Positions 1 through 64,000 of a DNA stretch of 64,000 bases are shown here, in pieces. The notes beneath the pieces are model-generated. The model made no database searches and was not told the DNA's origin. It saw nothing but the letters and a program-made list of their open reading frames with translations. The position numbers and the translations under genes are program-made. The first letter of the stretch is position 1; the number at the start of each line of letters is the position of its first letter. Source of the DNA: Sarcomyxa edulis. Taxonomy: Eukaryota > Basidiomycota > Agaricomycetes > Agaricales > Mycenaceae. The DNA lies in assembly GCA_009761415.1 (NCBI GenBank), contig QUOL01000020.1, forward strand, positions 434,001 through 498,000, given 5' to 3'.

Positions 1-1972
1 ACACAGCCGTCCACGGCCCGGTTCACAGCCTGCTCCAACGTCTCCTCCAAATCCATCTCGATCGTTTCGTCTACTTCATTCCCAGAAAGCTCTTCGCTTT
101 TAGTGATGAACTGCCATATTACTTCCTCGTGGGATTTAGCTAGAGCATCTGCGCGAAGTGTCTGATGGTTCTCTCCACGTAGGAGAACGCGATCACCACA
201 AACTCGGTGGATTGTAGATTGAGGCTTGTCGAGGGACCAGTTCAGGGCAAGGAGACGGACAGGAGGTTTGATGGTAGCAACAGCGTCCCGTAATGCTTGT
301 CGGTGTTGACGTAGATGGTTATTCCTGCGACATGGATTGCGATCAGGGAAGTTAATATGAGAGAATGGGGTAACTCACTTGTCAGCAATGACAACGTCGT
401 GTTTTGAGAGTAAATTGAGGACGTTCTTGATAAACACGGGTGCAGGCTTCTTCACGTGGACATCGTCGCTCTGCGTGTGGCCAAAGCCGAAGATGTGAGC
501 TAACGCGACAGCTACGGTGGTTTTACCTGGAAATGTGAGAGGACATTGAGTTACAGAAAAGATTGGTTGACTGAGTATGACGTACCACATCCCGGGATAG
601 CTACTGGAACGATGATGGTCTTGCCAAATTCCGTGTCAGAACCAGAGATGACGGCAACATCAGTATTCGCCTTGACACCTTTCATGCCTTCTTTGCCCTC
701 GTCCGTCTCAAACCATTTCAAAAACTTCTCCCGAGTGGCGATGATACCTTTACCTTTGGTGTAGGTGTCGAACGCTGACCTGTCCTTCTCAATCTCCTTG
801 ATAACCCACCTGACGTATAGTCTCGTCTCGGGGCGTTTCATTTTCGATTTTGGAACGGCACCCTCTGTCAGTGTCTTTGCCGACAACAGCATCTTGGTGA
901 CCTCCCGCCAATCACGATACATCATATACGGCTCGTCGAATTTGATTTTAAAGAAGAACGTGGATCCGGGTTTGTAAGGTGAAGCACCAGATGTCTTGGA
1001 ACCTGACGTGGACGTGGGTGGTTCGGTGACGTGAGTGCGTACGACGAAGCCTTCGACCGCTTCGCCGTCCCAAGCCCCAGAGTCTCCGACGTTTTTGGTA
1101 AATTCTCGAATTTCAGCGATGCTGTTCAATGTGACGGAACGCGTTTTTATGAATCCCCATTCTTCGGCAAACGCGTCGACGGCTTCGTGAGGCAGAGTCT
1201 TGAAGTCTTTTGTCGATTCGTTCAGGCCGTGGAGATGTAGACCGGTTTTATCTGCGGTGTAGGGCAGAACGTGTTCTTCGAAGGAGTCGTCGCAGAGCTG
1301 CGATAGATGAATGAGTCGGGGAACGCGTCTTCGAAACAAAAACCACTCACCTCGGCAATGGCAGTCCAATTATTTTCCCATAATCTCGTGGCGAGCTGTT
1401 CCTCTGTCTTACCCTTTGCTGCCAGATATTTACGAATCCACCGTTCCCCTGCCTCGGCGTGGCTGAGCGGAGAGCCTTTGACAGGACCGATCGAGTGTTT
1501 CGAAGTGATCAGGAGCTTGGATGGGGTGAGTGCTGCGAAGAAGATGATACAACCGTTCGATTTGAGTGATAGAGTATACGGAGCTGCTGTGTGTGCTTCC
1601 AGTGAGGGCCACTACGAGAGATGTCAAGTTTGAGGAAGAACAAACAGCGATAGAACGACATACCGTTGTCCAAGGCACCTCTCCGATGTTGAAGAATTTG
1701 TCGTAACCTCTCGCAACGATGCGGTATTTGGGCTCGTCTGCTTCGGTTTCTTTGGGCAGTTCAGTAGTGAAGATACCTCGGGCTAGCGTTGGAAAAGGGG
1801 AGGGAATATCGTAGTACTTGAATTCATTCATCTTCCAGCTACGCACTTCGATCGAGGGATCGGCGGGTGCAGGATAAATCGAGGATCTGACCAGTTTGGG
1901 TGACTTTTTGGACAGCTTGTGTAACTCTGCGATGAGCTGAGAGTCCTCTTCAGAACATTGGGGAGGAGCCAT
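1..1972 (-). CDS. trl1: fungal tRNA ligase Trl1 (3' end outside window)
   Basis: Trl1 heals and seals tRNA halves after intron removal (ligase, kinase and phosphodiesterase domains in one protein). Exons on the minus strand: 1972-1664, 1611-1351, 1297-586, 526-379, 324-<1; all junctions are GT-AG and keep phase. The ATG at 1972 is the first in frame that gives the family N-terminus. Seen in the translation: GYDKFFNIGEVPW, then the ligase motif I KSNG with the nucleotide-accepting lysine near residue 120, EGFVVR (motif IV region) and FFFKIKFDEPY (motif V). The kinase P-loop PGCGKTT (about residues 426-431) is split by intron 3. About 584 residues are visible of the roughly 800 usual for the family; the rest of the kinase and the phosphodiesterase domain lie to the left. 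Single-copy housekeeping gene. Confidence 0.95.
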
Positions 1973-2369
1973 GGTAGGTGCGAGACGAGTGATGAGCCGT
2001 CTGAAGTTGAAGTCGAAAGCTGGAGGTTTCCTGGTGATGGGTGAAAAACGAAGACAATAGGGGCGAAAGCCCTGACCTGCGGTGAAGATGGGTATTTTGG
2101 AAAGAAACGGGAACAACACGTAAGATTGGCTTTTATTTCAGCAGTTCAGTCGAAAACTGCAACTGTAAGAGTGACTCTGATCGAGTCGCCGATCGCGTTC
2201 GGTTGCCAAAATTGACTCGAATTCTATCCTCGCTGCCGCCATTGTTTTTCGAGCCTCAAAACATACTTCATGGGTATTTATGAAATGATATTAGAGCTAT
2301 CCATAGCTGCACCAGGCCACCAGTAACATATGGTACACAAAGTCCTTCCGCCCACGAAAACAGCAAAGG
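1973..2369. other. intergenic: trl1 promoter and atg18 3' flank
   Basis: 397 bp between two co-oriented minus-strand genes. It must hold the trl1 promoter and the atg18 terminator. I see no TATA element or ORF that can be defended. Confidence 0.5.
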
Positions 2370-4047
2370 TCAATCCGTCATACTAGAAGATTCATCCCCA
2401 GAATCGAGTAGACTGAAAGAATACCAACGGTAAGCCGAACCGCTCTATCGCCAGTGAGATGAAAGAAGACCGAGATCGACTTGCCTGTACTGCTTCATGA
2501 GCGAACATTCTCCCCCATTGTCCAAATCGATGTTGTAAGAATAGAAATACCCCTCTGAAGAAATCACCATCACTTGCGGAACGGTCCTGAACACGCGCGT
2601 TAGAAACCGATGAGGTGCATATTAGAAAACACAACGGTCGGATACTCACCCACTCAACGCCACGATACATCGCGCTCCGCTGGTCGGTAAGCGCAAAAAG
2701 GCAAAGTCTCGCGACGGTTCCCACATTTCTGTCAACGTATTTGGAAGGTATCCGCCGACAGAACTCGAGAAGGTCTTGCTCATCTGCAGGGATTTTCGTC
2801 GTAAACTAGAGCTGAAGTGGAGAGAACATCAACATCCTTTCTTTCGCTCTCATCGATGTACAGGAGACTCACGAAACGCCACTGCTCTTCTTGTTTTCGA
2901 TGAACGCTTCATATCCACCGTCAAGCCCCTGAACGCCCTCTCGACTGTCGATCGAGGCGGACGGACTGGACGGTTGGTGCGATGGCTTGGCGGAATGGGC
3001 GAGTTTGAATATGTGGACCGTGTCGTGTGCGGAACTGACGGCAAGAAGGGTCGACATGAGGTTGAAACTCATCGAATATATCTTGGTCTCTCTCGTTCCT
3101 CTCCGGAATTGATACAGCTTTTCCGCCCCTGGGATACTCCATACACGGATCACGGTTCCTTTCTCTGACGCAGTGGCGAGTAGACTGCCGGTTGAGTTGA
3201 TGGAGAGGAATGAGATGGGAGCCTTGTGGGCTTGAATGACGTTGGCTACTGTTAGCGAGCGCGTGGAGAACACCAAGACGTCTCCGGATTGGGGTTGAGA
3301 TCCGCCGGCGGCAGGTGGTGGTGGTACTGACGATGGCTGTGCCAAAGGGGACGTGGGTGATGGAACCGGGGACGGGTATGCGAGGAAAGAAGAATCAGCG
3401 GAAGGAGATAGGGCGCATATGGCTGCGGGAGAGTAAGAGTATCGGAGACGTGCCGGATATATAGGTAGATTTACACGCACTGACCGTCTGGGTTTGGCGT
3501 TGTCTCTATAACATGTAGAAGCCGCATGTTTGAGATATCATAGATGTAAATCTCGGTTTCCAGCACGATGACGAGCGTTTTGCGATTTAGCTTGACCGCA
3601 AGGATTGAAGACGGGAAGAGCAGTTCACAGATCATGGATTGCCGCTGGTACATCACTATCAGCTGTCTGTCTCAGCGCATTGTAAATCACGTACCTTGGT
3701 ATTGACAATCTGTAATTTCCGAGGACTTGACTGAGGCTGATCTGCGGCACCTACTAACGCGATGAGAGATGTGCAGAACAGCATCTCCACGATTCCTCGA
3801 GCTCCATCATCTAAGAAACGACAATATGTTTCTTCGAGCTGTACATGTCATAATAGCACGTACGCACTCATGGTGTATACTCTCCCGAAAGGATCACAGT
3901 TTGTGATACTGTAACCCTTGCGTGTCCCCACCGAAATACATCTAGTAAAAAGGGTTAGGAATATAGTACAGTTTTATTCCCTTCAACTGACGAGAAATCC
4001 TGATTGAAATTCGCGAACAGCATGTTTGAGTTCGTTCGTTCGGCCAT
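2370..4047 (-). CDS. atg18: Atg18-type PROPPIN, autophagy WD40 protein
   Basis: PROPPINs are seven-bladed beta-propellers that bind PI3P and PI(3,5)P2 on autophagic and vacuolar membranes; Atg18 works with Atg2. Exons: 4047-3992, 3941-3868, 3810-3695, 3644-3485, 3422-2873, 2811-2650, 2586-2485, 2412-2370, giving 420 residues. Phases agree at all seven introns. The lipid-binding FRRG motif is at about residues 241-244 (context [12 protein letters not shown]). The N-terminus FANFNQDF and [10 protein letters not shown], and [10 protein letters not shown] further in, are family signatures. A proline/serine-rich insertion of about 30 residues in exon 5 precedes the FRRG blade. The last intron has a GC donor (2484-2483: AG|GCAAGT) with a normal CAG acceptor. 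Its ATG lies 104 bp from the ATG of the divergent methyltransferase gene. Confidence 0.95.
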
Positions 4048-4151
4048 AGCTGAGTCGTGACTGTTTTGAAGGAGGAGAGCAGAACAGTCACATCGTGACT
4101 CATAGTCCGCGCTTGACTTTGTCACTCTACAAAACTTTCTCGTTGCGCATC
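4048..4151. promoter_or_regulatory. compact divergent promoter atg18 / EZH2-like gene
   Basis: Only 104 bp separate the two start codons (48 bp if the alternative in-frame ATG at 4095 is used). Both promoters must therefore share sequence or overlap the partner's 5' UTR. No clear TATA box is visible. Confidence 0.5.
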
Positions 4152-6964
4152 ATGATGGACCTCGACGATCTCATAGACCCCCGGGAATCTGATACACTCG
4201 TTCAGCAGCAGTCCGAACGACGAAATGTGGCTTTTGACATGAAACTTGTGACCGACGTTTACAGAGCCGTCTGGACTGAGTTCCAATCCTGGACGCCCAC
4301 TGATAGCCAACTACTCATAGACTCACTAGCTGCTCAGAACCTCTTACCATTCAGATCGCGATTGATTGAGCATTCTACGGATGTCTCCAATACCGTCCAG
4401 GATGAACTTCTACTATTCGATCCAGTGACCATACTGGTTTTTGACGATGGCGGTTCGGTTGCACATGAGCACAATCTCACTCCCAAGGAGGTCGTCTTAG
4501 ATGAGTCGTTTAAGCCTTATCCAACGTATGGATCTTGTACCCCAGCTAGCCGGAGCATTGCCCCGAGACATGATGAGTTGGATGTCGAGACCTGTCGATT
4601 TATCCCGTACGCCGACGATCCTGCTTTCGATTCCCAGCTAGAAGAATATATCCTCCTTGTACGTTCTAAAGAGGAGGATGAGGAAGATAGGTTACCGGAC
4701 CAATACGATAATCAGGAACCACAAATGAAAGTTTTGAAGTGGTTCGCGTGGCAGACCGATATGAAGGACCCCGATGGTAAGCACCTTTCGCACTGTTGGT
4801 ACTCATACTGACCTATTCAGTAGTTGAGGTCATTGCCATCGAAACTGTCCGTAGGCTTCACTATGGCCATAAACTTTCTTTCGAGGACATTGATCGTACC
4901 AAGATTTTGCCTGAGCTTCGAAGTGCCACCGTCCATGAGACTGGACTGCTTTGGGAGATGTTTCAAAGGTTCGGGAATCGAAAATGGTCTCCTCTACGAT
5001 AATGCAAATAATATCACTTTATACTTGCAGGGATGTATTCTCTTGGCCGGGAAGCCTCTCAGATCATCCGCACTTGACGATCCCCACCGCTACCATAGTT
5101 GACAACCCATTTAATCACGTCAACCGTCGACGAAAGTTCTGTCCAAATCTGAATTGTATTCACTTTTGTTGCTCCCTACATCGTATGTTAGTCCATTTTA
5201 TCTCCTTGATGACATGGATAAATTGCGGTACACAACAGAATTACCAGATCGGCCCTTAGATAAAGTTCCGCCAGCATCTACAAGTAGAAGTATGAAACTG
5301 TCTCATGGAGAGCCATGCGGCGAGTATTGTTTTCGTCTTCTCGATGAGTCTGCCGACCATATAATGGTGATGATTTTCTCGCTTTTTGGTAGCACGAAAC
5401 CATTCATATCTTCCTCAGGAATCTACATATTGGAGTCACCCACAGGATGTCGATACCCTCGCCGGAATTTTGAAGCTTATACCCGATTTACTTCCTTGTG
5501 GTCTTGCTACCTTGTGCAAAAAACCGTGTAACGAGGTATAGCTCAACACACAATATACAGTTTCTCTTCTTACCTGATTATCATAGGTTTACATTTACCG
5601 ATCCCGACTGCTCGCGGATAATGAAATAGATGACTACATAGAAGGCATAGCTCAGTCCGCAATCTTGGGGTTGAGGAGGCAGCCTCGCAAACCCCGTTTT
5701 GGTAGATACAACATTTCTTAGATTATTAACACGTGTCCAGCTGATTGTGCTTGATTAGTCGACGGATATGAAAACATCATCGGCAGTACTCCAACCTTCA
5801 TACCGTGAGCATTTGTTGATCACCTCGTTCGCTCTGTCATTGAAACATAGCTGTTACGTAGAGTAGTACCTTGTTCCCACAAGGGTACATGTGATCAATT
5901 CTCGAAATGTTCATGCTTCAAAAGCAATCAGCATTGCCAACGCAATTGTGGTTGCGGGGTTGACTGTAAGGGCTGCATCAGTGTAGACTCATCTATACTC
6001 ACGTAGCAATACACAGGTGACATTAGATGGAAGGGCTGCAGATGTAAACTCAAAAAAGGCCGTCGTACATGCGACGGAAAGAAATGTCCGTGCAAAAATG
6101 CAGCGAGGGAGTGTGATCCGGAACTATGCATGTCGTGCGAGGCAAAGTAAGTCCTGTACAATAATATTGTGTGTCGCTGAACAATCTTGTTATATAGCAG
6201 CGGCTCCAAAAAACAATGTCAAAATGTCAAAATTCAGCAGGAATGGACCGAGGTGTGCTTCTCGATAGTTTTATCGAAACTGACGGTACAGAAATATTTT
6301 CTAGTTCATAGAGATCAAGCAGAGCGAATTTGGTTTGGGAGCCTTCGCAACTCGCAGAATCAAGACCGGCGCTCTCATTGGTGGTATGTTCAACCAGTGC
6401 CATTGACTAGAGATTGATGCTTGTCTCGAATTTAGATTATATCGGAGAGCAATTCAGCAACGATTGGTCTGGGACTCGAGAGTAAGCATGCAGCTCTCCT
6501 CGATGTTCAGGGTACACTGATACTTTCGGAACAGTTTGCTCGGTAAACATACTGGGCTCAATTATCTTTTCGAGTTGAACAATGATGAGAGTTCCACCTC
6601 GAATCACCGGGGTAATGTGCTGGACTCAGCCTTCTATGGGAACGAAACGCGATATTTGAACGACGGTCCGAACCCGAACTGTTCAGCAAAGAGTATGTTC
6701 TGTTACGTCTTTCTTTGCCCGGACTAATGTGGATTTCTTCCAGTTCTGCTCGTCAACGGCCAGCATCATATCGGGATCTTCTCCGGTAGGTGGCACTAGC
6801 CATAAACGGTTGTTATCCCAGTCCAATAGTAATGTTTTTTTGCAGACAGGGATATCGCCAGGGGAGAGGAACTCACTCTAGGCTACGGGGGAACATACTG
6901 GGTACAAGGCAGACCTTGGGAAGAGGCTAGGCTATCTCCTGTGACTGAGGTAGAGTCTGACTGA
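4152..6964 (+). CDS. EZH2/KMT6-type histone H3K27 methyltransferase
   Basis: Catalytic subunit of Polycomb repressive complex 2; deposits H3K27 methylation. Exons: 4152-4776, 4821-4968, 5031-5182, 5239-5366, 5419-5535, 5587-5701, 5759-5804, 5862-5965, 6017-6146, 6198-6252, 6305-6383, 6436-6481, 6535-6692, 6744-6785, 6846-6964; 687 residues, all phases consistent. An in-frame ATG at 4095 would add 19 residues. Residues about 446-521 form a cysteine-rich CXC domain ([14 protein letters not shown], then [20 protein letters not shown]), the mark of E(z) proteins. The SET domain follows: [60 protein letters not shown]. The usual NHS of the SET domain reads NDG here. The stop follows shortly after the SET domain, as in the family. 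The N-terminal 300 residues are diverged. Confidence 0.93.
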
Positions 6965-8292
6965 CCATTCTGTCACGTTGAACAATCTAAGTACTTTCAA
7001 ACTATTTCGTTAACAAATCCGGCTCGGCCATATCAGAAAGTCACACGTGTGATTTTCCTCACGTCCATCCCAAGGAGTCAAGAGCCCTCCCCAGTAGTCC
7101 TAGGCAACTCCAGGCAAGTACTTCTGGGATCACGGTATGTTGGCGTTCCTCCAGCTTAGTCTGTCAAACTTCTCATCGATGATTATCTTGGGAGGACAGA
7201 ATGGACTCCGTCACTCCACATCGGTTTTGCTCCGGAGCGCCTACTTACTACTATCTTGCGACTATTTTGAGGCATCCATAGTGGCGAAATGGAATCTCCG
7301 AGCATACAGCTACATGTATCGCTTTGTAAGGACCATCCTCAAATTGCCTCGAAACAACGGACAAATTCGAGACCACCGCCGATGATTAGCTAATTAGCAT
7401 CGTACGCCTTTTTCCACCTTTTCATTTTCGAGATTCTCACCTTCAAGTGACTCCGAACTTTCATTAGATATGCAGGTTGCTCAAGCGTAGTCTTGTTCTG
7501 CTCGAATGTCTTTTCTAGACGGTCTCTGATGATCTTTTTCGAGGACCTCTGAACAATGTGCTTGCTCTTTCACTACGTGATCGAAACCTCTACGATAATA
7601 CGAGGAAGCTGTCGTCTGCATATTGATCTACGAGATCACTAGAGCTGATTCCTATACCCACAGTCGGCGTACGTGGCCGTTAAACGCGTGTACATGGCAC
7701 TCGTATACCGGCACGATCTACTCTCGTTCTCAATTTGGACTTGAGGCTATCATTAGCATTTATTCCTAGAATAACACCCGCTTCTTTCCTTCCGCCCTCC
7801 GAAAATAACAATCCCCATACAGTCAACGGTACGCATCTTGACTCGCGATGATCACCTTGCGCTCGGTCGGACATCAGCTTATCATCTGCCTGCGTACCTC
7901 TTGAGCTTTTCTTGCGTCTCAAAGTTCCGTATCCTTCCGTTGAGTACCATACCCTGTGAACTGCGCTTCCCTGACTTATCTCCTATAAATCAGATCCTAA
8001 CACTTCGGAATCTTATTTTTGGCCCGTCTACCATCCTTAACTGTTTTGGCTCGGACCGGATCGGAGGCAAGACCCTTGTTCTCATCAATCTGTAGACAAG
8101 TGGCGCCGTGCAGGTCCACCGTCTATTCTTATCGAGACTATTCTGGTCATGCAGTGTTGCATGACGCCTAGTATGGCTTCTCATAACCGCAGAGCCTGAC
8201 GGGTACCGTGACAGACGCGCTAGTATTTAAGGGATTCAAAATCGTCTCATTTTCTGTAGCCCCCACAACAAGTCTCACCACCCATTTCCAAG
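6965..8292. other. intergenic, no supported gene
   Basis: About 1.3 kb between two plus-strand genes. Short open stretches on both strands show neither conserved motifs nor a convincing exon chain. The right part must contain the oxalate decarboxylase promoter. Confidence 0.5.
8223..8230 (+). promoter_or_regulatory. TATA-like element of the oxalate decarboxylase gene
   Basis: TATTTAAG, about 65 bp upstream of the ATG at 8293. Position and sequence fit a core promoter; no experimental support. Confidence 0.4.
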
Positions 8293-10620
8293 ATGATCAC
8301 TGTGGTCCACTGCCTTTGCGCTCTCCTGCTTGCTCCTCTGGTCACGCCAGCTCCAACCAGTAACAACTCCTCGACAGCTTCCATCTTGTCGAGTAGTATC
8401 TCTAACGAGTCCTCGTCACTGCCTTCGCTCTCGACCGAGACAGCTTCTGCTGCTGAAGCTACAGAGACGGTTCCATTCGCTAGCGATGATCCTAACCCCA
8501 TATTGTGGCTTCCCGATAACCACACTCTGCACGAACCCATTCGTGACGGCACCGGGGCTACTGTGATGGGCCCTACGAACAAAGCTATCGTGGACCAGAA
8601 CGCCGACTTGTTTGCGCCTCCTACTACAGACGTTGGAACGATGTAAGTGTCTCCGCTCTCCATTCGGATTATATATCTGACCTTCCACGTTAATCTATAG
8701 TGCGAATGCAAAGTGGCCTTTCAGTCTCAGTCACAACCAACTGCAGGCTGGAGGCTGGGCTCGCCAGCAGAATGGTGAGTAAAGGTATCTCGAGTACGAT
8801 AATGCCCCGCTGACGAAAGGCCACTTACTTATAGTGGATGAGATGCCTATTGCAACGGGTAAGCTTCTAGCTCTCTAATTTCGCACTAGCGTCTAACTTA
8901 GTTTTTCAAGCCATGGCTGGAGTCAACATGCGTTTGGAGCCTGGGGCCATCCGTGAGCTCCACTGGCACACGTCTGCGGAGGTAAGCAACGCACGGTGTG
9001 ATACTTCTTTCTCTATATTGATTTTTTTCTTGCAGTGGGCATACGTGATAAAGGTGAATAGAACATCTTATTGAGAGTTTGTCTCTGTCTCGTCTTCTTA
9101 CACGTATCTATCTGTTACAGGGCTCTACTCAAATCACATCAGTGAATCAGAACGGTCAAAACTACATTGCTACCGTGGTATGCATAGAATTCCATATACA
9201 AGCCTATTTCATCCTAAAACTCTAAACTTGTCTTCAGAAAGCTGGTGATCTTTGGTATTTCCCGCCAGGCATTCCTCACTCGTTACAAGGAACTGCAGAC
9301 GATCCTGAAGGAACTGAATTCCTATTGGTGAGCATTGGTTGGTGTATTCCACACGATCAACTCGTTATCAACAACCATGCGATTTTAGGTGTTCCCCGAC
9401 GGTACATTCAACGACGATTCTACCTTCCAAGTGCGTATCTCGTTGACGACTCACTGATAGAATGTTACACTGATATTCTGCCGTTTTATCAGCTCACAGA
9501 TTGGTTGGCCCATGTACCCAAAGAAGTACGGTACACACAAGAAATGTCTGAGAAACGTTGCTAATAATAATTCCTCAATCAGGTGCTAGCCAACAACTTC
9601 CAGACCGATATATCTGCGTTCGATCACATCCCTGGACGAGGTCTCTACATGTTCCCTTCCGGTACGTCTCTATGCTTCTAGTCCGTATCATTGCATTGCT
9701 GAATATGATCAATTTGAAGCCGCTCCTCCCGATGACCAACAGGACCCTGTCAGTCCTCAAGGAACAGTTCCTCAACCGTACTCGTTCTCTCTTTCTACAT
9801 TCAACGCCACAGCTGTACAGGGTGGTTCTGTCAAGATTGTCGATTCTACTGTGTTTGCGATTTCTACGCAGATCGCTATGGCTGAAATCACCGTAGAGCC
9901 GGGAGCAATCAGGTGAATCTCAACAGAGTTTCTGGGAGATAGAAACTATGCTAACCACACAATTTTATTAGGGAGCTACACGTAAGACATTGATCATCTT
10001 GCCATTCTACAGACCTTGGCTCCTAACCTTGATTCCTACATAGTGGCACCCGACTCAAGACGAATGGGCATATTATCTGTGAGTCAACAAATTGGTGACT
10101 ATGCGAAAAAGGAGCTGATTAATTGTTCATAGCGAGGGCGAAGGTCGTCTCACGATGTTTGCATCTGGAGCCAACTCAAGGTCGTACAACTTCCAGGTAA
10201 GCCTTGAGAACAAACGTCGATGATGTTTGTTGCTGATGGTCATGCACATACAGGCTGGGGATATTGGTACGTCTATTCTGACCTTGAGCCGCTATCATTC
10301 TGATCCCTGAACCGTGTTTCTATAGGTTACGTTCCCGCAGCATACGGCCACTACGTCCAGAATATCGGGAACACGACATTGAAGTTCCTTGAGATCTTCA
10401 ATACTGATAGGTTTGAGGACGTCAGTCTCAGCCAGGTATGTGTCCATGCATGATGTTTATGTCTACTATCAAGTCACTCACCTCACGAACATGGTATCAC
10501 TTGCAGTGGCTGGCTTTGACACCTCCCGATATTGTCAAGGCACATTTGCAGGTATCGGACGAGACGATCTCCCACTTCTCCAAGACCAAGCCGATAGTAG
10601 TAGGGCCTGTCTCGGCGTGA
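8293..10620 (+). CDS. oxalate decarboxylase, secreted bicupin
   Basis: Oxalate decarboxylases are Mn-dependent bicupins that turn oxalate into formate and CO2; wood- and litter-decay fungi secrete them. Exons: 8293-8642, 8701-8774, 8835-8858, 8911-8981, 9036-9053, 9121-9177, 9238-9327, 9389-9430, 9493-9525, 9583-9661, 9720-9912, 9972-9981, 10044-10078, 10133-10196, 10254-10266, 10326-10435, 10507-10620; 458 residues. A hydrophobic signal peptide (residues 1-20) is followed by a Ser/Thr-rich linker. Cupin 1 has RELHWHTSAEWAYVIKG (about residue 165) and a later FPPGIPHSLQG; cupin 2 has RELHWHPTQDEWAYYLEGEG (about residue 344). Both metal sites are thus complete. DDSTFQLTDWL sits where the family has its lid loop. 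Four exons are 24, 18, 13 and 10 nt long. A non-decarboxylating bicupin cannot be excluded. Confidence 0.93.
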
Positions 10621-11055
10621 TTGGACCTCGTTTTGTTAGATGATATTCGACTTCTTAAACATATTCCTAGACTTTATTTCGAGCTCATGATTCCTTTCGA
10701 GTGATATGTATATGCAAATTAATCCATTACTTATCTGCGTACAAACGTCCACCGCTCTTCCCCTAAGACTCGATCATACAAGAAAACTACTCATGACTAC
10801 GAAGATTCCTTGGCTTTTACTGTGACGAGGTACTGTAGAAACAGGTGACGATGTTAGAGGTTCAGGTCAGAGAAGGAATCCCTGTTGTTCCTGTTAAGCG
10901 CATGGCTAAATACGCTGCTCTTGAAGTGCAACGGTCCACTGACGGATAATCGTTTTGACACCAAATCGGACGTTTAGAACAGAACATGCTACAAAAACAA
11001 TGAGAATGTGCAATCTCTTCGAGTCTGGACAGAGTCACAGAGGACGCACAATTTG
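10621..11055. other. convergent 3' region
   Basis: 435 bp between the stop codons of the decarboxylase (+) and the Alba gene (-). Contains only presumed 3' UTRs and terminators; nothing else recognised. Confidence 0.5.
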
Positions 11056-11871
11056 TCAGGCTGGAGCAATCTCTGGTTCGGGCTCATGCTCTGGGACGAC
11101 ATCATTTTCTTTTTTCTCTCTTTTCTTTGCTCTGGCTTTGGCTGATTTGGACAGTTTACGCATGTCTGGTTTCTGAAATCTACATGAATATGTCAATACG
11201 AATACGACAACCAGGTATTTATCTAACAACACGCACGTTGCTCCGCTTTCTTCTAGCTTCGGGAGTGGAACGCGAGACAGCGTCACCTTCATGTAAGGTG
11301 TCCTTTTTTGCTTGAGACTAATCTCTAGTATTAGAAACCCACAAAAACGATGCATGAACAAGACTTACTAGTTCTTTCCTTCAAGTGCCAGAGCCAAATC
11401 GTTGGCGGCATTCTCCTGGGAACCGATGCCATCTTCCGCGTTCAGATCTTCTAGACACCCGATTTCGTTATATTGGTATAATCCAGAGAGCACACTAGAG
11501 TGTGTCGCATCCAGATTTTTGAGGTATTCTCGCTTTATTATCTCTACTACAGATATTAGGCGTGGTATGGTCGTGGTAGAGGTGGATAAAGAACGCGTCG
11601 AGTCCGTCGTAGTAGATTCGGGAACGGGGGGCTTTGAGACCGGCAGGGTATGTAGTGCAACAGAATTATTCACATTCTTCTGTGTTTCAAAAAGCTTATG
11701 ATGACTCTCTGGCAATCCTGAATGACGAGGTACTCATACCTCCAGATAATCAAGCGCGTGAGCTACCCAGTTCGTGATTTGGCCATGATTTGTGATGCGA
11801 ATGGAATGAGAGGTCTTTCCCTCGGCGTTAGCTTGTTCGTTCATGGGCTGCGTCTGCGATTCTTCGTGCAT
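11056..11871 (-). CDS. Alba-domain nucleic-acid-binding protein
   Basis: Exons 11871-11740, 11679-11369, 11317-11237, 11179-11056; 215 residues, phases consistent. The Alba fold is recognised from SIRITNHGQITNWVAHALDY near the N-terminus, the strand ALHTLP, then SVVEIIKREY, and KVTLSRVPLP followed by GATFQKPDM. Eukaryotic members include the Rpp20/Rpp25 subunits of RNase P/MRP and other RNA-binding Alba proteins; which one this is cannot be decided here. A Ser/Thr/Pro-rich insertion lies between the second strand and the SVVEIIKREY helix. The C-terminus is lysine-rich and then acidic (EHEPEPE). In exon 2 the downstream acceptor at 11680 keeps phase, while the closer CAG near 11718 does not. 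Divergent from the kinase gene at 12176. Confidence 0.82.
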
Positions 11872-12175
11872 GAGCTAGCTATATGTAGAAGTTTCAGAGA
11901 GTCAACAGAGAGTTCGAACAAAAGGCCTCCTTGGCAGAACTGATCGATCGCGAAAACGGAGGCCGTTGCCAAACAGCCCCACGTGTCACGTGTCACGGTT
12001 CGACAAAATCGAACCGTGACAGAGTTGATCCTGGGACCTGCTTTCAACTTTGAGCATCTCACAATCTCAGGGCAGCTACATCCGACCTCGATTTCAACTG
12101 TAACGCGAACCTTGAAGGTGCGGGTGCTCAAGCGGCTAAAATTCGGCGCTGAATTTATTGAGCTTCCGAGTCGTA
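11872..12175. promoter_or_regulatory. divergent promoter with E-boxes and a perfect palindrome
   Basis: 304 bp between the Alba gene (-) and the kinase gene (+). Holds two CACGTG E-boxes at 11980-11985 and 11987-11992, directly followed by a 13-bp inverted repeat. Such a cluster is a plausible site for a bHLH factor, but function is inferred. Confidence 0.5.
11991..12021. repeat. perfect inverted repeat, 13-bp arms, 5-nt loop
   Basis: Arm TGTCACGGTTCGA (11991-12003), loop CAAAA, then its exact reverse complement (12009-12021). It overlaps the second E-box. Could be a dimeric protein-binding site or a hairpin in a 5' UTR. Confidence 0.8.
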
Positions 12176-13593
12176 ATGACTCAGGCTACTGTCCATTCGA
12201 AGGTACCGTCTCAGGCGATTGGTGAGTTTTCCGATTTATTCTTATTCTCGATATTCATAGCTCCGGCACTATCTGACATTGAGATCCAGCTTTTGGTAAT
12301 CCGCCTTGGAAATTACCTGGCCCAGACAGCCCCGGTGCTGACCTATATAATGGTGTCATAAGAAAGTCCACCACGATCGAAACCGGCGCCGATGGACGTG
12401 GCTACTATGGACGGTGTCTCTTTGGGTTCCAGATTGATCAGACCAGATATGATACTGGTTCTCATATATTCGTCGAGTACGCCAGAAACAAAGAGTTAAG
12501 CGATTGCGCTGAGAATCGCCTTCTTGATCGCGGAGATTTCATGACTCATATTTTCTTCTATCATGAAATCATTCCTCTTGTCGAACTCTCTGATCCTATC
12601 CTTCACCTCACTTTCAAGACTATTGACGGTCGCGTCACAGTTACCCATAACCCACTTCCTACTATCAAATACCCCCTCATACCTGACGACACCGGTCTTC
12701 CTGTAATACCAATCTCTTCCTTAACTTGGCACCAATCTTTAACTCTTACTACGGTCGATCTGGTCGAGGCTGCGGATGGCGAGATGTACGTTTTCAAGCA
12801 CGATTCCCAAGTCCTAGATGTGATAGACATGGTGTCACAGCCTTCAGGCGATATCCCACTTAACGACGATACCGTCCAGGAAATCGCCTGCCTGAATCGC
12901 TTCCAATCGCCATTCATCATCAAGCCGCTCTTCATTGTATCTGACACGGCCGATCCCCTTCGTTGTCGAGGATTTCTGATGCCTTTCTTTCGGGCAGGCT
13001 CGCTTGTTGATGTCCTTGCTAGATTGCGCAAAACCAAATACGGGGATGGCGTGCGGGTTTGTCCTCGGTTGACCTCGACACCGTCCACGTTTCCCACTTC
13101 TCCGTCGCTTCCCTTCGATGCTGAAGGCGCTGTGCAGTATGATCATCCAAAGCTACTCGAATGGTCTGTAAAACAACTCTGGGCTTGCGACATTGCCCGC
13201 GGCGTTGTTCTTCTCCACGAGAATTCTCTGCCCAGCGGGGATCTCAAGCTAGACAATGTTCTCCTAGGACCTGACGGTCGTATCTGTCACATTGATATCT
13301 TCTACAGGGGATCTACCGACATATACGTTCCCCCCGAGTATGACTTTGGGCTGCCGACCAAGGCTCATGATATCTTTTCTATGGGCCTCATGTTGTGGGC
13401 ACTTTCTGAAGAATATGATGATTTCGAGAGGAATTCCTTGGAGATACCGCGTCTGTTCTGGCAGGAAGGAGAGGGCGCTGCTCCACTCTGGTATCGTGAG
13501 CTGGTAGGGAGTTGCTTGGATGTTGACGCAGACAAACGTCCATCTGCACAGGTTGTTCTCGATGCTCTTGTTAAAGGATCGGCAGATCTTTGA
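12176..13593 (+). CDS. divergent protein kinase-like protein (copy 1)
   Basis: Exons 12176-12221 and 12290-13593; 449 residues. The first intron sits at the same codon and phase as in the paralogue at 50584-52077, which also fixes the start. About 160 N-terminal residues form a domain shared only with the paralogue. The kinase part shows an ATP-lysine strand (MYVFKHD), a hinge-like region (MPFFRAGSLVDVL), a catalytic loop reading SGDLKLDNVLL in place of HRDxKxxN, and IDIF where DFG is expected. PPEYDF replaces APE, then HDIFSMGLMLWAL. The lysine, the loop aspartate and the asparagine are kept, so activity is possible, but HRD and DFG are altered. Such families are expanded in Agaricomycetes. 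Substrate unknown. Confidence 0.8.
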
Positions 13594-13938
13594 TGAATCT
13601 TTTCCTCTTTGTATTGCGTTAGCTCCTTATGCGAGTCTGGTTTCGGTGCGGAGGTCAATGACAGGCATTGGCAGCGTCCAAGCTGCCATTATCGAGTTGT
13701 TTACGAGCACTGCTAACTCATAAGTAGGTCTGGTACCGTTACTTACGCGCAATCGAATCAATTATATATATCGTATGAATCTCATTTCAAGCATGAATAA
13801 GAAACGTTGAACGTTCGAACCCGAAGAGCTCGTTTGAAGCCATGGCTCCAACAGAATAGAAGCAAGGCCTATACGTAGGGGTTTCGTTCAAAGCTCCGCG
13901 CGTCCTTTGCCATAAACTTGTCTCGACTCCCGACCGAG

Positions 13939-14309
13939 ATGGCCACTGACAGAACATTTGGGACAATCCTGATAGCGGCAACAGCTGCTGATACTTCGTG
14001 CTATGTTATATGGACACGTTCCTACGGTTACAAAAAAACGCAAAGCCCTACAAAATGCGTGTTTTCTGGTTGGGAGTTGTCGGGGAATTGGATTGATACT
14101 TCGAAGTCGATGAGGTGGAAGTGTGGACAGGAGGGAGATAGTATTTGACCAGGAAGTTGGAGAGGACTGCGTCCTGTGGGAAAGGAAGAAAGAGAATCCG
14201 AGTATGAGTGTGTAGACGAGGTGATGAAAGACAAGGAGAAGCTGCGTGACAGGCAATATTCATGTTGTGGATAAACGCGAGCCCTACAACGTCGCCGGTT
14301 TTCAACTCT
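13939..14309. pseudogene. scrambled relic of a membrane kinase-like gene
   Basis: Two pieces related to the gene at 48552-50047 lie back to back in opposite orientation. On the plus strand, 13939-14050 matches its first exon (ATG, TM segment, then SYGYKK against SYAYKK). On the minus strand, about 14309-14035 matches its exons 4 and 5: GLAFIHNMNIACH before an intron, then DAVLSNFLVKYY, and after a small deletion that shifts frame, HLIDFEVSIQFPD. The HRD arginine codon and the splice donor are lost. The exons between are missing. An inversion plus small deletions explains it; this is not a functional gene. Confidence 0.75.
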
Positions 14310-14364
14310 AAATTGGCAGGAGAGGCAACGTCCTGACGAGAGATGTTACGGATGAATGAGATGG

Positions 14365-14916
14365 TTATACAGCATCCGTGAACATTGCGATCCTGTCGAT
14401 TTTCTTTGACGGTAGTATATCTACAGTCAAAGATGGCTCCATACCCAGCTTGAGCTCGAGATCCTTTAATTGGGCAATGAACCCCGGGTTAGGACATACT
14501 GCAGATCTCGCTCTGATCAGCGTTCCCAGAGCGTCCTTCATCGACATGCCCTTCCTTGTCATAAGGTAGGCGACGACGATAGTCGGAGAACGGGACACCG
14601 CAGCTGAGCAATGTACTAGTATACGCCCAGATGGGATAGCGGAGACGGCGTCGATAATATTATTGGCTTCTTCAACAACCTGATCGATAGACGACGCCTG
14701 GTTGTCGGAGAGGGAGAGACGGTAATAAGCAATATTAGGCAAAACAGCTTGCGGCGTAGCTCCAATACTGAGAACATGCGTGATGTTGTGAGCGGTGAGA
14801 AAGGACGAGGAAGCAGCAGACCGTGGGCCGAGGTAGAGATATGGAGGAACCACCAGGACTGCCGCATCTCCGTTCAAAGTGGCATTCGAGGTCTGTTTCT
14901 TCGATCTAGGAGCCAT
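14365..14916 (-). CDS. small dual-specificity phosphatase
   Basis: Single exon, 183 residues. The cysteine phosphatase signature VHCSAAVSRSPT is complete, with the nucleophile near Cys103 and the P-loop arginine six residues later; Asp71 in LSLSDNQ sits where the general acid is expected. AYLMTRKGMSMKDAL and the following NPGF are typical of atypical dual-specificity phosphatases. No docking or targeting domain is present; the N-terminus is short and basic. Substrate unknown. ATG at 14916 is the only sensible start. Flanked by the kinase relic and by the hAT-type insertions. Confidence 0.9.
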   Translation of the reverse strand: MAPRSKKQTSNATLNGDAAVLVVPPYLYLGPRSAASSSFLTAHNITHVLSIGATPQAVLPNIAYYRLSLSDNQASSIDQVVEEANNIIDAVSAIPSGRILVHCSAAVSRSPTIVVAYLMTRKGMSMKDALGTLIRARSAVCPNPGFIAQLKDLELKLGMEPSLTVDILPSKKIDRIAMFTDAV

Positions 14917-15233
14917 ACTGCAGTGTCACAGGATAAATGAGGAAAGGACTGAGTATATACAGTATACGCAGTTAGAACTGAAAGAAGAGAGGCGGTTTCG
15001 GGCCAAGTTTTAGCGCGCGTCCCAGCTGCAAACAGTGGCTGTGCAATAACTCTCAGGCCTCGATTCGCGGTCACGGTTGCCAGGTCACGGTGTCTCCCAA
15101 CGTACTTAGCTTGATATGATCGTGCTGGTGCTACGAGAGTGCTGATAGATGATCTGCTGAATTCCGCTATGTGTAGGTATCCGGAATTCTTGTAACTCAA
15201 GATGCTTGATTACAATGAGAAATAGATCTGGCG
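14917..15233. other. phosphatase promoter region
   Basis: 317 bp upstream of the phosphatase, up to the target duplication of the outer hAT-type element. No gene seen. Confidence 0.5.
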
Positions 15234-15241
15234 TAGTTAAC

Positions 15242-16389
15242 TAGGGTGGCGGGTTTAAGTCAACTGTTATTAACACCTGTTATCTCCTGTTATTAACACG
15301 TCACGTTTCGGGGTTATGAACAGTTGTTAACTCGACGGGCAAAATTTTGGTGTTATTAACACCTAGACGGACTGCACGTGATACAGTAAGCCGGAGGGTA
15401 TATGGATGAAGGTGGAATCAAGATAAGATGAATGACAATTGCAAGGGTCTTGTTCGAATTTTCCGTTGGTATTTCTTACTGTCGAATGCTTTCCCGTGTC
15501 GGAAAATAGCTGAGAAAAATCTTGGAAAAATCGCCGCGAATTGGCCACAAGTGTGGCTGTGCCGCCGATACGAGAGGTAGTGATGTGCCGGCCCGGCTTG
15601 GCCTGGAAGCCCCGGCTTTGGCCCGGCCTCTCACGGCTTTGGCTTCCGAGAATCTCAGGCCGGGCCAAAGCCAAAATTCAGGGCTTGGCTTTGGCCTGAG
15701 ACGGCCTGAGCCGCGGCCTGTAGGGGGCGAAGGTGATATTTTTTACAAGGCATGGACTACTATTTTCTGCGAGACTCGTTATATACCAGAGCCAAACCCG
15801 CCCGAATTACTTCATGAACTCATGTTCGGAACATTTTCTGGCATGCAAATGTCACGGTAGGTCACATGATATCTCGTCCGACTTTTTGGCGACTTTTTTT
15901 CCTGTCCGGATCGCAAGATTGAGGCATTTTAGCTCTACCAAAAACTCGTTCTGAACTTGCTCCTAGGCCCCGGCCTGACGGCTTGGCTCGGGCCTCTGCG
16001 AGCTCAGGCCGGGCCAAAGCCCTCCCAGGCCGTGAACTTTGGCCCGGCTTGGCCCGGCCTACATTGTCACGGCCCGGCTTGGCCCACGGCCTGAGGCCGG
16101 GCCAGCACATCACTAACGAGAGGCGTCAAATATTTAAATCCTTGTCAAATTCGCCTCATTTTCTTCGAAAGAGGAGGGGATCGAGCTCAATAAGACTTAT
16201 AGCTAAGATTCTGAACAATGAAAATTTTTTGCACAAGAACGGACGTTGCTATAGCTCTCCTGGGTATGTCACGTGCCTGTTTACCCTAGGTGTTAAAAAC
16301 GGTTATAAACATGGCCGAAAAAAAAAATCCGGCCTGCGGCGCGTTTATAAGCAGTGAATAACTCCTGAGGAGTTAATCCCCGTACCCTA
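15242..16389. mobile_element. non-autonomous hAT-type element (outer)
   Basis: Flanked by the perfect 8-bp direct repeat TAGTTAAC (15234-15241 and 16390-16397). The ends are imperfect terminal inverted repeats: TAGGGTGGCGGG on the left, TAGGGTACGGGG on the right strand. An 8-bp duplication with TA-starting termini is what hAT transposases leave. Without the nested insertion the element is about 600 bp and has no transposase ORF. GTTATTAAC-type motifs recur near the left end. Confidence 0.75.
15578..16115. mobile_element. non-autonomous hAT-type MITE (inner)
   Basis: 538 bp, flanked by the perfect 8-bp duplication ACGAGAGG (15570-15577 and 16116-16123). Terminal inverted repeats begin TAGTGATGTGC on both strands and match at 19 of the first 20 positions (TAGTGATGTGCYGGCCCGGC). 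Subterminal regions are packed with GGCCCGGC/GCCGGGCC motifs in both orientations, so single strands could fold strongly. No coding capacity. It sits inside the outer hAT-type element and is therefore younger. Confidence 0.85.
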
Positions 16390-16397
16390 TAGTTAAC

Positions 16398-16795
16398 GGC
16401 TGGATCCTATTTCCAAGGTTTGGGGGAAAGTTTCGAGACGAAGTCTCGGGGTCACGTGACACCGATCAATAACTTCCAAACAGAGCCGAATCTCGGAGAA
16501 AGCCGCTGTCCAAAACGGGACACGATCGAGATCGCAATCTGAAGGAATTATTCAAGACTAAGTCTAAAAACTTTGAGCGTTTCCAAGTGGTACTTGAAAG
16601 ACCGCCAGAGGGTCTGAGAAATAGCAAGACTATACCACATAGCGTAGCTCACAACTAGTCGAGGCTTCTTCGAAGACCCCGACTCCCCAAACAAGAGCAA
16701 GCGATGAATCCCCACTCTACGCGACGAGGAAAAATTTGATCACGATGTCCAAGAAAAACAAATAGTCCACTGGAGAGGCCTCCGAGCTCGCCCCT
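16398..16795. other. presumed 3' non-coding end of the tyrosine-recombinase retroelement
   Basis: About 400 bp between the recombinase stop codon and the outer hAT-type element. Contains the palindrome GAGACGAAGTCTC near 16435. I could not find the terminal repeat that would fix the element boundary. Confidence 0.4.
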
Positions 16796-17404
16796 TCACT
16801 TCAATTGAAAACGGACGCGATATCCCTCCATCGCCTCCTCTACGAGATTGATGCGCGACGCCCCCGCCCGCGAAATGAAAAGAGGTAAGATGCTCTCTAT
16901 CCTCCTCCAATAAGCCAAGAAGGCCCTCGACAGCCATCGCCCCTGCGTCTGAACGATGTCCGGCGGCGTACCCAAAAGCAACAATTGTGTCGCCCCGCCA
17001 ATGCGAAATCCGTGACCGGGCATGTCTGGTAAGCCTGCCGCCACCCAAATCTCATTACAACGCTGCATGAACCAATCCTTAACCATGGGCGCCCATCCGC
17101 CCCCCTCCGTCTCAAAAGCGAACAGAGGAGCGTCCGCCGGCAAATCAGCGCTGCACCGCCGATGATGCGCTAGCGCCTCAAACGGACACGAGGGATCGTC
17201 TCTCGAAGTGACCGATATGTCAGCCCCGTCCACCCCCGTCGTCTTCGTCCAAGGTATGTGGAACGTATTGAAAGAGACACCCGTCCCAGTGTAACCCTCT
17301 GATAACGTAGTAGAACGAGCAACGTGCTTCACTGGATCGAAAAGATTGACGCTCGGTATCGTCAACTCGCCCAAGCGACAACAACTCCAAAACGCTACAC
17401 ACGC
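16796..17404 (-). pseudogene. tyrosine recombinase, C-terminal piece
   Basis: Holds the catalytic half: CCRLGEL (first arginine), GHGFRIGGAT (HxxR), QGRW and the tyrosine in AYWRR, in the order and spacing of tyrosine recombinases. The upstream end is cut at 17404 by the 5' LTR of the 24.5-kb element; 17401-17404 (ACGC) is repeated at 41865-41868. Stop codon at 16798-16796. Nothing in this piece is frameshifted. Confidence 0.85.
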
Positions 17405-18394
17405 TGTGAGGATACCAGCATCCCCAGCCAAGGAATCGACAACTATACAACAACCTACTCTTATGCGACTCCTCAGACATAGCTAACTACAGAGATACTG
17501 GTGGCATCACCACAAACGACTTACTTTTCGAATGACCGGACACTGAAAGACACCAAGTACCCGCTACTTGACGGTTTCTCCCCGAAAGCGGCCTCTTCAT
17601 CCACTCACCAAACGCTAACCCGCCTTCGGTCACGTCTCAGAACGTTTCGGAATACTTGAAATCACACACGAACAACTTCTCCGAAGGAAATCTACCGCCA
17701 GAACCCAATTCCCTATCGTTGTTTCACCTGACCGAAGGCCCAATGTACTCGATCACCTCTCCGCAGCCCCCTAGATCCTTCGGACAGATCCCAAATCGTT
17801 TCAGCAGGTTCCCTTTCACCTCTAGAAGACCTCATCGAGAGATACTTCACCGACAAAACATTGCCACCAGTCGACATACCGCCAACGTGATGCTTGCTGC
17901 CCTGAGCTGTTCTTCCTATCAAATCGGACATATTCCCTTTACATTGTGATCTCAATTCACACCTTTCCATGCATCTGGACGCCTCGTTAAGACCTCCGTC
18001 CACCCTGACCAAGTGGTGCTACGGAATATTCTTCCCTCTGTGTTTATCACATGACACAGCACTTGTAAGCGAGGTATCGCCCGCTAACAAAGACACTACA
18101 GGTCTCCGCCTAGCAACCCACATCAAATTCACTCTTCTCGGACAACTTTGGCCGTCGCATCTTGGAAAAATCTATCGGAAGCTCCCCATCATCCTGCTCA
18201 CTCGGACATGTTTCATCACTTCACAAATTCACCTTGCAACGCTTTCAGAAAACACCTCAGGCCCTAACCTTTCACACTGAGCGAGGTTCGGACACATCAA
18301 AACCAATACCGGATCTGTTTCATCATTGGAGATCTCGGGGACCTTGGGATGGCACTCGGGGTGAAGAATTAGGCAAGGACAGGGAAGGAATTCA

Positions 18395-18402
18395 TATATA
18401 AA
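18395..18402 (+). promoter_or_regulatory. TATA box in the 5' LTR
   Basis: TATATAAA in the second half of the LTR, oriented with gag-pol. Marks the probable U3/R border. The same box occurs in the 3' LTR and, reversed, in the solo LTR. Confidence 0.55.
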
Positions 18403-18695
18403 GTAGGATAGGACATGGAGAACGGTAGATAGAACCAGTGTGGACGAGAACCAGAGGAACATACCCGAATCGACCAACTACCCAGTCACTCTCTATAGGA
18501 ATTCTATCTCTTTCTCATACTTCTGAAACCGAGACAAGGAACGATTACAGGAGTCGGTCAAAACAAGAGAAAAAGGACTTGATTCAGTCGGCAGTACCAC
18601 TCCCGGAACAAAGGAAGCTCTTCGAAATCAGTCCAGAGCTGTCCGAAACCCTCGAAGCTCTCCGAAATCAGTTCAGAGCTGTCGGAAACCTTCGA

Positions 18696-18923
18696 TAGCT
18701 CTCCGAAGACGTTTTATAACTATACAAAGCATCGGTCAGCTCACCAAAAGCCGTCCGAGGCCCTCGTAGGTTCTCCAAGATCGAACTTATAGCTGTCCGA
18801 AGCCCCCGATAGCTCCCCGAAGACGTATTATAAGCCGTCCGAAGCATCGATCAGCTCTCCGAAAGCTGTCCGAGGCCTTCGTAGGTTTTCCAAGATCGAA
18901 CCTATAGCTGCCCGAAGCCTCTA
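18696..18923. repeat. 114-bp tandem duplication inside the LTR
   Basis: Two diverged copies, 18696-18809 and 18810-18923, each starting TAGCTCYCCGAAGACG and containing a CTCTCCGAA / GCTGTCCGA motif that also recurs just upstream. It lies downstream of the TATA box, so it would be in the transcript leader. Present in all three LTR copies. Confidence 0.7.
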
Positions 18924-19151
18924 AACGGCCTACCGAGAACGATCCTACAAGTCCGAAGCTTACCTTACACCTCATCATCTCATACCCACCTCACCACCAT
19001 ACGAACACATTATCCAAACACAAGTCACTGGGCATTAGGATTTCTCGCTACGTAAAATCCCCTCCGAGAAAACGTCACCTTACCCCCTAGAGGCGAACTA
19101 TAGTTAGGAGTCTAGCCCATCTACTCCTAGCGCCGCAGTCCTCATCACAAC

Positions 19152-19170
19152 TGGAGCCCACCGCGAGGGG
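19152..19170 (+). promoter_or_regulatory. tRNA primer-binding site
   Basis: TGGAGCCCACCGCGAGGGG, two bases after the LTR. It begins with TGG, the complement of a tRNA CCA end, and implies a tRNA with U as discriminator base. The same site occurs next to the LTR of the smaller nested element. Confidence 0.75.
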
Positions 19171-19179
19171 ATTTAAAAG

Positions 19180-21813
19180 GTGTCTACTAGACGAGTTACC
19201 CGAGCCCAAACTCGTTTAGCTGAAGCAGAGCTTCAAGCCTTCTCTCAAACTTCCCGTATACCACATTTATCCGTCGAATATCCACAAAGCGACCTTTCCG
19301 AAGAAACGACTCCGCCCGAATCGTCACCGCTATCGGACGTACCATCAATAAATCTTGATTGGTTGCCATCCCAAACACCTCCTTCCAACATAGATACCTC
19401 AGACGAAGAATTGCTCCCGCGTTCCGTTGAATCGGACACTATTTCAACAGAGGCCTCCCTTACGCCCTCGGAAGACTCGGTTAGCCTAGCCCAGGGAAAC
19501 GAACCGTCAAACAGTTTACCAGCTGAACCCTTATCTCACCTCCAATTGGAGTCTCGAATCCTATCCATCCCTTCCCGCCAAACTTCAACACAAGACCAAA
19601 CGCAGACTCAGCCGCCTCCTCCGTCTCAGATACCGTTACCATCGAATCGCATAACCCCTCGAATATCCCAACCCCGAATACAGAAAAACCTTCCAACAAT
19701 GACGTCAAGACCACCGCCTACCCGGACCAGCAGGGACGCTCCAAAATTTGATGGTCTCGACGAATCTGTTACAAGGTATTTCGAAGACATAGACCAAGTA
19801 TGCACGGCGGCTGGGAAAGCGTCGGATAAAGAGAAAATCGACATGGCTAGGTACTACCTTGGGGCGGAAGACGAATCGCTTTGGAAGGTGGTTACCGCAA
19901 AAGACTGGGACGCCTTCAAATCCGAAGTCCGGAAGCTTTATCCCGGATCAGACGAGAAAAAGAAATATACGCTCAATGATCTAGAGGTCTTGCTTGCAAA
20001 AGAAGCAGCAATACCGATTAACACCAAATCGGACTTTGGAAAATACCATCGATCTTTCACCAGGATATCGCATCATCTCAAAGACCAAAACAAGATCTCT
20101 GCGAAAGAAGAGAATCGCCTCTACGTAAAAGGACTCCACCCGCAGTTCCTGGTCCAGCTAATGGCCCGACTAAAAATCAAGAAGCCCGACCAGGAACTCG
20201 ACGAACCATATATGATCGATGACCTCTACAAGGAAGGCCAACATATCCTAGGAGGACAGGTTCTTTACAGCGGAACACAGACGACTGGAATGGATCCGGT
20301 AGTTAAACAAGAAATAGACGAAATGTCGAGGGAAATAAAGGCGCTTAATAGGGAGTTGGCAGCAAGCATGAGTACGTTGGCAGCGACGTTATCAAACATG
20401 GGGGCAAACCAGGCCATGTCGTACAATAACCGTTACCAAGGCTATGTCCCGGCGCAGGGAAGGGCACCTAACCCATTCCTCGATCGATCCCCTGTCCGAA
20501 GAACTCAAAACGGTCCAGGAAACGGCTCGGTTTGTGCGTTCTGTTCGGACACGTCTCACTTCATTCGAGATTGTCCGAAGGTCGCCGAATTTATCAGAGA
20601 TGGAAAATGCATGCGAAACATGAACGGAAAAGTCGTACTTCCGAACGGAGCATGGGTTCCTTCAAATATAGAAGGAATCAACTTGGCTGCCAGAATCAAC
20701 AGGTACCATGAAATGTATCCGGGGTCAATTATAAATGGCGTCAACTTTGTACGCGATGCACCTCCCCATGCCTCTACCATGTGGTTCGCATCGTCCGGAG
20801 AAACTTCTAGTTCGTACTACAAAGAATCAAGGATCGAGGAGATCGAGGAAGAAGAAGAAGACATCGGAGAAGTCCTAGCAAACGAACAAGCAAGAAAAAA
20901 CCGTAATGGCAAACCGCTGGAACCTACGGAGAAACCTGTACCTGCTATGCGAAGGAAAGGACCCCCCGGACGACCTCAGCCGCTCCCTGACGATCCGGTC
21001 AGCCAAGTTCCTCCCAAAAAGAAAACGGTAGAATTCGAAAAGGATGCGACCGAAGGAAGGAAGCAGGTACAAACTGGTCCGCAGTATAAATTCTCAACGC
21101 CGATAGAAGATCCGGAGTTGGCAAAAAGGGTCTTGAACCGATCACTTGATACTCAAATATCCATCTCACAAAGAGAATTACTTTCGCTTAGCCTAGATGT
21201 CAGAAAACAGTACAAGGAACTGGTGTCTACTAAAAGGATTCCGACGGTTGGACGACTCGAGTCGATTAATCCGGACAACATCGACGAACCGGACTCCAGT
21301 TATATCCTTCGGTACGAAAATCCGAACGGACCGGATGAAGAAATTCTCCTCACGGGCTCATCCATTGAAAAACTCAGAGTAATCTACCCGACTATCGAGG
21401 ATGAAAAGGTCGAATGTGTGTTGGACGGAGGGTCGGAAATAATTGCCATGAACAAGGGACTTTGGCAGAAACTCGGAATACACTTGAGGCCGGACCATAA
21501 AATCACTATGGAATCGGCCAATAGCCAGCATGACACGACTACGGGGCTTATCGAGGACCTTAAATTTAATATTGGAGGACTCGAAATCTATCTGAAGGTC
21601 CATGTGGTGGAAAACGCTCCGTTCGAAATACTAATGGGACGACCATTCTTTAAACTAACGGGATGCGTTACCAAGGACTACACGACCGGAAACCAGGACC
21701 TGACCTTGACCTGCCCTAATACAGGGAAGGTTGTCACAGTTCCAACGTTCGTAAAACCAAAACGATCTTCACCGACATCGGTGGGTTTTCGCCCGGTCGG
21801 AGGCCGTCAGTAG
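19180..21813 (+). CDS. Ty3-type gag and protease
   Basis: Open frame of 877 codons from GTG; there is no in-frame ATG before 19699, where gag proper probably begins (MTSRPPPTRTSRDAPKFDG). The leader part is Ser/Pro/Thr-rich. A CCHC zinc knuckle (CAFCSDTSHFIRDC, near residue 452) marks the nucleocapsid, and a retropepsin follows with active site VLDGGSE near residue 749, where DTG or DSG is usual. LMGRPF is the second protease landmark. The frame ends at 21813 and overlaps pol, which is in the -1 frame. Confidence 0.85.
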   Translation: MSTRRVTRAQTRLAEAELQAFSQTSRIPHLSVEYPQSDLSEETTPPESSPLSDVPSINLDWLPSQTPPSNIDTSDEELLPRSVESDTISTEASLTPSEDSVSLAQGNEPSNSLPAEPLSHLQLESRILSIPSRQTSTQDQTQTQPPPPSQIPLPSNRITPRISQPRIQKNLPTMTSRPPPTRTSRDAPKFDGLDESVTRYFEDIDQVCTAAGKASDKEKIDMARYYLGAEDESLWKVVTAKDWDAFKSEVRKLYPGSDEKKKYTLNDLEVLLAKEAAIPINTKSDFGKYHRSFTRISHHLKDQNKISAKEENRLYVKGLHPQFLVQLMARLKIKKPDQELDEPYMIDDLYKEGQHILGGQVLYSGTQTTGMDPVVKQEIDEMSREIKALNRELAASMSTLAATLSNMGANQAMSYNNRYQGYVPAQGRAPNPFLDRSPVRRTQNGPGNGSVCAFCSDTSHFIRDCPKVAEFIRDGKCMRNMNGKVVLPNGAWVPSNIEGINLAARINRYHEMYPGSIINGVNFVRDAPPHASTMWFASSGETSSSYYKESRIEEIEEEEEDIGEVLANEQARKNRNGKPLEPTEKPVPAMRRKGPPGRPQPLPDDPVSQVPPKKKTVEFEKDATEGRKQVQTGPQYKFSTPIEDPELAKRVLNRSLDTQISISQRELLSLSLDVRKQYKELVSTKRIPTVGRLESINPDNIDEPDSSYILRYENPNGPDEEILLTGSSIEKLRVIYPTIEDEKVECVLDGGSEIIAMNKGLWQKLGIHLRPDHKITMESANSQHDTTTGLIEDLKFNIGGLEIYLKVHVVENAPFEILMGRPFFKLTGCVTKDYTTGNQDLTLTCPNTGKVVTVPTFVKPKRSSPTSVGFRPVGGRQ

Positions 21814-24800
21814 TCGAGACGAACCTTCGAAAAAGCATATCGGTCAAGTATTTTACGGTGACCGACGATACCCAGACTGCTGAAATTAACGATCATAATG
21901 TAACAACGAACTCGACGACACGATTTTCCCCTTCCAGACTGGGCCACCCAGCAAGTAACATATTTACCGGAACGCACTACGAAAACACGGAAACGGAGGG
22001 AGCGGAGCAAACCCTCAATCAGCCCTTATGTGAAAATTGTATACTAAATGAAAATACGCAATGCCTGACGCTTTCGGACAACAAAATACCGCAGAAGAGA
22101 AAGAAGGGGAAGAAGTACAAACCGGTGGATAAAAGGACCCAACCGGTCGCTGCTACGCTACCAGAGGAATACAGGATAGTACGAAAGTTCCCGTCGGACC
22201 CGCTGGAAACGCTGCCTGAGCTACCAACACATCCGCCGCGATTCGAACCAGGCACGAGATATACGATGGAAAGGATGATGGAACAAAATATCAACCCGGA
22301 CGGTTTTTTATGGCCTGAGGAAGAAAAACTAGTCCATCATATAATCAAAACGCACGAAATGGCGTTCGCCTGGAACGAGATGGAAAAAGGCCACTTCAGA
22401 TCGGACTACTTCGAACCGATTAAGCTCCCAGTTCTCGAACACACCCCTTGGAGCTATAAAAACATTCCGATACCACCGGGGATACGAGATAAGGTGGTAC
22501 AGGCAGTCAAAGACAAGATAGCGGCAGGAGTATATGAACCATCGAATTCATCGTACAGGTCGAGGTGGTTCTGCGTGCCGAAGAAGGATGGGGTATCGTT
22601 AAGGATTGTGCACGACTTACAGCCTCTTAATGCTGTAACGATAAAGGACGCGGGCTGCCCGCCGATCGTCGAAGTCTATGCGGAGTCCTTCGGTGGGGCC
22701 ACGATATATGGAATGTTCGATCTGTTTGTGGGATTCGACCACAGGATCCTCGCTATACCTTCAAGGGATCTTACGACGTTCCAAACGCCGATGGGCACTT
22801 TTAGGCTAACAAGGCTTCCACAAGGATACACTAACTCGGTCCAGATACAACAAGGAGATGTTTCGTTCATTCTGCAAGACGAGATTCCGAACATCACACA
22901 ACCGTTCGTGGACGATTGTCCGGTGAAGGGACCAGCGACGTACTACCAATCGGAAACCGGGGAATACGAGACAATACCGGACAACCCAGGGATAAGGAGA
23001 TTCGTGTGGGAACACCTGGTGAATGTCAATCGAATTGTTCACCGAATAAGGCACGCAGGAGGAACGTTCAACGCCAAGAAATCATTTTTGGCAGTACCAT
23101 CGGTCGTCATCGTTGGCCACCGCTGTAACGTGCATGGCAGAGTCCCGGATGAAACAAAGGTCCAGAAAATCAAAGATTGGCCACCCTGCGAAGATTTAAC
23201 AGATGTCCGAGCCTTCCTAGGAACGCTCGGACTAATGAGGATCTTCATAAAGAACTTCTCGCTACATGCGCGGCCGCTGGTCATGCTTACACGAAAGGAT
23301 GTCGATTTCGTCTTCGGATTGCCACAGATAAAAGCCATGGAAACGCTCAAACATCTCTTAATAACCTCTCCGGCACTCCGAGCAATAGATTACCACTCGG
23401 AAAGGATGGTATATCTAGTTGTTGATTCATCTTGGAGGGCGATGGGCTGTGTCCTGCTGCAGCTCGGACAAGACGGGATCGAATATCCGTCTAGATTTGG
23501 CTCTATTACGTGGAATGAACGCGAGCAAGGATACTCCCAGGCAAAAATCGAACTCTATGGCTTATTCAGGGCCCTCAGGGCTTATAGGCTATACATAGTC
23601 GGGGTTAAAAACCTGACGGTCCGAACAGATGCGAAATATATCAAAGGAATGCTAAATAATCCGGATATACAACCTAATGCGGCTATCAATAGATGGATAG
23701 CAGCTATCCAGCTGTTCACGTTCAAACTAGAGCACATTCCAGGAACGGCAATGGGGCCGGCGGACGGTCTATCTAGACGACGAAAGGCCCCGGAAGACTC
23801 GGAAGAGGAAGACGACGTCGAAGAATGGATCGATAGGGCGTGTGGATTTTCGGTCGAAATGCTAAACTGGAACGAAAACAGAGCTCGGTCAATACTGGAT
23901 ACGGTGCCGCCTCATCGATTAATGATAGATGAGCGCGATTTTCCTGAAGCAATAGCAAAGGCATATTTCGCCTCGCTACCTGGCCGAAGAAGAGAAGTAT
24001 CGGCAGTCCTTATTGGCGAAGTTGTCCCGAACGTGGTTATTCCCCAGTCAACCCTCGCTATCAAACAAGACGAGGAACTTGTACGAATAACTGAGTACCT
24101 TGAAACAGCGAGCAGGCCCGAAGGATTGTCTGATAAACAATTCAAAGCATTTATGAAGAAAGCGGCTCACTTCTTTGTCCTGAATGGGCAATTATGGAGA
24201 AAGGACAGACAGCTAAAACACAAAATCGTACTCCCACCGGAGAAGAGGATTCAAATAATGTCCGAGCTCCACGATAAATTCGGCCATAAAGCAACTTGGA
24301 CAACGAAGGTCAGGCTGATGGATAGGTTTTGGTGGCCAAGTATGAGCAGAGATGTGTCCTGGTTCGTCAGGACATGTCACCAATGCCAACTCCGAAACAG
24401 TTCGAAGATCCACATTCCTCCGACCGTGGCGGTTCCGTTTCCGCTATTCGGGAAAATCTATATGGACACAATGCACCTTCCTACAGTTGATGGCTTTCAT
24501 GTGATTGCTCATGGACGATGCTCGCTCAGCTCATATCCGGAGTGGAGAATGCTGAAAAATGAGAGTGCTATTAATCTGGCCAGCTTCATCTTCGAAGATG
24601 TCCTATGCAGATGGGGAAGTATAATGGAGATCGTCACGGACAATGGGAAACCTTGGGTCAAAGCGGTCGATCACCTCAAAAAGCAGTACGGAATCAATCA
24701 TATACGAATTTCGGGTTATAATTCACAAGCGCAAGGGGTCATCGAGCGAAAGCATTACGATGTCCGAGAATCGCTCATTAAGTCGTGCGATGGGAACCAG

Positions 24801-25562
24801 TCGATTTGGCCGAAAGCAGCGCACGCTATATTCTGGGCCGAGCGGATTACAATTCAGAAATCCACGGGGTATTCGCCATACTACATAGCGCACGGTGTCC
24901 AGGCGATACATCCGTTTGATTTGGAACAGTCAACGTACATGCACCCGTTCATCGACGAAGAAATGGACTTCGGAGAACTCATAACGCGAAGAGCGATGAA
25001 GCTTCAAAGACGGGAAAAGGAGCTATCCAAAATACAGAGAGACAAGTATAAGGCTAGGCTCGAGTCGGCGGAGCAGTTCTTGAAAAAATATGAAGGACAG
25101 ATTTACGACTTCAAGTTTGCCCCGGGCAGGCTTGTACTCATCAGAAACACAAGGATCGAGAAGGAGCTGAATAACAAGATGAAGCCCCGATATATAGGTC
25201 CGATGGTTGTTGTCCGACAAACGAAGTCGGGGAGTTATATACTCTCCGAAGTCAATGGTGCGATCGCGGAACATCGCTTTGCGGCGCATCGATTGGTACC
25301 CTACTTCAGGAGGAACGAAATCACTATTCAAGTCACGACTTTAGTGGGTAAAACTACGAAACAGCTGGATGACATGGCGGATGATGATACACCGGACGAG
25401 TACAGCTTGGTGGAGCCAGGGGACGACTCTCTACCAGGGACATACAGGACGAGACTTTGGCAGTTTCCTAGAAGACCGGAGCACGAGGGCACGACACTAA
25501 TACCGGAGCAGATGGGGCGGGGCGAACGTAGGACCAGCGAGGCAACGAAAAAGACTTTTTGA
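21722..25562 (+). CDS. Ty3-type pol: reverse transcriptase, RNase H, integrase
   Basis: Open from 21722, just after a stop in this frame; the first ATG is not until about 22264, so expression most likely depends on frameshifting from gag. RT shows RSRWFCVPKKDG, LPQGYTNS and the catalytic PFVDDCPV (FVDD at 22904-22915 in place of YVDD). RNase H starts at LVVDSSWRAMGCVLLQ. The integrase has an HHCC finger (ELHDKFGHK ... CHQCQ) and DDE residues in YMDTMHL, VTDNGKPW and GVIERKH. No chromodomain was seen at the C-terminus. About 1234 residues from 21858. All catalytic motifs look intact. Confidence 0.92.
21783..21789 (+). promoter_or_regulatory. candidate -1 ribosomal frameshift site GGGTTTT
   Basis: In the gag frame the bases read GTG GGT TTT, so the heptamer fits the X XXY YYZ rule for -1 slippage. 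It falls inside the 92-nt window (21722-21813) where both frames are open. Slippage here joins protease to the pol frame. No downstream pseudoknot was checked. Confidence 0.6.
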
Positions 25563-26473
25563 TTTTCAATTCACGCTCATCCGGCTTATTTAACAAATAT
25601 CGATTCATATTATACATTAGGAAAGTGCCGTTCGGCAAGGGAAAGGTATACAAGGCTGGGATCCGTGACAAACTAATGAAACAAGCAAGAAGAAATGCAA
25701 GAAAATGGACTTATGTTACAAAAACGCCATTGCGATCTCCTCTTCATCCGCCTCGTCGATAGCATCCTCGATTAACACGCGATATGCCAAACTAATGTCC
25801 TTCATCACCTGATCAATAATCGGGGTCATATGATCGACGACAACGGGGCTTAGCACGCCGAAAGCAGACGAATCCCTGGCACCATCAAGAAGGCGGGACC
25901 TGGAATCGCGAACGATGGCATCCATCTTCTCGCTGCGTGCGATACTGGATTCAGACTGCGGTTGAGGATGATGTTCCGGAGACAGGCGAATAATTGGACG
26001 CCCTGGGTCGATGCGCGGAAACGGGCCAGGGGCGGCGTTATGAAAATCAGGACGGGCTGACGAACTGGCGATTGGGCTTGCTAGGATTCTAGCTTCACCA
26101 GAGACGTCACTTGAAACCATCTCGGGCTTCTTCAGGACCTTGATGCAACCGGTAGCGCGAGCCATTGATTCGCCTAAAAAGGGAAATTTCTACGGTTTCA
26201 ATTATACCCGTCGCCCTGAAGAAAAGGCTTACTGAGATTATCTTCTCCATCTGCGAGACTGCAAACGGATTGCTTTCCTTCGCAGAAGTCGCATGGCCGA
26301 GATCTGAAACCGAGGCAAGGAACATCATCGCGAATACATTCGGAGCATCGGTAGTCCTTGAAAGAAGGGAGTCAGCCGGCTAAAAATATGAAATGAAGCA
26401 AAGGAAGGACCGACTCTGGCTCGAATAAAGTAGAGACGGTTCTTCCTGCCTCTCTGATTCTGCCGTGCCGAGG
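25563..26473. other. tail of the large element between pol and the nested insertion
   Basis: About 0.9 kb. The minus strand is open for long stretches and probably holds the 3' exons of array gene F plus the small frame at 26165-25716. No plus-strand gene seen. Confidence 0.5.
25716..26165 (-). CDS. hypothetical protein or last exon of array gene F
   Basis: Open frame of 149 residues from ATG 26165. Composition is Ser/Pro/Arg-rich in the first half; the end is acidic (EDAIDEADEEEIAMAFL). No family recognised. Several possible acceptors (for example AG just before 26165) would allow it to be the terminal exon of the disrupted gene upstream on the same strand. Whether it is a separate gene is open. 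Confidence 0.35.
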   Translation of the reverse strand: MARATGCIKVLKKPEMVSSDVSGEARILASPIASSSARPDFHNAAPGPFPRIDPGRPIIRLSPEHHPQPQSESSIARSEKMDAIVRDSRSRLLDGARDSSAFGVLSPVVVDHMTPIIDQVMKDISLAYRVLIEDAIDEADEEEIAMAFL

Positions 26474-26477
26474 AAAG

Positions 26478-26754
26478 TGTAGGGTGATGCTGCTTGTTGA
26501 GTTCGGAAGGGGACACGAAAGCTAAGAATGGACAATAGGATGGATTTCGGAGGTAGACACGTAGATACAAGAATAGTAGATAGTGGGAAGAAGGAAGAAT
26601 CGAAAACGACTGTCCAAAAGACTATATGAGCCAGCCTCGTGTGGAATGCATGGAATACGTGAGGTGAAAGAACAATGGGAAAGACATATCTAATCGCACA
26701 GCCGCCGGTGCTGCGATGGCGAGATCCGTGCTCAGCCATACCGGATACCCTACA
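26478..26754 (-). repeat. 3' LTR of the 7.0-kb element
   Basis: 277 bp with 7-bp perfect inverted ends TGTAGGG/CCCTACA; same sequence as 33180-33456 as read. Confidence 0.93.
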
Positions 26755-26763
26755 CCTCCTCCC
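26755..26763 (-). promoter_or_regulatory. polypurine tract of the 7.0-kb element
   Basis: GGGAGGAGG on the minus strand, directly before the 3' LTR; the plus-strand primer in Ty3-type replication. Confidence 0.7.
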
Positions 26764-26821
26764 AACATACAAATATCAACCGTCCCTGGTTGATCCTCTA
26801 ACCTTGAAAAAAAAACGAACC

Positions 26822-29800
26822 TCAAACCTCGTCTCCATCCGAAATGCCAGCCAAATCTGCGGGATCGATGAACTCCGTGACCTCGAGTTGTTTCTTCGAA
26901 CGCACGTAGTAGGGAATAAGACGGAAGGCGGCAAATTTGAGACGGGAGATGGCGCCAGTGACTTCAGCGAGACGATACGCGCCGCTCCTGAGACGTTGGG
27001 CAACGACCATTGGACCGAAATATCTAGGTTTGCATTTTCTTCCTGCTTCGGCTTCGATTTTCTTGTTGAGGACTAGAACGAGGTCGCCAGGCTGGAACGC
27101 GTAGTCGTGGATGATGTTCGCGAAGCGTCGTTCGAAGTCTTTGATGGAGGCGAAGCGGCTGCGCAGTACTCGGTCATGGATCAAGGCCAAATCGGATTCG
27201 CGTTTCTCGAGTTGAAGGGCTCGAAGAGCCAGAAGGTCGGAGTCGGAGAGTTTGGAGACGATGTCGGGGAGTAGGAAGGTCGCTTCGGTGATGTCAAAGG
27301 GTAGGAGGGGTTCGACGCCGTGGGCCGCGTAGTAGGGGGAGAATCCAGTAGACTTACGAGTTGTAATTCGTTCCGCCCAGAAAATATACGGTGCATGCTC
27401 GGGCCACTTTGTAATATCTCCTTCGCAAGCCTTGACTAGCGCGTCGCGGACTGGACGGTGAGGCGACTCGATGATGCCGTTGGAACGCGAGTTGTAGGGC
27501 GAGATTCGGATATGATGGATGTGATATTTTTCGGCGAGCCAATCGAGAGCGGCGACGAAGGGTGTTCCGTTGTCTGTGACGATCTCCTGGAGTCCTCCCC
27601 ATCTACACAAAATTTCTTCGAAAATAAAACTCCCCAGCGTCCTCGCTGTCTCTTTTCTCAACTTCCTCCACTCTGGCCAACCACTGAGACTACAACGAGC
27701 ATGAACGACGTACTTGTATCCTGAGGCGACGGGCATGTACATGGAGTCGATGTGGGCTTTACGAAAGAGGGTGGCTGGAATAGAGACGGTGGGGGGGATG
27801 AGGACCTTCTCGACGGACCGAATTTGACAGAGATGGCAGGTTTTGAGGAACCAGTGAATGTCGTCGTCGAGAGTGGGCCACCAGAATCGGTCCGCGATGT
27901 TACGTCGTGTAGGATAGAAACCTTTGTGCCCGAGTTTGTCGTGAGCTTCGTTGAGCAGCCTGAGACGGTCTTTGCCAAAGATGACGATTTGGTGTCGGCC
28001 CGTTGTTTCTCGACGCCAGAGACGATCACCGCGAACGAAAAACCGAGACGCGCGTTTGACGAACTGTTGGAGGGCTTTACCGTCGAGCGACGTCGGTTGT
28101 TTGAAGGATTGAAGGTAAGTCTTGATTGCTAGAAGATCGTCATCGCGTTTGACGGCCGTCTCGTTCTGTGGAAGGTCAAACTCGTCCGCTACCCCTTCCC
28201 CAACCTTTGAATACCCGCTCGTCACCGCCAAACTCGTCACCGTACCCATCTCCGTCACCTCTACCTTCAACACTCCACCTTCCTTCGCATCCTCTATTCC
28301 TGCTGCTACCCAAACCCCTGCACTCAAAATCTCGTCCACCCAGTCCTCTCCATCATCATCCGTATCTCCCTCGTCGACCGTTTTCCTTCGTCTCGACAGC
28401 CCATCCGGTCCCTTGAACTTCTTCCCAGGTACGTGCACTAGCTTGAAGTCGTAGAGCAGGATAGCGGCGATCCAGCGGTTCATCGCGGCGTTGGGATGCA
28501 TGTCGGGGTTGTTGATCATGCCCTTGATGTATTTCGCGTCGACCTCTACTGTTAGATTTAGTACACCAATAATAAAGATCCGTACTGCGTGTAAGGCTCT
28601 GAAGAGACCGTATAGTTCGATTTTTGCTTGAGAATATCGAGATTCACGTTCGTTCCATGAGATAGAACCAAAACGCGCGGGGCGGCGACGATTCTGAGTG
28701 TCGAGTTGTAGGAGGATGTAACCGCAAGCTTTGAACGACGAGTCGACGGCGAGAATGACCTCGAGACCTGATTTGTAATCGATGGGACGGATGGCGGGGC
28801 AGCTGATGACGGCGTCCTTGAGTTGATCCATCGAGGCCTGTTGAAGTTCGAGCCATTCGAAGTTGGTGTCCTTCTTGGTGAGATCGACGAGAGGACGGGA
28901 GATTTCGGCGAAGTCCTGGATCCAAATACGAACGGTGCCTGCAGTTCCTAGAAATCCGCGGACCTCTGAGATGTCTTCGCAAGGCGGCCAAGTCTTGATT
29001 TTGATGACAGTGGACTTGTCTGGAACCCGACCTTCATAAGTGGAAAGCTGACCGACGACGACGAGCTCTGGTCTGCAAAGAAAGAGCTTTTTAGCAGAAA
29101 CTGTGGCCCCGGCATGTTTTAGACGATGCAAGACTCTGTTCACATCCGTCAGATGCTCCCAGATGAACCTGCGGACGCCCTTGTTCTCCTCGATCACCTC
29201 ATAGCCTCCCTCATCCAACTCATACCTCGTTTTTGGACCTAAAACCGAGATATCGTCCGAAAAATTGGGCGCGATTTCGACCTCGTCTTGTAAGATGAAC
29301 GCGACGTCGTTGTGGAAGATGGGTAGGGAACCGGTCCAGCCTTGAGGAAGTACTGTGAGTTGATGAGTGCCGAGTGGAGTGTCGAACGATGTATAGGGAC
29401 GAGAAATGGGGTCCGTGGTGCGATGATCGTAGCCGACAAAGAGGTCGAGACCGGTGTATACGCTGCGCGCTGAGCATTGGTCGGCGTACTGATCGACGAG
29501 AGGGGGTTGTCCGGCATCCTTGACAGTAACAGCATTGAGAGGACCTAGGTTGTGGACGATACGTACACTGCCATCCTTTTTCGCGACACAAAACCACTGG
29601 TGGCGATAAGAACTGGTTGACGGCTCGTACACTCCGGCTGCAACTTTTTGTTTGATGAGGTCTACGACCTTGTCGCGGATGCCTGGGGGAATAGGAAGGT
29701 TCTTCTTGCACCAGGGAGTGTGGGGGACGACAGGAAAAATGACTGGTGAGAAATACTCATCTCGAAAACGGCCCTTTTCCATCTCGTTCCATGCTAGACC

Positions 29801-32668
29801 CCTCTCGTTGACCTTGAGAACTTGAGCTGCGAGTTTCTGTTCCTCGGGCCAAAGAAAAGGATTTTCGAAGATACCCAGGTCGTTTAAACGTTCTTGTGTG
29901 AGTCGATCTCCAGGTGTGAATTCGGGTGGGTAAGGCGAAAGAGCTGGAAGGGTGAGTAAGGGATCCTCGGGGAATCGACGGTGAATCTTGGCGTATTCGG
30001 GCATGACCGTCGAGACTGGAAGAATCCGTTTTGAGACCTTCTTGTAGGCGAGGGAATGGCTGGTGTAGTTCCATGTGAACGTCGAGGAGAGAAGCGCGTC
30101 TGTGAGTGAAGAGTAAGCGCTCGACGGATTAGATAAGATGTAATTCCCATGATGATCGAGATCGACGACTTGATCGATCTTATCTCCAGCCGCCCATGCT
30201 GCCACCACATCCTCGACACACATCGCAAAAGCTCCCTTCTGCTCCCTCTCTCTCACGTTTCTGGCCGACGTCTCCACCACCCTCTCGTTCTTCCTATCCA
30301 TGGGATCCTTCAACTTCACCTGCACCCGCCCGTCTTCGAATTCCACTTTGGCCAACAACACACTGCGCTGCCACGGTCGACCCAGGAGAACTCGATAAGG
30401 TGCGTTTGGAACGACGAACGCATGGGCCCATGTCTTCATGCCATCTACCTCAAACTCCAGGAATTCAGCACAACCCTCCATCGCTTCCTTCCCTCCATTC
30501 GCTGTCTGCATCATCATCATCTTCTCTTTATTCACCTCAAACCCCAATTCCTCCCACAAATCTCGACGAACAACTACGATTTCGGAGCCTTCATCAAGCA
30601 AACCCTTCTCCAGGGACTTCCCACCGACTAGGATATCGATTTCACGAAGCGGGGTGGTGTATTGAAGTGGGACAAAGACTGAGGAAAGAGATGTGGCTGC
30701 TGGACTGGATTTTCGAGTCGACGGCTTCGCGATACGGACGGTGCGTGTATATTCAACTATTTCCTTTCGTAAGTCGCCACTGAGAGATACCAGATCGCCT
30801 ACGGTGACGTTTGGAACCACCGCCTCGAGGATCCTAGTGCGAAATTTCGATGCTGCTTGAGGATCGGCGGCTTTGGACTCGTAGTGGTATGCGGGTTGTC
30901 GAGGCTCGAAATACGGTTCGTTTCTATCTACTTCATCTTCCTTCTCTTCAACCACCTTTTCCTCGACCCTCTCCTTTTCCTTGACGGTATATCTGGCTTT
31001 ATTCATATTTTCCTTCCTCTTTTCCTCTTCATTGACGGTGTATTTCTTTTTATCCCCTTCTCCATCGTTCTTCTTCGTCTCGGACTGCTTACTAACCTCC
31101 ACCCTCTTCGCTTTAGCCCTAGCCTCTGCCCTCGTCACCGCAAAACCTTCCGACTCCAACATTTCCAACTCTTCGATCGCACCCCACACAAACTCGTCTT
31201 CCCCTTCATCGTCACTCTGGTACTCCACTTCCTCCTTCTCCACCTCGACTTCGACCTCAGTAATCACGGCTTGGGTATCTCCTTCAGGGAAAATCTCGAA
31301 AAAATTGGCGGCGGCTGCAGGTAAGTGTGGAGGGGGTTGTCGGTCGTTGGGCATTGCTAATGGCCCTCCCCACCGTTGGTCTATAGCGGCTTTGATTCCG
31401 TCAGGATGACGACGGATCCGGGAACCATCACTGTGTACGTGGAACCCATTTTCGTCGACTCTGGTTCGGCCAGCTCGAGTATATTCTGCAGCTATCGGGC
31501 ACTCGGAAACTCGGTGGGATTCGCCTCGACAAAAGTAACACAAATTGTTCGGCTCGTTCATACGCTGGTCCCAAGGAACTCGAGGTCCGGCTCTGGCATT
31601 CGGTGGATTGGGATAGGACGGGGCGGCGGCGGCGGTTGCAGTAGGAGTCTGCCACGGAGAAGGAATGTGGTTGGCCATAGCAGGTGAAAGCGATACGAGA
31701 CGAGCGTAGCATCCAGCGTAGGCCGCATCGCCGACTCGAAGACCATGTAGCTTCTTGGTGAGTTCTTCGATGTCGTCGAGGTCGCTTTTCTTTCGTGCGG
31801 AATCGTCGAACATAACTTTCTTGGTGCGTACTTCCCTCTCTACCGTCTCCTTTCCCTTCCTTCCCTTCTTCTTCTTCTTCTTCCTTCTCTCTTCTTCCTC
31901 AGACGACGACGACTCACTCTCACTCTCACTGCTACTCTCGTCCTCCTCACTGTCGCTCTCACTATCATCGGAATCCTTCGCCCTCTTCTTTCCCCGCCTA
32001 CGACTCTTCTTCTTCTCCTTCCCACCCTTCTTCAAACGGGTCGCAATCGGATCGTCAAATTCGGCATCGAACGCGTCGTCCGAGTAGACGTATCGACCGT
32101 GCTCGAGGACCTTGTCCATGGTTGGAGGCTTGTCTCGAGTGTAGGTGGGCTCTTTGACTTCGATGCGTTGACGTATGGCGACACGAGCTGTGGGATGTAA
32201 GCCATACCAGAAATACCTATCCAATTCGTCGGTGCTGATTTTCTTCTCGTTTTCCAGCCACTTTGCGACGGGACGAAATTCCTGGTAATAACGAAGAAGG
32301 TCAGTTTCAGAAAGGATTTCTTCACTCACGTTCGCTTTGGTGATCTTCTCCAGGTGTCGTCTCGTGTACTTGACACCCTTGTCTGCACCTGGATAAGCGC
32401 CAATGATGGATGCCTTGAGCACTGGCCAATCTTTGGCTTCGTAACCTGGTAAGCTCATCCAAAACCTCTTTATCTTCTTCTCTGTATACCTTACCACAGA
32501 TGTCGCCTTATCGGCATCTGTCAACTGACAACCATCCGCGACTTCTCCAAACAACTCTAGGAACTCTTTCAACTCGGACGGCTCTCCATCGAAAAACGGC
32601 GCTCGACTCGACTTCACGGGGGGCATGGCCGCGATGCCTGTTCTTGGCGCTCCGGCTTGCTGGGACAT
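26822..32668 (-). CDS. Ty3-type gag-pol polyprotein, single ORF
   Basis: 1948 residues from ATG 32668 with no stop or frameshift. Order: gag with a highly charged Ser/Glu/Lys stretch (about residues 215-285), CCHC knuckle CYFCRGESHRVSEC, retropepsin with LLDEGSEIVVV, then RT (WFCVAKKDG, LPQGWTGS, NFSDDISV), RNase H (VDSSFKACGYILLQ), integrase HHCC (HDKLGHK ... CHLCQ) and DDE (HIDSMYMP, VTDNGTPF, GIIESPHRP). The RT catalytic box reads FSDD, not YVDD. Related to pol of the larger element but fused with gag, so no frameshift is needed. Confidence 0.94.
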   Translation of the reverse strand: MSQQAGAPRTGIAAMPPVKSSRAPFFDGEPSELKEFLELFGEVADGCQLTDADKATSVVRYTEKKIKRFWMSLPGYEAKDWPVLKASIIGAYPGADKGVKYTRRHLEKITKANVSEEILSETDLLRYYQEFRPVAKWLENEKKISTDELDRYFWYGLHPTARVAIRQRIEVKEPTYTRDKPPTMDKVLEHGRYVYSDDAFDAEFDDPIATRLKKGGKEKKKSRRRGKKRAKDSDDSESDSEEDESSSESESESSSSEEEERRKKKKKKGRKGKETVEREVRTKKVMFDDSARKKSDLDDIEELTKKLHGLRVGDAAYAGCYARLVSLSPAMANHIPSPWQTPTATAAAAPSYPNPPNARAGPRVPWDQRMNEPNNLCYFCRGESHRVSECPIAAEYTRAGRTRVDENGFHVHSDGSRIRRHPDGIKAAIDQRWGGPLAMPNDRQPPPHLPAAAANFFEIFPEGDTQAVITEVEVEVEKEEVEYQSDDEGEDEFVWGAIEELEMLESEGFAVTRAEARAKAKRVEVSKQSETKKNDGEGDKKKYTVNEEEKRKENMNKARYTVKEKERVEEKVVEEKEDEVDRNEPYFEPRQPAYHYESKAADPQAASKFRTRILEAVVPNVTVGDLVSLSGDLRKEIVEYTRTVRIAKPSTRKSSPAATSLSSVFVPLQYTTPLREIDILVGGKSLEKGLLDEGSEIVVVRRDLWEELGFEVNKEKMMMMQTANGGKEAMEGCAEFLEFEVDGMKTWAHAFVVPNAPYRVLLGRPWQRSVLLAKVEFEDGRVQVKLKDPMDRKNERVVETSARNVREREQKGAFAMCVEDVVAAWAAGDKIDQVVDLDHHGNYILSNPSSAYSSLTDALLSSTFTWNYTSHSLAYKKVSKRILPVSTVMPEYAKIHRRFPEDPLLTLPALSPYPPEFTPGDRLTQERLNDLGIFENPFLWPEEQKLAAQVLKVNERGLAWNEMEKGRFRDEYFSPVIFPVVPHTPWCKKNLPIPPGIRDKVVDLIKQKVAAGVYEPSTSSYRHQWFCVAKKDGSVRIVHNLGPLNAVTVKDAGQPPLVDQYADQCSARSVYTGLDLFVGYDHRTTDPISRPYTSFDTPLGTHQLTVLPQGWTGSLPIFHNDVAFILQDEVEIAPNFSDDISVLGPKTRYELDEGGYEVIEENKGVRRFIWEHLTDVNRVLHRLKHAGATVSAKKLFLCRPELVVVGQLSTYEGRVPDKSTVIKIKTWPPCEDISEVRGFLGTAGTVRIWIQDFAEISRPLVDLTKKDTNFEWLELQQASMDQLKDAVISCPAIRPIDYKSGLEVILAVDSSFKACGYILLQLDTQNRRRPARFGSISWNERESRYSQAKIELYGLFRALHAVRIFIIGVLNLTVEVDAKYIKGMINNPDMHPNAAMNRWIAAILLYDFKLVHVPGKKFKGPDGLSRRRKTVDEGDTDDDGEDWVDEILSAGVWVAAGIEDAKEGGVLKVEVTEMGTVTSLAVTSGYSKVGEGVADEFDLPQNETAVKRDDDLLAIKTYLQSFKQPTSLDGKALQQFVKRASRFFVRGDRLWRRETTGRHQIVIFGKDRLRLLNEAHDKLGHKGFYPTRRNIADRFWWPTLDDDIHWFLKTCHLCQIRSVEKVLIPPTVSIPATLFRKAHIDSMYMPVASGYKYVVHARCSLSGWPEWRKLRKETARTLGSFIFEEILCRWGGLQEIVTDNGTPFVAALDWLAEKYHIHHIRISPYNSRSNGIIESPHRPVRDALVKACEGDITKWPEHAPYIFWAERITTRKSTGFSPYYAAHGVEPLLPFDITEATFLLPDIVSKLSDSDLLALRALQLEKRESDLALIHDRVLRSRFASIKDFERRFANIIHDYAFQPGDLVLVLNKKIEAEAGRKCKPRYFGPMVVAQRLRSGAYRLAEVTGAISRLKFAAFRLIPYYVRSKKQLEVTEFIDPADLAGISDGDEV

Positions 32669-33081
32669 CTTCGACGGCGATACTGACGGACTGGGGACTG
32701 ACGGACTTGGGACTGACGGACTTGGGACTGACGGGACTGCTGGAACGGACGGGACTGATGTTTCGGAACTGAGACTGGATTCTTCGGGAATGGACTGGGA
32801 CTCTTCGTGGACGGACTGAGACTTTTCGACGGACTGGGACTCTTCGACGGACTGGGACTCTTCGACGGGTTGGGACTCTTCGACGGACTGGGACTCTTGT
32901 TTCGACTGAGACGATTTAGGTACGACAGGCGCTTTGCCTTTCTTCGCTCTTGGATTGGGGACTTGGGACGTGGATGGACTTGGTTCGGAGACTTCGGTTT
33001 GGTCGACTCGGTCACGAGCGTACGGCGAGTTGGCGAGACCGACGCGTCGAGGTAGGATTCTACTCGGCGGAGGTGGCTCAC
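32614..33081 (-). CDS. ATG-less leader frame of the 7.0-kb element
   Basis: Open frame of about 155 codons between the primer site and gag, starting from GTG. It is Ser/Pro/Lys-rich with short repeats (SPSK units) and overlaps gag in another frame. Whether it is translated is doubtful. It is listed because the larger element has a similar Ser/Pro-rich ATG-less leader at the same place. Confidence 0.25.
   Translation of the reverse strand: MSHLRRVESYLDASVSPTRRTLVTESTKPKSPNQVHPRPKSPIQERRKAKRLSYLNRLSRNKSPSPSKSPNPSKSPSPSKSPSPSKSLSPSTKSPSPFPKNPVSVPKHQSRPFQQSRQSQVRQSQVRQSPVRQYRRRRCPSKPERQEQASRPCPP
32682..32899. repeat. short tandem repeats in the 7.0-kb element leader
   Basis: A 15-bp unit (CTGACGGACTTGGGA) repeats three to four times around 32682-32735, and an 18-bp unit (GGGACTCTTCGACGGACT) about five times around 32806-32899. 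Unit lengths are multiples of three, so the leader frame stays open. Confidence 0.7.
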
Positions 33082-33155
33082 GCCGTCGAGGGGGAATGGT
33101 TGGTTTGAAAGGTTTTCGGTGGTTGGGAAAGGTTCAAGGCCAATTCTTTAGCCTT

Positions 33156-33176
33156 GTCCCCTCGCGGTGGGCTCCA
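33156..33176 (-). promoter_or_regulatory. primer-binding site of the 7.0-kb element
   Basis: TGGAGCCCACCGCGAGGGGAC on the minus strand, 3 nt inside the 5' LTR. The first 19 bases equal the primer site of the larger element, so both use the same tRNA. Confidence 0.75.
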
Positions 33177-33179
33177 ATA

Positions 33180-33456
33180 TGTAGGGTGATGCTGCTTGTT
33201 GAGTTCGGAAGGGGACACGAAAGCTAAGAATGGACAATAGGATGGATTTCGGAGGTAGACACGTAGATACAAGAATAGTAGATAGTGGGAAGAAGGAAGA
33301 ATCGAAAACGACTGTCCAAAAGACTATATGAGCCAGCCTCGTGTGGAATGCATGGAATACGTGAGGTGAAAGAACAATGGGAAAGACATATCTAATCGCA
33401 CAGCCGCCGGTGCTGCGATGGCGAGATCCGTGCTCAGCCATACCGGATACCCTACA
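33180..33456 (-). repeat. 5' LTR of the 7.0-kb element
   Basis: 277 bp, TGTAGGG ... CCCTACA; followed by duplication AAAG at 33457-33460. Confidence 0.93.
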
Positions 33457-34166
33457 AAAGTGCTCGATGAGCCTCAGCTGCTGGAAGCACGGTGATTCTG
33501 GGTACAGGGGAGCCTGTGATTTTTTTCGACCGACGGGTAGACCGCCTGGCCTGCTTCTTCCTTGGGGAGTCACTTTCGGGTTCGACATCACTAGTGGCTA
33601 AACCATTCGGGCGCGAGCAGTTTTTAATAATTAACCTACGAGCCCGGGAGGAGTACTTACAAGAATCGGCTGGTTCGTCGCTCGAAAGCTCAGGATCGCA
33701 GCTAGCAATAACCATGGTGCGCGGAAGATTATACGAAATAGCTTCAAGAATAAAGTCGGGAACGTAGGGGAAATTGTTGATGAACTTTATGACAGAAGAA
33801 TTCAGCTCCGGGAAATTGTGGAAGCAAGCTGGTGGCGTGCTGGGATAACCGATCGATAAAAGGTTAAACATCATGGATCTCAATTCCTTCGATGATTTCG
33901 TGATACGATCAGGCATTAGCTGCCTGTACACGCCAAAAAGTGACCCGGGAATTCGTCTAGTGGATACAAGGGCGCTCCGCTGACTAGCCGAAAGGTTTCG
34001 TAAATCGACATCACCAGAGAGGGCGGACAAGAGAGGTTGCGCAACGGTGCCATCCAGAATATCTGAACAAGATTCGTTAGCAAACCGACATAGACGATAA
34101 AGGAGTTCACAAACCATAAATTGACCGGTTGAACCTTCCAGTCGACGTACGGGTAGTGGACGACAT
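33457..34166 (-). pseudogene. antisense array gene F, interrupted by the 7.0-kb element
   Basis: Likely exons 34166-34115, 34062-33661 and 33597-33457, with good branch-point and acceptor signals (GCTAACG ... TTGTTCAG). The third exon is cut at the CTTT duplication and its frame continues on the other side of the insertion at 26473 for about 50 codons. RRIPGSLFGVYRQL and NFPELNSSVIKFI resemble the IPSE and FPEF regions of array genes B-D. After that come an acidic stretch (DVEPESDSP) and a basic one (KKQARRSTRRSKK) that could be a nuclear localisation signal. The 3' end is unresolved. No known family. Confidence 0.5.
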
Positions 34167-34839
34167 ATCTGATTCCTGACGAAGTGAAAAAGGATACTGT
34201 AACGAAAAGAGGTTTCGAGAACAAAAGAACTCTCCCAGATAAATCTCAGCCCGGATATCTCCAGCCACGTGGAAAGAAGCCGAATCGATTGCCGAAACGA
34301 TAAAGCCTTTGGTAAACAACCGCTCACAAGAAAGAAGAACGATGGTCTATAAGGTGGAAGAAAAAGGGGAGGGGGAATGAATTAAACCTGGAAGTCAAAA
34401 TACGAACGTCAAATTGGAAGAACACGAAAGGAAGAAATACGAAGAACCGAAATACGAGACAAGCAAGAAAGAATAGTATGGTTGGCGCATGGGGCTTATA
34501 ACCTCAAATACGGAACGGATAGAGAGCGACGGCTCTCCTGTACACAGTGACGAAATACTGCGAAAAGACACGGACGACAAACGATCGAAAGAAATTGGAA
34601 GAAAACGACTATGCGGGGTTCGGAGACGGTAGATCTGGCTGGCCAGCGGATCTACCGACGCAGACCGAACCCAATTATGCGCTGATATGATTAAAAGTAT
34701 GCAACTCACGACGTTTTACAGATTTACAAGGAGACCGAGACGCTATGCCTCACACTATGCAAAATTATGAACGAATTATGCGCCTGTTATCAGGCATTTA
34801 TTTTACAAGAGACAAGGAATCGGAAACTCATCGGACGGT
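34167..34839. other. spacer between array genes E and F
   Basis: About 670 bp. Contains TATAAG motifs on the minus strand near 34350 and 34497 that could serve gene F. Open frames here have no match to the array proteins. Confidence 0.4.
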
Positions 34840-35775
34840 CTACAGAATGGTAGTATCAGGCACCGCTCCAGCTCCTCGACGATTAACCCTTGCCCCTCCG
34901 CGACCTCTCCCACGCGTCGCAGCGTTCCGAGGATCTACCTGTCCGAAAGCTCCAGGGCCGAAATGAACTTGGTGGAGGCCTCCGAGACGAGGATCGGGAA
35001 CGTCTCCGTGAAGACGGACCTCTTCAAAGCCCTCTTTCACGGGAAACCTCGCAACGAAGGGGACAAGAGGATATTGAGGAGCGGGAAGAACAGGATTGGG
35101 AACGAAAGCCGCCCGCAATCTGAGCAGGTCGTTAACTTGCTGCTGCTTCATTTCGGGGAGCACGCCGTACACGTTGTACGCATCGGACGACTCAAATCCA
35201 TCGAAATCCAGGGCAGTTCCGACGTATCCGACCTAGAAAAAGACGAAAAGAAATAAATCAACGAAGAATGAGAACCAAGAAATATGTAAAACGTGCCTGG
35301 GCAACCATCTCGCTCTTCACCGACGACAAAAGATACCCAACGTTCCTAACGTTGACCGCAACGTAGTCCCCCTCGAAACCAAAGTTCTTCAGAAAGAACT
35401 CGAGCATGGCGACGGTAGTGGTGGCTTGAGCGGGAATTGGAATGGTATCCCAAGAGCCTGATTTAATGGCTTCGGAGGCTCGGAGTTTCATAGCTTGATG
35501 CTGGACGGACGATGTTGAAAGAGGAACGATGAAGGAAAAACAAGCGAGCCGCTTACTACGTAATTGACGATCCGGGTGAGGAGGGTCCTGACCCAGAGCC
35601 TTTCCTCGAGAGGAACGTCCGTCGGACACCTCCCATTTACGGAGAGATGAACGATGCCTAGGAGGCTACGAATTGACCGAGACCAGATGGTGGTCGGAGA
35701 CCTCTCATTTTCGAGGTCGGGATCCTGGGGATTTTCGGGAAAGCGATTTGCAGACAAACGGAGAATAAAGGACAT
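34840..35775 (-). CDS. antisense array gene E, unknown family
   Basis: Exons 35775-35557, 35500-35297, 35232-34840; 271 residues. The first intron is phase 0 at the position shared by array genes A-D; the second has a GC donor (CAG|GCACG). Exon 1 ends with RSIRSLLGIV and LLTRIVNYV, matching the LRPM region and the pre-intron helix of the relatives. Exon 2 has IPIPAQATTTVAMLEFFLKN then FGFEGDY, the counterpart of IPSEVSRMMEF then VGFHGDW in gene B. The C-terminal 100 residues are Pro/Gly/Arg-rich and end with RGRGRGG repeats, perhaps RNA-binding. A TATATAAA box lies 52 bp upstream. No signal peptide. No known homologue recognised. Confidence 0.7.
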
Positions 35776-35826
35776 CGTCGATGGAACTTTACTGACTTAA
35801 GGATCAGAGCAAACGATTCGGGGAGG

Positions 35827-35834
35827 TTTATATA
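35827..35834 (-). promoter_or_regulatory. TATA box of array gene E
   Basis: TATATAAA on the minus strand, 52 bp upstream of ATG 35775 and 43 bp from the stop codon of gene D. Confidence 0.55.
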
Positions 35835-35876
35835 TGCAGACTACAATAAGTGGCATATGATTCTGGGAGCGTTACT

Positions 35877-36595
35877 TTACTCCGTCGTTTCCTCCTCCGA
35901 CCCTGGCCAGTCCTCTGCGTCGCTATATCCTGCACCTTCGGACTCCCCCTCGACTACGACAACGCGCTTAGGTACGACCCTTTCGAGGAGATCGAGACGG
36001 ATCGATCTGGTCATCGCGCTTTCCAACGCGGCAACCCCGGGCTTCTCGTACTCCGGCCAATCGAAGGCATCTTCAGCCGACGCGTAAGCTGCCAGGGCGC
36101 GTATGCTAAGCTCGGTGAGAGCTCGGACGGCTTCGACCTCCCAATGAATGGGGCTTGCTGGCTGAATTCGGACAGCCCGACAAATCAAGCGCAAATGGCT
36201 GATCGTTCTATTCATCTCGGACGGAATCGTGTATAATCGTCTGTCCTGCTTGTTCAGGTCCTGCCACTGGCTGTGGAAGTGGACCTGTTACCGATCAAGT
36301 GAAAACCCGTTAAACGATAAGATCGATAAGGGTCGAGTTTAGACCAACGTACCGCGAGGAGCAACACGATTTGCGCATTGCAGTAGTAGGGAACCCTCTC
36401 GCGACCAGTTAAAGCTACGAAGTAGCCATCGGGCCCGAGTTCACGGAATATAAAATCGGCAACGAGGCCGACAGCGGGGCGCAGGAGGCACCTGAGATAG
36501 TGAATCATTCCGTCACGATCAAGGATATCGAACGTTGCTGCCTCTTGGGCAAGAGTGTTCAAAAGGACTTGGTGTAGGGGTTCCATAATTTTCAT
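35877..36595 (-). CDS. antisense array gene D, unknown family
   Basis: Exons 36595-36353 and 36284-35877; 216 residues, intron phase 0 (GTACGT ... AACAG). Exon 1: MIHYLRCLLRPAVGLVADFI corresponds to the LRxxLRPM motif of genes A and C. Exon 2: TIPSEMNRTISHLRLICRAV, then FDWPEYEKPGVAALESAM, matching the IPSE and FPEF regions of B and C. The C-terminus is acidic (YSDAEDWPGSEEETTE). TATAAA 42 bp upstream of the ATG. The intergenic gaps to the neighbours are 85 and 101 bp. Mostly helical, no transmembrane segment, no catalytic signature seen. Confidence 0.72.
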
Positions 36596-36636
36596 GGGCT
36601 CTGCGGTGACCTGTACGGAGGAATTGATTCACCCTC

Positions 36637-36642
36637 TTTATA
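36637..36642 (-). promoter_or_regulatory. TATA box of array gene D
   Basis: TATAAA on the minus strand, 42 bp upstream of ATG 36595. Confidence 0.5.
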
Positions 36643-36680
36643 CTAAAAATATCGCGCTATTCAGCTATCGGACACCCCTT

Positions 36681-37276
36681 CTACTTGCCCGTACCCTCCC
36701 CTGCCAACCGTATCACGAACTCCGGAAATTCCACGGCAACTGCCTCTCGGTGCATTACAGGGACGATAGACCAAAGGAACTCCTTCGTTAAATCCTTCCT
36801 CTTCACAAGTACATCCTCATCGTACCCGAGCTCAACTCCGTGATGGATAAGGAATAGCTGCACCATGCTTGCGAGGCGCAACGCTTCTGACGGAACCACG
36901 GCCTCGTCTCCTCGGCCAATTGCCGTCACCCTATCCCTAAACCGTAGAATGGCATCCTAGAAGACGTAAGGTTAACACTCCGAAGCTCACCGAGTGAACC
37001 ACGGACGCCTACCAAATGATCCAACACGATGCGGAACCAGCCTTTCGTCTCGCTCCATATGATTGGTTCAACGGTGTCTCTCGGGGAACTCGTTATAAGA
37101 TAAGCCGCGTACCCCCGCTCGACGATCTCCATCATAGGGCGGAGGCGGAACCGAAGGAAATTTGTAAAGCCCTCGGTAGGAGCGAAATCCCCGGCAAGAA
37201 CTTCAGGAGGATGAGCGTACGACAAAAACTCGTCTCGGAGAGCTTGAGTAAACGATGAACTAACGACATGCGACAT
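36681..37276 (-). CDS. antisense array gene C, unknown family
   Basis: Exons 37276-37013 and 36956-36681; 179 residues, intron phase 0. Exon 1 is 264 nt, the same length as in gene B. Motifs: GFTNFLRFRLRPMMEIVERG, GWFRIVLDHL before the intron, then DAILRFRDRV, VVPSEALRLASMVQLFLI, and near the end AVEFPEFVIRL. Gene B has the same order: GFFRKRLRMMFGVI, RFFVENV, ELIVAYRQRA, KIPSEVSRMMEFSLIV, KEYPEFEDLV. The TATA box is 44 bp upstream. Small helical protein of unknown role. Confidence 0.75.
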
Positions 37277-38339
37277 TTTGGCCGGAATAACGATGGCTAT
37301 CCTGCGCCAGCTGGCGTTCTTTATACCTCATCGGACTTAGGACTGACGTCTCGGACCGATAAGAGGTGTCCGAACGGACTCCGTGCAGCCACTGTTAACC
37401 GTTGGATTTTCCGGACCGTGCCTTATCAGAAGCAGTAAAGACGCATGTTCTTCGGTATAGATGCTCACGGAACGATTGCGAATGCCACATGCAAAAGAAC
37501 ACGAGCTGGCCGCCACGTCGCGCCGCTACCCTGGGACCATCTTTTCGACTATTGTCGCAGGTCCTTGCCTCACCTGATACACTTCGCCGTGTCTCGTTCC
37601 TTCGCAAAGATTTCGCAAGATCGCGGTCACATCACCCGCACACGTATTAACCCGCACAGTCTCAACTGCGCCGTAAGAACAACGACGATCCGGACGCAAG
37701 CCACCTCGATCTAAACGGCCATGACTTCATGAAGCCACTGGCGCTTGACGGCTGTCGGCTTTGAGCGCTGTAGAAATGCAACTGCATCATCTTGAAGAAG
37801 AGAACAGCATCTTGCGCCGGCCGAGTTATTGAACGGGACGAGAAGATCATCCTGACATCGCATATCGGCGAGGCTACGGAAGAACGAAATGATGACCAGG
37901 CCACTGAGCGATATAGCGAAACTGTAAAGGAGAAAAGCTCTGAAAGCATTAATAACCTCTCTCCGTTCTCATCTCACTCGCCTTCCCTCTGAACTTTCCT
38001 CTCATCAAGAGCCGCTGACTGAGTTACGAACTGTCCGCGATTCAAAATGTCTGCGCACAGCGGGTGGAATCATCGGACATCGGTACCCTTTATAAAGGAG
38101 GTTGGGAGGCTGCCCGAGACCGTCGTTGCCCTCCGAACCGACAGTGCATTCCATAAACTACAAGATATTCAAACGCGGCACGCGAAAGGAGTGTTTATCC
38201 GTTAAAGTACCAACGACGACAAAAACCCCCTCGGTCACATCCAGGAAAGCTTCCCCGCTACGCGTGCGTTCTGAAATGCGAATTTCCGACTATTAGTATC
38301 CCTCTGAGGGGCCCAAAGAACGAGACCGACGGCGCCTGC
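37277..38339. other. gap in the array, possible decayed member
   Basis: 1.06 kb between genes B and C, where other neighbours are 85-101 bp apart. A TATAAA on the minus strand at 38089-38094 is placed like the promoters of the other members, but the sequence behind it has stop codons in all frames and no clear IPSE or LRPM motif. Confidence 0.35.
37320..37325 (-). promoter_or_regulatory. TATA box of array gene C
   Basis: TATAAA on the minus strand, 44 bp upstream of ATG 37276. Confidence 0.5.
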
Positions 38340-38929
38340 TTACCAGAACACCAGGTCCTCAAATTCGGGATACTCCTTTGCCCCGCCAGTCAATGAAGCG
38401 TTAACGTCGGCCTCATCTTTTAGTGACTGAAGCATTTCCCTCCTCTGACCGACGCTGCTGAGGGCCCAGTCCCCATGAAATCCGACCTTGTCATAAACGA
38501 TAAGACTGAACTCCATCATACGGGATACCTCTGAAGGAATTTTAAATTCGGCGGCGTTGGCATCGGTCCTGGCCCGCTGACGGTATGCAACGATGAGTTC
38601 CTGCGCAGAAGGATTTTTTTTAGTATCTCTGCGTTGCCCCGCTGAAAAACGGTGGAAGCCCGTACAACGTTCTCGACGAAAAACCGCATAAGCCGCCTCG
38701 ACAGCGTATACTGCCCGATAACGCTATCGGTGTCATCGGGAAATGCTGTCACCCTATGGGGAAGCGTCGCCTGGATGACACCGAACATCATACGAAGGCG
38801 TTTGCGGAAGAATCCATCGAAGCCCTCGTGCGGATAGAAGACGGGTCGAATAAAGGACGGGACGTTCAGCGTCATGAAGTAGTCGCAGAGTCTCTCGCGA
38901 GCCATTTGCATACTGCGGGCAGGCATTTC
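38340..38929 (-). CDS. antisense array gene B, unknown family
   Basis: Exons 38929-38666 and 38600-38340; 174 residues. The 65-bp intron is phase 0 and has a clear branch site (ATACTAAA) and CGCAG acceptor. Exon 1: GFDGFFRKRLRMMFGVIQAT and SRRLMRFFVENV. Exon 2: ELIVAYRQRA, KIPSEVSRMMEFSLIVYDKV, GFHGDWALSSV, RREMLQSL, GAKEYPEFEDLVFW at the end. TATAAAC lies 26 bp upstream of the ATG. Closest in layout to gene C. No known domain recognised. Confidence 0.75.
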
Positions 38930-38954
38930 GATTTTCAACACGAAAGGACTCGTC

Positions 38955-38961
38955 GTTTATA
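38955..38961 (-). promoter_or_regulatory. TATA box of array gene B
   Basis: TATAAAC on the minus strand, 26 bp upstream of ATG 38929 and just beyond the stop codon of gene A. Confidence 0.45.
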
Positions 38962-39021
38962 TGTACATGAAGACTGCATGCCCTCGATCACCTCTCCGAA
39001 CCCTTCCCTCTTCTCGCCGCC

Positions 39022-39960
39022 TCATGCCCCCGACAAGCCGTTTAGTCCCTGTTCAATAATCGCTGCCCCGCCAATCAAACCGTTCCTCTCCTCTTCGGAT
39101 AACGTCTCCAAAAGCAGGCGAAATGCCCCGTGTGTTGCCAAGCTCGCGAGTGGCTGGACTGTGCCTCTCCGATCAGCTCGTTGCCGCACCGCTAAAGTGT
39201 CAGAATTCTTACCGGACAAGGCCCTTTCTACCTCGGCCACCTCCATTTCTTCGTCCTCGTCGTCCGTTGCAATACTTATGACGGATATGCCTTCGTCTTC
39301 GTTGTTAGCCGGATTCTCTTCCCCTTCGAGGCTGTTGCCCCTTTCCGTACTAATCGTACCATCTCGATGTACCCTGGGACCGCTGTATGGATGCTTCTTC
39401 AACACGGCATGCGCATGGAACCGACCACGCGGGTCCGCCTCGATGTAATCGAAAGCGACGCCAAATGTCGATCGGCGGGCATATTCTTCTATGAAGTACA
39501 AGATAACGTCGACCTTATGTGCCTCGTCCTCGTCCTGATCCCCGGAAAACCCTACGACGTGGACACATCGCTGCACCTGGTAAACGGCGGTCACTGCTTC
39601 CTTGGGAAACGGCTCCGTGGTATCGTCCATGCACCTCCCCTTCAGTACCCATCTAAGTCTGAGCATGAATACCTTAACCTTCGCAATTAGCACGGACCCC
39701 CTGAAAGGCGCACACGCACTCACCATGTGCTGGCACAAGATTTTAACGTGCTTTCTCAACGTGTATACACCGTGACTCGAGAACTCCGGAAGGAGAACGT
39801 CCGCCACAGCATCTTGAAAAATGCAGCTGACGACTAGGTGAACCATGGGACGGATATTGTTACGCAGGTATCCGAGGAAAGTTGCCATTGTAATATCGCC
39901 ATCTATCCCGTCCAGATCGAGGCAGCGCGTAAAGAAGAGTTCTTTTGCTATGGGATCCAT
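39022..39960 (-). CDS. antisense array gene A, unknown family, longest member
   Basis: Exons 39960-39724 and 39678-39022; 297 residues if the 45-bp intron (GTGAGT ... GCGAAG) is removed. The intron is a multiple of three with no stop, so retention would give 312 residues. Exon 1: TFLGYLRNNIRPMVHLVVSC and KHVKILCQHM before the intron. Exon 2: EPFPKEAVTAVYQVQRCVHV aligns with the IPSE helix of the relatives. A C-terminal extension of about 150 residues has an acidic run (DDEDEEMEVAEVE) and no counterpart in B-D. First gene of the array on its strand, next to the 3' LTR. TATAAAT 46 bp upstream. Confidence 0.68.
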   Translation of the reverse strand: MDPIAKELFFTRCLDLDGIDGDITMATFLGYLRNNIRPMVHLVVSCIFQDAVADVLLPEFSSHGVYTLRKHVKILCQHMVSACAPFRGSVLIAKVKVFMLRLRWVLKGRCMDDTTEPFPKEAVTAVYQVQRCVHVVGFSGDQDEDEAHKVDVILYFIEEYARRSTFGVAFDYIEADPRGRFHAHAVLKKHPYSGPRVHRDGTISTERGNSLEGEENPANNEDEGISVISIATDDEDEEMEVAEVERALSGKNSDTLAVRQRADRRGTVQPLASLATHGAFRLLLETLSEEERNGLIGGAAIIEQGLNGLSGA

Positions 39961-40005
39961 TTGGCTTGTTGCTTTCAGGAAAGCCCTGGCTGTCTTGACC
40001 TTGGA

Positions 40006-40012
40006 ATTTATA
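40006..40012 (-). promoter_or_regulatory. TATA box of array gene A
   Basis: TATAAAT on the minus strand, 46 bp upstream of ATG 39960 and about 110 bp from the 3' LTR. Confidence 0.5.
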
Positions 40013-40110
40013 GGTCCTTGGCCGGTCGTCCTTGCCCTGTTTCGGTCACGGACACGCTGTTGTGTTTGCCCTCCGGATGATCGACCGGGGACGGTCGATA
40101 TTTAAAAGTT

Positions 40111-40119
40111 AGGAGGAAG
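40111..40119 (+). promoter_or_regulatory. polypurine tract of the 24.5-kb element
   Basis: AGGAGGAAG directly before the 3' LTR, on the gag-pol strand. It shows that this LTR is the true 3' LTR and that the antisense array is internal to the element. Confidence 0.75.
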
Positions 40120-41864
40120 TGTGAGGATACCAGCATCCCCAGCCAAGGAATCGACAACTATACAACAACCTACTCTTATGCGACTCCTCAGACATAGCTA
40201 ACTACAGAGATACTGGTGGCATCACCACAAACGACTTACTTTTCGAATGACCGGACACTGAAAGACACCAAGTACCCGCTACTTGACGGTTTCTCCCCGA
40301 AAGCGGCCTCTTCATCCACTCACCAAACGCTAACCCGCCTTCGGTCACGTCTCAGAACGTTTCGGAATACTTGAAATCACACACGAACAACTTCTCCGAA
40401 GGAAATCTACCGCCAGAACCCAATTCCCTATCGTTGTTTCACCTGACCGAAGGCCCAATGTACTCGATCACCTCTCCGCAGCCCCCTAGATCCTTCGGAC
40501 AGATCCCAAATCGTTTCAGCAGGTTCCCTTTCACCTCTAGAAGACCTCATCGAGAGATACTTCACCGACAAAACATTGCCACCAGTCGACATACCGCCAA
40601 CGTGATGCTTGCTGCCCTGAGCTGTTCTTCCTATCAAATCGGACATATTCCCTTTACATTGTGATCTCAATTCACACCTTTCCATGCATCTGGACGCCTC
40701 GTTAAGACCTCCGTCCACCCTGACCAAGTGGTGCTACGGAATATTCTTCCCTCTGTGTTTATCACATGACACAGCACTTGTAAGCGAGGTATCGCCCGCT
40801 AACAAAGACACTACAGGTCTCCGCCTAGCAACCCACATCAAATTCACTCTTCTCGGACAACTTTGGCCGTCGCATCTTGGAAAAATCTATCGGAAGCTCC
40901 CCATCATCCTGCTCACTCGGACATGTTTCATCACTTCACAAATTCACCTTGCAACGCTTTCAGAAAACACCTCAGGCCCTAACCTTTCACACTGAGCGAG
41001 GTTCGGACACATCAAAACCAATACCGGATCTGTTTCATCATTGGAGATCTCGGGGACCTTGGGATGGCACTCGGGGTGAAGAATTAGGCAAGGACAGGGA
41101 AGGAATTCATATATAAAGTAGGATAGGACATGGAGAACGGTAGATAGAACCAGTGTGGACGAGAACCAGAGGAACATACCCGAATCGACCAACTACCCAG
41201 TCACTCTCTATAGGAATTCTATCTCTTTCTCATACTTCTGAAACCGAGACAAGGAACGATTACAGGAGTCGGTCAAAACAAGAGAAAAAGGACTTGATTC
41301 AGTCGGCAGTACCACTCCCGGAACAAAGGAAGCTCTTCGAAATCAGTCCAGAGCTGTCCGAAACCCTCGAAGCTCTCCGAAATCAGTTCAGAGCTGTCGG
41401 AAACCTTCGATAGCTCTCCGAAGACGTTTTATAACTATACAAAGCATCGGTCAGCTCACCAAAAGCCGTCCGAGGCCCTCGTAGGTTCTCCAAGATCGAA
41501 CTTATAGCTGTCCGAAGCCCCCGATAGCTCCCCGAAGACGTATTATAAGCCGTCCGAAGCATCGATCAGCTCTCCGAAAGCTGTCCGAGGCCTTCGTAGG
41601 TTTTCCAAGATCGAACCTATAGCTGCCCGAAGCCTCTAAACGGCCTACCGAGAACGATCCTACAAGTCCGAAGCTTACCTTACACCTCATCATCTCATAC
41701 CCACCTCACCACCATACGAACACATTATCCAAACACAAGTCACTGGGCATTAGGATTTCTCGCTACGTAAAATCCCCTCCGAGAAAACGTCACCTTACCC
41801 CCTAGAGGCGAACTATAGTTAGGAGTCTAGCCCATCTACTCCTAGCGCCGCAGTCCTCATCACA
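40120..41864 (+). repeat. 3' LTR of the 24.5-kb element
   Basis: 1745 bp, same sequence as 17405-19149 as read, including TATA box and 114-bp repeats. Followed by the duplication ACGC (41865-41868). Confidence 0.93.
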
Positions 41865-42111
41865 ACGCGACTGCCCACACCGCCGCATCGAAGGCATTGG
41901 TCAAGTCCAAACCCGCGCGCAATGTGTACATATGTTCGATAGTCACTGGAGGACGCTTCGCCCGTTTCGAAGAGATGGGTACTAGCTTCTTCACTCCCTT
42001 TCGCACTTGTTTCAGCATATCATCACCTTGCCACTCCGCCCCGTTGATAGTATGCCAAAAATGAATGCCAGCGAACCAATTGTCCACCGTAGTACTTGCC
42101 ACCCGTCCCGC
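41865..42111 (-). pseudogene. tyrosine recombinase, middle piece
   Basis: 247 bp of recombinase sequence caught between two LTR insertions. The minus strand reads VDNWFAGIHFWHTINGAEW, then a basic stretch (KRAKRPPVTIEHMYTL) typical of the linker before the catalytic domain. It is bounded by the 4-bp duplications GCGG (minus-strand reading, 42111-42108) and GCGT (41868-41865). Frame continues correctly into the neighbouring pieces. Confidence 0.82.
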
Positions 42112-43860
42112 TGTGATGAGGACTGCGGTGCTAGGAGTAGATGGGCTAGACTCCTAACTGTTGTTCGCCTCTAGGGGGTAAGGTGACGTTTTCTCGGAGG
42201 GGATTTTACGTAGCGAGAAATCCTAATGCCCAGTGACTTGTGTTTGGATAATGTGTTCGTAAAACGGTGGTGAGGTGGGTATGGGATGATGAGGTGTAAG
42301 GTAAGCTTCGGACTTGTAGGATCGTTCTCAGTAGGCCGTTTAGAGGCTTCGGACAGCTATAGGTTCGTTCTTGGAAAACCTACGAAGGCCTCGGACAGCT
42401 TTCGGAGAGCTGATCGATGCTTCGGACGGCTTATAAAACGTCTTCGGAGAGCTATCGAGGGCTTCGGACAGCTATAAGTTCGATCTTGGAGAACCTACGA
42501 GGGCCTCGGACAGCTTTTGGTGAGCTGACCGATGCTTCGTATAGCTATAAAACGTCTTCGGAGAGCTATCGAAGGTTTCGGACACCTCTGAACTGATTTC
42601 GGAGAGCTTCGAGGGTTTCGGACAGCTCTGGACTGATTTCGGAGAGCTTCCTTTGCTCCGGGAGTGGTACTGCCGACTGAATCAAGTCCTTTTTCTCTTG
42701 TTTTGACCGACTCCTGTAATCGTTCCTTGTCTCGGTTTCAGAAGTATGAGAAAGAGATAGAATTCCTATAGAGAGTAACTGGGTAGTTGGTCGATTCGGG
42801 TATGTTCCTCTGGTTCTCGTCCACACTGGTTCTATCTCCCGTTCTCCATGTCCTATCCTACTTTATATATGAATTCCTTCCCTGTCCTTGCCTAATTCTT
42901 CACCCCGAGTGCCATCCCAAGGTCCCCGAGATCTCCAATGATGAAACAGATCCGGTATTGGTTTTGATGTGTCCGAACCTCGCTCAGTGTGAAAGGTTAG
43001 GGCCTGAGGTGTTCTCTGAAAGCGTTGCAAGGTGAATTTGTGAAGGGATGAAACATGTCCGAGTGAGCAGGATGATGGGGAGCTTCCGATAGATTTTTTC
43101 CAAGATGCGACGGCCAAAGTTGTCCGAGAAGAGTGAATTTGATGTGGGTTGCTAGGCGGAGACCTGTAGTGTCTTTGTTAGCGGGCGATACCTCGCTTAC
43201 AAGTGCTGTGTCATGTGATAAACACAGAGGGAAGAATATTCCGTAGCACCACTTGGTCAGGGTGGACGGAGGTCTTAACGAGGCGTCCAGATGCATGGAA
43301 AGGTGTGAATTGAGATCACAATGTAAAGGGAATATGTCCGATTTGATAGGAAGAACAGCTCAGGGCAGCAAGCATCACGTTGGCGGTATGTCGACTGGTG
43401 GCAATGTTTTGTCGGTGAAGTATCTCTCGATGAGGTCTTCTAGAGGTGAAAGGGAACCTGCTGAAACGATTTGGGATCTGTCCGAAGGATCTAGGGGGCT
43501 GCGGAGAGGTGATCGAGTACATTGGGCCTTCGGTCAGGTGAAACGACGATAGGGAATTAGGTTCTGGCGGTAGATTTCCTTCGGAGAAGTTGTTCGTGTG
43601 TGATTTCAAGTATTCCGAAACGTTCTGAGACGTGACCGAAGGCGGGTTAGCATTTCGTGAGTGGATGAAGAGGCCGCTTTCGGGGAGGAACCGTCAAGTA
43701 GTGGGTACTTGGTGTCTTTCAGTGTCCGGTCATTCGAAAAGTAAGTTGTTTGTGGTAATATCACCAGTATCTCTGTAGTTAGCTATGTCTGGGGAGTCGC
43801 ATAAGAGTAGGTTGTTGTATAGTTGTCGATTCCTTGGCTGGGGATGCTGGCATCCTCACA
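42112..43860 (-). repeat. solo LTR, reversed copy of the large element's LTR
   Basis: 1749 bp in opposite orientation to 40120-41864, with scattered substitutions and a 4-bp length difference, so it is older than the two LTRs of the full element. Flanked by 4-bp CCGC (42108-42111 and 43861-43864). Produced by LTR-LTR recombination of an earlier insertion. Confidence 0.92.
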
Positions 43861-44302
43861 CCGCAGCATCAGCCGCAAACGCGGACAGCAAAACCGTCGA
43901 CGCTGGCATCCTCTCTTCCTCAGACACACCCGTCCTATCACAGAACTGCGTGAAACGCAGAAGACCGGCGCCGTAGCCATCCCGCGTCCCCTGATCCAAC
44001 GAATACACCATCACCTCGAACAGCCTCCTCAGAGCCGTGTCCGGAAGGGCACCGTCTATCGATTCGTGAAAAATCCTCGTCTGAGGAGTGAACCACCTAT
44101 GCAAACGATCGCTAGCCAAAACCGGGGGACGAAGAGCGGATGGAATGATCTCGCAACCCTTCCTGGGTTTCCGTGGCAAGCGAACTCGGGTGCCCTCCAG
44201 GGGAGGAAAAGTACGCTGAAACAGCATATCCTTGAGAGTAGATAGTTCGCGTTCCGTGTCAATGCCTGTTAATACATCGGACAATGTTTGATTACTAGAC
44301 AT
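43861..44302 (-). pseudogene. tyrosine recombinase, N-terminal piece
   Basis: Starts ATG 44302 (MSSNQTLSDVL); the RT stop codon TAG (44297-44295) overlaps this start region in another frame. Contains a core-binding-type stretch (SLDQGTRDGYGAGLLRFTQF). Cut by the solo LTR at 43860. With the other two pieces and one copy of each duplication the frame is 430 codons including stop. Confidence 0.83.
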
Positions 44303-46954
44303 GAGTGAAGTACGACGCCAACTCGGCGGGAAAAGAGTAAGCAAAATCTAAACGTTCGGAGGCCGGAGGCAAATCCCCTCTCGAGACGCAGTCCGATAAG
44401 TTCGTAGATGTCTCTACATATATGAGAGTGATGGTGAGGTTCATCCTGTCCAAAATCTCCTCGGACCGCCGCACACACAAATTAGACTCAAGATTCCTGG
44501 AACGCCCCTTCCTGTAGGCTCCTATCGCACCGTCGTTATCACTGCGAATCAGGAAATCTTGATCACGTATCCCTTGAGCTTCGGCAATACGTATCACCAA
44601 CTCGATCGCAACACTCTCCAACCAGCCGATGTCCCTCCCTTTAGCTCTCCACAGAGAAGTCGTGCGCCATGCGTCCCATCGACCATCCCACAGAATGCCA
44701 ACTCCCCAATTCGTCGAGGCATCTACCCAAATGTTGTAATCCACGGTAGGACCCTTCGGACGTAGGTAACGGGCGAAGGAGGTCATCGATAATTGATCAG
44801 CCCACCAACGCAAATCGGTTTGAACCGAGTGCGGAGGCCATCGCTTCTGGAAATCTTCTTGCGACTTGAACGTCGTCAACCATGCGATGAGATTACGCAA
44901 GTAAGATGATCCCCTCCTGTATACAAAAGTGATGTGAGATAACGAGCCAATCAACGATTCCACCGTCTTCCTAAGAGCTGGAGCGTTCGAATGGACAGTC
45001 ATAAAGTCAGTGACCTTCATGAGATGCTTGAGCCTTTTCCGCTCCGATAGATACACACACTTCCGAGGAAGATCCCACTCGAAACCGATATACGCAAACG
45101 TGTCGCCAAATTCCTGACCCTTCGTAGCATGCCAAGGAATGCCCAGCGGCGATATGATGTGCTTGATGCGCGTTAAGTCGTAATCGTAGCGATAATTAAC
45201 CCCGTCCGACACGCCTTCGTACGCTCCATCCGGACTCGGAAAGCGAAAGGGGTTGAAGTCATCTACCCATTTTACTACGGGTTTGACCCCCAAACCTCTC
45301 CATATATCAACAGTCGCGTCCGCGACCTCTCCCTGCAGGCCATGAGCGCTAGCCACGCCAAAGGGAACGTTGTGATCGATGTAGAACAAGCCTTCAAAAT
45401 GTATGACCGTATATCGTTTATGGTCTGGTTTCGTAGGCATAGTCCGATAGGCCCCCACCACGTCCAAGGTCGCTGCCTGAGCGCCTGGTGGTGCATTCAC
45501 GACCTGAGATGAGAATATATATGCATGAGTATATTGATAACGTCTCGAGGATTTCCACCGCTGACTGCGAACATCCGACACCTCAGAAAGATCGAGCGTG
45601 TACTTCCAGTAAACAGTTCTCGTCCTTTTCCTGGGAAAACATCCCACGTCATGGCCGGCACTTATTCACGAAGCACTTCCGCCATCTCCCCGAAGTACTG
45701 ACGCACGCCTACACACGATCAACCTCTCACGATGTGAAGGAACGATAGATGGATTATAAAAAGCATATATTGATAGTAATCGCGATAAAACGCGTGACTC
45801 GTGATAGAGAGTATGGATGTATGCGAGTCTGAGGGCGTATATCGCACACCTCATGATGATGGATGGGGAGAACGATGAATGAACGTAGGCGAACAATTCG
45901 GACTCGATATGAATGCATGAAAAATTATGACGAGTGGTAAAAATAACGAGATAATCTCGCCGTTATGATATGTATCGCACGCGAGAAACGGGAATGATAA
46001 AAATAAAAAGGGGGGTAACAGAAGACTCACGATCTCCGCGCAATCCTCAGCACCGTACCAACGAGTAGGATAATCGTCCGAATCGATCGCATCGTTGACT
46101 GATCGACCTAATTTTCCTCGATACGATAAGTTCCTACAACATCGATACTTGTCTGGCTGCCCGGGACCACCCGACGTCACCACGACCTGCACCGGCGAGG
46201 AGCGAAACGGTCCTATCTTCGCCTCTAACTCTTCCTTCGTGAACGGGCCCACGACCCGTCCCAATTCTATCTCCTCTAAAATATAAGCGCGTATAACCTC
46301 GTGATGAATGTCGGATGATTGTAAATTTGGTGGAGTGAATGATTCAGTGATTGGATCTAAGTCGCCTAACGAAAAGCCGTGTTCAAGTTTAAAACATAAT
46401 TCGGGGTACCGGTCTATTAATTGAGCCTTTGAGAGATATGAGTGGAAGGCTTCGTGTGAATATGGAGTGCGTATTTTCGCGAAATCGGGATCTGAATCAT
46501 ACACGGATAATTGAACGGATAAGTCGTCGAAATAAGGAATGTGATTGTCGATGATGGGAGAGAAATCGAAAGTGAGAGAGTCGATGATATGCTGCCAAGA
46601 GTGTAACGGGGATGAGCTAGGATCAGGTGGGACACGCGCGAGCACAGGCCTCGTGTCGACCTCCACATAAGGAACAAATGTGCTGTTCTGGGTGATTAAT
46701 TTCGCAGGGACGAATACGTTTGAGATTGTAGCTGGGACAAATGATATTTCTTCCGATGCGTTTGACGAGCTGACGATTGACGTATCTGGAAAATGTCGGT
46801 TTGCCTTGCGGCGATGTCTCGACTTCGCATTCCGCGAACTTGTGGTCTCCTTGGCAAATAAGGCACATGGCGGCGGGACCGTTCCTCCGAGTGCTCCCTC
46901 GAAAGGATCCACCTCCCCCTTCCTCATTCTTCTTCTCTCCACGTCTACCTGCAT
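44295..46954 (-). CDS. DIRS-like reverse transcriptase / RNase H
   Basis: Two exons, 46954-46031 and 45503-44295, separated by a 527-bp intron with good splice sites (ATC|GTGAGT ... CTCAG|GTC, phase 0). The upstream limit is the open frame; the true start is unknown because the frame overlaps gag by about 330 bp. RT landmarks: NAPPGAQAATLDVVGAYRTM, PFGVASAHGLQGEVAD, catalytic VVKWVDDFNPF. RNase H: IWVDASTNWGVGILWDG, the glutamate in WLESVAIELV, IRSDNDGAIGAY and NLSDCVSRGD. Order and motifs fit DIRS-type elements, not Ty3. No frameshift in either exon. Confidence 0.85.
45504..46030 (-). other. 527-bp intron inside the reverse transcriptase gene
   Basis: About ten times the length of host introns in this window, AT-rich and full of stop codons. 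Splicing joins GAEDCAEI to VVNAPPGAQ, the expected RT sequence. Confidence 0.7.
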
Positions 46955-48023
46955 CGTAGGGGTCCTTGCGATAACTAGACCGCTGCCTACGATCGGGACC
47001 TGAGGAAGATGATGAGCCGCTTATCTGATTGATCTGTGATTTCATCTCCGCCCTAGCGATGTCCGACTTAATCGCTTCGAACCGACGATAATAGCTATCT
47101 TCGTCGAACTCCTGAAAGTCCGAGAAATACTTGGTGCGCATTTCGATGTCAAACTGTAAAACGGCTTTGAAGTGATCAACTTCGTGACGACGTAAAAAAT
47201 TGTAATGATCCACGTTCCAGCGTTTCGCAATGGAAGCGGAGCATGTCTGAGTGATGTATTTGGAATATAAAGCCCAAGCTTCATGGAAGAGATTGACGTT
47301 CATATCGGCTTCGTTACCGAGAACGGATAGATCGTATACGCTGACTTTCGTGTTGTTCGACAAATATCTTGTCTTCATCTGAAGCGAGCTGAGGTTGTAA
47401 AATAAAGTTTTAGTGGAAGCGATGGTGAAGCATGATAGCGAAACGTAAAAGCCCTGTTTGGCTGCATCGATGATGACATGATGGATGGTGTCGAGTACGC
47501 TCTCGCCTTTGACAGTTTCGCGTTTCTTCGTGAATATCTTGTCTTCTTCCATCGGTTCTGCGAGAGGTTGAGAATTTAATGAATTACCCAGAATATCGAA
47601 TATTTTCTTCTGAGTTCCGGGGGAGTGAGCAGCGATGGCCGAATAAGTCTGATTAAGTGTGGGAGTGAAATTATTAGTCGAAGAAGATGATGCGGGATTT
47701 AAAATGGAATTAAGGCTTGAGCTGGATGTTTGACCGTTATTGCCGTTGAAAACGAAGGGAGTGTTCCCGAATCCTCCTACTGGAGGAATAAAAAATAAGT
47801 CTTCGTCTCTAGGAACACCTAATTCCTTGGCTGCTCTGCGAACAGCTCGAGCTGCATTGCGAGCAGTGCGTAAGGCGTTCTCGGTGATCTTCTCTTCCCT
47901 GGTTCTGATGATGGCCGCGGGACGTAAAGTCGAAGGAGCCGAAAAACCGTTAAAATTAGTCATTGAGTTCGATCTGGGCCTCAATGTTTTGCCGGAGGCT
48001 CCATTGGGACGTGAAGTCGACAT
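46623..48023 (-). CDS. DIRS-like gag protein
   Basis: From ATG 48023 (MSTSRPNGASGKTLRPRSNS) 466 residues; an upstream in-frame ATG at 48137 would add 38. The middle is helical (DVYDLS-type region, TQTCSASIAKRWNVDHYNFL). Then comes an Arg/Gly-rich part and two cysteine/histidine clusters near the end: CLICQGDHKFAEC and CSLCGGRHEACARAC. The latter resemble nucleocapsid fingers and occur in gag of tyrosine-recombinase elements of fungi. Stop at 46623 inside the RT frame. Confidence 0.75.
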   Translation of the reverse strand: MSTSRPNGASGKTLRPRSNSMTNFNGFSAPSTLRPAAIIRTREEKITENALRTARNAARAVRRAAKELGVPRDEDLFFIPPVGGFGNTPFVFNGNNGQTSSSSLNSILNPASSSSTNNFTPTLNQTYSAIAAHSPGTQKKIFDILGNSLNSQPLAEPMEEDKIFTKKRETVKGESVLDTIHHVIIDAAKQGFYVSLSCFTIASTKTLFYNLSSLQMKTRYLSNNTKVSVYDLSVLGNEADMNVNLFHEAWALYSKYITQTCSASIAKRWNVDHYNFLRRHEVDHFKAVLQFDIEMRTKYFSDFQEFDEDSYYRRFEAIKSDIARAEMKSQINQISGSSSSSGPDRRQRSSYRKDPYDAGRRGEKKNEEGGGGSFRGSTRRNGPAAMCLICQGDHKFAECEVETSPQGKPTFSRYVNRQLVKRIGRNIICPSYNLKRIRPCEINHPEQHICSLCGGRHEACARACPT

Positions 48024-48128
48024 GATTGTTGAAGTTACGGAGATAAGATAAGATTTTCGTGAGTATTTGAAATTTTTGGCGAGGACGGTCGCACAAAATG
48101 AAGAGGGAAAAGAGAAGAAGGAATGAAG

Positions 48129-48213
48129 ACGTGTCATTGCTTCTCTGCGTTCTTTCCCTCAGGCTCGCACGGACCATGGATGGTCATCGAAGGTCCTGGA
48201 AGCAATGACACGT
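48129..48213. repeat. 15-bp inverted repeat at the 5' side of the DIRS-like element
   Basis: ACGTGTCATTGCTTC (48129-48143) and its exact reverse complement (48199-48213), 55 bp apart. Lies just upstream of gag; may be part of the terminal structure of the element. Confidence 0.6.
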
Positions 48214-48551
48214 GTGTCACAATCTCGAGTCGCGTGGCACTTATCAAGCCCCTGCTGAACTCCTTCCGAAGGCTCGCAAGCTCGCCTGGTTGTAGTTGAG
48301 CCTCCACCTTAGTTACTGACCTCCACCACGGTCCAACGTCCAACCACGTCGCACGGCCCACCCAAAACTCGCTCTCAACTGCGATACGAGTGTGCTTGTA
48401 GCCGTAGGTTGCGAGCCTCAGCCAGCAAGGACTCGAATTCTCCGTTCCCGAAACTTGAGAAGTTCGAAGTTTTGTCTTCATAATTTACTACTGCCACTGG
48501 TAGCCCGAGTTGTCAACCACGATTGTTCGACGGTGGTCTCAAACTGTGTAA
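48214..48551. other. promoter region of the membrane kinase-like gene
   Basis: About 340 bp between the inverted repeat and the ATG at 48552. No ORF with support. Confidence 0.4.
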
Positions 48552-50047
48552 ATGCCTGTTTCAAAAACATTTGTAACAGTCCTAGCTGCGGCGACGGCGA
48601 CAGCGGCTTCTTGCTATCTCCTCTGGATACAATCATATGCGTACAAGAAACAGAAAGCCTTGAAAACTGTGCGTATATAGTCGCCTCCATAGCTAGTCCT
48701 GCTGATTATTATACCACACCATTGGCAGGCCCCACGCGATCTTGACACCTGGAGAGTCCCTGACCCGGAACTCGCAGACGGAATAGTTATCTGGGCAGAT
48801 ATCGAGAAATTACTGAGGGTGCATGGCTATACACCCTGGGACCAGAATTATTTTGTCACTTTTCATAGTCCTGGCGGAAGAAGTTATACCCCTAGTCCCA
48901 GTGGATTTGCGTATGTGCGGCCTGATCGAGCGTTCTCCGATGGTGGTCCTGGCACTTTGTCGGAGCTGACGCGATTCTACTGTTTGGTAAGCGTGTCCAC
49001 CAGCTACGCGCTCTGCTCATTATCACCACCGCCTCTCTTTCCTGTAGACACCTCTCAGTCGTGCTATTCGTACTCCCGATGGCCGTGATGCCGTCATCCG
49101 AATCATTAAGATCCGCAACGAAGGACAAGAGCATCTCAGTATCCTTCGAAAAATTGCTAGGTCCCCTCAGGCTTTACTCAGCACGAACCATACGTTACCC
49201 ATGTGGACCGAGTTCGAACTCGGCCATCTTGTGTTTGGTGTTTTTCCTTTGGTAGGATTCCCCCTGAATTGGGCATTTGATTACTGGGCTAAGAATTCGG
49301 TGGGCGATGTGATGGATATGTTGATGCAAGCGTTGGAGGTATGCCCGTCAGTGTTCTGAATTTTCTGCCCAGTGGGTGATCAAAACTCTCGTAGGGACTT
49401 GCCTTCATCCACAACTTGAACATCGCACATCGTGTAAGTGCTTCTGCATTCCATCCCATCACTTCCCCCTGTGACCTCATATCTTAACTCATATCTTCCC
49501 GTGCTTCAGGACGCGTTCTATACCAACTTCGTAGTTGAATACTACCCAGAATCACTCCTCTCCATCTCACCCTCTCGTCCACGTGTCTACCTCATCGACT
49601 TCGAAGTAGCCATCCAATTCCCCGATGACTCGTCACCGGAAGACAGAGTATGCGTCGGTCTCCCGCTCGGTGGTTCGTTCCCTGAGGAGCATATGTACAC
49701 TGCTCCGCGAGCCCCGGAGATGTTGACTGGGGCTCCGTATAGTCCGTTCAAGTTGGATGTTTGGCAATTTGGGACCTCGTTTGTGCGGTATAAGGTGTGT
49801 CCTGTAGCCCGGCATTTCTTTCCGTACCATCATCTCAATTTATGTATCATTTCCTTTCAAGACCAATGTCCCTCAGCTCGACGAGGTCCTGGAGGAGCTT
49901 AGATGCCCTGATTATCAATTGCGTCCGAGCGCACGGGATGCGCTCACGAAGATGGTCACCATCGTCAATGGTATGCCTCCTGCGTCGTTGTTGATTGCGG
50001 GAGAGATTCTGCCTTGTTCGGAACCGGGAGTTCTTGCTACTCTTTAG
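48552..50047 (+). CDS. membrane-anchored protein kinase-like protein
   Basis: Exons 48552-48668, 48729-48986, 49048-49338, 49395-49433, 49510-49794, 49862-50047; 391 residues with consistent phases. An N-terminal segment (TFVTVLAAATATAASCYLLW) is a probable membrane anchor. The kinase-like part has AVIRIIKI (ATP lysine), FIHNLNIAHR|DAFYTNFVVEYY (HRD and the later asparagine, split by an intron), LIDFEVAIQF (DFE in place of DFG) and APRAPEM. The DFG glycine is replaced by glutamate, so catalytic activity is uncertain. Known type: Agaricomycete-expanded kinase-like proteins. A broken copy lies at 13939-14309. Convergent with the next kinase. Confidence 0.83.
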
Positions 50048-50583
50048 ATCTATATACCCCCTCGCGTTTGTTTTCTTTCATCTTGTGTTCTCTCGAGTTT
50101 CTTTTGTTGGTTTCTGTTCTTCCCATTATCCTTTCCATCCATAACCCGTCTCATTCTTGACTTCCTGGCATCACCCCCTAGACTTCGGGCTGGGCATTAC
50201 CCATTTGTTGTCTGGTAATGCTTTTATCTGGGTGATATCCATCGATTGGAATCTTATCGATATTGTTCTCTGGATCCTTCCGCATCTTCGAACGATTGAT
50301 CGAATTCACCGTTCCATGCTTTGAGTATGGTTTGTTCAATTTGAGTACCAGTCCGGATTCTCAAAACACAAGTCATTAGCCCTAGTCATTCTTTAACTCT
50401 GCATCCTCTCATCGGGCTGGGAAATATTTTCAGGGAGTTTTTGAAACTATCTCACAATTCTCGTTTCTACTATGCTTTCCCATTCTTTCATGGTCTGACG
50501 AAGTTTCGAAGGGTGGCCTTATCGAATCCGCCGAGGCTTGATCTTCCCCTATCACTGTACTACACCGCATGTTCACCGTCCAA
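50048..50583. other. convergent 3' region
   Basis: About 540 bp between the stops of two kinase-like genes; T-rich on the plus strand. Only presumed 3' UTRs. Confidence 0.5.
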
Positions 50584-52077
50584 TCACATAGCTACTCTCT
50601 TTATAAGATCATCAAGAACAGCTCTCGCAGAAGGACGCTTCTCTGCATCAACCTGAACACAATTTTCTACAAGCGACCTGTACCACTGCGGGGTAGCACC
50701 ATCTCCCTCTTGCCAAAACAGCCGCGGCGCCTGAGAAGACGCCCTCCGGAATTCTTCAATCTCTTCAGACAACGCCCATAATGTCAAACCCACAGTGAAC
50801 ATATCATGAGCCGCGGTACATCCACGACTGGGAACATCCCAAAGTTCGGGCGGGGCATATTCTTCTGGAAACATGTCTGCCTGAGGATATACATCGATGT
50901 GGCGGATCCGACCGTCAGTGCCTAGGATGAGGTTGCGTAGAGTGATGTCCCCACTGAAAGAATTTGCGTCGTGGAGAACGACGACGCCGTGTAGGATGTC
51001 AGAAGCCCATAGTTGTTTAGTGGGCCAATCGATTAATTTTGAAGGCTTATCCGCGATGGCAGTTCCTTCCACCTCTGATTCCTCAATATCGTCGAATTCA
51101 TCGTCCGACGGATAGAACATAGAATCGGGTGGAGAAGGAGGTAAGGTGTCTATCCTAGGCGGTAACCATTTACGTCCTTTTTTGTGCAATCGAGAAAGGA
51201 CGTCACTCAACGACCCCGCTCTGAAGTAAGGCGTCAAATAGCCGCGAAAGCGAAGAGGATCTGTGGTATCAGAAACGAGAAAGGAGGGTTTTATGATGAA
51301 CGATGAGTCAAAACGAGTCAAGTGCGCCACTTCTTTGACTAGTCTTTCAGTATCACGATTCCCCAAGATATCTGGTAGTTCTGGGATGAGAACCGAGGGA
51401 TCGTATCTGCCTTCATCGTGTTTGAATGCGTAAAGTTGGCCGTCGACTTCTACAAGATCGACACGAGTATACCTCAAAAATCTATGGTAGACGATGGAGG
51501 AAATGGGGACGATAGGAAGGTCAACGCCAGCGTCACTAGGCAAGAGTGGGTATGTGAGCTCGCAAGGTCGGATGGAATGGACCGTGGCACGTCCATCGAC
51601 CGTCCCAAAAACGACGCGAAGGATGGGATGGGAGAGATCGATGTGAGGAAGTACGGAGTGGAAGAAGAACTCGTCGGACATCGAACCGTCGTAATCATCA
51701 AGGAAGCGATTCTCTGCACAATCGGACAACTCTTTGTTCCTCGTGTACTCGACTATGATACTGAAGCCGGTATCATAGTGTTTATGATCGACCTGGTATT
51801 CAAAGAGGCACCAGGCATGATCATGAGGCTCATGATCATCTTCTGGACCACAACACTCCCCCGCAGTTTCGGGCTCCGTTCTAACAGTGATGAAGGTGAC
51901 GCCGTTGTACAGGTTGTATACCGCGTCTGGGGGAGGGTTCGGACGCTCTACTGGTGTCAATTGTAAGGGCGGATTTCCGAGGACTGAAAGTGAAAGGTGA
52001 ATGTCAGAGTGAGGATATCCAGTAACAAAAAGAGACTGACCAGTCGCTTGATCTGGTATATTTGCGATCTCAGCCAT
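50584..52077 (-). CDS. divergent protein kinase-like protein (copy 2)
   Basis: Exons 52077-52041 and 51983-50584; 478 residues. The intron is phase 1 at the same position as in the copy at 12176. The N-terminal domain (LGNPPLQLTPVERPNPPPDA, YNLYNGV) and the stretch EYTRNKELSDCAENR match that copy (EYARNKELSDCAENR). Kinase motifs: LYAFKHDE lysine, LTPYFRAGSLSDVL, catalytic loop SGDITLRNLIL, IDVYPQ for DFG, APPELWDVP. The lysine of the catalytic loop is lost (DITLRN versus DLKLDN in copy 1), so this copy is the more likely pseudokinase. It has an acidic insert (DEFDDIEESEVEG) missing from copy 1. Confidence 0.8.
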   Translation of the reverse strand: MAEIANIPDQATGQSLFVTGYPHSDIHLSLSVLGNPPLQLTPVERPNPPPDAVYNLYNGVTFITVRTEPETAGECCGPEDDHEPHDHAWCLFEYQVDHKHYDTGFSIIVEYTRNKELSDCAENRFLDDYDGSMSDEFFFHSVLPHIDLSHPILRVVFGTVDGRATVHSIRPCELTYPLLPSDAGVDLPIVPISSIVYHRFLRYTRVDLVEVDGQLYAFKHDEGRYDPSVLIPELPDILGNRDTERLVKEVAHLTRFDSSFIIKPSFLVSDTTDPLRFRGYLTPYFRAGSLSDVLSRLHKKGRKWLPPRIDTLPPSPPDSMFYPSDDEFDDIEESEVEGTAIADKPSKLIDWPTKQLWASDILHGVVVLHDANSFSGDITLRNLILGTDGRIRHIDVYPQADMFPEEYAPPELWDVPSRGCTAAHDMFTVGLTLWALSEEIEEFRRASSQAPRLFWQEGDGATPQWYRSLVENCVQVDAEKRPSARAVLDDLIKRVAM

Positions 52078-52325
52078 GTCTAGAGAATTATCAGTAGAGA
52101 TCAGACAGAAATTGGTGGTCTTGAATCAGGGCGAGACTGAAACCCTCATATAACCTGGTCGTGACTCGGAAGCCTCATTTACATAACAAACGGACCCGAG
52201 TTTGACTCTGCGCGCAACAAACTGACTCGAATCGACAAACCTCCATTCTCAGATTGAGGATCCCGAGGTACACAGATGATACATGTAAATGGCCAGCATT
52301 CAAGAACACCAGTGACCAAAAGCAT

Positions 52326-54724
52326 CTATCTGTAAATACTTCGAAGTTGAGTTTCAACCGCTTCGGCCGACATCTTGATATCTTCATGATAGACGGTTCA
52401 GTGGTCAATGAGGAGTACTCCGGGAAGAAGTAGATAAATGACTTACATTTCTGGGGATCTGTGCAAAGAAAAAGACATATGCTCAGTCTCGATCCACAAG
52501 ACGAAGAGAAGAGCACAGCTGAACTTACTCTTGCTGAACTCCTTTTCCCTCTGTTTCTGGGTGAACCTCTGAAGCGCAGGTACTACCAGTTTAACGACCT
52601 CATCCGCAACGATCTCTCTCGCCTTCTCATCGTCATCTAAGACTTTCGCCAACTTGTGCCGTTCCATGACTTCTTCCAACAAGTCGAAGAATCTTGTGAA
52701 TTTCTCCTTCGTCGCAGCTTTCCCTCCCTTCTCCTTTGGATCGTCCGCAAGGGCTTGCATGAGGGGGGAAAAGTTGGAGTCGAAATAGGCTGCTTTGGCG
52801 GTACGGAAGTTTGAGTTCAGGGCATCCAATGCGGGTTTGGAGAGTATATCCAGAAGTTCGGGGTGGCGCGGCGATACGACGATATGTTCGCGTAGGTAGG
52901 AAATGTTGTTGAGGAGAAAGATGGATCCGAAAGCGGGACGTTTCTGAGAACGGGAGAGTGTCGTTAAAGTATTTATTGCGGTAGTCACCACATCATCTAA
53001 GAACAACGGAATATCAGCAATGCGGGAGAACAGTATCAGTCAAAGCTTACACAGATAGTGCTGAAGTATCGTTCGCTCGTCTCCTTCTCCGATTTTAGCG
53101 CCTTTCCCAACCTGGACGCCTTCCCCCATCTTCCAATTACCGTCTCCAAGCGTTAGCAATGCTGAACCAACAGCACTCTGCACTTCTGGAAGTCTATCCA
53201 TATAAGTGATCGTCTACGCCACGGTGAGTATGCTTATGATAATTCATATTGTGATGGAACCACACTCAACTGATACAGTGAATTCAGCCAGGCCTGTGCT
53301 CATCTCCCCACTTCTGCCCATCGTCGACAACTTCAGATCCGCGAGGAATTCTGGGAAACTTCGAAGACAAACCGCACGGAGCGTGTTCAATCCGTCTCTC
53401 AACTCGTTCGTGTCCTTTCGCGGGTCTGCGGCGGGTCCTTTACGACGCGAAAGGAGGTTGTCCCAACGGGGTTGGAGTGATAGTAATGATTCGTACGAAG
53501 AGAGAGCTAGGAATGTGAATTTGTGTAGAGATCGTTTGATGAGTGCAATCAGGGACGTTAAGGTGCTGCTGAACAGGCCAAGGATTGGGTTCAGGAGGGT
53601 GTTGTATGCTGAAGCGATGAGAGCCGGGCTGTTCAATGGGCTCAGATCGGTCAGGAGATTGTATTCCTCCTTCATGTTCAATGAATTAGCAGGACTCGTG
53701 AAACGTGCGTTCGGAATGCGTACCTCAGCTACAGACAATAACGACTCCACCCAAGTGCCAAAGTCTTTCCCTGCGGCGATGGTATCGATTGTGTCGGCCC
53801 GATCGACGACGCGTTTACCTTGTGGTTCGAGGCATTTACGAGTCCAATTTCCACGCATATCAGCGTACCCACGTTGGGCGTCTTTGAGAGTGGATAGAAT
53901 GGCTGGAGCAGCCGGATGTGTTGGATGTGTCGTAGGTACTGGGAGAGTGCGCAGGAACGCGACAAGAGGTCGGAGAGTGGTCATGAGGGATGAGGGGAAT
54001 GGTGTGATGGAAAACTCTGTTCCTGGCGGGGGAACTGAGCCTGAGGAACCTTCTGCGACGAGTTTGGTGTAGAGTTGCGTCAGCTTTTTGGCTCCTGTTT
54101 CAACGAGACGCGCCTAGAGAATGATTCAGCTATGTCTCCGGGGAATGTGAGATGAAAGCATACGGTATCGAGAGAATCACGATCAGACGACTTGAAGGCG
54201 ATAGTTGCATTGAGCCGTTCTAGAGCCTCCTTATAGGTTTCGAGTTGTCCTGGTTGCGGACTATAGCCCTAGTTATAAGCTGTACGAATGTGAGAGTCAT
54301 AAAGCGTACCCTCGTAGAATTAGAGCCTCTTCCGCTGCTATACCCTCCTGATTACTTGCAAGCTCGTCGATCTTTATGAGCGCCTTCTCGATATCTGTCG
54401 CGCATTAGAGGGTAAATGGAGAAGGCACGATGATTGCGAACATACTATTAGCCCTTCTGTTTAGAATCTGAGTAGAAGTGTAAAGAGGCAATATGGATTT
54501 CTCGAGTTTGGCCAGTCGAGTATCAAAGCTGTCAAGGATAGCTGGTAAGGTAAGTGTGCATGACCAAAGACACGCGAGAGCTTGACGCACAGGTCATCCG
54601 CTGCGATATTTGGCGAGTCTTATTCAGATTTTGCTCAAGCTACACTTGATATATGTCAGATAATGTCTGTGACATACAACACGCTCATAGCTACCAGTTC
54701 GATTTCTGCGGTTTCGTCGTCCAT
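52326..54724 (-). CDS. exo70: exocyst complex subunit Exo70
   Basis: Exo70 tethers secretory vesicles to the plasma membrane by binding PI(4,5)P2 and Rho GTPases. Exons: 54724-54695, 54639-54591, 54541-54446, 54394-54310, 54260-54164, 54113-53724, 53669-53271, 53213-53051, 52996-52529, 52458-52447, 52381-52326; 614 residues. Start MDDETAEIEL, then LEQNLNKTRQISQRM, LDSFDTRLAKLE. Family core: VAEEEYNLL, AVCLRSFPEFLADLK, RPAFGSIFLLNNISYL, ALNSNFRTAKAAYFDSNF. C-terminus NPQKYIKMSAE. For exon 5 the TATAG acceptor at 54261 keeps frame; the earlier CTAG does not. Exon 10 is 12 nt. Length matches fungal homologues. Confidence 0.95.
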
Positions 54725-54989
54725 GATGGTAGAATTCACAGGCTTATCGGACGATGGTGGGGCGAGATTCGGAAAATCTTAGAGGGTATGTTCGCCGGTG
54801 GGATTCCAGCCGTCGCGATAGCCTGTAGGCAACTTGTATAAGGAGGAGTTGAGGAAGAGATGCCGTCGGCGCCAAGCAATGCTCGCGTGAGGCGGCAATC
54901 CCCGTGATTTTGAAATTCCGCCGAAAAGTGCAGCTCGACGCCCGCAACGACCAGCGCATATCCAAGCACATCCCCAAGACCCCTTCAAC
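54725..54989. promoter_or_regulatory. divergent promoter exo70 / rpl14
   Basis: 265 bp between the start codons of two conserved genes in opposite orientation; must drive both. No clear TATA, as is common for ribosomal protein genes. Confidence 0.5.
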
Positions 54990-55679
54990 ATGACGGTAAG
55001 CATGATTTCTTGCTGAACGACCGTACAATGTGGAGGATAGCCTACAGCAAGAAGAACGGAGGGAAGAGATGGATTAGAGGGCTGGATGGCTGGAATGCCT
55101 TATAGATGACGAAAGCTTGATATTCGAGATGCTGACGATTTGCCTTGCTTTCCAGACCCAGGACTCGACATTCAAGCGCTTCGTAGAGGTCGGAAGAGGT
55201 GCGTAACACTCGTCGGCTTTATCTGGACACAAAGCTGATTAGGTCTCCACCGTGCAGTCGTGCTCATCAAAGCCGGCCCTTCTGCTGGAAGCATTGCTGT
55301 TATCGCTGAGATCATTGACCACAACCGGGTACGTTCCTCGGTCTCGTTCCTATGGTCGCTCTTACACAGTCGCATCTAGGCTATCATTGATGGACCAACA
55401 ACCGGTGTCCCCCGCCAATCTTTCCCCTACAAGCACCTTACCCTCACCCCTCTATCCCTAAAAAAGCTACCCCGCGCTGCCGGTTCCGGCGTCATCAAGC
55501 GTCAGATCGAGAAGGAGGCCACCATCGCCAAGTGGGAGAAGTCGAGCTGGGCACAGAAGAGGGCTTCCACCGAGGCACGACGATCACTTAACGACTTCGG
55601 CCGATTCTCAGTTATGCTGGCCAAGAAGGCGAGGCGGGACGTTGTCAGGAAGAGTGTCCACAAGGCGTCGAAGGCTTAG
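54990..55679 (+). CDS. rpl14: 60S ribosomal protein eL14
   Basis: Exons 54990-54995, 55156-55198, 55258-55328, 55380-55679; 139 residues. Exon 1 is only ATGACG, as often in fungal ribosomal protein genes. Signatures: TFKRFVEVGR, VVLIKAGPSAGSIAVI, EIIDHNRAIIDGP, then KHLTLTPLSLKKLPRAA and a basic C-terminus. The acceptor at 55257 was preferred to the AG at 55241 because it yields the family's VGRVVLIK. Part of the large ribosomal subunit. Confidence 0.95.
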
Positions 55680-56258
55680 AGTGGATAGTTTTCTTGTTTT
55701 TCACAGAATTGCATCGGATTGGTCGAGATATTATGAGGCTTGATGATCCTCGTTGATTCTCGTCACTATGAAGAATTTTGGACCATGTATTGAAGTCATG
55801 TGAGTCTTGAAACATTATGAGGATTTGGAAACTCAAGATCGGTGGGTCCTGCTCGCATTCTAAAGTCTCACTCTGGCTATTGGATATTGTTTTGTCTTTT
55901 CATGGAGTGCGACATAGAGATGCAGCGAGAACACGCAGCATACGGGAGGAGAAACTCGAAAAAAGGAAGGTCTGGCTCCAAGAGGTCCTCAATTGAGCGC
56001 CACCACCCTATTCAAATACTTCCTAACTTCCTGAGGTGGCGTCTGTGCGAGACGAACATGCTGCATGAAATATCGATGTGGGTCAATGCAAGTAGGCTCG
56101 CGCTGGGTCAAAAAGATTTCTCATAAAATATGTTTTACTGTGAGAGGTGTCAGTTTTGACGACGTCGACCCTTATGGCGACGATCCTTCTGCTCGAGCTC
56201 GATAGACCATTCTGATATTGAGCAAGGTCTTGAAGTTGAACGTTAACGTTTAATCGAG
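55680..56258. other. intergenic after rpl14
   Basis: About 580 bp; rpl14 3' UTR on the left, promoter of the next plus-strand gene on the right. No supported ORF. Confidence 0.5.
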
Positions 56259-56318
56259 ATGTTTGACGTTAGCGGTGAGCTGAGTCCCATTCGATCGACG
56301 CGAAATTCCCGAGTCTTC

Positions 56319-57092
56319 ATGTCGGCTACCACCACGACGCCTTCAACACCGCAAAAGTCTGACAAAAACATACCCCAATGGCTACCAATATCACTTGTCC
56401 GTCTTTCCAGACCTTCTCAAAGGAACACTCTTATGCATTTTTTTGGGCACTGTAGATCGCATTATCTGTTGCAGCAATCGCAGGCCCTGTATTCTTATAC
56501 CGACGCAACCGAGCTAATGTCCTCCTTGAGTCACTCCAGACGCCTCGTATACAACGGTCTGCCAGTGGGACCGCCGCGAACCTGAGACCTCGTGGTTTAC
56601 CAGCAACAGCTTCCAATCTCATTGCAGCTGCAACTGCAAAACCTACTAGCAGTGCCGCTCCTGGGGATAAATCCAATGCAGCGCTGTTGACGGCCAAAGC
56701 TTTTGGTATAGCCACGTTAGGTGTGTGCAGTTTCGCTGCAGCTACTGTCGTGGGTGTCAAATACGCCCTTGGAGTTCGAGATGTGAGTTGTTCCTTGTCT
56801 TCATTGGCTTCTGCACAGTGGGCTTATACATTATCTATCTTAGACCGCTGAATTTGCTCATCGCATGCGACTCGCCGTTCGGACACATCTCCCCACGTTG
56901 GTGGAGAAATTGCATCGTGCACCGGAAGAGCCATTGGAAAGCGATTGGAACTCGGAAGATGCACAGACCAGGATGAGTGAGGCATACCAGAAGGACGGGC
57001 TATCTGGATGGTTCAACGTTGCTGTGAGAGAGGCGGACATGGAGGCTAGGGTGGAGAAGGCAAGTCGGGACCGGGGAGAGACTGCGGGCTGA
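56319..57092 (+). CDS. small protein with two transmembrane segments
   Basis: Exons 56319-56396, 56456-56782, 56844-57092; 217 residues. An in-frame ATG at 56259 would add 20. The first intron has a weak donor (GTCCGT) but removes an in-frame TAG and joins WLPISL to IALSVAAIAGPVFLYRR, forming one clean membrane helix. A second lies at AKAFGIATLGVCSFAATVVG. The C-terminal 80 residues are hydrophilic (RMRLAVRTHLPTLVEKL, EADMEARVEKASRDR). The layout of two helices followed by an 'EFAHRMR' helix recalls TMEM242-like mitochondrial proteins, but I cannot confirm that. Confidence 0.65.
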
Positions 57093-57659
57093 GGCTGGTA
57101 TAGAACCAGCGTAATTCCGTAGATCACGCGTATCTGCATCAATTTTTTTCGACCCTCGGAGTCGACGACGCCTTGGCACACAAGGATGGAATCTACAGGA
57201 ATATATCTCTACACTCTGAACGTTCGATATTCCCTTTCTCCCGGATTTATTGATATTATCTGCCTCTCATTGACGATGCGGATGGGTAGTGGTCTCGATC
57301 AACACTTTTGATTCACAGTTATTCTCGAAGTTACAGAAAGTGAAAGACATACAATGCATGGGTAGATCTTCCCAAAGAATGATGAATTTGATAATTTTGA
57401 TTTCACCAGCGAGCGTAGGAGGTTGTTTTGGCGTGGTTGAAAACGGAGGATGCACCAAGCACGAACATCAGAGCGCCGCCACCGAAAGTCTGGACCGGAT
57501 CTTAACATATTTGCAATCGAGTTAATTACTCTTTAGCTCTTGATATCAACCGTCAAGTTTTGATCTTGCTGTTGATTCATCTCCAGGTACCCTCGATAAG
57601 CACGGCGGGGCAAGAACAGAGCACAGTCTATCAGGACAGAAATACGGCTTTTCCTCAAC
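57093..57659. other. intergenic before the ABC transporter
   Basis: About 570 bp. Open stretches on both strands lack recognisable motifs or splice structure. Confidence 0.5.
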
Positions 57660-60600
57660 ATGTCGTTTTGGCAGCGACCTTCTATCATCCAAGGCTTGAC
57701 GGGTTCGCAGGTCGTGATGAACTGGAATGAGACTGGCGGCGTTATCTTTGCAGACATACTAGGCAAAAAGGCAAAGGCGTTGTGCGTACCTCTCAGGTTT
57801 TATCGTTATTCTAGCTGACGATACTTCATTAGCCTTTGGTCAGACACTCTCATGTTTCCAGCATATGCAGCCGCAGCATCCGCGTTCATACTGATTCTTC
57901 ACATCATACTACTCTCGAAACCACTCCAGAAGCTCTACAACCGCTTATCTCCATCGTCCGAACCGTCTGTTGAGCAGACAACCGACATTCCACCAACGGG
58001 CGTCGTCCCAGAGTTTAAAGAACACATCTCGCAACACGGCGGGCCCACTATCTTTGCTTTCAAAGTGACCAGACTTCTGGGTTGTCTAGCTCTTTTAGGC
58101 TTGTCCGTTACTTCCCTTGTTATTGACGAAATCAGCAAGACCACCGAAGTCGGCATCGCTGGGAAGTGGGGAAAGAAGCACAAGAACAAGAAGCAGCCCT
58201 CTCCTGCGTTGTCCATCGAAGAATGGCTCCAGGCTGCGATGTGTATGACCTATGTACGTGGATTCAACTCAATTTCATAATGTGCGTACTGAAGTATCCC
58301 GCAGCTGTACACCACCCTTCTAGCCCTTATTTCGGTGTCCGCGAAACCTCGCTGGAGCAAACTTGTCACGCGTCATCTCATAGTCGTATTGTTGGTTTCG
58401 TTAGGGGTGTATGCTTATCGCGACATATATCCCATCACCACGTTTGCCAAATCCCCCATGGACATCAAGGAAGGTTGGATCCTGTGGGCAAAGCTTTCCG
58501 TGTTGTTCATTACGAGTGTCGTTGTTCCACTGTTCGTTCCTAGACTGTATGTTCCCATTAACGAAAAGGTACCAGCGTGTCTTCCATTTACTTTCATTGC
58601 GAGCATCCAGTATTGACTTCAATTGTAATTGTAGATCTCGACACCGGCCCCAGAGCAGGTGGCTCCGCTTATCTCGTTGATTTTGTATTTCTTTCTTGAC
58701 TCCACCATTGCCCGAGCATATCGTGTCCCTCACCTTCCCCACGATCAACTACCTCCTTTGGCTGATTACGACGCTGCGGAGAATCTGAAAAGATTTGCAT
58801 TCCCTGTATGTCGTAATTCGCATCCTCATCTTATTTGCAACTTAGCTTACCGTCCTCTAGCATCTGGATCCGTCGTATAGAATTGCGGGACGAAAGGCCA
58901 ACAGACGACACATCTTTTTCGGTCTGATATATGTATTTCGATGGGAATACCTCGGTCTTGCTTGTATGATCATTACTGATGTTGTAGTGGGATTCGCTAG
59001 TCCTTTAGGTGTCAATCGTTTGCTCAAGTAAGTTGACTCCTTCGCAGCAGCTTATTATCTTTCTAAATCTCGTTTTCCCAGTTATATGGAAAATAAAGGC
59101 GAAGGCGCCGTTATTCAACCATGGTTTTGGATAATCTGGCTATTCCTTGGTCCCATGATCGTCTCGACCGCGTTCCAGTGGTACATATACCTTGCTGTGA
59201 GTGTATCTCCTTATTTTAGCTAGTGACGAACGCTAACTTTCTTCGTCAAGACGCGAACTCTCGTTCGTACAGAAGCGTTGATCACTCAACTCGTTTTCGA
59301 ACACTCTCTCCGAATCCGCGTTAAGGCAGAAGTGCCAACTTCGACAACTCCTGAATCGACTGCTCCATCTACTCCAGATTCCGAGTTTGCAGACTTAGCC
59401 ATCGATCACACGACTGCCAATGGTATGGGTTCCTCGTCAAGCAGCGGGGACGAGACGCTTCATTCTGGGGAAGGTACACTGCACTCTCAGAGTGAGACTC
59501 TACACTCCAGTTCTGCCAGCGTGTCGAGTTCCACGAGTAAAGGGAAGCAGAAATCTTCCAAGGCGTCGCCTGCCGAGCCTGCACCCAAGGCCCAAGAACA
59601 GCCGTCGGCGGACAATTTGGTCGGGAAAATCAACAATCTCGTCACTACCGATCTGGGCAACATCATAGAAGGTCGCGATTTCTTGCTCATATTGCTCTAC
59701 GTACCTTTGCAGATCGTGCTCTGCATCCTTTTCCTTTACGTTGTTCTCGGTTGGGCTGCGTTCGTTGGATTGGGCATGTTGCTGCTTTTGTTCCCTATCC
59801 CGGGGTATGTTGCGAATAGGATACAAGGAGTTCAGATGGAGCGTATGAAGAAGACGGACGCTAGGGTTCAGACTGTCACGGAGACTATGAATGTTCTGAG
59901 GATGGTTAAATTGTTTGGATGGGAGAGGAAGATGAACAAAAAGGTCGAAGAGAAGAGGGAGGAAGAGCTCATCTGGGTTTGGCGCCGTCAGATCTTGGAT
60001 CTTATCAATGGAAACTTCAAGTCAGTGGTTTTCTCTTCGTCATCTGGATATCCTCTCAATTGATAGCTTCATACAGCTTCATCATTCCCGTCGCTACTAT
60101 GATTGTGACATTTGCCGCCTATGTTGGTGTTTATGTTTTTCTACGATTCGTAAGGAAAACTGACGGGTATTCTGCAGACGGTCATCATGAAACAAGAACT
60201 CAGCGCCTCAAAGGTGTTCAGTTCAATGTCCGTTTTCGACATGTTGAGGGGTCAACTTCACATGGCATTCTATACCATCTCGAGTTCCGTCCAAGCTAAA
60301 GTCTCAATCGATCGAGTCAACGACTTCCTCCATAACGTATGTCTTCTCCCTTCTTCTCGTTTCCTTCTCTGCTAATCCGACATCGTTTTCGTCAGACGGA
60401 GCTGCTAGATTCGTTTTCGGAAAAGGAAGATGTTGCTGGCTTGTTCGCTGAATCCACTCGCGGTGATCGAGATGTCATTGGATTCCGCAACGCGTCCTTC
60501 TCGTGGTCGAACGATACCGATGGGTCCTTGACTCCTTCTCGCAGGGCTTTCATTCTAAAGGTCGAAGAGGAGCTTTTGTTCCAGAAAAAGTCGATCAATT

Positions 60601-63600
60601 TGATCATCGGTCCCACAGGATCCGGCAAGACGTCGTTATTGATGGCTTTACTAGGTGTGTTCCATCGGATTATGCGTATTCTTGCTCTACTGACTTCTGA
60701 AATAGGGGAAATGCATTTCATTCCTGCGGGCCCGGACTCGTGGTTCAATCTCCCTCGAGCGAACGGCATTGCGTATGCTGCTCAGGAGTCGTGGGTACAA
60801 AATGAGACTTTGAGGGTGGGTTCATCGGTGTCTTCCTCTCTGCAATGATTTATTCATCTTCTTCAGGACAATATCCTCTTTGGTTCACCATATGACGAGG
60901 AAAGGTACAAAAAAGGTACGTGACGACTTTGCTCAACGTTGCCTTTTGAGATCTCACGCTGTTGTAACAGTTGTCTATCAATGTTGCCTTGAGCGTGATT
61001 TCACCTTGTTCGAGGCTGGAGACAGGACGGAAGTCGGCGAGAAGGGCCTGACATTATCCGGTGGTCAGAAGGTATGTCTTTTGGTCCTGGGTGCTGGCAT
61101 TGTTTTGTTGATCCGAATTAGGCACGTATCACTCTTGCACGAGCGATTTATTCGCCCGCAGAAACCCTCCTTCTGGATGACGTCTTCGCTGCTTTAGACG
61201 TTCATACTGCTAAATGGATCATCGAAAAGTGTTTCTCTGGAGATCTGGTCCAGGGTCGAACTATCTTATTGGTCGTACGTTCTCCCTCTCCTTTCAAGTT
61301 GCTTCGCATGTCTGATCTGATATCACCTCGGTGCCAGACACACAACGTGGCCATGGTTCAACCTATAGCCCATTTCATCGTGTCCCTGAACTCTGACGGT
61401 ACCATATCAAGCAAAGGGTCCGTTTCTGATGTTATCGCGAAGGATCAAACGCTGGCAGCCGAAGTCAGCAAGGAGCAAATAGCACTTGACAAGGTGGAGG
61501 CTGAGTTGGATCCACCCAATGTTGACGACTCCAAGAGCGATGGGAAATTGATATTAGCTGAGGAGATAGAAGAAGGCCACATTAGCTGGCCGGCTTTGAA
61601 ACTGTACCTCTCCGCTCTATGTGGAGAGCACCCCATTTTGTTCTTCGGTGCATTTTTCGGAGGCCTTATTCTGTCCGAAGTGGTAAACGTCGGTCAGACG
61701 TGGTTCTTAGGTTACTGGGCATCTCAATACGAGACGCACGAAGCGTACGAAGTAGCCATCAGTTTGTGAGTCAAAGTCATGCTATCTCACCTTGTTCTCG
61801 CTGATAAATCTCGGCAGCTTTGTAACGGTTTACGGTTCGTGGAAAGCTATCACAGTTATTGATCCATGCCTGACAAGTTATCTGTATCCAGCCGGCATTC
61901 TGTTGGTCTCCATCATTGTCTATTCTTCTGCCTACGTGGTATACGTCTTTGGAAGCTTGAGAGCATCCAGAACCATTCACAGGCAGCTTGTAGAATCTGT
62001 ACTTGGCACGACATTAAGGTCAGTCGAATACTTCCTTGGTATTTTCACATCTTGATACCAAATTCAGATGGCTTGACACAACACCGACTTCTCGCGTCAT
62101 CGCGAGGTGCACGCAAGACATCAGGGCTGTCGACGGACCGCTTTCTCAACAATTCACATGGGTCGCAGAACTCACCATGTCCATGATTATCAAATTAGGG
62201 GCTGTCGTACTCATGACGCCTATATTCTTGATTCCTGGTATAGTAATTTTCGTTTTGGGAGCCATATGTGGGCAAGTATATATCAAAGCCCAGCTTTCTG
62301 TGAAACGTGAGATGTCTAATGCGAAAGCTCCTGTTCTTGGCCAGTGAGTCTCTCCACCCTCACCCCTTGACCTACCCCGATCTAACATGTATTATTTCAG
62401 CTTTGGAGCAGCTATCGCAGGCCTAAGTTCGTCTTTTTCTGGTTTCTAGTATATAGACTCAATCTAACCTTTCCCTCATAGCCAGTATACGGGCCTATGG
62501 TGCACAAGAGGCGTTCACTGTCGAATCACTCGTTCGCATAAACCGATATACCAGAGCTGCGAGAACATTTTACAATCTCAACCGGTAAGTTTCCGTTCTA
62601 ATACTGATTCCGTCCATTGTTCCTGATCTTTGTAATCCAGTTGGATATGCGTGCGAATCGATGCGCTCGGTGGATTATTCTCCGCTGCGTTGGCGGCATA
62701 TCTAGTATATGGTCGATTGCAATCTGCATCCAACACCGGTTTCTCGTTGAACATGGCGGGTGAGTAGTGCTACACATTCTTGCGTTCGTATCTGAAACAC
62801 CGCTCAGTCGGATTCTCGGGGATGATTCTTTGGTGGGTGAGGTGTTTGAATGATTTCGAGGTTCAAGGTACGTAGCTTCGGGCTACTATAGAATATAGCA
62901 CGTGCTTACTTTTCATTTGAACCAGGCAACAGGTATCTATTGTGGCCTACTATCACCGATGGGCTACTCACTTCACCTATCTTTTAGTCTGGAACGTATC
63001 CAAGGTTATATCTGCATCGAACAAGAAGCCAAACCAAGTGAGGGTGGCGAACCGCCAGCTTACTGGCCTGCCAGTGGCGACATCCGTGTCGAAAAATTGT
63101 CCGCTCGGTACTCAGCGGTACGTGTTTGGTAGTAATCGACACGTTCATACACTCATTGCATCGCAGACTGGTCCCAAAGTGCTACATGACATTTCATTCC
63201 ACATCAAGTCTGGTGACCGTGTCGGTGTCGGTATGGCTATAAATTCTCAAGCATATATGATTTTTGCTAATCCGATCTTTAGTGGGACGCACTGGATCGG
63301 GGAAGGTAATGTCTTTGTGTTTCGTAGTGCTTTGAAGGACTCATTCTGATTTCCACCTCAGAGCTCATTAACTCTGTCCTTACTACGGTGTATATTCACT
63401 GAAGGAGCGGTCTATTACGATGGTCTCCCTACGGCCTCGCTTAATCTAGATGCGTTAAGATCAAATATTACCATTGTGCGTACCTTTCATTCTGGCAATC
63501 ATATCTTTCTGACTCGCTGATATTGTCCAGATACCCCAAGTCGTAAGCTTATTGTCTTTCATTCGGTCTGTATAATGTCTTACCCAGGCTATAGCCAGAA

Positions 63601-64000
63601 CTCTTGAGCGGGACATTAAGACAGAATCTGGATCCCTTCAGCCAGTACGAAGATGCAACTTTGAACGATGCACTACGGGCCGCGGGCCTTTTCTCTCTCC
63701 AAAGCGAGACCGACGAGGGCAGGATAACCTTAGATAGCTCTATCGCAAGCGGAGGGAGCAACCTTTCTGTTGGACAGCGTCAAATCATAGCTCTTGCCAG
63801 AGCTCTGGTACGAGGCAGCAAGTTATTGATCTTGGACGAAGGTCTGTTGATTCGTTGGCTCCTTTGGGTTCAATGTATTGATCGCCGTTTCATCGTCACA
63901 AGCTACATCCGCCATAGGTACCAATCATCATGAACAATGCCTGGTTTCTGTGATTGACAAAAGTTTTCGTAGACTACAAAACTGATACTATCATACAGTC
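57660..64000 (+). CDS. ABC transporter, subfamily C (MRP type), 3' end outside window
   Basis: ATP-driven exporter of conjugates, drugs or metals at vacuole or plasma membrane. Exons begin at 57660, 57833, 58305, 58635, 58861, 59082, 59251, 60077, 60178, 60396, 60706, 60867, 60971, 61122, 61338, 61818, 62068, 62401, 62482, 62641, 62808, 62926, 62988, 63167, 63283, 63362, 63531, 63595, 63903, 63973; about 1595 residues visible. NBD1: Walker A GPTGSGKTS (near residue 825), LTLSGGQKARITLARAIYS, LLLDDVFAALD. NBD2: GRTGSGKSS (near 1452), GGSNLSVGQRQIIALARALV, LLILDEATSAID. N-terminal helices suggest a TMD0-like extension. A Ser-rich, TLHS-repeated loop (about 59410-59600) splits TMD1. Exon 22 (62926-62932) is 7 nt. 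Substrate unknown. Confidence 0.93.

Follow-up and report, generated by a model that had tools for sequence, protein, structure and literature searches.

A multigene array antisense to gag-pol moves with a young Ty3-type LTR retrotransposon and occurs in two element families of Sarcomyxa edulis

Plant Ty3 elements are known to carry antisense open reading frames (ORFs) downstream of pol (PMC7264820, PMC11963269). Retand, a plant Ty3 element, resembles the element described below in that its excerpted description gives antisense ORFs in the 2.9-6.6 kb that separate pol from the 3' LTR, a predicted DNA-binding domain, tandem repeats in the element, and recently active clusters without some gag-pol domains (PMC11963269). 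It differs in that one domain, TRP28, is common to nearly all its clusters and in that its ten defective clusters miss single domains (PMC11963269, same excerpt), whereas the present array has six to seven intron-bearing genes over 7.6-10.1 kb, no TRP28, and a variant, class III, without recognisable gag or pol. For the antisense-ORF (aORF) elements Grande and RIRE2, a nuclear location of the Grande product has been reported; these are plant elements, and the excerpted text describes no paralogous multigene array in them (PMC7264820). VANC proteins of VANDAL elements bind short motifs that have accumulated within the transposon encoding them, and the excerpted account shares with our element a family-specific, partly tandem short motif and fast-diverging element genes (PMC5735166). 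However, VANC binding and the accompanying loss of methylation are experimental results, while here motif accumulation alone was observed, from sequence, and the present motif, unlike that of VANDAL, also lies within coding DNA. Bdelloid LTR elements with a captured ORF3 are similar in having accessory genes after pol and modular exchange, but each carries a single ORF3, of enzyme, env-like or transmembrane type, in the part of PMC5408684 considered. Titles and the first lines of abstracts revealed no array of antisense genes in an LTR element of fungi, and the word antisense is absent from the excerpts of both 'LTR Retrotransposons in Fungi' (PMC3248453) and 'Giant Transposons' (PMC6431247).

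The window analysed here is a stretch of 64,000 nucleotides, of which positions 17405-41864 are one young Ty3-type LTR retrotransposon, the carrier of the array. Its features, in window positions, are the following.

17401-17404, no strand: target-site duplication (TSD) ACGC, left copy
17405-19149, plus strand: 5' LTR, 1745 bp, TG...CA ends, with the 7-mer TCGGACA/TGTCCGA eight times
19152-19170, plus strand: primer-binding site (PBS) TGGAGCCCACCGCGAGGGG (written ACTGGAGCCCACCGCGAGGGG directly 3' of the 5' LTR)
19177-21813, plus strand: gag-protease ORF, 878 aa
21720-25562, plus strand: pol ORF, 1280 aa, with Pfam RNase H and integrase zinc domain
25716-26477, minus strand: gene F, 3' part, with zinc-cluster-like cysteines at about 26261-26347 and the C-terminal domain
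26478-33456, minus strand: later nested Ty3 element, TSD AAAG, outside the carrier lineage
33457-34381, minus strand: gene F, 5' part, conserved N-terminal domain
34843-35775, minus strand: gene E, 3 exons, 270 aa
35877-36595, minus strand: gene D, 2 exons, 216 aa
36681-37276, minus strand: gene C, 2 exons, 179 aa; 31 loci match both exons
37574-38112, plus strand: decayed host-mRNA fragment between genes B and C, one 54-bp intron absent
38340-38926, minus strand: gene B, 2 exons, 173 aa
39022-39960, minus strand: gene A, about 293-312 aa, two intron models scoring equal
40109-40119, plus strand: polypurine tract TTAGGAGGAAG (written AGGAGGAAG directly 5' of the 3' LTR)
40120-41864, plus strand: 3' LTR, same sequence as the 5' LTR
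41865-41868, no strand: TSD ACGC, right copy

The two LTRs (17405-19149 and 40120-41864) differ at 0 of 1745 positions, and the element has the end structure of Ty3/Gypsy, with TG...CA LTRs, PBS, purine tract and a short TSD. An earlier note on this DNA had described two 1745-bp LTRs without a difference, as well as the primer site, the purine tract and the duplication ACGC, and all of these were located at the element ends. Pfam domains in gag and pol follow the order protease (PR), RNase H (RH), integrase (IN) zinc domain, in agreement with gag-PR-RT-RH-IN, the RT region being assigned solely by 57% similarity to the pol of the nested Ty3 element; RVT_1 and rve had no Pfam match in the carrier pol itself. 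From the pol stop to the 3' LTR there are 7578 bp, the nested element left out, and this interval holds six minus-strand genes, in good agreement with the estimate of about 7.5 kb of minus-strand genes beyond pol. The genes, intron-bearing by gene model, lie in the order F-E-D-C-B-A opposite to gag-pol, gene F being separated into its 5' and 3' parts by the nested element. Pfam gave nothing above cut-off for any array gene, including the antisense TRP28 domain (PF04195). A protein database search returned one match per query (P0001, P0002, P0003), with source 'lgn' and contigs of about 1 kb.

Using the proteins of genes C and E, we found 31 array loci in the same genome, some of them truncated or split, which rules out a chance or assembly join of two elements. 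The same LTR adjoins the array in 12 of 12 fetched loci, as seen in sequence for 11 and from coordinates for one. The array is thus also carried by other copies of the LTR family, which was the test of the earlier proposal of a lineage transporting its own accessory cluster, and the proposal is supported by the 31 loci and this adjacency. Genome-wide, genes C and E had no match at E<=0.01 outside two element families, and matches to gene F (class II N-terminal query) were confined to these elements. Because the array accompanies the LTR in other copies and C and E had no match elsewhere, the cluster belongs to the lineage as an integral component that inserts together with it. In the second family (family 2), pol is 78% identical to that of the carrier, and the array is collinear and corresponds one-to-one, its genes being 32-57% identical and a seventh gene, X, standing where the carrier has the host-mRNA fragment. 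Class III, a variant block without gag-pol, is present in 15 of the 31 arrays, the lack of gag-pol having been checked in sequence for three and by coordinates for seven more. The LTR and genes E-A form one nearly identical block common to elements with and without gag-pol. These data show that the array moves with its element and occurs in two element families.

Across 11 copies, pN/pS was 0.10 for gene A, 0.02 for B, 0.07 for C, 0.18 for D and 0.10 for E; no exon indel was found in A-E, and one stop codon occurred in one gene of one copy (gene A, copy C3). Within classes I, II and III, pN/pS was 0.082, 0.102 and 0.093 (5, 4 and 3 copies), the low class III values for E-A being not independent since they recombine with full-element E-A. 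Class III has its own F gene, whose N-terminal frame is open in 15/15 loci, with dN/dS of 0.03-0.08 at pS of 0.37-0.64 in three copies. In gene E, the second exon falls into two frames at C25:106.7 kb, and likewise in family 2 at C5. Judged by these substitution patterns, genes A-E are under purifying selection and the array proteins are selectively kept. Since selection keeps the genes even in copies without the jumping genes, the element itself probably benefits from the cluster.

Gene F carries six cysteines in a pattern like that of fungal Zn2Cys6 proteins, spaced CX2CX6CX7CX2CX6C in 8 of the 9 class I-III copies searched; in the ninth, the zinc region lay outside the piece searched and the pattern was read by eye. 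Read in the same way, family 2 has CX2CX8CX7CX2CX6C, where X8 replaces X6. Pfam Zn_clus was not matched above gathering score: class III F gave E=0.015 and 0.082, and F of class I, class II or family 2 gave no match. A CGG/CCG-containing, family-specific motif is spread over the LTR and body of each family (in the LTR, 8 against 0.3 expected and 22 against 0.8 expected). In gag and pol, the observed counts were reached by 1 to 16 of 1000 synonymous-codon shuffles, a comparison that falls short of a full null, as 7-mers of the nested element picked post hoc also exceed shuffles. Classes I and III differ in the zinc region of F despite having the same LTR, so the motif may be read by a protein other than F.

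We give an even chance to the reading that the array proteins work on the DNA of their own element, regulating it or counteracting its silencing. Transcription of the array genes would start at promoters of their own or at antisense promoters in the LTR, and their introns, being reversed in the genomic RNA, would survive the RNA stage. Their products would recognise the family-specific motif filling the LTR and hold the element transcribed or un-silenced. Copies without gag-pol would be mobilised in trans by full elements via the common LTR, PBS and purine tract, and if each copy benefits only from its own array, they too must retain an intact one. A more tentative step, which we hold possible but somewhat doubtful, is that the selected unit is the LTR together with the antisense multigene cassette cognate to it, with gag-pol optional; gag-pol-less lineages would then be long-lived, retaining nothing but a protein set of their own for anti-silencing or regulation, which would match a family DNA code in LTR and body. 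The roles of regulator and host-defence modulator named in the earlier note are compatible with the evidence. By analogy, the best reading is that the array follows the logic of VANC or of the Retand antisense ORFs and belongs to neither. VANDAL is a plant DNA transposon and the carrier here a retroelement; if the products are motif-specific anti-silencers, the VANC principle would be extended from DNA transposons to a retroelement. The present case offers a multigene form of such arrays at 31 loci, together with another, diverged family, elements that naturally have no gag-pol, and clear selection on the proteins, so that the function of such antisense genes can be tested directly.

Alternatively, the array could code particle or trafficking factors, such as an env-like or RNA-export module. 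Env and retroviral accessory genes lie between pol and the 3' LTR, where the array also sits, and the predicted gene A model is all-helical, although of low confidence like both AlphaFold2 models (pLDDT 59.9 and 56.4). A Foldseek search with the gene A model gave no PDB match at E<=0.001 (best E=4.2), and no envelope-like sense ORF was seen, since Pfam matched neither of those present (161 and 274 aa). This explanation is unlikely, since the array is antisense to gag-pol whereas env lies in sense orientation, the cysteines of F resemble a zinc cluster, and the family-specific DNA motif is left unexplained. We likewise consider it improbable that the array serves transposition directly, for example through integration-site choice or through packaging that favours the copy encoding it. 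Matched TSDs are NCGN in 9 of 9 cases, a sharp site preference, and class III elements retain the array; however, integration is normally determined by pol, and the nested element, which is related, lacks an array. That antisense transcripts rather than proteins act, as RNA regulators or small-RNA sources, is very unlikely: regulation of LTR elements by antisense transcription has been proposed (PMC7264820, in excerpt), but per site synonymous changes exceed replacement changes in every one of the genes A-E, as well as in the N-terminal domain of F.

Capture of host sequence does happen here, as shown by the spliced host-mRNA fragment within the array, from a source gene on the minus strand of L030; the earlier suggestion of captured host genes is not supported for C and E, no host locus being found at E<=0.01. 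Least probable is that the array is captured host cargo kept for benefit to the host, against which stand also the gene-by-gene match across two diverged families and the very young age of the copies (0-2 LTR differences in each of eight elements compared).

The reading in the earlier note of a single 24.5-kb insertion including a later 7-kb nest holds, by the LTRs and TSD ACGC of the carrier and the TSD AAAG of the nest. The nested element has 277-bp LTRs that are 100% alike and a minus-strand gag-pol frame of 2103 aa, and it had no match in any other fetched array locus. At the nest site, the two flanks meet and overlap by 4 bp in four class I copies, and the flank alignments end 25 bp apart in four class II copies. 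The PBS letters of the carrier are the same as those after the 5' LTR of the nested element. As to the recombinase gene into which the carrier inserted, a preference for such genes was rejected, this recombinase being matched in 0 of 7 other stretches tested. The frame was said to be restored on removal of the block, which is correct in part: taking out the element alone leaves 297 aa open, and the full 443 aa requires that a second insertion be left out too. This second insertion, at 42112-43860, is a solo LTR in inverted orientation, and it is flanked by a TSD of its own, CCGC.

The anatomy of the carrier element was confirmed as the earlier note had read it, with identical 1745-bp LTRs, a primer-binding site (PBS), a purine tract and the 4-bp target-site duplication (TSD) ACGC at its bounds. 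The later nested element proposed in that note proved to be an independent insertion, absent from the other loci fetched. The features in the window are as follows.

17405-41864: carrier, a Ty3-type LTR retrotransposon with minus-strand genes F-E-D-C-B-A (the array) between pol and the 3' LTR
26478-33456, opposite strand: separate nested Ty3 element with 277-bp LTRs and TSD AAAG
37574-38112: fragment matching a host gene
42112-43860, inverted: solo LTR with TSD CCGC
17401-17404, 41865-41868, 42108-42111, 43861-43864: duplicated target sites

At the nest site, the two carrier sides meet, overlapping by 4 bp, in four class I copies (C36, C1, C11a and C7; C handles are contigs or copies elsewhere in the genome, L handles fetched stretches), and the left and right alignments end 25 bp apart in four class II copies. 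The nested element matched no other fetched locus; its PBS, read in the sequence, has the same letters as that of the carrier. The target gene is one that we take to be tyrosine recombinase-like, and a Pfam scan of its two pieces gave no hit. The solo LTR (98%), of the same family as the carrier's LTRs, lies in the same gene, 0.25 kb from the element. Removing the carrier restores the recombinase frame, as had been proposed, if the solo LTR is also removed; without this the frame is not whole.

The suggested search for other array copies in the same genome gave 31 matches each for the first and second exons of gene C and for the last exon of gene E. A search with the first half of the array found it in 33 places (all 33 candidates scored), and the LTR gave at least 40 matches (40 scored among 90 candidates). 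The RT search gave 94 matches among 103 scored: 15 at 98 to 100% identity, 6 at 88%, and one at 80%, followed at 51 to 58% by the nested type and six others. Every match to exon 2 of gene C contains a single TAG; in the window, this triplet closes the intron directly before the exon. Exon 2 of gene E is spread over two frames in 1 of 31 matches (C25:106.7 kb), and truncated or split arrays exist (e.g., C8:5.6 kb, C38:371 kb, C38:1741 kb, and C2:1483 kb). By the gene model, the second intron of E has a GC donor at 35296 instead of GT, as in GC-AG introns. Outside the two element families, neither gene C nor gene E was matched at E ≤ 0.01 in the genome search. Several array copies, on C7, C8, C11, C17, and C25, are located at contig ends or close to them, a placement that may reflect subtelomeric or centromeric clusters.

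In the family of the window (family 1), the LTR and genes E-A are co-inherited, being common to classes I, II, and III, while gag-pol is present in class I (five copies, that of the window included) and class II. Compared to the window, class II is about 99% identical in gag, 97.6 to 98.7% in E-A and 97 to 99% in the LTR (94% in C3); its pol drops from about 97% to 89 to 93% toward F, a gene with a zinc-cluster-like cysteine pattern, and the stretch running from the pol end across F is at 75 to 84% (four fetched copies). Between the end of pol and F in L016, L018, L021, and L025, divergence climbs between near-identical flanks, a variable block within a homogenised element. Class III consists of the 5' LTR, the PBS, a 2.6-kb block with a different F gene, and then E-A, a layout read in sequence in three copies (C34, C40b, and C6c). 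No recognisable gag-pol was found in these three, the best match being a 30-residue gag stretch in C40b (E = 0.03). Seven more copies, assigned to class III by the coordinates of LTR, block, and array, have no 5' room for gag-pol (C6:870 kb, C11:458 kb, C8:11 kb, C3:470 kb, C38:1737 kb, C38:378 kb, and C2:1504 kb). The class III block matched 15 loci (one in two pieces) and one partial locus. The N-terminal frame of F is open in class III (15/15 loci), full class II (10/10), and class I (5/5). One copy without gag-pol, C40b, has grown through a nested DNA transposon (L026-L028, C40:1104-1119 kb) whose ORFs resemble those for a KDZ transposase and for a TET/JBP-like dioxygenase.

Within-class and between-class distances of E-A overlap (class II-III minimum, 0.05%), indicating that flanking modules were exchanged while the F blocks remained distinct. 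LTR pairs differ by 0 to 2 bases in the eight elements measured, including two of class III (C6 and C40b), and insertion was therefore recent.

The array proteins are under selection. Over 11 copies, pN/pS was 0.10 for A, 0.02 for B, 0.07 for C, 0.18 for D, and 0.10 for E, with no exon indels and a single stop (gene A of C3). By class (12 copies), it was 0.082 in I (5 copies), 0.102 in II (4), and 0.093 in III (3), and in seven copies 0.040 for gag-PR and 0.058 for pol. Wrong-frame controls gave 1.77 to 3.97, apart from one opposite-strand frame at 0.13, as expected if it shares wobble positions. The most clear-cut test concerns the N-terminal domain of class III F (98 codons), a variant restricted to the class without gag-pol: three pairs gave dN/dS of 0.08, 0.03, and 0.06 at pS of 0.58, 0.37, and 0.64, indicating that a protein-coding gene has been preserved in elements without gag-pol while they diverged for a long time. 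Between classes I and II, this domain gave 0.06 to 0.07.

A diverged second family is found at C12 (L034 and L032), with an LTR of about 2.09 kb; the 5' LTR end is 100% alike over 772 bp. Its gag is 66% identical to that of family 1 over 692 residues (41% at the start) and its pol 78%, with an intact 1278-aa frame. The antisense genes within the 10.1 kb from pol to the LTR keep the order of family 1, with a seventh gene, X, lying between C and B; F was identified by visual inspection. As best matches, genes of the two families pair off one to one, at 41% identity for A, 34% for B, 32% for C, 34% for D, and 57% for E (exons 1-2 only; last exon, 38 to 43%). Judged by gene E, family 2 has nine arrays; in the C5 array, exon 2 of this gene is divided between two frames. 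Among the array genes, B and C are clearly related (E = 8e-13), and the weaker pairs A-B, A-C, A-D, and B-E (8e-5 to 1e-3) still exceed one column-shuffled control each. No support was obtained for C-X, D-E, D-X, or E-X in this comparison. These matches make common descent of the full set likely, though not every pair is supported.

Each family also has its own LTR 7-mer: TCGGACA in family 1 (8 versus 0.3 expected from dinucleotide shuffles) and CCGATCG in family 2 (22 versus 0.8; only 13 places, since the motif overlaps its own reverse complement). Both recur in their own family (TCGGACA, gag-pol 10 and array 6; CCGATCG, 12 and 38). In family 2, TCGGACA occurs 0 times in the LTR, 2 in gag-pol and 2 in the array; CCGATCG in family 1, 0, 1, and 2. 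Neither occurs in the nested element; the 35 kb of window flanks contain 6 and 4, respectively. Against synonymous-codon shuffles, family 1 had 4 versus 1.1 in gag (16 of 1000), 6 versus 1.5 in pol (1 of 1000), and 3 versus 0.6 in A-E exons (11 of 1000). Family 2 had 6 versus 1.1 in both gag and pol (1 of 1000 each) and 13 versus 3.4 in array exons (maximum 9 in 500 shuffles). Cross-family counts showed no clear excess over such shuffles. Since 7-mers picked post hoc from the nested element likewise exceeded them, the motif's weight rests on its choice from the LTR. CGG/CCG half-sites suit Zn2Cys6 proteins. Motif copies in the LTR lie partly within internal repeats, as also described for VANC targets (PMC5735166).

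The data establish the structure, its co-inheritance and selection at the protein level. We infer that the array products target DNA of the element itself, given the cysteine pattern of zinc-cluster type, the family-specific motif, the joint inheritance of LTR and E-A, and the fact that elements without gag-pol have retained the array. Relatives are not confined to this assembly: homologues elsewhere amount to three fragments, with identities of 65%, 79%, and 50% and query coverage of 48%, 80%, and 51%, respectively. The literature searches listed no fungal LTR element with an antisense array; the nearest system is Retand.

Matched 4-bp TSDs
ACGC: window, C36, C7, C3
GCGT: C1, C6
GCGG: C40b
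GCGC: C12
CCGC: solo LTR

All nine are CpG-centred NCGN, with a chance probability of about 2e-11 (CpG frequency, 0.065); the count leaves out C11a and C11b, where both ends were seen and the flanks are unlike. Single ends of C40a, C17, and C11:6 kb are also NCGN. By eye, the flanks of the C1 and C3 copies (L012-L013 and L021-L023) contain gag- or integrase-like frames, and the family may land in other transposons.

The fragment at 37574-38112 matches a host gene (L030, minus strand) in sense over four stretches (75 to 91%). At its last junction, a 54-bp GT...AG stretch is missing, as it would be from a spliced transcript, which makes copying from a host mRNA probable; another junction shows a larger, inexact loss. 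The fragment is present in 12/12 copies, with no match in L032 of family 2. In contrast to this spliced fragment, A-E retain introns, which would have been kept because these genes are antisense to the genomic RNA.
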